64,000 nt of DNA from Diphasiastrum complanatum (Eukaryota; Streptophyta; Lycopodiopsida; Lycopodiales; Lycopodiaceae): NCBI GenBank assembly GCA_029204225.1, contig CM055092.1:18965222-19029221 (forward strand), written 5' to 3'. Both the position numbers and the translations under genes were made by a program. Shown here in pieces: positions 1 to 64,000 of this stretch. The notes beneath the pieces were generated by a model. That model was not told the origin of the DNA, ran no database searches, and saw only the letters and a program-made list of their open reading frames with translations. The stretch's first letter is position 1. Each line of letters begins with the position of its first letter.

Positions 1-1560
1 TCATGTGCATAGTTTTTCTTAGAGACTATTCTTTCTTTTTCAAACTTCTATTGCAAGGCAAAAATGAAGCAAACCTAAATTTTTCATATCAAATTCATGT
101 GAAAATATTCTCGACTTTAGCAATAAGACTCTTATCGCTTACGTTGATGACTAAGTCATCTACATAGAGAACAACCATTATTATGTCCCCTTTCTCCCTT
201 ATGAGCTAAAATTGGTATTCGAATTACTCTATTGAAAGTTTTGTTTTTTAAAATAGTTATCAATAAGACTACACCAAGCACTAGGTGCTTGTTTCAAACC
301 ATAGATGGCCTTATTAAGCCTACATACTAGACAATTCTTACCCTTGGCTTCAAAGCCCTACAGTTGTTCCATGTAGACCCCTTTTTGCGAATGGCTATTG
401 GAGAACGGCACTCTTCAGGTCCATTTGTTGGACATTCCAATCAAAATATGCTACCAATGCCAAAACGATTCTTATGGAGGTTGGCTTTTCCACGGGAGCA
501 AATGTCTCCTTATAGTCTAGCCCTTCTGTTTGAGAAGTTCCTTGGCGAATAACCTTGTCTTATGCTTGGAACTTGGATTTATAAACCCACTAGTAAACAA
601 TAGGTTACTTCCCATCTCACAAGTCCACAAGCTCCCATGTATTGTTTAGCATAATGGAATCGTACTCCTCTTGCATGGCATCTTGCCATACCTCCTCCTT
701 CATCACGAAATAAATGTTGCTTGTGTGACCCCCTCCTTGATTGTTTCTCAATACCATCTTGGCAACTTCTTAGTTGGCGAGGAAGATGGTGACTATGTGT
801 TCCATGGTGGTAGCCTTGTCTTACACTTCCTTGCTCATCAAATGCAGTTTGCTCACCTAGGGTGCATGATCGCACTGTAAACTTAAAAATATGCATTGAG
901 TTGACCTGGCATCCCAACTTTCTCTTTTAATCTTTACGTAAACGAATGTAGGCCTTACAACAACACACTCTTAAGAACCCCACCTTGCACTTTGCCATTG
1001 TATACCTCTTCGAGTGTGATTCCTTCAAATTCTTTTGTTGGGCTCCTATAACAAGAATACAACAGTATAGACTCCTGCAGCCCAAAAGGAATTTGGCAAA
1101 ACCTTTGCTTTGGGCATGTTCCTAGCACATTCAACAGTAGACCTGTTTTTCAACTCATCTCCGCCACTCTACTATAGTGTGTGTCGTATTGCGAAAGCCG
1201 AATAATATTTTGAAATGATTATCTTTGCAAAATTCATTGAGCTCACCAAATATGTACTTACCACCCTTGTTCGATTTGAGCACCTAATCCCTCTCACCCA
1301 TTTGATTCCATCAAATTTTTGAATCACTTGAAGTACTCGATAGCTTCAAATTATGTCTTAGAAAACAAACCCATACCTTTCATGTTAAGGCATCCATGAA
1401 GGTCAAGAAGTAATATAGCCCCCCTACAAATCTAGCTTGCATAGGACGATACAAATATGAAAGCACAAGTTCAAAGTGCTTCCTATGCCCCTAGTAATGG
1501 TCATTTCTAAAAATATTGCCTCTACTATATCTTCTTGATAGATTTGGTCATATTATTACT
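1..1560 (-). pseudogene. Ty1/copia pol remnant (integrase and reverse transcriptase), cut by window edge
   Basis: Read on the minus strand, 1560 to about 950 encodes broken copia integrase: a pre-core stretch like PMQARFVGGLYYFLTFMDAL near 1400-1460, then NRSTVECARNMPKAKVLPNS near 1090-1140. From about 640 to 1 follows reverse transcriptase: the TWELVDL block near 600-640 and the catalytic VVLYVDDLV near 145-175. The order integrase then RT is diagnostic of copia. Many stops and frame changes remain, so it is non-functional. RNase H and the 3' LTR would lie to the left of the window. Gag and the 5' LTR are not recognisable upstream. Confidence 0.85.
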
Positions 1561-2566
1561 ACTCCACTTATAGATATAGACAACTGTAGTTTTGTAGAAT
1601 ACTTGATTCACTCAAGAGACTCTCACTAAGACTAGCCATCTAGAACTAAAGTTCTTCCAAAATCTAGGGTTTGGACCCAACTTGGGTATCATGCCACTTG
1701 ATGAAAACCAAAGAGCTTTTGTATTTGATCTTTCCACATTGTATGCCCTGCAAGCCCTTACCCAAGATCCACTTGACACGTCAATCTGACCTCAAGGTAG
1801 AAAGTGCGCCCTGTTACAAGGTAAGCTACTTCAAAAAGATTCTAGAACCTTCACTCCAAAAACAAGAGATTTCGTATGGATGTCTTTCCCTTAATGAGTG
1901 CTCTCCAACTATGCTTATTGCACTTATTTGACCTATGTGGAACATTTGCTCGACCTCTCAAGATTGACAAGCTTGGAGACAATCTTGATCGTCAATAGAA
2001 TTTGACCTAAGCTAGTTCTCTTTCTAACAAGCTCATGGATATTGCAACCTACTCTTATATCATGACAAATCAAAGGCCTAGCTAAAGAATATCTTGACCC
2101 CTATAGAAGAAATTTAATAAAGTATTCGGGTTTCACATTGTGTTTGTGTGTGCTAAATAGGGTTTTCATGTGTTCTCTTTCTAGTGTTACTATCTATATG
2201 ATCTAGTTCCTAATGCTTGTGAAGATCTATTGTGTGAGCGTCTAGAAAACCCAATTTGCATGCCATTTCCTTCACCATTTTTCCTTGCTTTTCTATGTCC
2301 TCCATGGTTTATACAATTAGCATTTCTCTTATATTCTAGAAAATCGCATTGCATCTATTGGCGTGTTTTTACACATTTTGCAGTCTTGGTTTTATTTTGT
2401 ACTCTTGGACATGGTTGGCATAAGTTGTCTATCAATGGACATCGTCACCCGTGAGAACCATGGCATGCCACCATAATTGGTACTCTTCAAGCCACTTCCT
2501 GAAGCCGCTATTAAACATTTGAAGTTACTATAAAGCTTGAAATCTATTTTTTCCTATTAATATTTG
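1561..2566. other. No gene recognised
   Basis: AT-rich sequence with only short open frames. It may hold decayed 5' parts of the neighbouring copia element, but I could not recognise gag, a primer-binding site or an LTR. Confidence 0.4.
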
Positions 2567-2745
2567 TCAGGTTAAGTTCATGTCACTAGCTTGAAGTTTC
2601 TTGGTTATTATTATGTCATCTACTATCATATTCCTATCGCATTCATGATCTCTCAAGTTTTTGTGGAATCTATGTAGCAAAATTCTTTCTGCATACCTTG
2701 GTTTTCTTGTCCCCATTGATACCTTTATGTGGCATTCTTGGTCCA
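2567..2745 (-). CDS. Candidate terminal exon of an unidentified host gene
   Basis: An open minus-strand frame reads about 58 codons to a TGA at 2567. It follows an AG acceptor candidate (ACAAG before TGGACC). The peptide includes KVSMGTRKPRYAERILLHRF and looks protein-like (charged, mixed composition) rather than low-complexity. It has the same orientation as the exon pair at 4.0-4.3 kb and could belong to the same gene. I do not recognise the family. A chance open frame or an old transposon piece is the alternative. Confidence 0.3.
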
Positions 2746-3348
2746 CTTGTATAGCACGATAGGTCACAAATGATTGATATTTTGACAATTCCAATTTGAA
2801 TAGCTACTACTTTCATACATGCATTATTACAACTTCTACATTATATAAAATCATTTGTATTATCTTGCTATTATGCCAACACTCAAGAAAGCGTTTATTC
2901 AGGAGAGAGATTGCAGGCATCATGCACGCAGATGCTAATATTTGAGCCATTATGTTAGTATTTAGGTTCAATTTGTTATTTTTTATTCTACTCTACAATT
3001 CAAGCCTTAGGAACAGGTCAGTTATTATATATCATCTATTATTGACATTTGACCATTTGGGTCCTAGAGTAGGAGTTCCCAAGTGCATCAGTATTCGGGC
3101 CACTAGACTCTAACTCAAGGACCATTCAATAGCTATAAGTAGGTATGATGTCTCCTCACTAGTCAAACAATCAATTGAGAGGTTAATCAGTTAAAATTTA
3201 CTTCAAACAGGATCACAGATTGGCATACACAGATAAACTCCCAAAAAGCACTCTCCAAGCTCCACATATCAAAACTCTGTTTCAAAACTGAAACATTGTA
3301 CATATATGACTTTCTTGTGGCAACCCATGCATGACCCAAGTTGCCGCT

Positions 3349-3368
3349 GACAAGACACGTGTCTTGTC
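3349..3368. repeat. Perfect 20-bp palindrome with G-box core
   Basis: GACAAGACACGTGTCTTGTC is its own reverse complement. The centre CACGTG is a G-box. Further CTTGTC, CAAG and GTCGAC-like half-sites follow to about 3410. It resembles the palindromic arrays of the small elements at 20, 30, 36, 40, 50 and 61.6 kb, but no 8-bp target duplication was found here. Confidence 0.7.
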
Positions 3369-4000
3369 GATTGCCTTGTCACAAGCACAACTGGTCCTAG
3401 TCGACAGACTGGACCCACAGTACAGAAACACAATGAGTCTACTTTTATTCTAACTTAGTTTTAGTCTAGTTTGGATAATAGTTAGCACTATCATGATGTT
3501 ATTTATTTTGCATTTCTTTTCAATAATTCTTTTGTTTAGCTTTAAATTTGTAGCCAAAACAATCTGTGATTTCGAAACATGAAACATCAGCTTTGTATGA
3601 ATGGAATGGACAAGATTTTGGAACATCACATCACTCGTTGTGTCATCATGGTACACTTCAAATTTCCACGCATCTTAACTACATCAGCCATTTTAAGCAT
3701 GCATAGTCAACTTGAAAGAACAAAGAACAAAGCATAAATTAAAACATAGAAACCTTACAACAAGGTGATACAAGAAGCTACCTGCAAGACTAAAGAATCA
3801 TTCATGAAGGCATTTCAACAAATTGTGATCTTTAATATCTAGCATTAGCATTTCATCTAAGCAATTAGATCTAAAATAGCAAAGTTGCCAAGTGAATCCT
3901 ATTTAGAGGTTCTAAGTACATGGCCAATGAGCAAAACAATTTGGAACCATTTCTACATCTATGAGATGTGTAATGAGTTGCTAGATAATGCATACAAAAC

Positions 4001-4293
4001 CTGGGGATATTAAGATTATTCAGCTCTTGATTTGAAACACTAGTTTGGTTTTCCATTGTCACATTCAACTTTCTACTTATGATGAAATGAAGCGAGTTAT
4101 AAAGTAAGCCATGTCAAAATAAACATATCCTAGAAAGAGAGATATAAAAGAATAAGTCATTGTTGATCTATTGTACAAATAAGAGTTTACTATTCTAAAA
4201 AAAACAAGAGCAAAGGACAACCTTCCAATAGCATCTGTTGTAGATTTAACACTAACTTCAAAGTCGGGATTTCCTTCTAGGTCAATCACATAT
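4001..4293 (-). CDS. Two candidate host exons in matching phase
   Basis: Minus strand. Exon 4222-4293 lies between AAATGCAG and a GT donor (GGAAG/GTTG) and encodes YVIDLEGNPDFEVSVKSTTD plus AIG. Exon 4001-4072 lies between AAGTAG and CCCCAG/GTTTTG and encodes LNVTMENQTSVSNQELNNLN plus IP. The first ends in phase 2 (AG) and the second starts with the completing A, so the spliced frame reads IGRKLNV without a stop. Matching phase across two short exons favours real gene structure. More coding-like sequence lies nearby (about 4327-4395 and 3580-3650) but could not be joined in phase. Family not recognised. Confidence 0.4.
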
Positions 4294-4656
4294 CTGCATT
4301 TAGAAACAGCATGTCATTGAAAAAACAGAAAGTTCCTTGACATGTCTAAATTCATGGGAGGATTCAAGCACATCAGCAATAAGGTAGGGATGTGACTACA
4401 ACCCTGGAGAAGAGCCAGCTGTGTAGAAATATTGGACAATTGTGGCCACAAATAATACGAAATAAAGTGCAAAGGACCTGAATCAACAGCCCAAATTAGT
4501 AGAGTTAACAAGTCCATTTTGAAATAATTAAAAAGAACTGGGAGGAAAAAAAATATGCAAATATTTTAGATATAGTGCTAAAAATATCTAATCCATGAAT
4601 CACAATACATATTTTGGCAGTCATTCCAAAAAAGGGCTTTCCTGAATTTATTATGC

Positions 4657-4772
4657 CATTACATAGTAATGACCCAACGGGGTTGGCTCAACTGGTTAGC
4701 TTGGCATCCAAAGTTTCTTTGGTCCCAGGTTCGAACCTCCCCTTGGAAACCAAGAAGCATTACATAGTAATG
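4657..4772 (+). mobile_element. tRNA-derived SINE or retroposed tRNA with 15-bp target duplication
   Basis: The 86-bp body (4672-4757) carries a pol III box A (TGGCTCAACTGG, 4684-4695) and box B (GGTTCGAACC, 4728-4737) at tRNA spacing. It is flanked by identical direct repeats CATTACATAGTAATG at 4657-4671 and 4758-4772. Acceptor-like GGGG and CCCC blocks pair loosely, but the T-arm and 3' end are imperfect and there is no poly(A). It is therefore a retroposed tRNA-like unit rather than a working tRNA gene. Confidence 0.75.
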
Positions 4773-4959
4773 GCATAATTCTGATGGTTTTTATAGGTCG
4801 CAGGCGCTTCTATCATTCTACTCTGCCCAATCAGTTGCTATGCAGGGTGAGGGGGGGGGGGAAGGTAAACCAGAACGGAGAACGTGAGAGGGAAAAAGGC
4901 CTGTACTTTCCCAACTTTTGTTGGGATTATTTCTGAAGCAATATGCACCAACCATGAAT

Positions 4960-6900
4960 GCTAAGGAACATGAAGCATAAGGATATCACCTTGACAAGCA
5001 ATAGTTGGAATGGACACGTGCAGTAACAAGATGAAGAGCCCAAGGTATCCATAGGCCCCTGAATGTAAAGTAACATTAACAAGATGGCCGTAAAGCCCAT
5101 GATTATATAATGGCATCATGCCAAGGGATCCGTAATGCCCATGAGTGGAAAGTAGCATCAACCTAAGATATTCGTAAGGCCCATGAATTTAGAGCATCCT
5201 CTAGAAGAACAAGCACAACTATATCATGCGAAATAGGAGCAACAGACCTCATAACCATAGAAACAACAAATCCATCAAAAAGGACCTCATAAGGATACTA
5301 TGAATATATAAGCCCTTACATATTAGTGACATTCATTGACTGTATACCCGCAGCTACAATGACCATAGGAATATACAGCATGGGAGGGGAGTAACACGGA
5401 AGCATCGCAAAGCAAGATGCATACTGCAACCAAAGACGTATGACACGTAACAGAACCAAAACTAACGCGATCATCAAGAACCACAGAAACATTTGATACA
5501 TTTATTATCGTTGAAGCATCTTCTGATAGAGGCACAAGCCAGTAGCAATATCGGAAACAAGATCAAGCATAACAATGATCCCAACCAAGTCCAAGCAACC
5601 AAGCACGCCAACTAGTTGTAGGTAGTAATGGAGGTGGAGGGGTACCAATGTCCCAACCTACTTGTAAAAACCAAGTGTCTCAACAACTAGCAAAAAGAAC
5701 ATAAGTGAATACATCCCAGGCTATGCGTCTCAACAAGCAAGAATGTCGTGAAGCAACAAGGAGAAACTCAGAAAAGGAAAACCATCCCTACCAAGCATTT
5801 CAACCATATGTTGGATAGACCCAAACAAACCCTGCATGTTGTAACATTGTAGAAGAAGACTTACGGAAGTATAAAGAGCCAGTATCCCAGAACACATAAG
5901 GAAAAACCTTGCAAAGTCTATCAAGCTAGATCAATGTGTGCAAATACTACTGGAACACTAGTATGGAGTGTAACCCTGGAAATCTCTACCTTTGTAATAA
6001 AAGAAACTAGTGAGTGTACCAAGACTACACACATATGTGGAGCAGAAACCAGGGCGTCATCAAACACACAAATAGTAGACAATAATGTACCTGAGCATAA
6101 CCTAAACATGTATGCAGGCCCTTTGTATAAGTAGGATATACCAATGCTGAAAAGAAAAGTACATGCAACTGATCCTCATAGGAATGAATATGTGGTCCCT
6201 CACTACATATCTAAGGTGGAAAATATCCCACGTCTGATCTATTGTAATTATAGAGCTCAAATAGAAATATGCAAAAACATTCCAAATAGCACAAATACCA
6301 CATGAAAGGACGGAGAACCAACATGAATGTGGCTGCTACTAATAAACAAACATAAATGTCTAACAATAGCAATGCCCCAAACCATTGAAATAGACCATAC
6401 TTGCCATCTAGAGAGTACACTAGAGATACAGAACCAGCAATGCATCCACTGCGTCATGCTAAAGGAATGCAGTTGCAAGAACAAAATATGGATGCCACAA
6501 TAAATTTGCCAAGCCATTCAAAAAGATCATGAATGTACTAAGGACTCACGAGATAGCAAAGGAAACAAGACTTGTACCATGTACTCTGAATGTCATAGCT
6601 AAAGCATTCAATCTACTTGGGGATAGAGAGCCATCACAAAAAAAGCCCCCTCCAAGAATGTCTATAACGTCAATAGAAGATGTCATCAATGCATCCCTAA
6701 CGAGTCAGATAGACCTGGAGTGCCAAAGAGTAGTAACAGGAACTTGGAGGTCCCAAGCAATCCATAAGGCCCATGAATGTAAACCATCCACCAGAACTGG
6801 CTCAAATGCATCCCATAAAAGATATACAAATTAAGTATTAAAAAATATAGAACAAACGTGAATTGGCTCCACAATCATAGGAAAGGTAGCAACACCACAT
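4960..6900. repeat. Degenerate dispersed tandem-like repeats, no gene
   Basis: A motif close to CCATAAGGCCCATGAATG recurs with changes near 5050, 5090, 5135, 5180 and 6760, usually followed by an AAAG..CATC..ACAAGATGG-like stretch. Open frames here are short and lack recognisable domains. It may be the eroded non-coding interior of a large element. A run of about 11 G lies just before, at 4851-4861. Confidence 0.45.
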
Positions 6901-7091
6901 ATGAAATTGCACTACTTTGATAGAAACTAGCGTAATGAGCTAGGCATCATTGCTCTAGTAGAACCATAGGAACAAGAGGACTTGCACATAGCAGTACCAA
7001 GTACATTATATGCACAAGAAGGGCATGAAGCAATGGATGTAATATGATTATGACACTACACCTCATGTATGAGGTATGGTCACATGAGTTA

Positions 7092-7532
7092 TGAACGTAG
7101 CCACGGCTGATCTAGATTTAGTCTATGAAAGCATCACATAAGCAAGACTTAACCCTAGAAAGCAGGAGAGAGAAAGCTTAAAGAGACTAAAGAAGGAGAT
7201 CATATCATAAGCCAAGTAACAAATGACACAGAATCCCTACTTATAGCCAAGAGGAAGCCCTAAAAGGAAGCTTCCAGTGGCTAGGGCCAAACTGAGAGGG
7301 AAAATAGTGCGCCCTCCAAGAAGGCCCCCACTCTCAGTAATATGACCAAATAACCAATATAGTGAATCATAGGGCCCAAGGCCAATAATATGGTCTAAAT
7401 GTCAATAATAGGGCCCAAGGCCAACCATATAGTCTAAATGTCAAATAATGAATAAAAAAGGGCCCAAAGCCTGCCTATGCATAAAGTAAAGTAAATGTAA
7501 ATGGACATGGCGAATGTAATGAGACGAGTCCA
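7092..7532 (-). repeat. 3' LTR of the gypsy chromovirus
   Basis: Bounded by TG at 7092 and CA at 7531-7532 (plus strand). It matches 12272-12566 closely. On the minus strand a TATA-like CTATAAGTAGGG lies near 7238-7250. The part missing from the other LTR contains a tandem duplication of about 48 bp built on GGGCCCAAGGCCAA (about 7369-7450). Confidence 0.88.
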
Positions 7533-7547
7533 TAACTCTCCCCGACA
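7533..7547 (-). promoter_or_regulatory. Polypurine tract
   Basis: On the minus strand GTCGGGGAGAGTTA lies directly before the LTR start TGGACTCG. A purine tract here is the usual plus-strand DNA primer of gypsy elements, and it fixes the 3' LTR boundary. Confidence 0.8.
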
Positions 7548-7581
7548 CAAAAATAAGACCCAACTGCCATAAAGGACTGGA

Positions 7582-10147
7582 TCAAGTAACAGCAAGCCCT
7601 GGAGGATCAACTGGAACAGCATCTGGTGTAGTAACAACTGGAGCAACAGCTGATGTAGAGGAATCAACAAGTGCGGCAAGAGCACGAGCCTGATTCGCAA
7701 GTGACGGTGTATGATGAAAGACATCAATAGGCTCCCATGTGGCCTCCTAAACAGGACGACCATCCCACTGGACTAGGAATTGAATCTGCCGGCGGCGTCG
7801 ACTATGATGCAAACGCACCTGAAGGATAGCAGCAGGTAATAAAGGAAAGAGATCCGGTGCAGTAGGAAACTCAGCATCACGAGGAGCATCATCCTCAATA
7901 GTAGCACGTAATAAACTAACATGGAATATATCACAGGCACGTGTGGAAGCAGGAAGCTGAAGACGATATGTAACTGGACTAAGAACCTCCAATATACAAT
8001 AAGGCCCATAATAACGTGGTGCAAGCTTCTCAGTAGAAGCATGGCCCTGAATAAAATGATGACGTGCAAACCGTAGGCGTAGATACACCATATCACCAAC
8101 ATGAAACTCAACATGACGTCGATGACGATCAACTGAAGCCTGATAACGCTGTTGGACCTGCTGCAAATGGGAACTGGCCTGGAGAATAAGCTCGCGAGCA
8201 CCTGATAGAAATGAAGACAGTGTCACAGGTGTATCCTCGGGAGGAAGAGGAATACCAGGTAAAAGAGGTGCATAACCATGAGATAATAAAAATGGTGCAA
8301 CACCGGTGCTGGTACTAACAGAGTTGTTATAGCTATACTCTGCCAAACATAAGTGCTGATCCCAATCCTTCCCTGAAGGAGTAACAAAATGGCGCAAATA
8401 ATCCTCAAGGATCCTGTTAAGGACCTCAGACTGCCCATCAGAAGTAGAATGATAAGCAGACCCCATAAAAAGCTATACATCCAATATACGCATAAGCTCT
8501 GTCCAGAACAATGATGTAAACTTACTATCCCGATCAAAAAGGATAGTACGAGGAAACCCATGTAGGCGAAATATCTCTGAAAGGAACAAGCGTCCACACT
8601 GCTCTGCTGTGATAGTACTGCGGACGGGTATGAAATGTGCTTGTTTCGAGAACCTGTCAACTACCACCATACATGAATCGTGACCACGACGGGTGCGGGG
8701 AAGGCCAATGATGAAGTCCATAGAAATATCAGTCCACTGGCAGTCAACTCTGAAGCAAACCAGCGGACTTAGCACGGGAATACTTATTACGTAAGCAGAA
8801 AGGACAGGTACGAATAAGCACAACAAGCTCTTTCCTAAGGGATGGCCAATAGAAATGATCCTTAAGACGAGCATAAGACTTCTGAAAACCAAAATGACCC
8901 CCAACTGGGGACAAATGAGCATCCGACAACAACTGAGAACGGATACCCAAAGAACTAGGAATACAAAGAGAACCATAATGATAAAGACGGTGGTCAACAA
9001 TGGAATAAGCCTGATGAGGTGAAGACGACATAGGTGGAGCAGAACTATAAACATCACGAAAATCAGAACATGTAAGATAAGCAGATGGAAGATCATCAAA
9101 CCAGGAAGGGATCGTGGCAACAAGGGTATTCAATAAAGCAGGAAGTCTAGACAATGCGTCAGCAGCAGTGTTAGCACGACCAGGACGACACAAAATAGAA
9201 AAATCAAAAGATTGTAAAAACTGCAACCAACGAAACTGACGATCACTAAGATCACGCTGGGAGAAGTGATAACGTAAGGATTGATGATCAGTAACGATAT
9301 CACAAGGAACACGGTACAGGTAATGACGCCACTTCTTAAGAGCATAGATAATGGCAAAAAGCTCTTTCTCATGGACAGAATAACGTTGCTCATAAGAGCG
9401 TAAACGACGCGACTCATAAGCAATAATACACTGAGACTGACGAAGCAAGGCACCCAAACCAACATTACTAGCATCGGTCTCAACAATAAATTTCTGATCA
9501 AACTGTGGTAAACACATGACAGAGGCCTCCACAACAGCACAACGAAGAGTGTCAAAGGCGAACTGACAATCAGAAGTCCAAACAAAAGCACTAGACTTCT
9601 TCAAAAGGGCATGAAGAGGGGCAGCCACAGTGGCAAAGTGAGGAACAGGACGACGAAGGTGAGTAGCGAGACCAAGAAACATACGAACATGGTGGACATC
9701 TGTGGGAACAGGCCAATCAGCGATTGCCCGAACCTTATGAGGGTCCAAACGAATACGACCATCACAAATGAGAAATCCTAAAAACTCAATCTCAACAACA
9801 GCAAAGGAACACTTAGAAAGTTTAGCAAACAACTGGTGATGAACAAGCAATTGAAAAACAGATGAAAGATGTAACACATGCTCATCAAGAGTCTTACTAA
9901 AAACAAGAATATCATCAAAATAAACTAAAACACAACGACCAAGGAGAGGACGCATGATGTTATTCATCACATTCTGGAACGTAGGTGGACCATTAGTAAC
10001 ACCAAAAGGAAGAACACGAAACTCATACAAACCAAGATGGGTACGAAACGCAATCTTGTGTTCGTCTGAAGGATGCATCCTAATCTGGTGATAGCCGGAA
10101 CGTAAGTCTACCCTGTCCAGGTAGCATAAGCAAGCTGAGCATGGCAA
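7582..10147 (-). pseudogene. Gypsy pol: truncated RT, RNase H, integrase, chromodomain-like tail
   Basis: RT begins mid-domain at LDRVDLRSGYHQIRMHPSDE, with catalytic VYFDDILVFS. RNase H follows (ETDASNVGLGALL, EKELFAIIYALKKWRHYL, NTAADALSR). The integrase zinc region (H..H..CPFC) ends near 8750, where a small deletion changes frame. The core resumes as [13 protein letters not shown] with LFDRDSKF and GQSEVLNR as the D,D,E residues. The C-terminus has the SH3-like GDMVYLRLR, KLAPRYYGPY region and then FLVQWDGRPV, stop, EATWEPID, a chromodomain signature. TAG stops lie at 8473-8475 and 7747-7749. Protease and the RT N-terminus are absent. Confidence 0.92.
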
Positions 10148-10269
10148 GTAGCAGGAAGTAAATCAGTAGAAGGCTCAGGAGATAGATCACGCTCATCAGA
10201 TATATGAATGTAGATATCGGACTCATCTGGGGTAGTGCCCTCATGGTAGAAAACAGCAACAGAAGTAGG

Positions 10270-11367
10270 CAGGGGCTGGCGGCAATCACGGGCAATGTGG
10301 TCAGGACTCTTACAACGAAAGCAAAGACGCTTCTACTGAATGTCAGCGAACTCTGCAGACGTGTAACGTCGGACAAAAGCAGGACGAGGAGGCGGAGGGC
10401 GAGGAGCGGGAGAAGTAAGAGAAGAGGTCGGGACGACAGTGGATGGGGCAGATGGGGCCGGAGATGGTAGAGGTGAAAGAGATGGACGGGGTCGGGAAAA
10501 GCGAAAGGGAGCAGGATCAAGGTACTTATGCTGTAAAGTACTAGCAAGGGACATGGCCTCAACAAGTGTGGGTGGACGGAAAGAAGAGACATCGTATCGT
10601 AGAGCACCACGAAGTCCAGCAATGTAGCGAGAAATAAGCTCGGTGGGCTGAAGATCTGTAAAGAGGTAGGAAAGGTCCATAAACTGATCTGTATAGGAAG
10701 AAAGATCACCAGTCTGAGTAAGACTACGGAATATATCACGCTGGCGGCTCAGCCACTGAGGGTCAATCATAGCATGACGAAGATCATGACGAAAGGTAGG
10801 CCATAACTGGAGACCGTCCCGATCAGGGTCAAGTTGGTAGACCCGCCACCAAGTGGCAGCACGTCCATCTAAATGTAAGGCGGCTAACTGGATCTTCTGA
10901 GGATCAGTCTTAGGGTAAATCTGAAAATAAGTATCAAACCAATTCTCTAACAAGTTCCCGTCAGAGGAACCAGAATAGGTGGCAAGCTGTACCCGATCAC
11001 GAAAATCTCGAGCAAAATGTGGCTCAGGAGCTAGATGTCGTGGAAAATGTGACTCAGGAGCTGTAGGACGTGGAAAACCGGGTGGTGGGTTAGGTGGAAA
11101 ATGAGGCCCACCGCCAAAGGAAGTAGATGAGGATGGAAGTCCAAATGGAGACCCAAATGATGAATGAACAGGGGCTTTGCCAGGTCCATGTGGCTGTAAG
11201 GAATCAATCTGTGACTGCATAGTGGCAAAGCCGGTCTGTAGAGTGGTAAAACCGGTCATCATTTGGTCGAAACGACTACTGAGGAGAGTAAGAGAGTCAC
11301 GCATATCAGCAAATTGTTCATCTAAAGGTCCAGAATGACTCGCAGGTGTAGTGGGTGAGCTAGCCAT
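10270..11367 (-). pseudogene. Gypsy gag with CCHC zinc knuckle after a TAG stop
   Basis: An open frame of 344 codons starts MASSPTTPASHSG at 11367. It carries a retrotransposon-gag core (GNLLENWFDTYFQIYPKTDP, then LHLDGRAATWWRVYQ) and a proline/serine-rich linker. It ends at TAG 10333-10335, but the same frame continues directly into CFRCKSPDHIARDC, a CX2CX4HX4C knuckle. The stop replaces a codon probably CAG. After about 45 more codons the sequence jumps to mid-RT, marking the deletion of protease. Confidence 0.9.
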
Positions 11368-12253
11368 GAGGAAGAGAAAGTAAGCGAGAAAAGAAATGTG
11401 CTAAACAATTGGACGAACTGAAGGAGAGGACATACGTCGTCACAACAGGCACGCCAATGAAAAGACACAATAGAACTCGCGATGTAAGATGAACGGAAAG
11501 GAAAGTAAGAAATACCTCGTAACCGCAACCGGAAGTGAGCTGAAAAATAGCGGCGATATGTCGAGGTACCGGGCAGCCTCCAAAAAAGATGCTAAGGGCC
11601 CGACAACGTGGAGTAAACGGTGGGTAAAAGTATGGGAAACAATAATGGACTATGGGGCTGGAAAGGGAGCAGCCAAGGAAAGGAAGTGATAACAAAAAGG
11701 AGGTATGGGCAGCAAGGAAACAAGGCTGAAAAATCAGAGATCGCCCTTCAAGGGTAAAAAAAAGTTTGCGATAAAGACGGGGAGCAATCCTGATGCGCGG
11801 ATGTAGGGCGCCAGCTATGGTGGAGTGTGGGCGTCCAAGAGAGGTAGTAAACGGCAAAAAAAAATTGGATCAAAAAGATGGGTTGGTAGGGCGCTAGGAG
11901 TGGCTGATGGAAGGTGGCGAATAGGGGCAGCAAAAAGCGGAAATTTTCAGGAAGGAGCAGTAGGGCGCTGGTCAGCAAGCATGAGGGCGCCCAATAGGGC
12001 AGCAAATAGGAGGCAGTAGGGCGCCCAAAATAGGGGAGGAAAAAGGCCGAAAATGCAGCAGTAGGCAGCCAGCAAGAGGGCGCTAGAAATGGGCAGCAAG
12101 TGGGCGCCTGTCCTCCTCCGATCCATCGTGAAAATCTGCAAGACAAGTGTGGAGAAATGCTGAAGATCCGGCTGAAAAATGGTGAAGATCCAAGCTGAAG
12201 ATGGGCGCCCTCCTATGAGAGAAAAATCTGCTCAATGGAGATGCTCAGGAAAG
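11368..12253 (-). other. Gypsy 5' leader with repeated GGGCGCC palindromes
   Basis: About 0.89 kb between the primer-binding site and gag. At least eight copies of AGGGCGCC/AGGGCGCT-like sites lie between about 11805 and 12205, several as GGGCGCCC, which is self-complementary. Open frames here are shadows of this GC-rich repeat. Such leaders normally hold packaging and dimerisation signals, and that role is an inference here. Confidence 0.65.
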
Positions 12254-12266
12254 TGCTCTAATACCA
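12254..12266 (-). promoter_or_regulatory. Primer-binding site for initiator tRNA-Met
   Basis: The minus strand reads TGGTATTAGAGCA, one change from the common plant element site TGGTATCAGAGCA. It begins five bases after the LTR end ...CGTTCA. Confidence 0.88.
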
Positions 12267-12271
12267 AGTTA

Positions 12272-12566
12272 TGAACGTAGCCACGGCTGATCTAGATTTA
12301 GTCTATGAAAGCATCACATAAGCAAGACTTAACCCTAGAAAGCAGGAGAGAGAAAGCTTAAAGAGACTAAAGAAGGAGATCATATCATAAGCCAAGTAAC
12401 AAATGACACGGAATCCCTACTTATAGCCAAGAGGAAGCCCTAAAAGGAAGCTTCCAGTGGCTAGGGCCAAACTGAGAGGGAAAATAGTGCGCCCTCCAAG
12501 AAGGCCCCCACTCTCAGTAATATGACCAAATAATCAATATAGTGAATCATAGGGCCTAAGGCCAAA
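12272..12566 (-). repeat. 5' LTR of the gypsy chromovirus, distal part missing
   Basis: Matches 7092-7386 with about three substitutions, then diverges after GGGCCTAAGGCC. A short AAAGTAA..ATGAGAC patch at 12567-12580 resembles the end of the other LTR, suggesting an internal deletion before the boundary was lost. Confidence 0.85.
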
Positions 12567-12924
12567 GTAAACATGAGACTAAAACTGGAGTTGATTCTAA
12601 AATCAAACCTAAAATTGACTCATCGGCTGAAAAACCAAAGCCTTCAACCATAAAAGATCATATTTTCGTCGCTTGCTGTAATGAACAAAAGAAAGCCCTA
12701 TGTTCATTAACAATGGAGTTGTATGGTGTGAGGAATGTACTGTTTGAGAGGGGTGTGGTGCCCTAGACAAAAGTTGATGTGAGACTCTAAAGGGTCTCAA
12801 ATCCTATAGGCTTTTTCTCTAATCTTGGTGTCTGGAAGGAATTTCTGCCTTTTTCTCCAAATGCGACTATGCATCTAACCAACGGCATCGTCTAGAAAAT
12901 AACAAGGTAATCTACATCTAGTGA
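12567..12924. other. No gene recognised
   Basis: Sequence between the gypsy LTR and the first LINE tail. Apart from the possible LTR remnant at its start, I see nothing diagnostic. Confidence 0.4.
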
Positions 12925-13836
12925 CAAGAGAGAGAGAGAGAGAGCTTTATTAACGTCTTTTGGGCACCCGTGGGTGCATAAGACCAAAAAGAAAATATGT
13001 ACAAGCAACAGTGGGAGCATCATCCATAGGAGGACGTGGCCGTAAAATGCTATAAACTAGCTACGAATGAAAGTAGACAAAGCAGAAGTGAAATAAGCCC
13101 ACAACTCGAGCCAGGTATAACAGAAGAACTACAGAAAAAGTACCAATGCCCACAACCTGGGCCAATTGGAGAATAAGTACATATCAGCGAAAGTAAGTGT
13201 GAAGTGTCCGCTGAGTGGAGCGTACAGTGGGCCCTGATGGAGGCAACTGGCGACTACATCTGGGCTTTTCCGTGGTGGCACAAGGATAGGAATCTCATCG
13301 TCGGATTCATCAGTATGTGCTCGAGTGCGAAAGAAGCCAGTGAGAAGCAGTTGTTGGGAGTCTAACTCCAAGTGATCTGGTACAAGCAAATCAGACTAAC
13401 GGAGAGTAAGCATCTCACGAAAAAGAAGTCCCAAGCAACAAGCATCAGGATAGGAGACAAAACTATGAAGTGTATGCGGGCCATCGCGAAAGAGACAATA
13501 ATACCTCCCCCATATCTCATAATACAACGGACATCCGAGGAGGAAATGGGCTTCATCTTCCACCTCCCGCAATGAGCACAGGCGACATAGACGACGCTCC
13601 CGAGGGACATCCCATGCACGACCGGCCTCAATAGCAAGCTGATGAGAGGAAATGCGCAACTGCCCAAGACGATAGCGCAGGCCGTGTGATAGGGGCTGTG
13701 AGAGATAGGGCAGCAACAATGGCAAACTAGAAGGATCCAGAGAGAGGAAATGTGTCTCGTAATAGCTCAGTCGAATGCGGGGAAAGAGCTCCAAGTCTGC
13801 TGCATATATCGATGGAATAAATAGCCTCGGATATAT
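12925..13836 (-). mobile_element. 5'-truncated LINE (zinc domain, PIP-like motif, 3' hairpin, CT tail)
   Basis: Minus strand. The zf-RVT-like domain at 13396-13794 reads LGQLRISSHQLAIEAGR, then LCRLCSLREVEDEAHFLLGC, then PLYYEIWGRYYCLFRD. Further on, in another frame, QLLLTGFF is followed by an acidic DESDDE stretch near 13300-13345. The 3' UTR holds the inverted pair GCACCC/GGGTGC inside GTCTT..AAGAC. The element ends in (CT)n, seen as (GA)n at 12925-12944. It directly abuts the tail of the next LINE in the same orientation. Confidence 0.85.
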
Positions 13837-13837
13837 A

Positions 13838-16800
13838 CGAGAGAGAGAAAGAAAGAAAGCTAAGACTAGTAAATCTACATGTCAAGTATGTGGTAACAAT
13901 GGGAGCGTATGAAACGTCTCCAAAACGGTAACATAAATAACAAATCTAAAGCTATGAACTGAAATAGATGTGATGATACATGAAACATGTGGGAGCATGT
14001 ATACTGCTAAAAGTCATGAGTGGGGTATGACACTATCATCCAATCCTGTCCTGTTGATGCTGTAAAAGGATGTAATACGGGCCGCATGGAGGGCCACTGG
14101 TGGTCGCTGATGTCGTCTAGGAGGGTGAAGAGGTCTCCTCGTGGTAAGTCGAGTAGCTCGTGCTGCAACATGGGTATGTGTGGGGCACTGTCTCCGATCT
14201 CTATGGGCAGGTAAGTCATCATCACCATCATCATCATCATCAAATACTAGGTCTCGTCCTCTCCTCCTGGAGAAGAAAGAAGTGATCTGAGGCTGAGAAA
14301 CATGACTCTGTTGGGCTGTCTGACACAGCCCCTGTCGTAGTATAAACATCTCCCGTATCATGAGTGCAGCGCATCTGGGGTCCTCATAGGCTAGGAGGGA
14401 TCGTAGGGTGACGGGTGTGTCACGGAACAAACAGTGGTATCTCACTCTGATCTCGTAATATACTGGGCACCTAGAGATAAAGTGCTCCTCTGACTCCACC
14501 TCATCCAAGGAGCATAACTGACAAATCCGCTCCGCTCTCGGGATACCCTGGAATCTCCCAATCTCAATAGCCAACTGATGTGATGATACGCGAAGCTGGC
14601 CCAATGTAAATCTGAAGCAGTGTGATAACCCTGAGTCCAAATAGTGTGGCAAATCTGGGAACCCTGCAATGTCAAGCTCAATAAAGTGAGTCCAGTAATA
14701 GTCGGGTTTAAACCCAAGCTGTCGCCTCCAAGTATGATCGAGGTATGCCCGATATAACACGCGCCTGATATGCTGATGAGTACCTGAGGGGAGCTCTGTA
14801 ATGTGGATACCAAATGACTCAAGGAGGAAGTGGGATGCCTGGGAGAACCACGACAGTCGATAGCCCTGGTCATGAAGTGAGTGTAAGGAAACAAGTGCCT
14901 GTGTATATCTCATATCTGCATCGGGCAGGGCCTGGACTCTCTGAATATATGTGATAAGATGTAAAGCGGCATCTATCTGAATGGGTGGAATGGCAAACTC
15001 TCCAAGAAGGATCTTGTGCGGAACCGAGGGCTTCGCCCGAATCATACGAGCTAACATAGTGGTCTGTAATCGTGAAATGCTGGCCCAGTGAGATGACAAG
15101 AGACCAATACACGACGTCTCTGCTGCATACATGGCAGTGGGGGTGAGAATAGTATCAAAAAGTCTACACTTACTACGAGCATCTCTGATGAGCTTCTTGA
15201 AGCAGAACCACTCAAGCTGAACAAGAGAGGAGTGCCCCTTCCCAAGTCGGGTGGTGGCCGCCTGTCGCATGCTAAAGGTAGGACCAGAAAAGAGTATTCC
15301 CAAATAAGTATAAGAGGAAACTACCTCTAAGGCCTGCCCATCTAGGGTGAACTCCTGGCGCTGCATGAAAGCTCGAGAAGTGTTGAAGACCATAACTTTG
15401 GTCTTCGTAGTGTTCAACCCCAATCCCCATCTGGTACAAAATCCCTGTAAACAATCCAACTGCCTCTGTAATCCCTCTCTGGTCGGGGATACAAGTACCA
15501 CATCATCCGCATAGAGGAGAATAGCAATCAGAATGGTGCCAAGTCTACATCCAGCCCCGCCACACTGTGAGATGACTCGCTCTAACTCATCAATGTACAA
15601 TCCAAAGAGAACCGGTGAAAGAGAACATCCCTGTTTCACCCCAATGGTGCTCCAAATGTGATTAGATAGGCCACTGTCATGTCGAAAACATCCCAAGACC
15701 TTCTCATAAAGAGCCATCACTGCTAGAACAATATATGTGGAGAAACCAAGGTCACGAAGTCTCTAAATGAGTAGGGAGCGTGGTACAGAATCAAAGGCTT
15801 TCCTGAAGTCCACAAAACAACAGTAAACCCTCTCTTTCCTGTACTTAGCTTCCTCAATCAAAGCTCGGAGTGTGAAGATATGGTCAGTGGTAGAATAATG
15901 AGATCTAAAAGCTGCCTGCCCCAATACATGTAATCTCCGGTTTTCTGCCTCTGAACTCACTGCAGACTGAAGTATGGTGCCATAGAGCTTCGTGAGAACA
16001 TGCCCAATCATGACAGTGCGGTAATTACCAGGAATCATGGGATCACCATTTTTATGAATAGGATGGATGATGTTGGTGCACCAGGATGAAGGGAAACCAA
16101 AAACAACGGCGGAATTGAGGAGAGTGGCTAGTGTGGGTACAAGGAGGTCGGAAGCATGGGTTAGGAGTTCAGATTCGAGGTCTTCAATATCTCTTGCCTT
16201 ATGGGACTTCATTCTCTTGATGGCCGCGAGTACCATGTCAGAGGTGAAGAAGGTGAACTCAGAAGGGCGTGGAGAGATAGAGGTGGGTGTGTCTGTGGGT
16301 ATGGTATATAGGCTGGTAGCGTAGTCGGTCCATATGCTCATCCAGGAGAGATGGTGGAGCACGGGGGATAAATTCACGCCAAAAGGCACCTGAAGAGGAA
16401 CTGAAGAGAAGGTCAACAAGACGTTTTCCTTCAGAGTCGTCATAGGCGCGCTTTTTCCGGCGGAGTGTGCGACGACAAGAGCGTCTGGCAGAGCGGAGGA
16501 GGTGAGGATCATGAGTACGGGCATGGTTGACAAGGTGATGGAGAGAGCGACATTCGGCATCATACCACGGGGGGTGCAAGGCCATAATGATGAGGAACGA
16601 GTGTGTCTGCTTTTACAGGGCTTAGATGGAAAAACTAGGGAAGCAGCGGTATGAAGAGAGGTGCTAAGGAAGGCAGCCTGAGTCTCGATGGTACTATCGT
16701 GTGGAAAGGAATGGAATAGGGAGGCTAGAGATTCCTGGTAAGCTGGCGTATAGAGAGAACTGAATGTATACCTGGGTGCACGTGTAAGCAAGGGATGTGA

Positions 16801-16900
16801 GGATGGCTGGGGGCCGATAGCGAAGGAGAGAAAGGAGAACCTCAAATGTGATAGGTGGAAGGCAAAAATTAATGCATAACAATTTTTGAAGACTCAAAGC
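13838..16900 (-). mobile_element. LINE fragment, RT to 3' end, endonuclease missing
   Basis: A minus-strand LINE of about 3 kb. The 3' UTR (13838-14005) resembles the UTRs at 17.1 and 37.9 kb (GTTTTGGAGACG block), but the terminal hairpin seen in the other copies is missing. The tail is a short CTTTCT/CT repeat at 13840-13860. The coding region ends 5' near 16845-16900 without an endonuclease. Confidence 0.87.
14014..16845 (-). pseudogene. LINE ORF2 fragment: RT, zinc domain and C-terminal PIP box
   Basis: From the 5' side: a WYDAECRSLHHLVNHAR region (16585 frame), shifted relative to the rest. RT proper starts near FTSDMVLAAIKRMKSHKARD and includes HKNGDPMIPGNYRTVMIG and CCFVDFRKAFDSVPRSLLI. 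A TAG at 15763-15765 interrupts an otherwise continuous frame. RT continues with GVKQGCSLSPVLFGLYIDEL and the catalytic AILLYADDVVLVSP. A zinc domain follows (ICQLCSLDEVESEEHF, ISRCPVYYEI). Near the end is QPQITSFFSRR, which fits the PCNA-interacting pattern QxxIxxFF, then an aspartate run and a second related ARITSFYSINR. Stop at 14014. Confidence 0.9.
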
Positions 16901-17099
16901 AATGACTTCAGTGAGAGGAAGGAAAACGTTTAAAATGCTTCTAAATTATCAAGCTAAATGCATATTCAAAAAACTTCTTTCACTATATCTGCTCTATTAC
17001 GGCGTATTGCAGCTCATAATACATCTTTCTTCAACGATAGCAGCAATTCCCACTACCTCCAACACATGATCTGTTGATTTATACAACTATACATAGTGT
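16901..17099. other. No gene recognised
   Basis: Short AT-rich stretch between oppositely oriented LINE parts. Confidence 0.35.
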
Positions 17100-18668
<1,569 letters not shown>

Positions 18669-20087
18669 AATTTTAGGCCTGTTTTCCCACACATAAATGT
18701 GAAACGTGTAGTTTTTTATTTAATCTTTTCATCATTGTTAAAAGTAGTCCAAGTGATTGTGTAATTTGTTTCATCTCTTGAATTCAAAACTCTATCTATT
18801 TGAAATTAAGAATCTATGCTAGGCATGTCTCATGATGCAAGATATATATGAAGACAAATGGAGTTAAAAGATAAGGATGAAGCCTACTATGGCAACTATG
18901 TTTCAGGAAAAATAATTCTTTTTTGTCCAAAAATGTAATCAAGACCCTCACAAGAGTGAAATACCTGCTCAACTTGGGAAAATTTGTAATTGTAGATACT
19001 TGGGATTGTTATGTATGAAGATCGATGAGTTAGCAATTTCTTAGTTCCCGAGATTGCTATCCTCATATTAGGATCCACACATCACAAGAGATCTGATTGT
19101 TGACTCTCCACCCAACTATAGATTCCATTTGGACCCACCCCCAAGTCAAGGAACTGTCAACAAGCAAACTCGCAAGCTACAAGTGATACCAATGTCTCAT
19201 TCCACTAGCATCATCCCTCATCCATTGGTTAATAAAATTCATTGGCATTGTGCGAAGGTCCCCTAGTCCAAGAATAAGTAAGTATCATCCTAGCATGGCA
19301 CAACTACACACCATCCGCCTTTCTCGAGTACAACCACAAATGGCACTTGAGACCTACCCCAATATAAAGGTTCCTGGAAGGCACACTATCCTATGCATGT
19401 GTCCATCCTAGCTGGTTTTATGGTTATTCCTCTAGCAGATCTACATATGTCAGTTGGTTTTACATTTCTTGATGGTTCAGTTGTAAGCTCTAGCTTTTAT
19501 GATCCTTCTAGATGACTATGTATGTATCCTTCAGTATCCTTCTGCTTTTATATATGACTGTTGTAGTCGATGCTGATGTACACTCTTGGGCTAATGGATC
19601 CCTTGGAAGTTGGAGTGTTAATTTCATTTTCTTGGCTAGTGCTATACCTTCTTGGGCCTTGCGGATATCTTGACTTGTTGCACAAGTGTCCATTCCAGTT
19701 GTTGTTTGTCAAGATGATCTATTTATGTTTCATGTTCCCTAAAGTTCCTGGTCTTCGATGTTGTTCCCGAGTTGCTTCTCCGGTTGCCGACTTGTCCTTT
19801 TTCTAAAGTATTCCTGGGCTATTCAACTAGCTTTGGATATCTCAATTGTTGGGGTCATATACATCAACATTTTATTAAGGCTTTCTTGGGTTATTAGAGT
19901 ACCTTGAGCGAGTTTCCTCTCGCTTGGTTTTCTTTATGCATTCGCATTAGTTTATAGCAGTTAGCGCTATTTTACAATCGACATATTATGCTTACTGAGT
20001 TTTGTGTGTTGATTTGGGAATACCCACAACGTATCCATTGGTCAATGCATATTTCTCCTCCTGTTTTCTAAGTACTACTGATCATTT
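18669..20087. other. No gene recognised
   Basis: AT-rich, short frames only. The right part may be interior sequence of the gypsy element whose 3' end lies at 21.0 kb, because the element at 20088-20919 splits it. Confidence 0.4.
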
Positions 20088-20919
20088 CTAAGTAGCACCA
20101 GAACGGCGTTCCAGGCCCCCACGTTCCAGAACGCAGTGTTCCGGAACTCCAGAACGTTGTTCCCCAAAAAAATGGAAATTTCTTTGTTAACAGCTCCATG
20201 TCTCCAAAAGTCTCACAGTTGCAAAGAGACATCTACCAAAGTAGAGCTACTGCTACCTTTGAGAAAGGTTGCTCCTAGTTTAGTCATTAGTAATTTTTTA
20301 GGAGTTGTCATTACTATAGCAAGTTGTTCTTCTAATTAACAATTGTTGTTGCTCAAGGATTTGTTTAATTGCCATCTCATCAAACTAGATCTTGTTCAAA
20401 TCTAAGTCATCACCCTATCCAGTTGTATCAAGTACAACCAAATTACCGAAACTCAAAGTAAATTGTACCATTTGTCAAGGATTTCTTTGATGATTGTACC
20501 GGAGTTTGACTAATGTACATGTACCTTTTGTACCATCTATAGTCACTAATAGTTTGACTTGGGTCCCATACCTGATAATACCAACCTGATCTTATATTTG
20601 CAACAACTATACCTCCTTATATCCCTATCATTTAGTCATTTCTAGTTACTTGAAAGTGCAATGTACCCTTGGTTCCAAAACTTACTACTGGAGTTGCCCA
20701 GACTCCGTTATCCATTTTCAGTTGATAGTGTTGACAAGCTAGGAGTTAGTAGTTACTATGCCTTGCAATGTGTTTGAAAAAAATTTCACGTCCCTACATG
20801 TTTTTCCCCACCCCCACCCAACACAGTTTAAAAAAAACCAAAAATAAATAAAATTTGCAATGTTCCGATCTAGAACACTGTTGAATCCTGGAACCGTTTC
20901 GAAATGTTGTGCATCTATG
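20088..20919. mobile_element. hAT-type small element 1 (GTTCC/GGAAC arrays)
   Basis: 832 bp. Flanks GATCATTT (20080-20087) and GATCATTC (20920-20927) match in seven of eight bases. Left end CTAAGTAGCACC, right end GTGCATCTATG. Near both ends are inverted GTTCC and GGAAC half-sites (CGTTCCAGAACG, GTTCCGGAAC). The AT-rich interior has no recognisable gene. Confidence 0.72.
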
Positions 20920-20927
20920 GATCATTC

Positions 20928-21200
20928 TTATGATTGACTACTATCACAACTTTTGCTTGGGGCCCCAACATTGAGGACAATGTTTTTTTCAAGTGGGGGA
21001 GAGTTATGTACTAGGAATAGGCCTTAACTAGTCTACCCTTAGGCACTGGGCCATTATCATTGAGGCCATCTCCTTATGGGACCCAAGAACCTTAAGTTGC
21101 CCTAATCTCTAAAAGGTTCTAATAAGGGCCTCTAGATAGTATATATAGGGCCGTCATTTATTGATTAGACAACTTATGATATTGATTACTTTCTTAGTCC
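20928..21200 (+). mobile_element. 3' end of a Ty3/gypsy element: polypurine tract and LTR start
   Basis: GTGGGGGAGAGTTA (20993-21006) is a typical gypsy polypurine tract, preceded by ACATTGAGGACAATG, the usual end of a plant gypsy pol. The LTR begins TGTACTAGG at 21007 and contains a TATA-like GTATATATAGGG near 21138-21150. The LTR 3' end was not found. Element 1 at 20088-20919 sits inside this copy. Confidence 0.7.
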
Positions 21201-24200
21201 TAATTAGGTTTCAGCTATCCATGGCTTGTAGGACAATGTGCATCTATGCTATTCTTGTAGGGATTTATCTTGTTGCCTCATATATGATCTTTATGCTTCG
21301 TTGATGCTAAAATATGTGACTCAGTTCATAACTATGTAGAGGAAATAAATCAGCAAATATAATTATATTCCGACATTAGTAGTCTACAAAGTTAAAAGAC
21401 CTATTTTTGCTCCTTGTTGTGTCAATATTGGGTTGGTTTTTTTTTTCTGTGTGTGCGCTATTTTCAAATTAACCTATAGCCTTGATATGTGACCTTGCAT
21501 GTGAATGGTTTTATTTCTTTTTCTTTTAGAAGTGAGACCACCCATCATAAAAATTAGTCTTAAATATTGTGTTTCATGTAAGTGTGTCACAACAAGCACC
21601 ATAAATTACTACAAAATTTGACAAGGGAAACTTACAAGCAAAAGCGTCTTGCATGACTCAAAAATGGAGTTGTTAAAAAAACCAATGATCTTACAGATGA
21701 TTCTTTCAACATGCATTTTACTCCTCAGAACTAAAATTTCATGACTGCAGAAAATGGTCATAGAGTCAAAACAAATGGAAAGCAACTATGCTCCAAGCTC
21801 AAATTATGCATTTCTTCAATGAGGGAAGAAAGATTGAATTACCAGGTAAATAATTGATCCCTTAAGGAGTCGCTAAGTAATAGCAAACCTCCAATGCAAA
21901 CTCCATGCAATACTACCCAGCTTAACTTGACACTCCATCCAACTTGTCCGGAAACTTGGTTCATTGGCTTAATTCAACCGAAATAATGAACAATAGCTTG
22001 AGCACTTGAGAGGATCAAGAAGTAAAATACGAGCTTGAGAACACCAGGAGACATACCTACAATCACTTCTAGGATTTCTTTCTTCTTGAAGAGACCCTGC
22101 CACAAACATCTATGTCACATATTGATGAAATGCAAAGGTACTGAGTGATAAGATATTGGATGATCTTTATAAAGGACAATATAGATCAAGCAAATCATTC
22201 AAATATTTATAGATTTTAGAACCTGACAAGCAACGTACTTTACAATCCTTTGATGATGATAAAATGGGGACATGCAAGCCAAATTTAGGACTACCAAGGA
22301 CTCCCATTTAGGGTTTATACTATCATTGAAGTTTTCCTTAGCTAGAAGCTTTAGAACTTGATGAGGACAATATTATTCTTTTAGGTTTTTCATGATACAT
22401 CCTAGCCCTCATTAGCCCTGTCAACGCAGGTTTTTGCTGGACACACCTATTTTATCCCTCCCAATTTACATATTATCTAAAATTTCAATGCTTGAACTTT
22501 GATCTAAAAAATTCAAATCCACAAATATTTTATATTCAAAAAAAGCATCAGTGTTCCATGACATTCTCCAATTCCCCCACCCTTGACAACATTCTCACTC
22601 CCAAGGCTCCATATGCTCCCCAAAAAACTATGACTTGAGGTACTGACTTCTAGAAGGAGCTGGAGGTCCTTCAAGGGTAGACAAGTAATGAATATTGATT
22701 GCCACATGGTATTGAAGAGCACAAAATCCCATGATTTGTACAAACTATAGGTTCCAAGAATATGTACATAGATGGCACACAAGTTAGCCTAGATGATTAT
22801 TGGAGTCATCAATGTTGGATCTAAAGTGGCCTCTTACCCTCCCACTGTGGTGAGTCTATTCCCTTTGTACTTTCTACTTTGAAATGAAATTCTTTCTCTT
22901 GTGTGTGTATGCATGTTAGGGTTTCTTTCCCTGCTCTTTTCATCTAAGCAAGGTAGTTGCATGCTTGTGATATAACTTTTGTATGGGAGAAAGTCTCAAT
23001 TAACAATGAGAAAGTATGTTCTGTGTTTGGAGAAACCTTATTCATGCTTGATTTGTGTGAATGAAGAGGAGAAGCATGGCGCATGTGGAGAACCTAAGAT
23101 GGACTGTGTTCATGATAGAAACTTATGCATCAAAATGTGTGCAATGATTTTAAGTGGGCTACCCTCCATTGAGAGTGGAGGTGGCTAATTTCATGTCTTC
23201 GGTGGCATGATCCACACGGGTGAAACATAATGTGGTAATGAGTCTAGAATACCTAGACTTCTTGGAATTTGTGCAAAAAAGTTGATGTTCAATAGAAGAT
23301 CCTCTAGTGCTAGAGAAGAGTACAAAGGACCATGAATTTCATAAAACCTTGTGTGTTTGGTCTTTGTTACTGAAGAAACCTCAAAAGTAAGTAAAAGGAG
23401 CTCATTGGCAACCAAGGATTGTGCTAAATCAGATCTCAGTAGCCTAGGGGGGGTTTTTTGTAGCAGACCGGGATCAAACATTGCTACTAGCATACATTGT
23501 TCAGGAAGTACTACCATTGCAGTAGTACTACTGCAAGGTACAAGAAGTGTCATAGCAGGTTCAAAAATGTGAATAGAAGCTAATTGCAGGCCATACCAAG
23601 GTGTACAATAGCGAACATGTGTTTAATAAAGGGGATCAGATTTGTACCTGGTGGAAAGGTGAAGTTTGAAAGTGGTACAGTAGCAGGACAAACTGTCAGA
23701 ATATACCAGGTCAATTTGCAAGTTGTACAAAAGTTTACAGGTTCATGTGTGACAAATAATAATTGCAGGATAGCAGTCAGCACGTGTGAATCAGAAAATA
23801 TTCCCATGATATAGATGTGCGGACAACATGAGCAAATCAGTAGCAAGACAAGGATTCAGAGATTAAGGCCAAATGGAGGAGATTAATGGAATCTGTATAC
23901 AGCTGTCAAGAAAATCACAAAACATCATCCAATCATTCGTTCCATTAGTGAGTCATAATAATTAGAGGGCCTAAGAATGGTATAAAATAGCCCTCCACAA
24001 GCTACTCATAGGTGATTTTGGAGAATCTCTTAGTGTTGTGTACGGTCTTCCACGTGTGGATTCTAGAAAGAGAGGCTCTATGTGTTTGCGTGTTCTAGAG
24101 TCTTCTGTTGGCGGAAAAAAGGCTGCCCCAATTCTAAGGTATGGCACGTGGCAAGCGCTTTGTTTTAGGCTATGCTCTTAGTTAGTAGAATTTCATAATA

Positions 24201-24880
24201 TTGCATGCTATCTCTCCTTGTGTTGTGATGGTGCACTAATTAATGCATTATACTATTTGCAAAGTTAGTTTGAAGTATGAATGTGTTTGCTAATACGAGC
24301 TATGTTTGTTAGGATCTAGATGAATCATGAAACCCCAGCATCATATTTTGATAGCATACCAAATTTTCTTACATCTGGTATCCGGATCGACTTATAAATA
24401 TTTGTTTTCAAATTTGTGCCTAGTTTGTGCTGGTTTGTGTCTAGTGCCTTGTTTATGTGAACAGAAAGCCTTCTGATTATGTTGGAGATTGTGCCTCTAA
24501 CTTTTGTTTTATAGCTTGTGTACAAAACATTCAAGAAAGCTTGTGTGTATGTTGTAAACTTTACATTTGAACCCATGATCCATGAAAAATATTTCTCCTT
24601 GTGCCTATGTTATGTATACTTGAAAATTAGGGACCCATGTGTTCCCATAGAATGTGCAGCAGAGTGCTAAAGGTTTCTCTTGCAATCAACTAGTGACACT
24701 TGGACCTTACTCTTTGCCAAAATCACTACCATGCATCATGACACGTGGGACCTCACTTTACAAGTGTCAAAAAAATTGAAAAGGTGGAGAAGGGTATACG
24801 AGGTCGTGGAGAAGGAAAAAATTCTATCTTTCAAGTAGAGTGCTTGAGGGGATAAACATGAGTATCCTCAAACAGAGGTA
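21201..24880. other. No gene recognised
   Basis: Long AT-rich stretch with only short frames. Part is probably the remainder of the gypsy LTR. A TATA-like site at 23981 is listed separately. Confidence 0.4.
23981..23990 (+). promoter_or_regulatory. TATA-like box, possibly of a decayed LTR
   Basis: TATAAAATAG followed by CCCTCCAC and, some 30 bp on, a CT/GT-rich stretch resembling an LTR R region. No LTR termini or partner were found, so this rests on local sequence only. Confidence 0.3.
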
Positions 24881-24908
24881 GCTTAGTATGAGAAAAATAT
24901 TTTTTTTT

Positions 24909-25000
24909 GCGTGTCCGTGTTTGCATTGCTCAATTCTCCTATGATAGCTTAGTGAAATTGAAGAATGATCTAAAACGACAATTTGCAAACACGGACACGC
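24909..25000. repeat. 17-bp inverted repeat and LTR patch at a broken copia junction
   Basis: GCGTGTCCGTGTTTGCA at 24909-24925 is the exact reverse complement of 24984-25000, which is part of the integrase coding sequence (ANTDTP). Overlapping its end, GCATTGCTCAATTCTCCTAT plus GAT at 24923-24945 is identical to 28027-28049 inside the 3' LTR of the same element. The upstream integrase, protease and gag are missing. Confidence 0.8.
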
Positions 25001-27690
25001 CTCAACAAAATCGAGTTGCGGAAAGAAAGAACCGGTCTATAGTGGAAACTGCGAGGAGTATGCTCAAGAGTAAAAATCTTTCAAATATGTTTTGGGGTGA
25101 AGCAGTTAAGACGGCGGTTTATCTTTTGAACCGAAGTCCTACAAAGGTTGTAGATAATCGAACTCCGGAGGAAGCTTACACGGGTCGGAAGCTAGATGTA
25201 AGTCATTTGAGAGTGTTTGGGAGTATTGCTTATTCTCACATACCTAAGGATTCAAGGAGCAAATTGGATTCTAAGATGACCAAGTGTTTATTTCTTGGTT
25301 ATGATAATCAAGAGAAGGGATACAAGTTATATGACTTCGAGGGTAAGAAAATAATCATAAGTAGGGATGTAGTCTATGATGAGGAAGCAACTCATAAAGA
25401 TACAGAGATATATTTTGATAAGAATCAAGATGGAGGAATCCCTATATTATGTGACAAGTTATTAAAGGAACCTGAATCGACACATGTATCGCCTACGCCA
25501 ATCCAAGAACCTAGAGTGACTTTGGTTGAGATAGGAAAGAGGAAGCAGAGATCAAGTATATGGGATACTTATTCACCTCCTACTTCACCAGGCAGGAAGC
25601 ATCCTACATCAGAAGCTAGAAGATTGCCTAGACGGTACTATGAAACTATCAAGGATAGTGTCATTATGGAACAGGGAGAGTCCAGTACGCATGGAACTAG
25701 GAGATCGGCTAGACTTGAAAAGCAACATGAAGATCGACAGGAGATTCGACAAGAGGATCATGATGAAGATGGGGATATACATTTTGCATATATGGCCACA
25801 ATATTAGAAACCAAGGATCCATCTGTTAGGATTTAATGGTTACTTAATTCATTGTAGAGGCTAGCCTGCGTGCTAGAAGGCCTATTTCTATTTTCAGTAT
25901 AGGTACTTCTATTTATAGTATAAGTACCAATGTTGCTAGAATAGTATAGAAATCTATTTTAACTAAGATAGCATAGATTTCTATTGTTAAGACTTCATAA
26001 TTAGCATTCCAATTGCTATTGTAGAAGGATAGCTTTTGCTTTTGATTTTGGGCAGTCTCTATAAGACCAGATGGGCGCCCACCTCCATTGTTATCTCAGT
26101 TTCCAGTTTATGAAGCATAGCTTCTTGCAGTCCATCTTCTTCCTCTTTTGATTGATGTTTTGTGTGAGTACTAATAAGATTTGTTTACTCCGATTTCTGA
26201 ATTCTATCACCATCTACTTTCAGAGAGGCTGAAAAAGAGGATATTTGGAGGAAAGCTATGGATTAGGAGTACGACTCAATCATGAAGAACAACACTTGGA
26301 GACTTGTTTAGTTAGTTACCTACAGGTAAAAAGGCCATTGGATGCAAGTGGGTCTATAGAACTAAGCACAAATCAGATGGCTCCATAGATAAACATAAGG
26401 CAAGATTGGTGGCAAAAGGTTATGCTCAACAGGAAGGGATTGACTATGAGGAAACTTTTGCACCAGTTGCTAAGTCTACTACTATGACTTTTTATCATTG
26501 GCAGCCAGTTTGGATGGGATATTCAACAAATGGATGTAAAGAGTGCATTCCTGAATGGATTTCTAGAGGAAGAAGTCTCCATGGAGCAGCTAGAGGGATG
26601 CATAGTAGCAGGACATAAAGACAAGGTTTGCAGGTTGGACAAGGCACTATATGGACTTAAGCAAGCACCCAGGGCGTGGTACACGAGGATTGACACATAC
26701 TTTGAGGAGCTTGGCTTTCAAAAAAGTAGTTCGGAGCATACACTTTATGTTTTGATCAGGGATAATCATATTGTAATTGTAGTGATGTATGTGGATGATC
26801 TTGTTATTAAAGGATCATATCATAGTATGATTCTCTCATCAGAGTTTGATATGAAAGATCTTGGTTCACTACAATTTTTCTTGGGATTGAGGTATGGAGA
26901 GTAGCACAGGGGCTATTTATTTCTCAATCTAAGTATGCTCATGAAATTCTTGAAAAGTTCAATATGTCAGAGTGCAAGCCTATTTCTACACTATATGATA
27001 GTGGATGTAAGCTCATTAAAGCTGAGGAAGATCAGGATGTAGATGAAACGTTATATAGAAAGCTTGTTGGAAGTTTAATCTATCTAACTACTACGAGACC
27101 AGATATTGCTTATGTTGTGAGCATGGTTAGTCAGTTTATGGCTAAGCCTAAGCAAATTCATTGGAAAGCTGCTAAGTGGATACTCAAATATATCTAGGGC
27201 ACTTTGAGATTTGGTATTCTCTATGGTAGAGAGGATGATCTGAAGTTACAGGGATATGTGGATGCTGATTGGGCTGCAGATGCGGAAGACCGAAGATCTA
27301 CTACAGGTTATGTTTTTAGTCTTGGTTCTGGTGCTATCTCTTGGAGTTCAAAGAAGCAGCATACTATTGCTTTATCATCTACAGAGGCAAAATATCAAGC
27401 TACTACAAGTGCAACATGTGAAGCAATATGGTTACGAAGGATTCTACATGATCTACATATGGTACAAGATTCACTTACGGCACTTCAGTGCGACAATCAG
27501 AGTTGTATTAAATTGGCGAAAAATCCAGTTTTTCACAGCAGGACAAAGCACATTGAAGTACAACAGCACTTCATCAGAGAAAATATTCAAAGTGATGAAG
27601 TGGAGCTTATCTATTGCCCTACGGAAGAACAAGTTGCAGATATCTTCACCAAAGGACTTGGGCAAAGAAAAATTTCAGAAGTTTAGAGAA
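24946..27690 (+). pseudogene. Ty1/copia pol (integrase, RT, RNase H), split by a solo LTR
   Basis: Integrase C-terminal half: TDTPQQNRVAERKNRSIVET, FWGEAVKTAVYLLNRSPTK, then KCLFLGYDNQEKGYKLY. A linker ends at KDPS (25823). After the LTR insertion the frame resumes as TFREAEKEDIWRKAMD, TAG, EYDSIMKNNTW. RT contains [20 protein letters not shown] and the catalytic VMYVDDLVI, with frame changes near 26500 and 26905. RNase H shows VDADWA, SSTEAKY and LQCDNQSC, ending KFQKFRELLGVINN in a shifted frame just before the LTR. A TAG near 27197 replaces an expected Q before GTLRFGILYG. Gag and protease are gone. Confidence 0.92.
25824..26209 (+). mobile_element. Solo copia LTR inserted in copia pol
   Basis: 386 bp beginning TGTTAGGATTTAATGG and ending TTCTATCA. 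It is flanked by CCATC at 25819-25823 and 26210-26214. Removing it with one CCATC restores the reading frame KDPSTFREAEKE. It resembles the copia LTRs at 27715 and 42225 in its first and last bases, and is best read as recombination between two LTRs of a related element. Confidence 0.9.
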
Positions 27691-27714
27691 CTTCTAGGAG
27701 TAATAAATAATTAA

Positions 27715-28132
27715 TGTTAGGAATTAATGTTTATTTGATACCTCTTAATGATAGTTTGGCCATGCCTGCGTGCTATTATAGGGGCCATTCTATTTATAGT
27801 AAAATCTTTTTTATTGCTTATGCATGTGGGTGGGCGCACTAGTAATATATTAGGATCTATTTAGTACTTAGAAGTTCATTTTTGGTCTTTACCAAATATA
27901 GGTAGTATTATTAGCAATTAGCTTTTGCTATTTTGCTATTTGCTTTAGGCTCTTAGCTTTTCTCATTCATTAGAGAAACTATTTAAGTAGGCCGGCACCC
28001 CACCACAATTATTCCAATATGCTAGAGCATTGCTCAATTCTCCTATGATCTGAATTCTCTCTACGCTTGGTTTTGTGTGAGTGCTAGTAGGACTAGTAAC
28101 CTCATCTAGAATTTGTATCACAAATTCTGACA
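27715..28132 (+). repeat. 3' LTR of the copia element
   Basis: 418 bp from TGTTAGGAATTAATG to TTCTGACA. It is related to the LTR at 42225-42637 (shared TTTGGCCATGCCTGC, GGTCTTTACC, AGCAATTAGCTTTTGC). No intact 5' partner lies upstream. Confidence 0.85.
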
Positions 28133-28205
28133 GTTGATACAAGCGTAAGCTCAAGGAGGTCCCCCAAATCGGAATATAGGCTCCAAAATAAATGATTAAA
28201 GGCAT

Positions 28206-28442
28206 ATGTTACATATAACGATTTCAAACAGTTGCTTAATCAGCTAGCTGCAATAGGTTCTCCAGTATCGGATGAAGATGCCAATATATCACTTCTATCT
28301 AGTCTTCCTCCCTCTTACGACAATTTAGTGTTGTTGTTGAGAGCTCTCACTCCAGAGATTGATAGCAAGTTTATTAGGAAGAAGTTGTTGGAGTTTAATC
28401 TTACTCCTACTCACCTAATTATAGTATGCAGAAATGCAAAAT
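28206..28442 (+). pseudogene. Copia gag fragment
   Basis: The frame reads FKQLLNQLAAIGSPVSDEDA, LLSSLPPSYDNLVLLLRAL, TPEIDSKFIRKKLLEF, typical of the UBN2-type copia gag. It starts 74 bp after the copia 3' LTR and so belongs to a different insertion. It ends abruptly. Confidence 0.8.
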
Positions 28443-28565
28443 AACAGTCGTTGATTCATGGCTATAGGACACGCACCACATTACTAACATTACCTACGAC
28501 TTAACTCCTGAGAACCTATTCGCATACTACAAATTCTTTTTCTTTGAACTCACAATATGCATCAC

Positions 28566-29160
28566 TCATATATAATATATTGCGAATGACTCAGCACCTT
28601 TCACTTCTTCAATGTCCATGTCTTTTTTGTAAACTAGAAACAAAGGATCATAAATAGGTGGCATTACTTGAAGCAATTCAAAAAATTCACCCCATGAGTG
28701 CTCCCTCAACACGGGTAGTACTTCCATAGCGCCACATGCACTCCAGCAAGCATCTGGAAACAAAAATCGGGAACATCATACACTCCCGAGATATGTGATT
28801 CTATTACTCCTTTCCATTCTCCATCTGTTTTTTCAAACTCAGCTTCATATGTTTATTTGAGCTCCACTAACTCTTTGGGCAATATGTGTGAATCACTCAA
28901 GAACATCATACACTCCCGAGATATATGATTCTATTACTCCTTTCCATTCTCCATCTGTTTTTTCAAACTCAGCTTCATATGTTTATTTGAGCTCCACTAA
29001 CTCTTTGGGCAATATCAGTTTAACCGACATGCTCAAAATTGATCTGAACTTCAATCCTCTTTATATCACACACAATGTTCAATATTTTCTTGAATGTTTT
29101 GATTAACCTCTGCTTTTTGGAAATTCTTGTGAGCCAGTAGCATGCAACACAGAGCAAGCA
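28566..29160 (-). pseudogene. Unidentified coding-like remnant carrying a tandem duplication
   Basis: Minus-strand frames read protein-like peptides: TFKKILNIVCDIKRIEVQIN (near 29090), then TYEAEFEKTDGEWKGVIESH twice because of the duplication, then in another frame MEVLPVLREHSWGEFFELLQ and DPLFLVYKKDMDIEEVKGAE. A stop and frame changes break continuity. Composition argues for former host or captured coding sequence, but I do not recognise the family. Confidence 0.35.
28771..29015. repeat. 130-bp recent tandem duplication
   Basis: Copies start at 28771 and 28901 with GAACATCATACACTCCCGAG and run to GGGCAATAT. I see only one or two differences (ATATGTGATT against ATATATGATT). Confidence 0.92.
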
Positions 29161-29772
29161 TGGATGTTCTTGTATTCTCCACCAACAATTGTCTTCTTGG
29201 ATACACAAAATAGGATGGAGTGTTCCCAAAGTTCCTTGCACCTTTCATATTGCTTGCCTGATTGATGTGGCCGTTACTATCATGATAGTGCAACGGATTA
29301 AACCATATGCTTCGTAAAAATTTAACTCCATGCATTAAGAAAGCACAAGAATGCAATTTCAAGAATCAATTATGCTCAGGCTTCAGTGAAGTGAAATTCA
29401 AATGGGATAGTGGTGTATTTTGAAGTTTACAACGATTATCGATGATATGATCAGCCACATTTCATTGTACATCCGGATTCCAAAGTTACACCATTAAATG
29501 GTTTCAACTATTAGTTTGAAAAATTCATCACGATTCATCCATGAACCATATTAATACACACAAACCAATCCTCTTTTTCTTCGCCATCTCCTTCAGTCTT
29601 TTTTTGGCCACAGGCCAATTCGGACTCCAAAATCTGAGTCAAATCAGTGAATCACAATTCTAATCGAAGTCATGATTTGGGTCTTATCAAATCACAATTT
29701 GTTATACTTTAGTCCAAATGCAAGCAAATCAGCCTTACTGCTACATTAGCCAGGAAAAAGCCATACAAATGG
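29161..29772. other. No gene recognised
   Basis: AT-rich sequence with nothing diagnostic. Confidence 0.35.
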
Positions 29773-30177
29773 CTAGGAAACAAAATAAATCTGGCATGGT
29801 CGGATAACAAGAATTTTGGGGCTGTTGGAGGTGAAAGTAAGTTGTAACACTCTATTTACACATTTTTCAGGGTAGTACAGCAAAACAGGTCGAGCAAAAG
29901 CAAAGTGTGCATTTTTCAACTCCATTGGAAGGGCAGTTTTCAGATCATTTGCAGATCCATCCAGTAGGAAAACATGTGACAGGAGAGATGCTTGTAGGAG
30001 GTGGGAGGACAGTGATAAGGTGAAGGCATGAAGAGTGAGGTCCTTCACATAGCAGGACTCAAGCTTGTAATCTGAGGATGGAAATGTATGAGTACTCTGA
30101 AAGTGATTGCAGGTGAGTACAAGTTGTGTAATACCAGGTGCATGCCTTTCTTGCAAGAGCTCATCTTTGGAAAACAT
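29773..30177 (-). CDS. Hypothetical open frame of 134 codons
   Basis: Starts MFSKDELLQERHAPGITQLV and stays open to 29773, long for the local base composition. It has no motif, signal peptide or membrane segment that I recognise. It could be a host exon or chance. Confidence 0.2.
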   Translation of the reverse strand: MFSKDELLQERHAPGITQLVLTCNHFQSTHTFPSSDYKLESCYVKDLTLHAFTLSLSSHLLQASLLSHVFLLDGSANDLKTALPMELKNAHFAFARPVLLYYPEKCVNRVLQLTFTSNSPKILVIRPCQIYFVS

Positions 30178-30248
30178 ATAAATTTAGACCTGATTTGATA
30201 TGTGTAAGCAATCACTAAAATATGAATATATATTTACTGAGTAAAAAT

Positions 30249-30500
30249 CATAGTTGCAGCGCGATTCTGAATCGTGATTCAGAATCGCGATCAGAATCGC
30301 GATCCAGAATCGCAATTCGGGATTTTCCCAGAATCGTGTAGAATCGATTTTTTTTTTTTGAAATTTTTTTAGGCAATATGGGTATCAGATGAAAGCTCTG
30401 ATTGAGAAGATTATGACTATGTAGTTTGCCAACTGTTTCGGGTGCAGGATGGTCCAATTTAGGTGTATTCACTCCCAGGTTTACGCTATAGCTGCATCCC
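30249..30500 (-). mobile_element. hAT-type small element 2 (GAATCG arrays), far end unclear
   Basis: Left end CATAGTTGCAGCGCG at 30249, then repeated inverted GAATCG/CGATTC half-sites (GATTCTGAATCGTGATTC, GAATCGCGATCC) to about 30350. The interior on the minus strand (CACCTAAATTGGACC.. GAGCTTTCATCTGATACCCA) is homologous to the core at 35990-36090. The other end near 30490-30505 lacks an array and a clear 8-bp duplication. Confidence 0.6.
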
Positions 30501-30879
30501 ATATAAAAAAATTAAAAAAAAAGAGAACACATTGGGGCATTCCCCCAATGAACATAGCAAGAATCTCCCTTTCTGATTCTCCCTCTCTCTATCTCTCTCT
30601 CTGATCACAACAAACGGAACTAAACCCATGCTGTGAACAAAAACCCAGCTGAATCATTCTCAACTTTAGCCTCAAATGAAACAATTTTTGACAAAACAAC
30701 CATACTCTCTCTCTCTCTGCTCTGCTCTGCTCCTGCTCGCGATGGTGCTCAGCGATGGTGCTCCTGGTGCTCTACGACCCTGACTGCCCTGTCCCTGCTG
30801 TCCACCGCCCCAGGTCCGCCCTACCTTGTCCGCTCTACCCTGTCCACCCAGGTCCGCCCTACCCAGGTCCGCCTGCCGC

Positions 30880-32186
30880 CTGCCATTTCTTCCAATGCCA
30901 CCCCAAAACCCCCCTTCGCTGACTCTCCACTTCCCCTCACTGCTTCTTCTCCAGCCCTGCTCGCTACAGTCCCCCTCGCTACAGCTCCCCTCGCTTCCCT
31001 TGCTCTACCCCTCGCTGCCCTAGAAGATGATTGCGACTGCTCCACCCTCGCTGGCTGCCCCCCCCTCACTGATGGATGCTCACCCTCGCTAGCTACCTCG
31101 CTGACCTCCCCACCCCTATTCTCCCTCGCTGATGGCTCACCACTCACCGTTGCTGAAGGCTCATCACCCACCCTCGCTAATTGCCCATTCCCCACACTCG
31201 CTGATGGCTCGCTGTCTGCTGATGCTAGTGTACCCCCTAAAATGCAAGCAAAATGCCCGCCGATTCCACCACTTTCTGTCCATTCTGCTCCTCCTCCCGA
31301 TTCTGCTCCTCCTCTATCTTCTGACCCCATTCTTCCCGCACCGACCATTGCTCACTCCTCTTCCTTCCCAGCACCACAGCCTACAGCAAATATCCCGTAT
31401 ACACCTTCCAAATCAACCGGGCTTTTTTCCTCGTGGCAGATTGATCAAATCAAGGCAGAATTCCAGACTTTGCGGCATGAAATCTCACGGCTGAAAGGAA
31501 CTGTTACCTCTTTGATCAATGAGAAGAACATATTGCAGTCCAAGGTTGCATCACTCGAACAATCCATCAGGATCAAGCAGGCCGCAGTTTCGGAATCCAC
31601 CACCAATATGATACGGGAACTAGAAACTAAGATTGAGAAGCAACAAGAAGAGGCCCTTTCTTGGGCATCTGTTTTGAAAAAAGGCACCAAACCGAGCGCT
31701 CCCATCTCCTCGGTTATCTCAGCCACCATCTCGGAAGAGAAATCTCGAGACCAAAAAGCTCACAACATTCGAGTTCGAGGGATCCCAGATACACAGGATG
31801 CCTTGGCTGAAGCCAAACGCTTTCTCGACACCACTCTCAGGCACAGGACAGAGGGATTGGACACCGCATGGAGGACCACTAGAGATGCAGCCACACTCAT
31901 TATCCGTTTCACCTCCCTTGAGAGTCGACGAGATGCTTTGTGGTGCAGAGCTAAGCTACGTGGTACCACTATCTATATGGATGACGACCTCACATATATC
32001 CAGGTAGAAGAGAGGCGTAGGGAGTCATTTATCGAGATGGACGAGTGCACTTTCTTGACAGCGCTCCTAGCAGCACTCAGTGCTAGGAATTTCGGGTCCC
32101 CGGGTTCGGGAGTGCCCCGGGGCCCCATCCACACCATTTCCGGATTGGAGTATGGAACTGTGATGGTATCCACTCATCTTCCATAG
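30880..32186 (+). pseudogene. LINE ORF1-like protein: coiled coil plus ORF1p-like C-terminus
   Basis: One frame stays open to TAG at 32184. Its N-terminus is a degenerate Ala/Pro/Ser/Leu repeat. About residues 270-340 (31430-31670) form a coiled coil (QIDQIKAEFQTLRHEISRLK). Next comes HNIRVRGIPDTQDALAEAKR, matching the position of the RNA-binding fold of L1 ORF1p, and TLIIRFTSLESRRDALWCRA with IYMDDDLT, parallel to the ORF1p C-terminal domain. Resemblance is by motif order only. The normal start codon region present at 17546 is deleted in this copy. Confidence 0.72.
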
Positions 32187-32510
32187 CTGGCGACCTGATC
32201 GACTTCATCACTGACAGAGATCTATTACTTTTTACAGAGACTCACGAGAGTCAAGAGAGAGGACTACCGATTTTTCCAGGATATAGATGGGATTCCGTAT
32301 ACAGACCTGAGACTAGATCAGCTAGTGGTCGTGGATCCGGGGGTGTTGCATGATTATACAGGGAGTCTCTTCACCCGAGCATCGAGTTCATCAGACACGA
32401 CGAGTATGCACGTTATATATGGATTCGTATTGTTGGACAGGATATTGGATTGGACAGGGACCTCTTTGTGGCGGCATGCTATTTTCCTCCAGAGTCTTCA
32501 TCCAGCGTCG
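32138..32510 (+). pseudogene. LINE APE-type endonuclease, N-terminal part
   Basis: In a frame overlapping the end of ORF1: FRIGVWNCDGIHSSSIAGDL (the WN motif that opens LINE endonucleases), LLLFTETHES (catalytic E of the ETH motif), GSGGVACLY and FVAACYFPPE. The GDFN part is missing here but is present in the copy at 18.5 kb. It ends at a junction with hAT sequence. Confidence 0.82.
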
Positions 32511-34336
32511 TCATCAGCTACTGATGCACCATTTACAGAGCCAGATTATGCCACGGGGGGGCACAGCGATGCAGCAACGATGCTCCACAGTCAACAAACA
32601 CACCTTCAGCACACCCATCTGTTTTTGGCGGGTGTTCTAGACCGGGAGAGTCCTTTGTGCAGCAGAGAGCGGTTAGGGCTAGGCAGCAGACCTTGGACGG
32701 AGGTGCGTGGTAGAGACATCATCATGCCCTATGTACCCGACTGATTGGCCAGCTATTCTATGAGTGTGGCATTCCTTTTGCTGTTGCTGACACTTGGATC
32801 TTTAGGGACACTTGCCTTCAGATCGCAGCAGCTGATTCCTTGGAGGCCTCCGAGGAGAGAGGCATTGCGCACGACCATGCTACGACAGGAGGAGGAGACC
32901 ATCACACGGGAGCTAATGTGCTATGTGCTGCGCCTAGTAGACCGAGAGGGGTGCACTCTTGATCTCATATATGAGTTCATAGATCACATCGGCGAGGCGC
33001 TTCATAGATGTGACTTCGAGGAGGATAGGTACGTCTCCTATCACTTTCTTTTCACTTCAGTTTCACTTTGCTTTCGTGTTTTCAAAGATGACTAGCCATT
33101 TGCAATGTCACCTGCGCAGGAAGGCCGAGCTCACATGCTTTTGCCAACAGGCTTGACTCTGGGGAACATAGAGCAAGACACAATCAAGTTCGAGCGGGGC
33201 CTGTATCCTTTTCATCGAGAGCAGTGCAAGCTGAGAGATGACCAGTTGGCGCCTGTGACATGGTGGAGCTTTCATGGCCGCAAAGTACGCCTGACCTTTA
33301 GCGATTGGCAGAGAGGGTCCTTGCACAGGACTATTCGGCTTCCGCCTGTGAGCGGAACTGGAGTGTATGGGCCGGCTATCACAAGAAGAAGAGAAACAGA
33401 CTCTCCATGGAGCAGTGCAGGCGGTTGTTGTTCGTGAACACCAACGGACGCATGTTGAGATGCACACACATGCAGGGTGACCGCTTAATCGAGGTGAGTT
33501 AGTTAGTGACTTTCTTGGTATTGCTTGATGTACTTGCATTTCAAATGAACTTATTTGACAAATGCATAAGTTTGCTAACCATGCCCGTTTGTTTTTTCAG
33601 GTGAACCCTGACTCCTGCAAGGTACAGACGACAGTTGCTGCTCCTCGGGTGCCACCTACTACGGAGGAGCTCGAGGATAATATCTATCGTGAGCTACACA
33701 GGCAGGCAGATGCAGAGGCACGGTCTACACGACGCCACAGGAGAGCAACTCGACGTCAGGTGATAGGAGAGGATGGAGATGATGAGATTTTGGGGCGTGG
33801 AGAGGGATTTGGGCATGGGTACGAGGAGTGGATGGATGAGGGCGATATAGAGGCAGAGGATGAGGGTGATATAGAGGCAACAGATGAGGGTGAGCATGAG
33901 GGGGGGGGAAGACTTGCAACACTTATTCGTAGACCCCAATGCCGAGACACAGGAGGAGCCAGCCGTTCTGCACCTAGACGTAGAGGGCAACCTAGACATT
34001 CCAGGGAGGGGGTGGGGGGGGGGGGGATTGTTTGTAAAGAGGACTGGAGTTTCACAGGCAGATGAGGGCCAGGTCGGCTTTGAGTTTATAGGGCCTTCCC
34101 AGTGTACGAGATCACAGTTGAGAGGGCGACCTAGAGAGAGTAGCAGAGGAGGAGCGGTTGGAGCCAGATAGGAGGGGGCAAGAGGGAGAGAGAGAGGGAG
34201 AGGGAGAGGTAGGGGACAGGGCAGAGGCAGAGGCTCACCACGACGCATGACACCCTCAGCGTCATCTATAGACTCCTTGTTTGGCAGTTCCACAGACACT
34301 GATGACTCTGACTTTGAGCTAGAGGACGATTGTTAG
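32511..34336 (+). pseudogene. hAT-superfamily transposase pseudogene with introns
   Basis: Near 32747-32830 the frame reads LIGQLFYECGIPFAVADTWI, the start of the catalytic region of plant hAT (DUF659-type) proteins. Most of the central domain is deleted. The C-terminal dimerisation region lies at 33320-33450 (SASACERNWSVWAGYHKKKR, MEQCRRLLFVNTNGRML). Intron candidates are 33029-33119 (GTACGT..GCGCAG) and 33494-33600 (GTGAGT..TTTCAG). The second joins DRLIE to VNPDSCKVQTTVAAP. The tail is acidic, then Arg/Gly-rich, ending SSTDTDDSDFELEDDC at 34336, with frame changes at two G runs (33901-33908, 34014-34024). Introns exclude a retroprocessed copy. Confidence 0.75.
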
Positions 34337-34478
34337 TCGTTAGTTGTTATGAGACATTGTTCGGACGTCGCTCTACTTTTTTTTGGCCTTGAGCCCAACA
34401 TTATATATATTTTCACGTTTTTACATTGTGTCTTGTCAGTTTGTGTTACGATATGGTTTTTTCCAACATGGTCTACTT

Positions 34479-34481
<3 letters not shown>
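34337..34481. other. Transposase gene 3' flank
   Basis: A T-rich stretch after the stop codon, probably 3' UTR. It ends where the LINE tail at 34482 begins. Confidence 0.4.
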
Positions 34482-34545
<64 letters not shown>

Positions 34546-35600
34546 AGAATTAGAAATAGAATTATATTAATGTCTGTCAAATGCCCGAGGGCACATAAGA
34601 CAAGTAGAAAGTACATCAAAAAAGAAGGAGCATTGTCCACGTAGGACTTATTCCTAAAAGCTAAACCAACACTAGAAAACAGAGAGAAAAACAAAGCTTA
34701 ACCTCCAACTCCGTCGAGGGTACAATATCAGTAGCTTAACCACCAGCTACACAGAGGGAAAGAGAAAACTGAAATAAGTTAGCTAACTGGCTAAGTGGAT
34801 ATAAAAAACTGCGTGATATGGTGAGAAGCAGGTGTTGGCCTCCGGTGAAGAGCCCTGGGCCTAAAGGAGCGAAGAGGATGCTGGAGCTTCGGTCGTCGTA
34901 CTGGAATGTCTATCTCACTATCAGAAGTCTCATCTCTATCCCTCTTCTGGAAAAAGTGCATAATGTGGGACTGGCATGATCCACATCAAAAACATCCAAT
35001 AGAAAGGAAGATCTCAGAGTAAACATCTCTCGTAATAATAAACCAACACATCTCGCATCTGAGAAGGCAAGGAAAGAACCAAGTGTAAGTGGAGTATCTC
35101 TGTATAAGCAATGGCATCTGCCTCTGATCTCATAGTACGCCGGACATCGGAAAATAAAATGGAACTCATCCTCAATCTCCTGTAAAGAGCAGCACTGACA
35201 AATCCATAGCGGTCGAGATGTGTCTACGTATCTGCCTATCTCAATAGCAAGCTGGTGAGAAGAGACCCTAAGCTGACCAAGATGATAACGCGGGCCGAAA
35301 GATAATGTCTGAGACAAATAACCCGGCCTAATGGGAAGCCCGGAAACATCAAGCTGAAGAAGATCAGTGTGATAAAAATGAAGCTTGACCCGAGCTGGAT
35401 CTGGGTGAGACCACATTGTGCTGATGTAAGCTCTGTAAATCTGCTAGCGGATATATGCGTGTGTCCCATTTGGGAGATCAGATATAGGTAAATCCCACCT
35501 ACTCAAAAGGTCAGAAACACACTGAAACCATGAGGACTTAGCCTGCTGACTAGCTAGAGTGTGAGAGGATGTGAAAGCTGCAGCAACATATCTGGATGAA
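34482..35600 (-). mobile_element. 5'-truncated LINE (zinc domain, PIP box, hairpin, CT tail)
   Basis: (GA)n at 34482-34542 is the minus-strand (CT)n tail. Next to it is the hairpin TGCCC/GGGCA inside GTCTT..GAC. Coding (34910-35416 and beyond, minus) shows LGQLRVSSHQLAIEIGRYVD and the zinc knuckle CQCCSLQEIEDEFHFIFRCP. In the adjacent frame QSHIMHFFQKR is followed by an acidic ETSDSE, a PIP-box pattern in the same place as in the copies at 13.3 and 14.3 kb. The 5' end joins small element 3 near 35600. Confidence 0.85.
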
Positions 35601-35836
35601 TCTTAATGGTAGAAAATCACTCAATGGTTCGAAAATGGACGACAATGGTCTTGAAAATGATGGCAAACTTGATAAATGCATTGCTCTCGAAAAACCCTTC
35701 CATTTGATACCCATATTGGCAATAGAAAAAAAAAACAGTGTTCCGGGAAACTCTAATGGGAAATCTAGGATCGCGATCCGGAACGTGATCTGGAAAAAGT
35801 TTCGGATCACGTTCCGGATCGTGGGCTGCAACTTTG
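35600..35836 (+). mobile_element. hAT-type small element 3 (GATCG/GGAACG arrays), left end lost
   Basis: The right end reads CTGCAACTTTG at 35836. Before it are inverted half-sites GATCGCGATCCGGAACG and GTTTCGGATCACGTTCC (35768-35820). The interior (AAATGCATTGCTCT, TTTGATACCCATATTGGCAA) is homologous to element 4. No left terminal repeat was found; it is probably cut by the LINE junction. Element 4 starts 8 bp downstream. Confidence 0.62.
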
Positions 35837-35844
35837 GTTTGACT

Positions 35845-36182
35845 CATAGTTGCCCAAAAACGCGTTTCTGGAGAAAAACGTTTCTAGAAACGTGTTTTTG
35901 GATCCAGAATCGCTAGAAAAAAATCAAAAACAGGTCTTTAAAAATTCATAGGGATTGACAGAATCCAACAAGGATTGCTGCACCTAAACTGGACCACATT
36001 GTAACTGAAACACTCGGCAACCTACATAAATGCAATGCCCTTGATTAGAGCTTTAATTTGATACCCATATTGCCCACAAAAATCAAAAAAATAAAATTTT
36101 AAAAAAAACGTTTCTGAGAAACACATTCCCAAACCAGAAACGCGTTTCAGAAACGCATTTCTAGAAACGCTGTGCATCTATG
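35845..36182 (+). mobile_element. hAT-type small element 4 (GAAACG arrays)
   Basis: 338 bp with exact 8-bp duplications GTTTGACT at 35837-35844 and 36183-36190. Ends CATAGTTGCCC and GTGCATCTATG. Arrays AAACGCGTTTC, GTTTCTAGAAACG (left) and AAACGCGTTTCAGAAACGC (right) surround a core homologous to elements 2 and 3 (GATACCCATATTG). Confidence 0.9.
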
Positions 36183-36589
36183 GTTTGACTTTAGGCTATA
36201 ACATTCTTTAAGTGGCCCGTAATATAATATTATTATTAAATTTAGATATAAATTAAAATGTACAACTTTGTCATTTTAATAATGATCCATCACCTAAAGT
36301 TTGAATCAATTGAAATTTACATGACAAAAGATAAACGCCTTATTATACGGCTTTGTATGAAAACTTGAAACTTTTTCAAAGATATTTATAGAGCCAATAG
36401 GCTTTTGGCCCATGAGTTGTTAAAAAGCCTAGAGTTTCTTTTTGAAAGGTTTTGTGTTAAGTTGTAAAAAAGATTTTCTGCAAGCACTTAGTCAGTTTAT
36501 AGACATTTGCAGTCTGTGGAGTACCGAGTAGACTTGCTGCTGACTCGACAGTCCATACAATCCATACTATACTTGCAACTGTCTGCACT

Positions 36590-36781
36590 TCGGACAGCGA
36601 TCCGAATGGCGACCCCCGATTTGGACAGCGATCCGAATTGTGACCCCCGATTTGCTGGGGGGTTGCAATTCACGATTCGCTGGTAAAAAAAAAATTAACC
36701 TAAAAAAAAACTGCAAATCTGGGTAGCGAATCGCGATTTCTGAATCGTGATTCCAACAAATCACGATTCACTGCATCTTTG
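36590..36781. mobile_element. Probable small element 5 (CGAATC/GATCCGAAT arrays)
   Basis: Left part: two copies of a 31-bp unit beginning GGACAGCGATCCGAAT at 36592 and 36623. Right part: GCGAATCGCGATTTCTGAAT and ATCACGATTCACTGCATC, ending CTGCATCTTTG. Organisation matches the others (array, A-rich core, array), but termini and an 8-bp duplication could not be fixed. Confidence 0.5.
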
Positions 36782-37500
36782 ATCTGTACAGTGGACAGTA
36801 CTGAGACTACAGAGCATTTATAGCACCTGTTTCTACTGTAGAGTCTAATTTTTAAGTTCTTTTCAGACAACAGTAAAGAACTTGATCAGTAGAATCTTGT
36901 TCTATAGCCTGTTTTTTAAGAAAACAATAGGAAGTTACAGCTGTAATCCGTAGAGAAAGAACAATTGATAGTACAATCAGCACAGTACAGAATTTCAATA
37001 CTATTACAAAGCAGTACCTGCCAAGTGATTTTTAGTATTGCTCATTTTAGCCATTTTCTATTAGCAAGATTTCCAGAAATTATAAGCAGCTGAACTGCAG
37101 TACTACACGTTAATTTAGCTAAAGGGCTACAATACATCTGGGTATAAGGGAGCAATAATTACAGCAATTTTGGGCTACAGTTTTCACCAAAAAATTTGGG
37201 AATCCTGAGCTACGGTACATAAAATAATTTTTTGGGACAGCATTTAATTTGTTATTACAAGATACGTTTTCCATTGGCAAATTGGCTTGGTTTAAGCCTA
37301 AGCATACTTATCAAGTTGTGAAGAAATTAATGCTATAACTTCGAACCTCAAACCACATCAAAAATTCCAGAAGTTGGAAATTATTGATCATTTTGGACCA
37401 TCTTGCAAGTACAACTTACAATTCTTGATTTTGATACCACACAATCTTTGGGCCTATTTTGTTACTTTACATTTTGATACCCATCATTCATGGATTTCTT
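36782..37500. other. No gene recognised
   Basis: AT-rich sequence with short frames only. Confidence 0.35.
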
Positions 37501-37760
37501 TAGTGACATCACCATCATAGAGAAATTTGATGGGGGCAATTTGCACATGTGAAAGTTTAAGCTCAAAATGGTTCTATTGGCCAAAAACCTGTGGGATGTA
37601 GTCACTGGCATTGAGGCTAAGCCAAAAGCTGATCAGTCAGCAATTGCCAAATGGAGGCAAAAGGATGGCAAGACACTTGCCACTATTGCAAATTTCACAC
37701 ATTAGCACAGTAGGAAGCTCAAAGGAAGCAAGGGACACCTTGACGGGCCTATAAGAGGTC
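37500..37760 (+). pseudogene. Copia gag N-terminal fragment
   Basis: The frame reads IIEKFDGGNLHM, TGA, KFKLKMVLLAKNLWDVVTGI, then KWRQKDGKTLATIANF, the start of a UBN2-type copia gag. The stop replaces the usual tryptophan. It is truncated at both sides. Confidence 0.75.
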
Positions 37761-37917
37761 AAGGATGTTAGTTTGAAGCTATTGTTGAGAAAGAGGTGGA
37801 GAGAGCATTTGATGGGAAATTTTAGGCCCTTAACATTCTATGAGACAATATTGATAGAAGTAGAAAAGGTAGAAGGGATAAGAGGAGACATTTGGAATAA
37901 AAGAAAAAGTAGAAGAG

Positions 37918-39015
37918 AGAGAGAAAGAAAGAAAGCAAGCTTTATTAAAGTCTTTTCCATGCCAAAAGGCATACAAGACGATTAGGTACATATCAAGTGT
38001 AGAGATCAAATGAGAACATATGAAAAAACGTCTCCAAAACTGTAAAGAAACAACATATAATGTCAATCTAAGTATAAGTGCCAATGGTAACTAAACCACA
38101 TAGGTATAAAACATGAAATAGCTATGTATAATGGTAGAAAGCCTCAAATCATGTCTTGGAGGTGATGGTGATGTTGTTGTTGCTACTACTGAAGAAAGAT
38201 GTAATCCGAGCTGCCATGGGTCGTAAAATTGGGATATGCTGACGACGTTGAATGTGAGATGGACCTCTCCTTGTGGTAGGACGAGGAAGTCTGGCTGTAG
38301 GGTAACGTTGGGAGGTGCGCTGTCTCTAACTCTGAGGAAAGTCATGTCATCATCATCGGCTCCATCATTTGAGTTTGGGTCTGGAAGTGAACGTCATCCA
38401 AAAAAGAGGTAATATGAAGCTCTTTGTCTAGAGTACTCTGACTCAAGGGCTAGAGATCTCGTTGTAATAGAAGCATTTCTCGAATCATAAGTGCAACACA
38501 ACATGGATCCTCCTAGGTAACAAGTGAGCACAAAGTAACTAGTGTATCCCTGAACAAGCAATAATATCTCCCACAAATCTCACAATAAGCTGGGCATATG
38601 AAGATAAAATGCTCCTCAGTCTCCACCTCACCTAGGGAACATAACTAGCAAATCCTATCCTCTTGTGGGGTACTGAAACCGACCAATCTCAACCTCAAGC
38701 TAGTTTAAAGAGACACGAAACTGACCCAGTATGAATCTGAGACCATGTGATAACCGAAAACATAGGTAATGTGGTAGAAGTGGGGACCTTGATACATCTA
38801 TCGTCAAAAAGTGAAGCCGATAGAAGTCGGGTTTGACCCCCAACTGACCATGCCAGGCTCGATCAAGATAATCTTTGTGGATGGCTCGTCTAATGTAATC
38901 ATGGGTACCTGAGGGAAGTGATGAACTTTTAGGTCTATCTATGAAGTGTCTTAACCTCAATATTAGGCACACAGCATGAAAGCTTGAAAGAAATTAGCTG
39001 TGGAAGCATGTAAAT
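37918..39015 (-). mobile_element. 5'-truncated LINE joined to a copia RT
   Basis: Tail (CT)n/CTTTCTTT at 37918-37945 (minus), hairpin ATGCC TTTT GGCAT inside GTCTT..AAGAC, then the conserved 3' UTR. Coding remains (minus): LSSGTH-like linker, YLDRAWHGQLGVKPDFYRLH, LSHGLRFILGQFRVS. A degenerate ELHITSFL near 38420 lies where other copies have the PIP box, followed by an acidic GADDDD. At 39015 the sequence changes directly to copia RT (GLDYDE). Confidence 0.8.
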
Positions 39016-41170
39016 CTCATCATAGTCCAGCCCTTCCTGTTGAGCAAAACCTTTAGCAACAAGTCTTGCCTTATGCTTCTCCACCTTACCACTTGCCTGA
39101 TACTTGGTCCTGTAGATTCACTTGCAACCTATTGGTTGCTTCCCATCAGGTAAGTCCACAAGCTCCCATGTGTCATTCTCCATGATGGAGTCATACTCCT
39201 CTTGCATGGCATTTCACCATACATTCACCTTCTTGGCTTCATAGAATGATTGTGGTTCATGTGACTCTCAGATAGACGACATAAGTGCGAAGTTGGTCTC
39301 TTGCCTCTCTCGCTGCATGGGCTTCTTGTAAGATCTTGTAGCACCTTCCCTACTACATTCACCTTCCTCCATCATCCCTCCATCTTTCATTGTTTGCCAA
39401 TACCACCTTGGTAAGCTCTTGGGAGGGGGTGGTGAAGCTGATGGTGACCATGTATCCGAAAGTGTCTCTCTAGCCCTCTTCGCTCTTTCTGCCTCCGTTT
39501 GCTCAACATGCATTTGCTCTTGTTGTTGGGGCTGAAAAGTCTCCTGAATGGGCTCCTTTGAGACCTGCTCACTGGAATCAATAACAGGAAGATACTCCCT
39601 CTTACCATTGTTCTCATGCTCCTCCAACTGAGGTGCATGGTCTTCATCAAAGCCGACATCTCTACTCAGAATCTTCTTTCTAGTCTCAAGATTGTACAAT
39701 ATGTACGCCTTTGCTTCCTCACGGTAACCCAAGAATATGCACCTGACAGATTTTGCATCTAGTTTCTTTCTGTCATCCTTGGATATGTGTGCATAAGCAG
39801 TACAGCCAAATACCCAAAGTACTAGTCCCACCTTTGGCTTATTGCCACTATATGCCTCTTCAAGTGTAATTCCTTCTACCAATTTCGTAGGGCCCCTGTT
39901 CAACAAGAAAATAGCAATATACATAGCTTCAGCCGAAAAAGAGTTTGGCAATGCCTTAGCCTTGAGCACATAGTGACCAGGGAACGGGAACGAGCATGGG
40001 AACGTGAACAAGGAACGGGAATGAAAACAAAAATGGGAATAGGAATGGGAACGGGAACGCCACGTCAACCTAAACATAATCAAAACATACACATACGAAA
40101 TTTTGTATAGTGAAGTTACACATATTATAAACAATCCTCTTTCATTTATCTTGTTTTTAGGTCTTAGCAGAAACTGTGACCAGGGAACACGTTCCCAAGG
40201 CTTCCTCATTCATTTATCTTGTTTTTGAGTCTTTGTATAAATTGTGACCAAGGAACGCGTTCCCAATCACATTCCCATTCCCTGGGAACGCGTTCCCAAA
40301 CTCACGTTCCCGAGCACGTTCCCAACAAGAGCACGCTGGGAATACGTGGCACGCCTAAAAAGTCGCGTTCCCACGTTCCCTGGTCACTATGCTTGAGCAT
40401 GCTACGTGCACACTCAACTATGGACCTGTTCTTTCTTTCAGCAATACCATTGTGCTAAGGAGTATCTGGAGTAACAAATTGACGCTTGATTCCACTTGAG
40501 TTACATAGATCCATGAACTCTTTTGATATGCACTCACCACCTTTGTCAGATCTGCGTACCTTTATCTTCTTGGCTTTTTTAAGTTTCAACCAAAGCCTTG
40601 AAGATTTCGAAGTACTTGATTGCCTTAGATTTTTGCTGGAAAAAATAAATCCATACCTTCCATGACAAGTCATCGATGAAGGTCATGAAGTAGAAACCCC
40701 CCCTGCAAATGTATTTGCATAGGTCCACACAAATCTGAGTGTACAATCTCAAGCACTTGCTTTGCCATGATAGCTTCATTCTAAGGAAACTCTTTCTTTG
40801 TAAGTTTGTTGTGCCAGCACTCCTTTGTGTAATGCCCTGATTTCCTGCAAACAAAGCACTTTCTTTTTCGCACTACTTTCTTTCCAACTTCTGATTGATT
40901 TGAATGATTCTCCTCCATATCTTGTTGCTTCTTCTTCTTCTTCTTCTTCTTCCCTTTGCCACTCTTCTTGGAACTTTGCTCTTGCTTCTTTGCTAGGAAT
41001 GCCTTCTCCTTGAAATCGTCCTTGTTCACAATATTTTGTCGCCTCTTTTTCTCCTGTAGCAATATAGCATTCAGCTCATCGAAAGAAGGCCCCGTCTCCC
41101 GTAATGACAGCATCATCACAAAGTTCTGATAAGCTAAAGGTAAACTATTAAGCATAATAGATACCAACAC
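39016..41170 (-). pseudogene. Copia gag/pol, internally deleted and interrupted by a hAT-type element
   Basis: Minus strand from the right: gag C-terminus (SIMLNSLPLAYQNFVMMLSL, lysine run, zinc knuckle CFVCRKSGHYTKEC), then directly pre-integrase (LEIVHSDLCGPMQIH-like, GGFYFMTFIDD) with protease missing. Integrase follows (RRSDKGGECISKEFMDLC, AERKNRSIVECARSMLK). Element 6 interrupts it here. It resumes as AKALPNSFSAEAMYIAIFLL to KSVRCIFLGYREEAKAYILY. The linker leads to the RT start (EEYDSIMENDTWELVDLPDG, RLVAKGFAQQEGLDYDE), where the LINE junction ends it. Confidence 0.92.
39969..40391. mobile_element. hAT-type small element 6 (GGGAACG arrays) in copia integrase
   Basis: 423 bp, exact 8-bp duplications CTTGAGCA at 39961-39968 and 40392-40399. 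Terminal inverted repeats CATAGTGACCAGGGAACG and its complement are perfect over 18 bp. Arrays of GGGAACG on the left and CGTTCCC on the right (GGGAACGCGTTCCC). Two internal terminal-repeat-like copies (GTGACCAGGGAAC near 40179, GTGACCAAGGAAC near 40246) follow a duplicated TTCATTTATCTTGTTTTT. Excision of the element plus one repeat restores the integrase frame SMLKAKALP. Confidence 0.95.
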
Positions 41171-42208
41171 TAAATCCGGAACACTTTCTCCAACTGCTAT
41201 AAGTTGCCCTCTTAGATCTTTTACCCAAGTAAAGTAGTACTGATTTCACATGTACCCATCTTTAGTGTGTATAGCTTACTAGTCAAGAACAAGATTTGTG
41301 ATTGATTCACAGTCTCGTACAAATCCTTGAGTATATCCCAAGCCTCCTTAGGTCCAACAACATCTATGATGTGAGGTAATAGGTATGATCATATCTTTAA
41401 CTGACAAGTTGATGATATGATGAGCTTTTCTCCTCCGTCTCTCATATTCCCGCAACCCCCTGTCAGTACTAGGAGGTATCTCGACACCTATGACGATCTC
41501 CCAGTATCTCCCAGTACAACAACCTGAATTTCCAGCAAACAGTTTCTTGCTTCAACCAATAAACAGTCCTACAGTTTGATTCAGCAGCCAACGGTCTGTT
41601 TCCAACAACAGTTCGGATCTACTTTCAACTCAACGAACTAGTCCTATAGCACCAGCAGCGATCCAACACCAGTGGTAGGTTTGATCCAGCAGCGATCAAC
41701 CAGCAAGATTCTGATTCCAGCGATCTGATTCAGGCAGCAGCTATCTGTCTTAGCAATCTGTCCAGTGATCAGTAGGCAATAACCTGATTTCAGCTCAACG
41801 ATCAGATCTGCTCTGATTCCAACCACAAAACAGCCCTGGTTAGGCAACCAACCAGCGATCTGTCAGCACTGACAAGAAACCAGCAAACAGATTAGGTTTC
41901 CAGCAGCAATTAGGTTCCAGCTATCCAGCAAACCAATCAGTTTCAGGCAACACTCAGCTAGCGATCTGATTCCACCAGCTCGGCAATCTGGTCCAAGTCT
42001 GATTCCAGCCAGCAAACTGTTTCCAACAACAGTTCAGCCCGGTGATCTGTTTCAAGTTCAATGATCCAGACAGGGATCAGCAAACAGCCTATAAATCTTC
42101 TCCTAGAAGATCCGTGTTGTCCTCCTAACAACGTCGACTCCACATGCAGCTTCAGCTCCAATAAATCTGGTTGCAACCCTGCAAACGATCCTTCTCTCTC
42201 TGTCACAA
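41171..42208 (-). other. Copia gag N-terminus remains and repeat-rich leader
   Basis: 41171-41500 is broken gag sequence. About 41520-42160 is built from a degenerate unit close to CAGCGATCTGATTCCAGCAA (plus strand) repeated many times with variation. This is the untranslated leader between the primer-binding site and gag. Confidence 0.65.
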
Positions 42209-42224
42209 GCCTGCTCTGATACCA
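42209..42224 (-). promoter_or_regulatory. Primer-binding site for initiator tRNA-Met
   Basis: The minus strand reads TGGTATCAGAGCAGG directly after the LTR end TTCTGACA. Confidence 0.92.
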
Positions 42225-42637
42225 TGTCAGAATTTGATCTACAAATTCTAGATAGGAGTTATCTGGTCATACTAGTACTCACACACACCAAGATTAGCAT
42301 AAGAGATGAAGAGAGCTTAGATTATAGAAAAGTGAGCAAAGCTCTATACAAAATGGAATGAATGTGGTTGGGCGCCAGCATCTCTTATATAGATTCTCTA
42401 GTGTAGCTAAAAGCAAAAGCAAAAGCTAATTGCTATTATTATTACCTATTTTCGGTAAAGACCCAAGATGTAATTCTAAGTACTAAAATCAAATCCTATT
42501 CTACTAGTGGTACGCCCACCTACATGCATGACTAATAAAATGACTTACTATTAATAAAAATGGCCCCCTATAATAGCATGCAGGCATGGCCAAACTAACA
42601 TTTAGGGGTACAAAATAAACATTAATTACCAGCAACA
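42225..42637 (-). repeat. 5' LTR of the minus-strand copia element
   Basis: 413 bp; minus strand from TGTTGCTGGTAATTAATG to ATTCTGACA. Same family as the LTR at 27715-28132. A TATA-like CTATATAAGAG lies near 42393 on the minus strand. The matching 3' LTR is absent because the element is cut at 39015. Confidence 0.88.
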
Positions 42638-45560
42638 ATAGCATCTAACTTATTCATTTGTAAGAATGAAGAAATAAGATTGAACTCGTACTAAACATTT
42701 TAGTTGTGGTTGCAAGTGGGATAGATGATTAGCAACCTTCATTTGGTATCAAGAGTAGTGTTGTGATTTTATTCCTTCCATAGTCCTCACCTATGCAATC
42801 TGTAACTTTGTATAACCCAAATATTGTTGTTTCATTCTTATCTATATGCGATACCCTTCAAGTGAACGGTTGGGGAAGGACAAAGGTCAATGTCAACTTG
42901 ACAAAGAAGAATTTAACTACTGAAATACAAAACAATCTTTCTCCTTTCTAAGGAACTATGCTTAATTGTAGCTTGATAACGAAAAAGTAACATCTATCAA
43001 TAAAACACAAGCATTCAACAGCTTGCATTCAAATACCTCTTATTTACTGGTTGTTATGTCATCCCTTTCCATGTGCATCAGTCGAGCACTTCAACAATAT
43101 TCTTCATCTGTTGAAAAGTAAGGCAACAAACTTAGAAGATGGCTTGCTATGAAAGTTGAGACACACCTTGCTTAATACTATCTACTTAAATCTCAAATAG
43201 GCAAATTGTCTTTTGTCCAGGATCACATACTAAAAAATTGTATAGTACATCCTAAGAAGCAATCTTTGATACACGTCTTCCTTCCATAAAAAGCCCTACC
43301 TTTTGTGCTTAAAAGACAACAGTTCCCTCCAAATAAGGTGTTTTCATTTTCCCTTTGTACCAACCAAAACTACTATTTATAAGCTACGGATAACTCACAA
43401 CTTTCAATGCACTGTCTTATTTTTGGACTACAATTAGCTAGATTTGCTACCAGCATTCTCATTCTTTTATTCATTTGATCACTTCATATGCAATCCTTTC
43501 AATATGTGGCAACTTCTTCTTCCCATTCAAAACATGTAGCATGTCCTCATGCTTACAGTTGTACGCATTTAGAAAAACTAATATCATTAGTTGTGAGGTG
43601 GCACCACAACGACTACCTAGTTACCATTTGCTAACACAAGCTAGCTTAGCAGTCCCTATGAAATGGCTTACACTTGTGGCCTTGCCACAAGTGAACTGAG
43701 CTCTACTTCTATGGAAAGCATGGCCACTCGGCACCACTTGTGCCACCTAGTTTTAGAAAACGCTCCCTTGCACCTTGCCTTTGCAATGTTTGCAATTACA
43801 TCCTTTTTTCTAGATAGAGCAAAAAAAACTTGTACAATAGAGCATATTCAAAAAAGTAGCATTAACATTGAAAACTCTTGATGGCAGGTGTTTTCTTTTA
43901 GCAAATTACAACAATACTCAAAGAGGATTATATGAACTAAAATGGCAAATAATTGGCCAAAAATATGTGATTCTACAAGGGTTGTACAAAATCACAAAAA
44001 AAGAATACAAACCACCTTTTAAATCAATGACTCTTGGTTAAGCTTCTAGTGGAAAGAAATCGTACAAGTTCCCAATCAGCAACCTTTTGAACCTATGCAA
44101 ATATTTTTACGTTCTTTTTTTTGGCAACTAAAAAAAGACAATATCGATAGAACCAACCAAGACAAAATAAGCATTACTTCAACAATTTCCCTCCTTGAAG
44201 ATTATTTTGTCGAACTCTAGACTTAGACTCACAATAGACTTCAACACATAAGACATCATGATGTGACATAGCGTATGTATCATTTGATGTAGATCCTCCA
44301 TAACATGGAAGTCATGTGTACTCCATGTCCATTTGCAACAACTACAAGTAGATGTGAGGATAAGGGCTCCAAATTTGGATTATAGTGGACCAATACCCAC
44401 ACATTGTGCTTTGCAACATCCTTCTCCTAGTTAAGCCACCTTCTGATACAATCCTTGAAACGGTTTGATTTTTACGAACTCTAATCACCAAGAGGTCTCC
44501 AATACAACCAAGCAAATGAAGGACAAGTAGATTTCACCAAGACATCCAACCAAGCAAGTGTAACCAAACCAAGAATTCATATATCCATCTTTGAACCATG
44601 TACCAACAAAAAAGCATACCTCACAAATGTTCAAGCACGCAAGTTCAAACCATCCAGCACACAAGTTCAAAACATAAGTTCATCCTCACATGTTGCAGTG
44701 TGTAACTTGTTTGAAAAGACAAGATTTGCCAAACTTTCAACATAATGATGACATGACATGCCTCTATCACCATACTAACACAATGTAACCAGAGTGCTCT
44801 CCTGATACACACTCTCCAAGGTAGTGTCCTCAACCAACACTGATTTAGCAAGAAATGAGATTTGTTGGTCTACATAAACCTCAATCTCCACTAAACACCA
44901 AATTCCTTTGACTCCACTAAGCCAAACTTGCAAATAGCCAAGTCACCACCAAGCACAAAAGTAGTATGATTATCCAACACACAAGGACACTCCAAGTCCT
45001 CATTAACTTGTTCTCACGTGCTTATGGATAAAACACTCCACTCATTGTCTTGTGCTCTCCAAAGAGCAACTTTTGTTCCTTGAGTGAGTGCTCATTTTGG
45101 TAGTTTTATTTGGAACAAGTGAGCTTCCTTACAAGAGAACTTAAAAGGAAAAGTTCCTTTGCAGGGTGGTCTACAAGGCAATGCATTGTCATCCAATCTT
45201 GGTTCTATGGAGGCATTGTAAAGTGAGTTGATAAGTCCGAAACTTTCCTTGTGGACAGGACTTTTTTAGGGCACCTCATATGTCTTCTAAGAATAGTAAT
45301 ATTCACGTTCTCTTAATGGCAAGTATGGAATAAGAATCTGATGAATTGTGATTGATGAATCATAGTTCAGATTCCAGTTTATGCTTGATCATTAGGAGAA
45401 ATGTGTGTGGTTAAAAGAACAGGTGTTGTGAGCATATGTCTCTTGATGGAAATCTCATTGGGAGAAGTATATGCCCTTGATTGAGTAGTAAGCATACGGC
45501 TACCGATTATAGCCCATTTATGCTTATGTACAGTTATGAGCCTAGATCACCCCTTTAAAA
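42638..45560. other. No gene recognised
   Basis: About 2.9 kb of AT-rich sequence without diagnostic motifs, long frames or clear repeats. Confidence 0.4.
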
Positions 45561-45566
45561 GAGGCC

Positions 45567-46255
45567 ATGGTACAGCTCTTCTCGATGACCATGATCGATC
45601 GCGCACGAGAGTGGTTTTTTAACCATGATCGTGAAGATAAACGTGACTGGTTACTCTTGAAAGAGGCATTTATCAAACGGTTCAAGCCTTTTCGCTTGAT
45701 AGAAAGTCCTTTTGTCAAACTAAGTAATATCAAAATGACAAAAGACGAAAAAGTACGTGACTATATCGAACGACTTAAACGATTAAAAAGTCAGGTACAA
45801 GAGCAACCTACCGAGTCCATGCTCATCATTTGGTTCCTCGTTGGACTTCCCCGATGGTTCAGATGGTACCAAATTTCCTATAATGATATGCAATAAATGC
45901 TACAATAGCATGTGAGAATGTCTAATGTGCCCAGGATAGGGACAGAAATTATGCTAATCTGAAAAGATCGCCTTGAGATTTTCTAGAGGGGGTTTGGGTA
46001 TATTTGCGAATCCCAAAGGATTCAAACGTAATGCGTACCAGCAAGCATTACAAATTGTCCACTAGATATATGGGGCCGTATAAAATCCTGAAAAGGATAT
46101 GATCTTCGGCTTACCAATTAGACCTCCCGGAAGACAAAGTTGAATTGAAGCCCAATTTGACTAACATGAATCTCAATGAGTAGAAGGCTAAAAGGATCAC
46201 AATACAGGGTCCACTTATAAGAGCTAGAAAATCTCAAGCAGTCACTTAGAGTTGA
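45567..46255 (+). pseudogene. Ty3/gypsy remnant: gag piece joined to integrase C-terminus
   Basis: 45567-45896 encodes gag (MIDRAREWFFNHDREDKRDW, AFIKRFKPFRLIESPFVKL). About 45985-46190 encodes the integrase C-terminal part (VWVYLRIPKDSNV, KLSTRYMGPYKILKRI, SSAYQLDLPEDKVELKPN). Everything between is deleted. Element 7 was inserted just beyond this piece, at 46276. Confidence 0.85.
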
Positions 46256-46280
46256 TTATCAATTTTTCCTCCATAGCATA

Positions 46281-46756
46281 TGGTAGAGTCCAATTACGAC
46301 TCTATCATGACCTCGGCACGGCCGGTTACCAAAGGGCCTGAGGCCTAGTGTTGGCAAGGGTCGGTGACCGACGAGGACATCTGTCCCAAGTTGGGACCGG
46401 TGCGTCATGAGCAGTGACCCGGTGTGACCGCCTGACAAGCTGTCAGAGATGCGGTGTGTCTTGACCGTCGGGACCCTAGCCGTCAATGACGAGATGCTAG
46501 CCGACAAGCAGTCGGGGTGACCAAGAGGGCCACAGGTCTTTGGCGGGGCACGGGGGTGGTACCCTATGAGTCACTCAATATTCACAGGTCACAGGGGCCA
46601 GGCATGCCAAGTGAACTGATCACCCACAGGTGGATGCCATGTGCCAGTTGATGGGAATAGCAGGTAGGACTCAAGGAGGAAGTGCCTATGGTTGGGAGGT
46701 TCATTCTACACACCGGCTTCCAGGATTCACGAGCTTGGAGAGACTGGCTTGTGACA
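46281..46756 (+). repeat. 5' LTR of the gypsy element
   Basis: 476 bp, TGGTAGAG to TTGTGACA. It is rich in GACCG/CGGTC-like short motifs in its first half. The last 200 bp match 49665-49866. Confidence 0.85.
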
Positions 46757-46758
46757 AT

Positions 46759-46770
46759 TGGTATCAGAGC
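46759..46770 (+). promoter_or_regulatory. Primer-binding site for initiator tRNA-Met
   Basis: TGGTATCAGAGC, two bases after the LTR end. Confidence 0.92.
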
Positions 46771-47570
46771 CTCGTTCTAGAGAGAGAAGCGTCCGTTCTA
46801 GAGAGAGAAAGTGAGAAAAAGCTTGGTTTTTTCACCATAACTTGGTCTATAGTGCTCAGATTTGAGGGAGATCTGTCTCAGATCATTTCTAGTGGGCAGT
46901 CGTTGTAGATCAGCAGGGATTCACGCCGCAAATCTCAGATTTCAGAAAGTTTCAAAGTTTTGGAGGGCCAGCGCATTTTTTTTTGAAGGTTCTTCGCTCA
47001 TAACTCTCCGGAACCTTCTCAGATCCTAATCAAATTTTGGGAGCATGTTCCTAGCATCCATAGCGATCCTATAGAGCCATCATACGCCGGGTTTGGAGCA
47101 GATTTGCCTCTGTTTCACCAAAAAGTCAGTTTTCAAGCAAAAAACAGGTCAGATTTTTGGATCAGGCGTAGCTTCTCCGATTTTTCTCCGGTTTCTGCTG
47201 TTAAGGGTGCAGATTGGGCCTAGTAGGAGGGCAACCTACTACCAATTGACGGTTCGTGAAAAGCTTTTGCCTTTTGGAAGAAATTTGACGTCAAACAGCC
47301 CGCTTTTTTCCTTTTTTTTCGAATTTCAAGCCGATTTGGTGCCCAAACAAAGTTTTTTCCGACTTTTGTACCAACGTAGGACGCAAGGGAAGTACTACCT
47401 GTCCTTGGCTTTGTGTTTTCCCCAGAGTTTTATTACTTTTCAGTTGCCTTTTTCTCTTTCAGTTCTAAATTGTGAATAAGCTGAAAATTTCCACATTTCC
47501 CTTTCCTGAGTGTGTTTCAATAAGTGCAATTTCTAGCTTGATTTTGTGTTGTCTCTGTTTTTGTTTCATA
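46771..47570 (+). other. Gypsy 5' leader
   Basis: About 0.8 kb, T-rich, between the primer-binding site and the gag start. No coding signal. Confidence 0.6.
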
Positions 47571-49016
47571 ATGGAAGATGATAGAGTTGATATTCCGCTC
47601 AGTCCACCCGTTGTTCTTCCATCACCACCACCCAGCCCTGCGCTTAGTCCTACCCATAATCCGCCTACAGTGGCTGCTCATTCGCTTGCTGGTACTTCCC
47701 CTTTTGTGAAAGCTCGCATGGATAGTGTGGAAAAGACCATCGCAGAGATGCGAGCAATGATGGTAGCTGGTGGTTATGCGTATTCTTCGCAGAAACACTC
47801 CCCAACGCAATACTGATATCGCGGATCAGTGGTTGCATAAGTGGGAAGAGTATTTTGATCTGAAGCGGTCCCCAACTGATGAGGGTTGGCGGGTCCGCAA
47901 AGCTGCTTACCATTTCACTGATTTTGCTGACAGGTGGTGGCGCAAATTGTTGAAGTCTAATTAGGCTCCATCCACCTAGCTTGAGTTTAAGCGAGCTTTC
48001 AGAGCTCAGTTTATTCCTCCACATGAGCATGTGCGTGCGACGGATGCTTGGCTTTTGCATCGTCAAAGGCTATACATGGTTTAGGAATATGCTGATAGGT
48101 ATCGTGAGACGCTTATCAAGATTCCAGAAGAGATTCCCGAGTGGCTAGTAGTCCACAAGTTCATATTTGGCCTTCGTGAAGAGTTGAGGCCTTCAGTGCT
48201 TAATGAAGGGTGCAAGACCTTAGAAGAGGCAGTTGCTACAGCTCTCAACTTTGATGGTAATGTGCGCACCAAGGCTGAATCTGGAGCGCCAAGCTGGCCT
48301 CAGAGGAAGGGTTCGTGAAAGTCTAGCCAAGCTAGTCAGGAAGGCTTTTCGCAGAAGGATCCTATCCAGATGCAGCAGACTTTGAAGCGCAAGGCGGGAT
48401 CTCCTATGGCTCGTCGTGCTTACGACAGTCTCCCCTTAGTCCTGAGCAAAAAGAAAAGGCCAAGAAAGACGGATTATGCTTTTTCTGTCTTGGCAAGCAT
48501 CTTTTCAAAGACTGTCCTCCACGTACGGGCAAGAAGCTCCATACTATGCAACGTCAAGATGAGGGCAAGGGTGAGGAAATTTTGGATGACTTGTTGGTAA
48601 GTGATGATGAGGACACTCGTCGTGTCATGACTATTTCGGTGCGGAAGCTTGTTCCAGAGGCACCGGTTTGTTATTTGTCCACCAAGGCGCAAGAAGCTTA
48701 TCAGTTTCCAGATAGTGAACTGATACGCATGAGGGGAAAGCTGGAGGGTCATGACGTGCTCATCTTGTTTGACACCGGTTCCTCGCATAAAATTATCAAT
48801 TCTCCCGTGGTGAGGAAGTTTCGCTTGGCTATTGTTCCATCTGATTACCAGTATATTGTTGAGATGCCAGATGGTAAGGGAACAGAGGTTTGGGATGAAA
48901 GAATCTCTCGGGCGTCTTTGTCTATTCAGACGTATACCGAAAAGTTAAATTTTGAAATTACTAAACTAGCTAAGTTTGATATTGTACTTGGTAAGCGGTG
49001 GCATGCAAGTAAGTAG
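47571..49016 (+). pseudogene. Gypsy gag and protease
   Basis: Gag starts MEDDRVDIPLSPPVVLPSPP at 47571. After a frame change near 47800 it continues ADQWLHKWEEYFDLKRSPTD and AYHFTDFADRWWRKLLKSN, with TAG stops near 47962, 47977 and 48082 and a TGA near 48317. The zinc knuckle is CFFCLGKHLFKDC (48477-48515). Protease follows in the frame open to 49016: VLILFDTGSSHKIINSPVV with the catalytic DTG, ending FDIVLGKRWHASK, TAG. Confidence 0.88.
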
Positions 49017-49189
49017 CCCGCTATAGATTTTAAGTCACATGTGTATAAGTTCGGGCATGAGGGTATGTCTCATGTCTTAAAGGGGGAGAGACCATCTGTT
49101 GAGGGTGGAATATAGAGAATGGAGATTCAGTATTTGTGGTTGTGTTATGTGAATGTTGATTCCAGTTTTGATTCTTATGTTGATAATAA

Positions 49190-49668
49190 TCAGATAAGCC
49201 AGTCCTCAAGATTGTGGATACCCAGAAACCTTTTGACCTAGAGACGGATGCAAGTGGCATTGTCGTAGGTGCAGTGTTGAGCCAAGAGGGTAGACCAATA
49301 GCCTTTGAGAGTAAGAAGTTGACACCAGCTCAACAGAGATATCCTACACACGAGCAAGAGCTGTATGTGATTATACAAACGCTCAAGGTGTGAAGACATT
49401 ATTTATATGGCGCCGAGTTTTATGTGTACATAGATCATCATACTTTAAAGTATTTTTGCACTCAGCCAGATTTGAAAGGCTGCCAAGCTCGGTGGGCCGA
49501 GCTGATGCAGGAATTTCACTTGGAAATTCGCTTCCGAAGAGGGAAGGAAAATGTGGTCGCTGATGCACTATCTCGTATACTGCATCAGATGAGCTTTACT
49601 ATGATTGACAGTGGTCTCATGGAGGAGATTAAGAAGGCTCAAGAAAAGGACCCGCATTGTCAGTGTTA
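49190..49668 (+). pseudogene. Gypsy RNase H, RT deleted
   Basis: Begins FDLETDASGIVVGAVLSQEG and RPIAFESKKLTPAQQRYPTH, then a TGA at LKV(W)RHYLYG, then YVYIDHHTLKYFCTQPDLKG and NVVADALSRILHQM. It breaks off at KKAQEKDPHCQC, where a partial LTR begins. The RT domain between protease and RNase H is absent. Confidence 0.88.
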
Positions 49669-49866
49669 CCCTATGAGTCACTCAGTATTCACAGGTCACA
49701 GGGGCCAGGCATGCCAAGTGGACTGATCACCCATAGCTGGATGCCATGTGCCAGTTGACGGGAATAGCAGGTAGATGGACTCAAGGAGGGGGTGCCTATG
49801 GTTGGGAGGTTCATTCTACACACCGGCTTCTAGGATTCACGAGCATGGAGAGACTGGCTTGTGACA
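49665..49866 (+). repeat. Partial 3' LTR of the gypsy element
   Basis: Matches 46560-46756 with a few substitutions and small indels (GGTAGGACTC against GGTAGATGGACTC). Its first approximately 275 bp, the polypurine tract and integrase were removed by one deletion. Confidence 0.88.
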
Positions 49867-50136
49867 TCATAGTACCCACGGTTCTCAGAACCGTGGGGTG
49901 AACCATACCACGGTTCATGAACCGTGGTACGATTCATCATAATTAATTTATTAATAAAATAATTAATTAATGTTTTGACCTCATTTGAGTAAAAATGAAC
50001 TTTAAAAAATATATAATTAATTAATTAATTATATATTAATCGGTTCACCACGGTTCTGGCCAAAAAATTTTGAGAACCGTATGGTTCTCAGAGCCGTGGT
50101 GAACCGTACACGGTTCATTAATTCTATACTCCATAG

Positions 50137-50599
50137 CTACTCACTGAGATGTGTTCCTCTTGTAAACACCATATTCTAAATAAATCCGTTTCTTTTTCAT
50201 CTAAAGGGCTGTTCAAGTAAGCATGAATGGACCCGAAGCCTATGGCCAAGACCAAAACCTTTTGGCAATGCCACAAGGTCACAACAGCAATGGAGGTATT
50301 TAGTCGCTACTAGTGTAGACAGGGGTCCCTTGTAGGAAAACTATGACTTTGCAATGAGAAAGGCACATTAAGGTTACAAGGTCGAATTCAATATTTGCAG
50401 AAGTAAAAAAGTTCGAATCATCCAAAGGTTGAGGTCCAAAAAATTGCCAAATTATGAAAGCTCGCAATGTGCAGTCACGTGATGCCGCAAAATAATGAAT
50501 GCAGAAGCGATGAATTCAACCAAAAAGAATGCAAGTGATGAGATCTGAACCGAGGAAAGATTATTTGCACAAACACACAAGATAAAAGACTAGTCATAC
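50137..50599. other. No gene recognised
   Basis: Sequence right of element 7, presumably continuing the old gypsy flank or host DNA. Confidence 0.35.
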
Positions 50600-50679
50600 C
50601 TTGTTTCTGGAGAAGTGTTCGCATTCTTCCTATCCTGCTTCAGCCCGATTGCTGCTTGCTCATCTAGCCTCTCTTGCCG
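50600..50679 (-). CDS. Candidate host exon
   Basis: An 80-nt minus-strand segment between a T-rich acceptor (TTTGTTGGGTTAG) and a good donor (AACAAG/GTATGA). One frame is open: RQERLDEQAAIGLKQDRKNA then NTSPET. The other two frames contain stops. Upstream on the same strand is a (GA)n-rich stretch at 50882-50920, common in plant 5' UTRs, and short ATG frames such as MATITQAACECR. No partner exon could be joined with certainty. Confidence 0.35.
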
Positions 50680-50981
50680 CTAACCCAACAAAAAAGAAAA
50701 ACAACAAAAACAAAGAGCTAGGTAGCCACAGAAAGCTCTGTGGGTGGTTCAGAGTCTTAAATGAAGCCCCAAAATTCCTTCCGTTTTTCTGCATCAGGAC
50801 CCTCTATCTGCAAATCCGAGCTGAACCCATCATCTACATTCACAAGCTGCCTGCGTGATTGTTGCCATCCCTGCCTTACAATTCAGAGATCTCTCTCCCT
50901 CTCCCTCTCTCTCTCTCTCTTTTTTAATTCGACATAGTCTTCGAACTTAGTGACTTTACACCCGCCCATTTGGATGCCAGC

Positions 50982-51060
50982 CACGTGTCAGATCTGCCAC
51001 TTGGAAATCTCCGATTTGTTGAATCAAAAGTACGTGGCAGAATGTGAACGCTCTATATAA
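50982..51060 (+). promoter_or_regulatory. Promoter-like segment: two ACGT elements and a TATA box
   Basis: GCCACGTGTC (G-box core 50982-50987) and ACGTGGC (51032-51038), both ABRE-like, lie upstream of CTATATAA (51053-51060) on the plus strand. The G-box is also about 60 bp upstream of the (GA)n leader on the minus strand, so it could serve either direction. No downstream plus-strand gene was recognised. Confidence 0.35.
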
Positions 51061-52656
51061 TATCCAACGGTGGAGACTTTAAAATCTTAGCGTGCCACTG
51101 AGATAGGGGACCCTCCTTGCACGCATGTTGACGTGTTTATTTGGATATAGTGAAATAAACTAAAATATATAAAATATTTACCAAACATAGAGGAAGGTAA
51201 GCCCTACCCAAGGGTTCCAACTTTGTGAGGGAGTAAAGTTTTGTGGCAAGGGGTTTGACATTTTTAAGGGGCCTCAAGGCCTTGCCCTTGACTTGTTGGG
51301 AGGGCTTTGCAGGACCACTCCACTCGAGCTTTTACTCGACATTATTAAATGCAAGCAAAAAAATTGGTAGCTCTTTCTTGGATGCGTGCTTGTCTATCAA
51401 TTGGTTTATGTTCCAAAGCCCTAGGGTTTGATGAGCACGATGCCCTGTATGTTCCAAAGCACTGGGGCTCTATGGACATAATGTCATTCATGCTTCAAAG
51501 CCAATGAACTTTTGGTGCCATCTAATGAGCCAAAAAAGATTTGACAAGGTCTTTAGGAGTCCTTAGCGGTTGACCTATTATGGTGAAGGCACTTCCTTTA
51601 TTTAGAAGGCTACTGTATTTCTCACGTGTGGATCTGAATATAGCATAAAATGAGCATTCTACACACAAAATTGCAAGATATCATCAAGATAGTGCACCAA
51701 TGGATAGATGAACCCAAGAGAACTCATGTATAAGCATATATAGTAGATCCATGACTTATTAGTGAGTTTGGTTTCCCTCCATAACAAACACCCTAGTATT
51801 AATGTGGACTAGATTCAATGTCTCCAACATTCAAATTTTTCCAAATGTCGTTGGGTCCTTGTTGGCTGACTAGCACCTCTAACCTCAAAGGTTGCCTTTT
51901 AATCTCCTTGATCATGACAATAATGTTTAGCCATGCCCTTGCAAAGACGAGACAATGTGTTCAATGAAGTTTGTGAAAAAGTCCAATTTTTTAAAAATCA
52001 CAAGACTTTAACTAATAGATATAAGGTGCTTTCAAATTTTCATGTCAAGCATGCATGAAAATAAAAGTCATGTTTCAAAAGTGACTTTCAAGAATAGGTG
52101 TAGAATGTCTACCAAGAATGTAATAAACTTAGAAATTTTAAAAAAAGGGTCTTCTTGACTTTTGAAACTAAGTGAACTTGCATGAAAAGTGCACTAAATT
52201 GAAAAACCAATAGCCACTAATGAAAATTTTGTATTATTGACCATAATTGCAACCCTCCTCTTCTATCATTAGTAGATCCAAGTCTAAGGACTTTGTCCTA
52301 ATTAATTGTATCCCTAATTAGGTCTCCTCTAGGGACTTAAATTCCAAGAAATCAAGCTGAGGTGTCACATTTGGTCTTGGCATTTCTCCAAGACAACATG
52401 GAGATCGTGGTTCCTCTCCGTTTTTTAAGATAAGTATCCAAACGATCTCAACTACAAGAGTGTATTTTATTATCTTCATGGGACACAAGCATATGATATA
52501 ATTAATGGCTAAAGCCCTACAAGCAATAGCAGTTGTCATTGTCAAAACAATTGCACAGTGCAGTAGCTAGCTGGTATAGGTGACTAGCTATATGTGGTAC
52601 ATGTTAGCAGGTCAGTCGACAATTTGTCGATTCAAGTCCAATTCGTTTAGGCTGGA
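51061..52656. other. No gene recognised
   Basis: AT-rich sequence with no frame longer than about 75 codons and no diagnostic motif. Confidence 0.35.
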
Positions 52657-52709
52657 GTTGAGGATGGCAGGGGTTCGAATGTTTGATTCAAACCCTTGTC
52701 ATCCTCAAC
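52657..52709. repeat. 23-bp imperfect hairpin, 7-nt loop
   Basis: GTTGAGGATGGCAGGGGTTC plus GAA pairs with TTCAAACCCTTGTCATCCTC plus AAC: 20 Watson-Crick pairs, two G:U and one mismatch. The loop is TGTTTGA. Confidence 0.75.
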
Positions 52710-53654
52710 TACCAACCACCAATATCATTCTCTAATTAGACACTGAAGTTGAAATCCTCATAAGGTTCTAAACTAGAAAGAGCCTCATTCATTATTGTAG
52801 GACTAGCTCTCTCCATTTTATGTCCTTCATAGATTTCATAGTCATCTAACTTGGAAATCACTATCAACTTGTTATTCACCTTCTAATTTGTAAAATGGTA
52901 ATTCTATTAGGAATGTTAAAAACTAGTTAACGTCGATAAATAGAATTGTCATAAGATAAACATTCTTTATTTGAGCGATATCTTTCATTAATAGGAAATG
53001 GAATACCCACTATTTTTGATAGGCCTTGGTTGAAAATGTCTCATTTTATTTGCAGTCAAACGGTCGTGGAATCAAAAATTTTACTTGTGCAAATGTTTCT
53101 TCTATCATTTTTAAACATACTTCTCTGCTAACACTAGAAAAATCTTAGAAGTTGATAATTTTAGTTTCTTTTGAATTCCTTGTCCTAAGCAGACCATACT
53201 TTATAGGAAGGTCCACATGAAAATGATAAAGCTTAGGCATCAATAAGAAAAAGTAAACAACACATTGACACTAACAAACCAATTTCAAAATGTAAAATAA
53301 GATCAAACTCGTCTAAATATATGGATATGACATATTTAGAGATGGCGACAAACAATCTTTGGAGATGGAGATAGCGGCAAGCAAAATTTATATCTTTGGA
53401 GATAGGAGCAGCCATATCATTCAAGTGTTGCTACTTTTGTGAATTTGTAAAGTGGTATATGTAATTGTTGATTTTTGAATGTTTTCAAATCTTGAGAGAG
53501 AAACATTTCAACGTTTCAATAGCTGTATTTAATTGTGGCTAAGCATCGGTTACTTTTGATGTGATTACAGTATTTGCGATGATTTGCATTGAAAATAGGC
53601 GGGCATATGCCTGAAAAAATTTTGAAAATAGTATTTTAATAACTTTTTGTTATT

Positions 53655-53825
53655 TTTTGTCTCCTACATGGTATTCCGTAAAGGGCCTTTTTGGGCTCAT
53701 ATATTCTCTAGTAGATTGTTTAAAAAATGGTGAGCTTTTTGTTTTTTGTTCTACTTAATCTACTAGAGAAAATATGAGCCCGCGCTTGTTAAGGAATACC
53801 AAGTAGAACAGAAAACAAGATGCTT
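53655..53825. repeat. Long inverted repeat (foldback, possible MITE)
   Basis: The left arm (TTTTTTGTCTCCTACATGGT.. GGGCTCATATATTCTC.. TAGTAGATT, about 53655-53717) is largely complementary to the right arm (AATCTACTAGAGAAAATATG.. GGAATACCAAGTAGAACAG, about 53757-53820). The spacer is about 40 bp and T-rich. No coding content; a target duplication was not found. Confidence 0.7.
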
Positions 53826-56185
53826 GCTTACATGTAGCAAAGAAGTATTTAGAAATGATCTTAAACTTGGTTAAGGCAAGCACAATCTTGTATAAGTATG
53901 CATATGAAAGCCTATGGTTGTGGTAAGTGTATATCAAAGACACAGAAGCACCACCATCATTGGGTGTATAAAAAACAAGCTTCGAGTGCCATCGTGGAAG
54001 TTTCAACCTTCTAGTCTCTCATACACCACCATTCTAGTACATCAAGTAGATCTTCTCGAGTTACGAGACCCTAATAATGTCTATATGCTCTGTATTTCTT
54101 ACACCACATTAAACAAGTTATTGTCTCGTTATCCACCTAGTTTACCATAACTTAAAGGGGAGTAGGAGAACTGTAACAAATATATTAGATTTGTCCCCAC
54201 TCTTTAGACCACTTGCCATCAAAGGATCTACAACACATGCACTCTGTGACCATATGTACCAATGTATCTACAAAGATTTATCAAGGAGAAAATAAGTGAT
54301 ATAAGACAAGGAGGCTTAGAAGTAGCTTGACTGATTGGAAGTAAGTCTTTGTCATAATCATCATGTCAAACAATTGGACATGTCTACATTGTATGCTACA
54401 TCTCCCAAGTAATGTTAGAAGACTAAGTCTGTGTCTAAACACAAACCATCACATCACATTAGTTAAAACTTCACAAAATTAAAAGTGGGAATATCTATGC
54501 ATCTCAACAACCAAATAGTCAAAGGCAAAAGCATTGAGCCTAGCATTTTGTCAAGGGCACTCATGTGCTAGGATTATTTCCAATACGTTTTGCAAAGTCA
54601 TTGTCACTATGTAGTGCACAACAAAGCAAGCATTAGCTGGACCAATAAATAATTGTGCATGTGAGCGTCTCATTACTCTTTCCATGCTTTTCCAATCTAT
54701 TTGACTTTTTTAGCAACACCTTTGTGTCTTTATTAGAGTAATAATGAGAAGTTTTTTTTTTCTAAACATGTTGTGACGTTTTAAACGCAAGATTACCATT
54801 CACTTTTGTTGCTTTAAGCATGACCTTTAGTTGAAATAAGTTAAAATAGGTTTTCTTTTTCATGTTGAAGTACTTTTCCTAGAAAGATTATCGATTACTT
54901 TCTAGAGTATCTCTCTTTACTAACTCTCCACAAGGATTTGGGATTAGAAATCCCCAAGCAAGAGCATTAAGCTTAGGTAAGTGGGACTTTCTTCTGTGCA
55001 AGTAAACCAAAGAGATGGGATCCAAGATAACCTCTCAAACAAAGCAAGAAATAGATCTTAAAGAGGCATAAACCAAAATAAACAATATTAAAATTAAAAA
55101 AAGTTAGTTTGGCTTAAGATTTTTTGGAATCATATTTGAAAGAGATTAGATTGTGTCTATGCCTCTTGCCTTGTAGCTGGAAAGTAGATGGAATCTCACG
55201 CTGCGTCTCAATGTAGTAAGTCACATACTCTATAGACTTCTAGTTATGGACTTGGCTATTTACATTCGCCACGTCCATTCGCATCTACTTTATCCTTACC
55301 TTTTATGCATAAGCAGGCCCTGGGCCCTCTATTTTATTGTTAACTCACATTTAGACTGTATGGTTGGCCTTGGGCCCTAATCTCTCCACAGTAATGATCC
55401 CATTACGGTTCACACATTTCTTTACCATCATCAATCGAAGATTAAAAAATTGAGCAAAATGTTTCTTCTTGAGGTATTTAAATGAAGAAGAAGGCAAGCC
55501 TCAATTTTCAGTTGGGGACATGCCAACAAGCCTATGGTTATGATGGATTCTAAATTAGCCCAAGAAACAAGTCATATTTCATGACATGGACATATCTTTT
55601 CTTCAAGTCAAAGGTCTTGGTTATGGGTGTGTAATGGTTATTGTCTCTGGCCATATGTATGCATGTATGACCCATCTATAAATACTAGTGCATGTCTCCT
55701 TTATAAATAGTTGTCTCATAGAATATGTGCATATCTTATTGATTGATATGTCCATATTTATAAGATGCCTATATCTCAATTCATTTGTATGTATACCTTA
55801 TCTGTGGATTAATGCCTCTCAACTAAAAGCCAATGTTAGATGTAATAATATACTGAAGGAATATATGATCTAGCATATCATATACCTAACATACATTTAA
55901 TATAGATGAAATTTTTGCATGAGCAACGAAGCATTAATGTAGATGAGAGACGAAAGCTTAGGTGGAGATGATGAAGCTAATAACAAACTTGTAGTTATTG
56001 TCAAAAAGTGTACATTGATAAAGAAATTGAGCATAACTTTTCAAACTTTTGATATAGGTCATTTATTCTAGGCCTTCAGATTGGAATTTTCATTCCCACA
56101 AGCTATAGAGATCGAGATGCAATATGCAAGCAAAAATATTGTTGGTAAGAGGATGGTGTAATCTACTATAATGAAAATCTTAGTG
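53826..56185. other. No gene recognised
   Basis: AT-rich sequence with short frames only. Confidence 0.35.
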
Positions 56186-56310
56186 TTCCCGGATAGCGGG
56201 CAGCGCTCACGTCGTGACAGGCAGCGAGAGCGCTACCCAAGACCCTTTTTTTTTTAAATTTTCCTTCACGTTTGTTTTTTCGAGCAGCGGTCGCGCTACA
56301 CCAAGGGCAG
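56186..56310. repeat. GC-rich segment with inverted GCAGCG/CGCTGC-like sites
   Basis: GGGCAGCGCTCACG, GGCAGCGAGAGCGCTACCC and GAGCAGCGGTCGCGCTAC form loose inverted arrays in AT-rich surroundings, similar in style to the motif-array elements. Ends and an 8-bp duplication could not be found. Confidence 0.35.
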
Positions 56311-56791
56311 CTTGACCCTGCTCAAAAAAGACTTCCCATTTTTTAAATTTTTAACCCTCCCCTTTGCCCACCCACCCAAAACCATGCCTTGCCTGCCCAA
56401 AACACCTGCCCGCCCACACACTTGTGGGCTCACATCGCTAGTCAAATCATAAAAACCATATCATGATCTATAAAGTGCCCTAGAAGGTAGATCTTCAATG
56501 TATCCACTTACATAATCCATTTACAATTTGCTGAGTATGTTAGCAAAGCCTTCCTCCCAAAACAATAACAAAAACAAATCCCTAAGGTTGAACCAAAATG
56601 CACAAAAGGATACAATTCAATGAGAAATACAATACAAAAATACTCAATAACTCAACTTATAATGATCCAAATAATGACTTGTTCCAAAAACCTAACCTAT
56701 CACAAATCCAAAAAATGTGTTTGACAAAAAAAGATTGTCAAAATGAAAAACTGACCATCATAAACAAGAATGGAGCCAAAACAACATTACG

Positions 56792-56795
<4 letters not shown>

Positions 56796-56851
<56 letters not shown>

Positions 56852-57436
56852 GCACGCCTCTCCTTCTCTCTCTTGCCCTTTTATACTTTTTTCTCTTTCT
56901 AAAACCTTTTCTTTCTATGAATTTCTAGTCACATGTTCTCTCTAAAAAAATTTAAAATCACATGTTCTCTCTCTAAATATTTCTGAAGTCACATGTCATT
57001 TTCAATCATTTCAAATGCCCTTCATATAAACTTTAGGGCAAACGTGGCCCAATCAAATGGCAAAAAACTTGTTTTCTTCATCACTACTAACATTCTCTCT
57101 GTCTCTCTCTCTCTCAACTCACATTATTGCTATTTTTCATGTGAACCCTACAAAACCCTAAAAGATAAGAAAGAGGGCTTCTCTCTATCCTTATGCACAC
57201 TTATCATTCTCTTGCCCTTTTATAGATTTTTCTCTTTCTAAAAACTTCTCTTTTAATGAATTTCTAAAGTCACATGTTCTCTCTCTAGAAATTTCTGAGT
57301 GCACATGTCATTTTCAAGCATTTCAAATGCACTTCAAATGCCCTTCAGATAAGTTTTAGAGCAAATGTGGACCAATGAAAATAAACAAATTCCGTTTTGT
57401 CTATCATTGCCCACATTCTCTCTCTCTCTCTCTCTA
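56796..57436. repeat. (CT)n run and approximately 340-bp tandem duplication
   Basis: (CT)n at 56796-56848. The following segment (CTTGCCCTTTTATA.. TCACATGTTCTCTCT.. CATTTCAAATGCCCTTCA) recurs: copy 1 about 56848-57116, copy 2 about 57189-57436, with moderate divergence. No LINE 3' UTR precedes this run. Confidence 0.75.
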
Positions 57437-58871
57437 AAAACACCATGCACAAACAATAGCCCCATTGTACATAGATCTATGATACCTAAAAACATTACAA
57501 CCACTTGCCTCTCCAAATAGTTTGTGCTCTCCAAAGTCACTAGGAATTTTTGAAACAAAAATCAATAAATTTTTGTCACCAACACAACTAGATTTCATGT
57601 GTGTATAATGGCTCTTTAGAAATGTAGTTAGTTTGTAACATGAACTAATTTCATCAGCAGATTATGATTCAAAAGACTTCATAAGGAAACATAAGAGGGA
57701 TCATGGCTCATAGAAAATGAAATGTGGCCCATAAAAACATTCCAAGGTTTATCCATTGTCATTCATGCTTGTGATGTATTTCCTAGTGAAGTTTCTTACC
57801 AAGTTCACTTGTCATTGATTTAGTGCTCTGCGTGATTGCCTTTGCATGGCTTTATGGCCATTTTACCTTGCAAAAAGGTTGCAAAAAATACACTACTCAA
57901 CATGTAGGGAGTGAATATCAACAGTAAATAACAAAAAATAGATGGTGGCTGGGTTTAAGTGACCAAATTGTCCAAATCCAAGGCCCAAGTAGCCAGTCCT
58001 CAGCACAGGGAGACAGTGAGATAGTAATTTGATACACATAAGTTTGTAAAGTTTAAACTCGGCATGTTCGCATTTCAGCCTCATGATTCTATGCTGCATC
58101 AGCACCTGATTAGAATGTTCTAGAAAGCCTGAATACATATCTACTGTCTTACAAAAAGAACATTTGTACTTCAAATTGATGAGCTCTGAATTTCAGACCA
58201 AAAATTTCTGCCATGAAATTGTAGGAAGGGTAAGTAAAGAAATGTCATTGAATGTTTCCGGACTGCATAGATTAAAAAAAAGTATCCTGCTGCATCTAAA
58301 AAACAATGAACATAAATAGATTATGGAATAAAATTGTACGAGGGGTACTGCCATTGGATATTTCACATAGACTGCACAAATATAAATATTCTACTCCAAT
58401 AAAAAAACACCAGGAGGAAAATTTGGTTTCAATATTTGAAAAGACTGTCTGCAATCACAAGAGGGAAATGAACAAAAGTTACCTCAACCACTGAAAGAAA
58501 TGGAAATTTAGATAATAACTAAGTTGGCTTGTGAGTGTCATTTTGTGCTATATACAAACTTCAAAGCTTGATAAGTCAAGCAAGTTGCCAAAATTTCACC
58601 TTGGCTTCATCTACCAAACAACGCTGGACTCATCAGTGAGAGAAATTGTGCCCTTTGTATTTAAAGATCATAACTCTTTCAAATCATCTGATTTTTCCTT
58701 AATTGACTAACCATGAGGCAACTATGGCACAACTTTGTCAATTCATATCAGGCAAGGCCTCTACTAGTACTTTCACATGAATTTTACTAGCATGTAAACA
58801 TCCTTCCAACAGCAAACTTAAAGCCTAAGAAAATTCCTCTTTTAATTTACAGATGATTATTTCGTTTCAAG
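57437..58871. other. No gene recognised
   Basis: Probably intergenic, including the 3' flank or 3' UTR of the host gene that ends at 58872. Confidence 0.35.
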
Positions 58872-60354
58872 TCATATGAAACGTAGAGTAGACGCTGGAA
58901 AGCCCAAATCACAAACTTCTGCACCTTCAACAAGAGGTGAGTTAAGTGGCTGTCTATTCTTACTCGTATAAGAGTCCTGAAGTACAAATCCTTCCGTTTG
59001 GACAATGAACAATAATAGCACCATCATCTGATCATGTTGGCAGGATATACAAGGAAATTCCACCCAAGTTCTGAGCAAAGAACCATATACGTAATTTTGT
59101 GATCCGACAAGTGATGCTTCAAACATTTTACTTGTAAAATATCAGCTCTAGTGACAAAATTGAACCTGAAAGCAGCAAAAAGTGAAAGCACCTTGGCCAA
59201 GGACTTCAGCTTTATTTGGTGCTTACTCTACATGAGCAATCAATTTACGTTTGTAAGAGTGTGTGTCCGTTGTGAGAGGACTACTACAAGAAAAGTAATA
59301 CCTAGCATAGCTAGGTAACTTCTCAGATTTCAAGAATCCTCTTTGCTCAGATGTACAGTCCTTGCTTGTAACCAAGGTCATGTCTTCAGATCCTTGGACT
59401 CCCTGTCCAAATAATCGAAGTTTAGCAACAGGTGCCTTAAGTTCCATCAAAAACTAATGCAACAATACCTCTACGAAGATCAGACGAACTCAGTAATCAT
59501 GTCCATAGTTCTACACCATCTCAACTCAAACATGAAATGGCAAAGTTGACAACTTGCAATAGGACGTGATTGTAGACACCAGCAGCCAAATGGCTTACAC
59601 GTAGCTGCACCTAAAAGCATCTGTCGCTAGACATTCAAACCTTGTATGACTCATCTCTTTACCTTTGGTTACAAGAAACTCCAAGCAATATAGCACCAAA
59701 TTGTTGCAATTCCTTGTGTCACTTTTTTCACATAACTTCTGAGATTGACTGGCCCTTATACATCATCCTTATAAAAATGAAGCACAAGAATATCTCTAAA
59801 CTCATAGACAGACCTAGGTGTGACCAGCTTTCGTCCACAAGGTAAAGGCCTCATTCATTGCTAGCTATTCATGGAGGAAAATAGCGAAGTAGCAAAAGAG
59901 AACCTAGTAGAACCAAACTGTACGTCTAAGTTCACCTGTTCCAAACCAGAAGAAGATACATTCAGTGGTGCAACCATTGGGAAAGCAACAGAAGCATCAT
60001 CTTGCAGATTGGAAACATCTGTGCTTTTCCTTCGTCTGTTGAATTCGGCTTCCTCTTCTTTCTGCAAAAACCACTTTCGTATCAGATTTTAGTAGTGTGA
60101 GTTCAAAAACAAGAGAGAAAATGTCACCAGGTCTTGTAAATTATTTTCAGAAGATCATGTGAATTTGGAAGCTGGATAGAATAGAAATATTTCAATTCAA
60201 GAAGCTACTCCACAGTAAACGTCACAATCAATTTTGTGAGAAGGGCAAACAAGGTAAAAAAAATCAAAATTCAAGGAGCTCCTCTTAAATGAATTGTGTG
60301 ATAGTGTATGCATTCGAAAGTCAAATTCCACAGAAAGGTACAAAGAAATGCCAT

Positions 60355-60432
<78 letters not shown>

Positions 60433-62644
60433 TAAAAACTTGAGAAAGAAAATCAAGAAACAGATGAAGATCAGCAATGCTATTGTCACTAGCTAGTTTC
60501 AGAAGTTAAAGTGATTCCACAACCATCACAACATAGAAGACAAAATGCCACTCAGCAGGCATTGCCTATTCTCATCGTAGCGGAGCACATTGATGTTTGA
60601 ACTTCAAAGCCCGCCTCGTAGAAAGATCTACAGCAATCAACATCAACAATATATACAAGAAAAACAGGAAAAGGGAATTTAAGGAATAAGAGACGACGAA
60701 GAAAGATAAGTCAAATTAATTATTTAATGAACAGCCAAGTGCAATTGAATATGAGATGGAAAACAACCACAACCAAAAACAAACTGGGCATTTCCGCCAA
60801 AAAAAGGCTAGGGTGCAGTTGAATATACGATGGAAGACTGCCATAACTGGAACAACCTGTATTTAATGAACAAAAAAACAGCCAAGTGCAATTGAATATG
60901 AGATGGAAAACAACCACAACCAGAAACAAACTAGGCATTTCAGGCAAAAAAAGGCTAGAGTGCAGTTGAATATAAGATGGAAGACTGCCATAACTGGAAC
61001 AACCTGGGCATTTCAGCTTTCATTTCTCTCCTAAAACTCATGTCAAGCATCGCAAATATTAAGTTTTCAAAACCAAGGCAGTGATATTTTAGCATGTTAG
61101 TGCAAATATTGTTCGTAGAGAATAGGCTACATAAATTAACAAAAAGAAGGATCCAATTGACTGAAACACCAAAGCACCTATATATCACTACAATCACAAA
61201 ATGTATTCTGTCAATTATCACTTTCATTGATCATTGCAGCATAGAACACTTCCATACCTTTTAGTATGGAACATATCATTCCAGTAGTGGACGTGCTTAA
61301 ACCCTATGGATGATTTTTTTCTATCCAAAAGGACAACGCAATTTTGAAGCCCGCTTAAAGCTCGTTGCCTCCTCTTGTAGACTGTAGACCGTTACGTCAG
61401 ATTGATCTGTAGCTCCCAAATATGAAGCTCCCCCACTGCCTCTTCTTGAAGTCCATTACCAATTTGAACTACTATGGATTTTCAAGTTCAAGGCTTCGCT
61501 ATGAAATTCCTAGCATTTTTCTTAGGGTTTCCAAGCTACAGGCACCCTACTGGGGGTACTTCTAAAAGATTCCAAAAAATACAATAAGTTTCTAACCAAA
61601 ATTCCAGGTGCCGTGGTACGGCACCTGGTACGGCACGGGTGCGGTGGGTGCCGTACAGGTGCCGTGGACCTTCAGTTCCACAGCACCCACAGCACCTGAT
61701 TTTTTAATTTTATTTTAGTCATTTTTTTAGTGAAAACCAAAAAAAAATTTATAAAAAGAAACAGGTGCCGTACCATGGCACCTGCTACGGCACCCAGGCC
61801 CCACGGCACCTATGCCGTGGGGAAACTTTGTTTCTAACATAGTTCTTAAAAAAATATAAACACATACATACAGAGTACTTGGGCACTTGTGAACAAAGAA
61901 ACAACTATTCATGCGGAGCACAAAAAAGGAAAACAAGTGACAAGATCTCGTAAAGCTCCCCCATGTCCAACCTTATCTAAGTAGAGTTCAAGCTTGCATT
62001 AACTTTGAAGCATAGAGATTTCTAAGTAGAGTTCTCTCTTTCATAGACACTATTCATTGCCTTTGCACATGGAGAGTACAAAAAATCATCAGTGATTATT
62101 TCAGAATTTTTAGGTGATGTACGCTTAATTATTTTCTGGCAATATGGATCGAGTTATTTTTACTTGTATGTTTGGGACAAAGTCCCAATTTTAACCACAA
62201 TTTGCTTAGAGAACATTACTTCTAACATCAAGACCTCAACTTGGTATATTTCTTTCAGTTTAATGTGCATGTTATCCCAAAGCAACTAGCAAGTATATTC
62301 CATCATCCTTTGCTGATTAATTAGCAAATGTGGGATATCTTTTAAGGTGACGTAAGCTTGATTATTTTCTGGCAATATGGGTCGACTTATGTTTGGGACA
62401 AAGTCACAATTTTAGCCACAATTTGCTTAGCGAACACTACTAGCATCAAGACCTTTAGTCGGTATATTTCTTTCAGTTTAATGTGTTTGTTATCTCAAAG
62501 CAACTAGCAAGTAAATACCATCATCCTTTGCTGATCAATCAGCCATGCTGGGATATATTTGGGTAGTGATATTAGATTCTCATCAAAGAGTTCCATGAAC
62601 TGCTCATTTGCATAGCGTGCTTTCCTGCCTGCATAGCGCCTGTA
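58872..62644 (-). CDS. 3' part of an unidentified host gene, four exons in consistent phase
   Basis: Minus-strand exons: 62519-62644 (126 nt, YRRYAGRKARYANEQFMELF to IDQQRMM), 59936-60061 (126 nt, KEEEAEFNRRRKSTDVSNLQ to SSGLEQ), 59302-59453 (152 nt, FLMELKAPVAKLRLFGQGVQ to LPSYA) and 58872-59070 (ending LCDLGF-like CDLGFPASTLRFI, TGA). Boundaries: GGGCAG..ATG/GTATTT; TTTGCAG..CAG/GTGAAC; CATTAG..AG/GTATTA; GCTCAG to the stop. Phases 0, 0, 2 join without a stop. The last exon includes TWVEFPCISCQHDQMMVLLL. The 5' end and possible intermediate exons were not found. The family is not recognised. The large intron (60062-62518) carries a (GA)n, a tandem duplication and element 8. Confidence 0.58.
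60359..60428. repeat. (GA)n microsatellite, 70 bp
   Basis: A pure GA run in the host gene intron. It has no LINE 3' UTR beside it, unlike the runs at 12.9, 17.3 and 34.5 kb. Confidence 0.95.
60721..61006. repeat. Tandem duplication, period about 139 bp
   Basis: Copies start TATTTAATGAAC at 60721 and 60860 and share CAGCCAAGTGCAATTGAATA through to GCCATAACTGGAACAACCTG with few changes. It lies in the host gene intron. Confidence 0.9.
61597..61830. mobile_element. hAT-type small element 8 (GTGCCGTGG arrays)
   Basis: 234 bp, exact 8-bp duplications TTTCTAAC at 61589-61596 and 61831-61838. Ends CAAAATTCC and GGAAACTTTG. Left array GGTGCCGTGGTACGGCACC and GGTACGGCACGGGTGC; right array GTGCCGTACCATGGCACC and ACGGCACC..GGTGCCGT-like sites. 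A/T-rich core. It sits in the intron of the host gene. Confidence 0.9.
62112..62575. repeat. 234-bp tandem duplication overlapping a host exon end
   Basis: Copy 1 at about 62112-62345, copy 2 at about 62346-62575 (GATTATTTTCTGGCAATATG, CAACTAGCAAGTAAATACCA). The duplicated unit includes the 3' end of the exon at 62519 and its donor. In copy 1 the donor-equivalent reads ATGATGGAATAT, without GT. Confidence 0.88.
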
Positions 62645-63159
62645 CTGCCCACACAAAATCCACGATAAGAAAAGCAACCCATTAAATGTAAGATTTACAG
62701 TCCATATGATTTTCTTTTAGCTTTCATTTTTAACACGTGTAACTCTTGCTTGTCAGAACTGAAGAATGAACACCAAAAAAGACGATGGTCACAGACAACA
62801 GATAAAAGGATGTCTTACTCAAACACCAAGCAAGTGTCTAAGTATCCTTTTATGAACAACTATAATGGCCATTCTGTTAAATATCTTTATTACCCGATCA
62901 TTTCCAAGTATAATTAAGTACTATTCATTTTGGCATGCCAATATAAGTATTCTACATGGCATTATAGGTCTACAATAATTCCAACTTCAAAAATCTCATA
63001 TACATAAGATTGATTCTTCGTTATGTCTTAGGTAGTAGCCAATGAATGTTGCTCGCAATACTATGATCAATAAGGCAAGTAAGAACCTAGGTTTTTGCTG
63101 CAAAAGAAATTTTAGTCGTTCTGATCAATCGCCAAGTGATTGATCAAAACTAATTAGTT
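62645..63159. other. No gene recognised
   Basis: AT-rich; could contain further intron or upstream sequence of the host gene. Confidence 0.35.
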
Positions 63160-63430
63160 TCAGCAACGAAAACCTAAATCAATGCAAACTTTTCCAATAA
63201 ATCGATCTTCAAATTTCGTAGAGGGGCCTTGATAATCAGCTGCCGCATTTTGATGCTGCTGCCTTTTGCTCTCATTGAATGCTCTGGTTCTGCAATGTTT
63301 AATGTCATGGCCAAGTTTCTTACAGTACCTGCAAAACAATATTTGATTGTCTAGAGTTGAAGTAAACTTCGCTGGAGGAGTTTGTTTCTGTTGCATGTTG
63401 TTGATAGGAGCAGCGGATTTAGCATTCTTG
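63160..63430 (-). pseudogene. Copia gag fragment with zinc knuckle
   Basis: The minus frame reads MQQKQTPPAKFTSTLDNQIL then CRYCKKLGHDIKHC (CX2CX4HX4C) and RTRAFNESKRQQ, as in the C-terminal gag of some plant copia lineages. Upstream an in-frame AKSAAPINN extends to about 63430. Further gag could not be followed to the window end. Confidence 0.75.
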
Positions 63431-64000
63431 GTATGCTTCTTGTAACTACATTTTCTACCTTCAGAAGCTTGTAATAGAGAAATAGGCTGACCTTGTGACT
63501 ACTTAATAATCAAATCAAGTTCCAATTATGAAGAACCACAAAGAAACGCTCCCCTAAGCAAAGAGATTATTCTGGGAAAGAGAACGTAGTGTGAAGCTAA
63601 CTAAATACCCCCCACAGACTTTCAGTGGAGAAAAGTTCTTAAGTTTGTCCAGAGCTATCTACACCAAATCACATCTGATAAACGAAGGATCATGAAAGCA
63701 TCTCCGATGGTACAAAATCAGTTAATATCAGTTCACAGGTGTGGCATGGCTTCTAAATAAAGATTTTGGATCTAGATGGAGGAAGATCCAGCCCGGGACA
63801 AGAATACATTCACAACTTCACAATCTGGTGTCATATCTCCATAGAGCTAGAGAAATAGCATATGAATCTTGAGGTGAGCTAGTTTACATTCATCTTATAA
63901 CCCACAATTCAGATGCTATACCTGTGACATCCTGGGCAAAAAATTTTGCAAGAACTCCACAAGCCGAGTCCATAATAGGAAACTCAACATTTTGATGCCA
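63431..64000. other. No gene recognised
   Basis: Possibly more of the same copia element, but no motif could be confirmed before the window ends. Confidence 0.3.

Follow-up and report, generated by a model that had tools for sequence, protein, structure and literature searches.

The hATpin elements, reportedly described in 2005, are announced in the title as MITE-like hAT elements that occur in diverse plants and fold into stable secondary structures; to judge by the title alone, they may resemble the elements described here. The following comparisons draw on parts of the cited reports. Our elements are like maize Ac/Ds in having short inverted tips, target duplications of 8 bp, numerous short nonautonomous copies and subterminal hexamers, which in Ac/Ds the transposase binds (PMC3260210). 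However, the Ac/Ds group is defined by AAACGG and 11-bp tips while its fillers vary, and only 17/331 Ds1 elements carry three or more AAACGG (PMC3260210), whereas in our elements it is the core that stays and the hexamer that differs from one subfamily to the next. With tips of the CATAG/CAAAG types and GNNNCG half-sites, our elements fall outside Ac/Ds when compared with the 11-bp Ac tips and with the hexamer AAACGG of the cited part of that report (PMC3260210). The hAT element Herves of Anopheles gambiae carries subterminal CGATTCAT at both ends, which is sufficient for transposase binding (PMC3143072). This motif contains CGATTC, the half-site of our element at 30.2 kb, but six bases of overlap may be coincidence, and Herves is an insect element with one motif in the part of the report cited. 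In the housefly element Hermes (hAT), BED domains act cooperatively in binding two subterminal repeats arranged as a quasi-palindrome; in contrast to our elements, its motif is AAG(T/C), palindromic pairs are few, and the cited part reports no subfamily switching (PMC10368747). Galileo of Drosophila willistoni had its inverted-repeat ends restructured by tandem repeats and recruitment, but it belongs to another superfamily (P), its repeats are much longer, and the cited part reports no motif switching (PMC4168063). Template switching is described, in the parts cited, as homogenising short inverted repeats (PMC8604942, PMC8794818).

We analysed a window of 64,000 nucleotides from Diphasiastrum complanatum, in which eight loci, named here by their position in kb, were examined; strands are given where assigned. 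Element 20.1 (20088-20919) has two arrays of mixed GGAAC(G) type, one at 20088-20175 and the other at 20850-20919, flanks GATCATTT and GATCATTC, a target duplication matching at 7/8 bases, and a core unrelated to the others. Element 30.2 (30249-30505, minus strand; subfamily C, GAATCG) has its array at 30249-30350 and a provisional right end, and its core is homologous to those of 35.8 and 35.6. Element 35.6 (35603-35836, plus strand; subfamily A, GGATCG and GGAACG) shares this core homology, lacks a left end and has its array at 35735-35836. Element 35.8 (35845-36182, plus strand; subfamily B, GAAACG) is complete, with arrays at 35845-35915 and 36095-36182 and the target duplication GTTTGACT. 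Element 36.6 (36568-36781) has mixed GAATCG/GGATCG arrays and no clear target duplication, element 40.0 (39969-40391, GGAACG) has perfect 18-bp terminal repeats and the target duplication CTTGAGCA, and element 61.6 (61597-61830, GTGCCG) ends in CAAAATTCC and CAAAGTTTCC with the target duplication TTTCTAAC. The remaining element is severed by an LTR element, as the preliminary description had it: its initial four bases (46277-46280) follow CTCCATAG at 46269-46276, and the remainder (49868-50128, GAACCG; element 49.9) is followed by CTCCATAG again.

The arrays were scanned as CG-containing 6-mers repeated in both orientations per 200 bp, with 10 block-shuffled windows as baseline. The shuffled windows reached at most 3 repeats per 200 bp, and the real window had 5-9 at 30.2, 36.0, 40.0, 49.9 and 61.6 kb. 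A threshold of at least 4 also yielded 36.6 kb, and 5-mers at a threshold of at least 5 also recovered 20.1 kb and the left arm of 35.8, the shuffle baseline covering the first 6-mer scan alone. The scans recovered 7/8 loci, the exception being the 35.6 array, which did not emerge as a separate locus. Further CG loci passing the relaxed scan lay at 12.0, 33.2 and 46.3 kb (the last with 5-mers only), and the arrays at 11.8-12.2 kb (GGGCGC, mostly in a single orientation) and 33.2 kb were inspected and judged not hAT-like. If the CG condition was dropped, about 20 more places appeared at 4 and one (45.0 kb, AAGGAA) at 5. Exact 8-bp target duplications were found at 4/8 loci (35845-36182, 39969-40391, the split 46277/50128, and 61597-61830); at 30.2, 35.6 and 36.6 we looked for duplications consistent with the ends and found none. 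Among 4000 random intervals, 39 had an exact duplication within 10 bp, and only 2 had one whose boundary also showed a terminal repeat matching at 4/5 bases. A chance origin of the loci was rejected on the shuffled-window scan and the random-interval tests. In 26 random genome stretches, scanned without a shuffle baseline, there were 14 array loci in 232,614 known bases, 7 with half-sites met elsewhere in this analysis and 7 with other words.

The elements at the window loci are 214-832 bp long and noncoding, and their terminal inverted repeats are of the hAT-like CATAG[AT]TGC, CATAGTGACC, CATAGTACC/CATAGAATT and CAAAATTCC/CAAAGTTTCC types. Like MITEs, the window elements are short and noncoding, and those used as genome queries are present in many similar copies. 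They encode no transposase because they are too short, and none of the eight window ORFs scanned matched a hAT family. An Rfam search of the window gave no match, nor did a search for a 21-base core pattern in viral contigs. The loci are genuine hAT-type elements, short, noncoding and with inverted arrays of a GNNNCG half-site, and they are best explained as nonautonomous hAT-type MITEs of several families in one large plant genome. The hAT assignment and the half-site arrays of the preliminary description are borne out by the scan, the terminal repeats and the target duplications; its five 8-bp duplications, four of them exact, are confirmed with the fifth at 7/8, and its eight array loci stand except that 35.6 was not a locus of its own in the scans. 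A single family for all eight is ruled out by unrelated cores, since only 30.2, 35.6 and 35.8 are related among the window elements.

Within the window, five arrays were nearly uniform: GAATCG in 30.2 (7/9), GAAACG in 35.8 (8/9), GGAACG in 40.0 (15/20), GAACCG in 49.9 (9/12) and GTGCCG in 61.6 (8/14). The other three were mixed, the commonest half-site making up 3/8 in 20.1, 3/12 in 35.6 and 4/12 in 36.6, so the claimed uniformity within a copy is true of five elements out of the eight. Half-sites also recurred between copies (GAATCG in 30.2 and 36.6; GGAACG in 20.1, 35.6 and 40.0). The two ends of a copy mostly use the same half-site, as had been proposed: among six two-armed copies, 1 of 720 left-right pairings was as good as the observed one, namely the observed pairing itself, and the own partner was preferred by 5/6 left arms and 6/6 right arms (20.1-left preferred 40.0-right).

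We then consider the relatives of five motifs or families in the window's own 1.74-Gb genome, where the first look gave 3332, 2714, 1966, 1915 and 250 candidates for the five queries and 40 of each were scored. For the 35.8 query (40 of 3332 scored), the 39 others had 87-95% identity and 36 spanned both arrays. GAAACG was commonest in 20/20 fetched copies, and 15/20 had an 8/8 target duplication if a boundary shift of a few bases was allowed. Divergence from the consensus at non-CpG sites was 2.4% in the left array, 2.3% in the core and 3.5% in the right array, and at CpG sites 9.5%, 9.5% and 11.6%, which means that array and core diverge alike. For the 30.2 query (2714 candidates), GAATCG was commonest in 18/20 fetched relatives with ties in 2, and the number of array units varied between close copies. 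Among the 40 scored, 26/39 others aligned only from base 25-60; a motif switch in these relatives was rejected, the fetched copies having shorter arrays of the same motif. All 21/21 copies of subfamily A, to which 35.6 belongs, carried GGATCG with GGAACG, and 53/111 dyads in this subfamily were GAT:GAA heterodyads. GGAACG was commonest in 10/10 copies for the 40.0 query (250 candidates; 8/8 target duplication in 3/10), and GAACCG in 10/10 for the 49.9 query (1966 candidates; 6/10). In these two families non-CpG divergence was lower in the arrays (5.5 and 4.8%; 4.9 and 5.0%) than in the core (7.1%; 8.4%), which matches the expectation for constrained sites. The copies of subfamily A and of the 35.8, 30.2, 40.0 and 49.9 families, and most rows of both core trees described below, were retrieved with array-containing queries, so retrieval favours matching arrays. 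Each of the five tested families keeps one array vocabulary, inherited with the core. A private motif for every copy, the central claim of the preliminary description, is therefore ruled out, each of the five tested motifs being common to its genome relatives; ordinary families, with array and core co-evolving by point divergence, were what that description had set against itself, and they are what we found in all five.

What survives, as a weaker claim, is that sister subfamilies whose cores are homologous differ in the half-site across the whole array. A core tree of 64 rows resolved into three clades, with support values of 0.999, 0.915 and 0.937, and every clade had a vocabulary of its own; 35.6 joined the 21 subfamily A copies with support 0.999. 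A core word of 14 bases has 6658 occurrences in the genome, and 20 copies chosen by this word alone, a retrieval free of the array in which the right arm only was read, had at least five vocabularies. Mapped onto a core tree of 84 copies, the half-site labels showed 6 changes, against a mean of 43 and a minimum of 34 in 500 label shuffles. Thus the array is inherited with the core, yet rewritten blockwise between sister subfamilies; the array does change as a unit, as had been suggested, but at the level of the subfamily and not of the copy. Point divergence alone, when simulated at three rates, gave two descendants with different dominant half-sites in 1, 0 and 0 of 20,000 runs.

We favour concerted turnover at the level of subfamilies (probability about 0.6), in which each family has one vocabulary and the half-site, a putative transposase contact, is replaced across the array between sister subfamilies. 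In the 30.2/35.6/35.8 lineage the sister subfamilies have the core and mostly the tips in common, and the half-site has been replaced arraywide within a G-NNN-CG frame. The half-sites may be contacts of the BED zinc fingers of the transposase; that hAT transposases bind such motifs (Herves, Hermes, in the parts cited above) counts in favour of this putative binding. Homogenisation of the array would come from gain or loss of units and from template switching among its inverted half-sites, the array best fitting the active transposase would then be amplified, and the motif would thereafter be frozen in the new subfamily, whose later copies would decay solely by point mutation and CpG loss. Against this reading, subfamily A stably keeps two half-sites, which shows that an array need not be uniform and that correction through hairpins is incomplete; the tips, moreover, are not strictly constant, and two array arms (40.0-left and 20.1-left) lack notable folding. 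It is tentatively possible that one hAT MITE lineage walked through binding-site space by single-base steps in the fixed G-NNN-CG frame, each step being fixed as conversion swept the whole array and then amplified by a transposase whose BED finger had shifted with it. The triplets AAA, AAT, GAT, GAA, AAC, TAC and TGC are joined by single substitutions into one connected graph, as were 1128/100,000 random and 722/30,000 background-weighted triplet sets in a post hoc test, and 4/5 mixed pair types were single-step, the fifth being AAT with TAC (L075) in a count that includes flanking sequence.

An exchange of ends, in which recombination or template switching in A/T-rich tracts moved the core between hAT families with pre-existing different ends and the motifs themselves did not change, appears unlikely. 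A/T runs do divide core and array in three window copies (30.2, 35.6, 35.8) and in copies picked by the core word, and some tips change with the half-site (subfamily A ends in CTCAG/CAAAG, and GTACCG and GTGCCG copies end unlike CATAGWTGCA). But subfamilies B and C have the tip CATAG[AT]TGC and the core in common while the array between them differs, the three window arrays, when aligned, have their palindromic positions in register (three sequences only), and 36.6, L109 and L111 mix half-sites one base apart. Rather improbable, too, is that slippage and template switching rewrote the inverted arrays by chance under an unchanged transposase that tolerates many half-sites. This would suit the strong folding of 11/13 array arms (z -3.4 or lower; 40.0-left at -0.64 and 20.1-left at -2.04 fold weakly), the varying unit number in the 30.2 family and the two half-sites tolerated in subfamily A, but against it stand the retention of the CG and of a G at -4 (found at 50% of array CGs vs 20% elsewhere) and the greater conservation of non-CpG array sites than core in the 40.0 and 49.9 families, which is not seen in the 35.8 family. 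That each vocabulary is simply a separate hAT family, without any switching, fits 20.1, 40.0, 49.9 and 61.6 as judged by their cores, and also the internal uniformity of every tested family; this reading is very unlikely and already strained by the core trees and the core-word sample, in which homologous cores (30.2, 35.6, 35.8) are combined with different vocabularies and one core word retrieves several of them.

Concerted turnover of putative transposase binding sites, which we infer here, bears on an open problem, namely how a transposase and its many sites change jointly when the whole array must change. Thousands of copies, a common core to order the branches and several complete vocabularies make this problem testable, since a tree can be drawn for the sites and they can be compared with the BED fingers that the genome encodes. 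Should neutral template switching alone be at work, the elements would still show blockwise rewriting of inverted arrays. The analysis also corrects the tempting but wrong reading of a private motif per copy, and the subfamilies with swapped motifs offer a natural record of transposon binding-site change.

The window (C1:18965222-19029221, in a genome of 1.74 Gb and 5176 contigs) carries LTR retrotransposons, which point to a plant source, and eight hAT-type element loci, named here by kb position, whose ends are accompanied by arrays of a GNNNCG half-site in both orientations. A scan for repeated CG-containing hexamers in both orientations, blind to the reported loci, gave 5 to 9 per 200 bp at 30.2, 36.0, 40.0, 49.9, and 61.6 kb; across 10 block-shuffled windows the highest such count was 3. 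Lower thresholds, run without shuffles, added 36.6, 20.1, and the left arm of 35.8, and even then the array of 35.6 was not distinct as a locus of its own in the window. The reported loci are real. Elsewhere in the window, GGGCGC words form a run with one orientation prevailing (11800-12220). The translated proteins of 17531-18668 and 30624-32186, compared by eye, are nearly identical and matched no Pfam family above threshold; they may represent ORF1 of a LINE similar to that with reverse transcriptase at 14014-15762.

Both ends are present in 20.1 (20088-20919), with a 7/8 target duplication, and in 35.8 (35845-36182), 40.0 (39969-40391), 49.9 (46277/49868-50128), and 61.6 (61597-61830), each with an 8/8 duplication. 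Of 4000 random intervals, 39 yielded a perfect 8-bp duplication within 10 bp, and 2 combined such a duplication with a 4/5 terminal repeat at the same boundary. Element 49.9 is indeed split as previously described: its four initial bases (46277-46280) are followed by an LTR retrotransposon (46281-49867), the remainder resumes at 49868, and CTCCATAG is intact on both sides. The retrotransposon thus sits four bases inside the hAT element, with 5-bp flanks GCATA/TCATA and 93.6% identity between its LTRs across a 204-column stretch, and the hAT copy therefore predates that insertion. Element 40.0 itself breaks up a minus-strand coding sequence of Copia type (39268-41245). Because 35.8 starts exactly 8 bp past the end of 35.6 (gap 35837-35844), its target duplication is the 8 bases abutting 35.6, and it is possible that 35.8 inserted into the older element's own target duplication.

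Dominant half-sites, as shares of GNNNCG sites, were GAATCG in 30.2 (7/9), GAAACG in 35.8 (8/9), GGAACG in 40.0 (15/20), GAACCG in 49.9 (9/12), and GTGCCG in 61.6 (8/14); the arrays of 20.1, 35.6, and 36.6 were mixed, and their commonest half-site reached only 3/8, 3/12, and 4/12. Position -4 relative to a CG dinucleotide was G in 50% of cases within arrays vs 20% in the remainder of the window. When left and right arms of the six two-armed elements were matched, none of the 720 pairings equaled the true one except itself. Among single arms there was one exception: 20.1-left came closer to 40.0-right than to its own partner. A single GAATCG lies among the GAAACG sites of 35.8, at the inner edge of the left array, and likewise in 14/20 relatives, and may be a remnant of a previous array.

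The preliminary description took all loci as one family with a different motif in every copy, and neither part held. Only 30.2, 35.6, and 35.8 share a core within the window (30.2 vs 35.8, 73% over 143 columns, E 2e-21; 35.6 vs 35.8, 70% over 104 columns; 30.2 vs 35.6, 63% over about 220 columns, arrays counted in). The remaining pairs of window cores showed no clear similarity above 100 shuffles each, 36.6 vs 61.6 being marginal (score 34 vs shuffle maximum 32), and the cores indicate several families. Genome copies fall into ordinary families in the five cases tested, and each family shares its half-site or half-sites among copies, in sets that are biased by queries containing the arrays. 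For 35.8, 3332 first-look candidates were obtained and 40 scored, of which 39 were other copies with 87-95% identity (36/39 spanning both arrays); among 20 fetched copies, GAAACG was commonest in 20/20 and the target duplication exact in 15/20. Divergence of these 20 from their consensus in left array, core, and right array was 2.4%, 2.3%, and 3.5% at non-CpG sites and 9.5%, 9.5%, and 11.6% at CpG sites, so the array mutates much as the core does. For 30.2, 40 of 2714 candidates were scored; GAATCG was commonest in 18/20 fetched copies of this family and tied in 2/20, and unit number varied among arrays. The 35.6 family, queried with a full-length relative met in a random stretch (L009), gave 1915 candidates; the 40 scored included 25 other copies of nearly full length (76-92% identity), and GGATCG and GGAACG occurred together in 21/21 copies. 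GGAACG was commonest in 10/10 fetched copies of the 40.0 family (250 candidates) and GAACCG in 10/10 of the 49.9 family (1966 candidates), and in both families non-CpG array sites were better conserved than the core. At C15:11780745-11782084, three 35.6-family copies follow one another head to tail in a span of 1.4 kb, a small tandem MITE cluster with one end inside another sampled stretch (L027), and a long stretch of GAACCG and CCACGG words at L009:4121-4840, in the random genome sample, is probably one or more 49.9-family elements.

Since array-containing queries bias the copy sets, a 14-base core word was used alone, and it had 6658 exact genome matches vs 2 for the reversed control. Right arms were read at 20 of the first 21 places listed (the omitted one lies 399 bases from another). 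They carried GAAACG in 5 copies (two with one site only), GAAACG with GAACCG in 1, GAATCG in 3, GAATCG with GAAACG in 1, GTACCG in 2, GTGCCG with GTACCG in 1, and GGAACG/GGATCG in 7. A tree of 84 cores required 6 changes of half-site label vs a mean of 43 and a minimum of 34 over 500 label shuffles, and a 64-row core tree had three clades (support 0.999, 0.915, and 0.937) with one vocabulary per clade. Core and half-site are therefore inherited together, yet the half-site was rewritten array-wide several times in one core lineage. The earlier proposal that the array changes as a unit is thus supported between subfamilies, but not copy by copy.

Plain divergence was rejected as the source of these block switches by simulating point mutation. 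With 20,000 pairs at each of three rates, in a simple model with a single ideal starting array, descendants dominated by different half-sites arose once at 10% per branch and never at 15% and 20%; with cores 27-37% apart, an array subject to nothing but point mutation should be scrambled. The data show vocabularies common to whole families, subfamilies that differ by block, changes in unit number, and decay of CpG sites; the half-sites are putative transposase contacts. Herves transposase binds CGATTCAT repeats (PMC3143072), Hermes BED domains cooperatively bind a quasi-palindromic pair (PMC10368747), and template switching homogenises short inverted repeats (PMC8604942; PMC8794818). Template switching could rewrite strongly folding arrays, and 11/13 array arms fold at z -3.4 or lower (exceptions 40.0-left and 20.1-left). 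Dyad partners were identical more often than random half-site pairs of the same copy in the subfamilies of 35.8 (0.89 vs 0.61) and 30.2 (0.49 vs 0.25), an excess that is less clear outside these two and comes from copies that are not independent within a family. A purely mutational account has against it that the G-NNN-CG frame is preserved and that GAT:GAA heterodyads are retained in the 35.6 subfamily (53/111 dyads).

Overall, the original observation is partly confirmed, with its headline of a private motif per copy refuted and the subfamily-level version of half-site change supported. In titles and abstract openings of mainly open-access literature, including that on hAT MITEs, co-evolution, concerted evolution, and tip sequences, we found no description of half-site switching between subfamilies. 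In maize Ac/Ds, the group is marked by its tips and AAACGG hexamers while fillers vary, although the majority of Ds1 elements contain few of these hexamers (PMC3260210). The elements studied here show the reverse, with a retained core and a variable hexamer, and one strong reading of this subfamily switching is testable.
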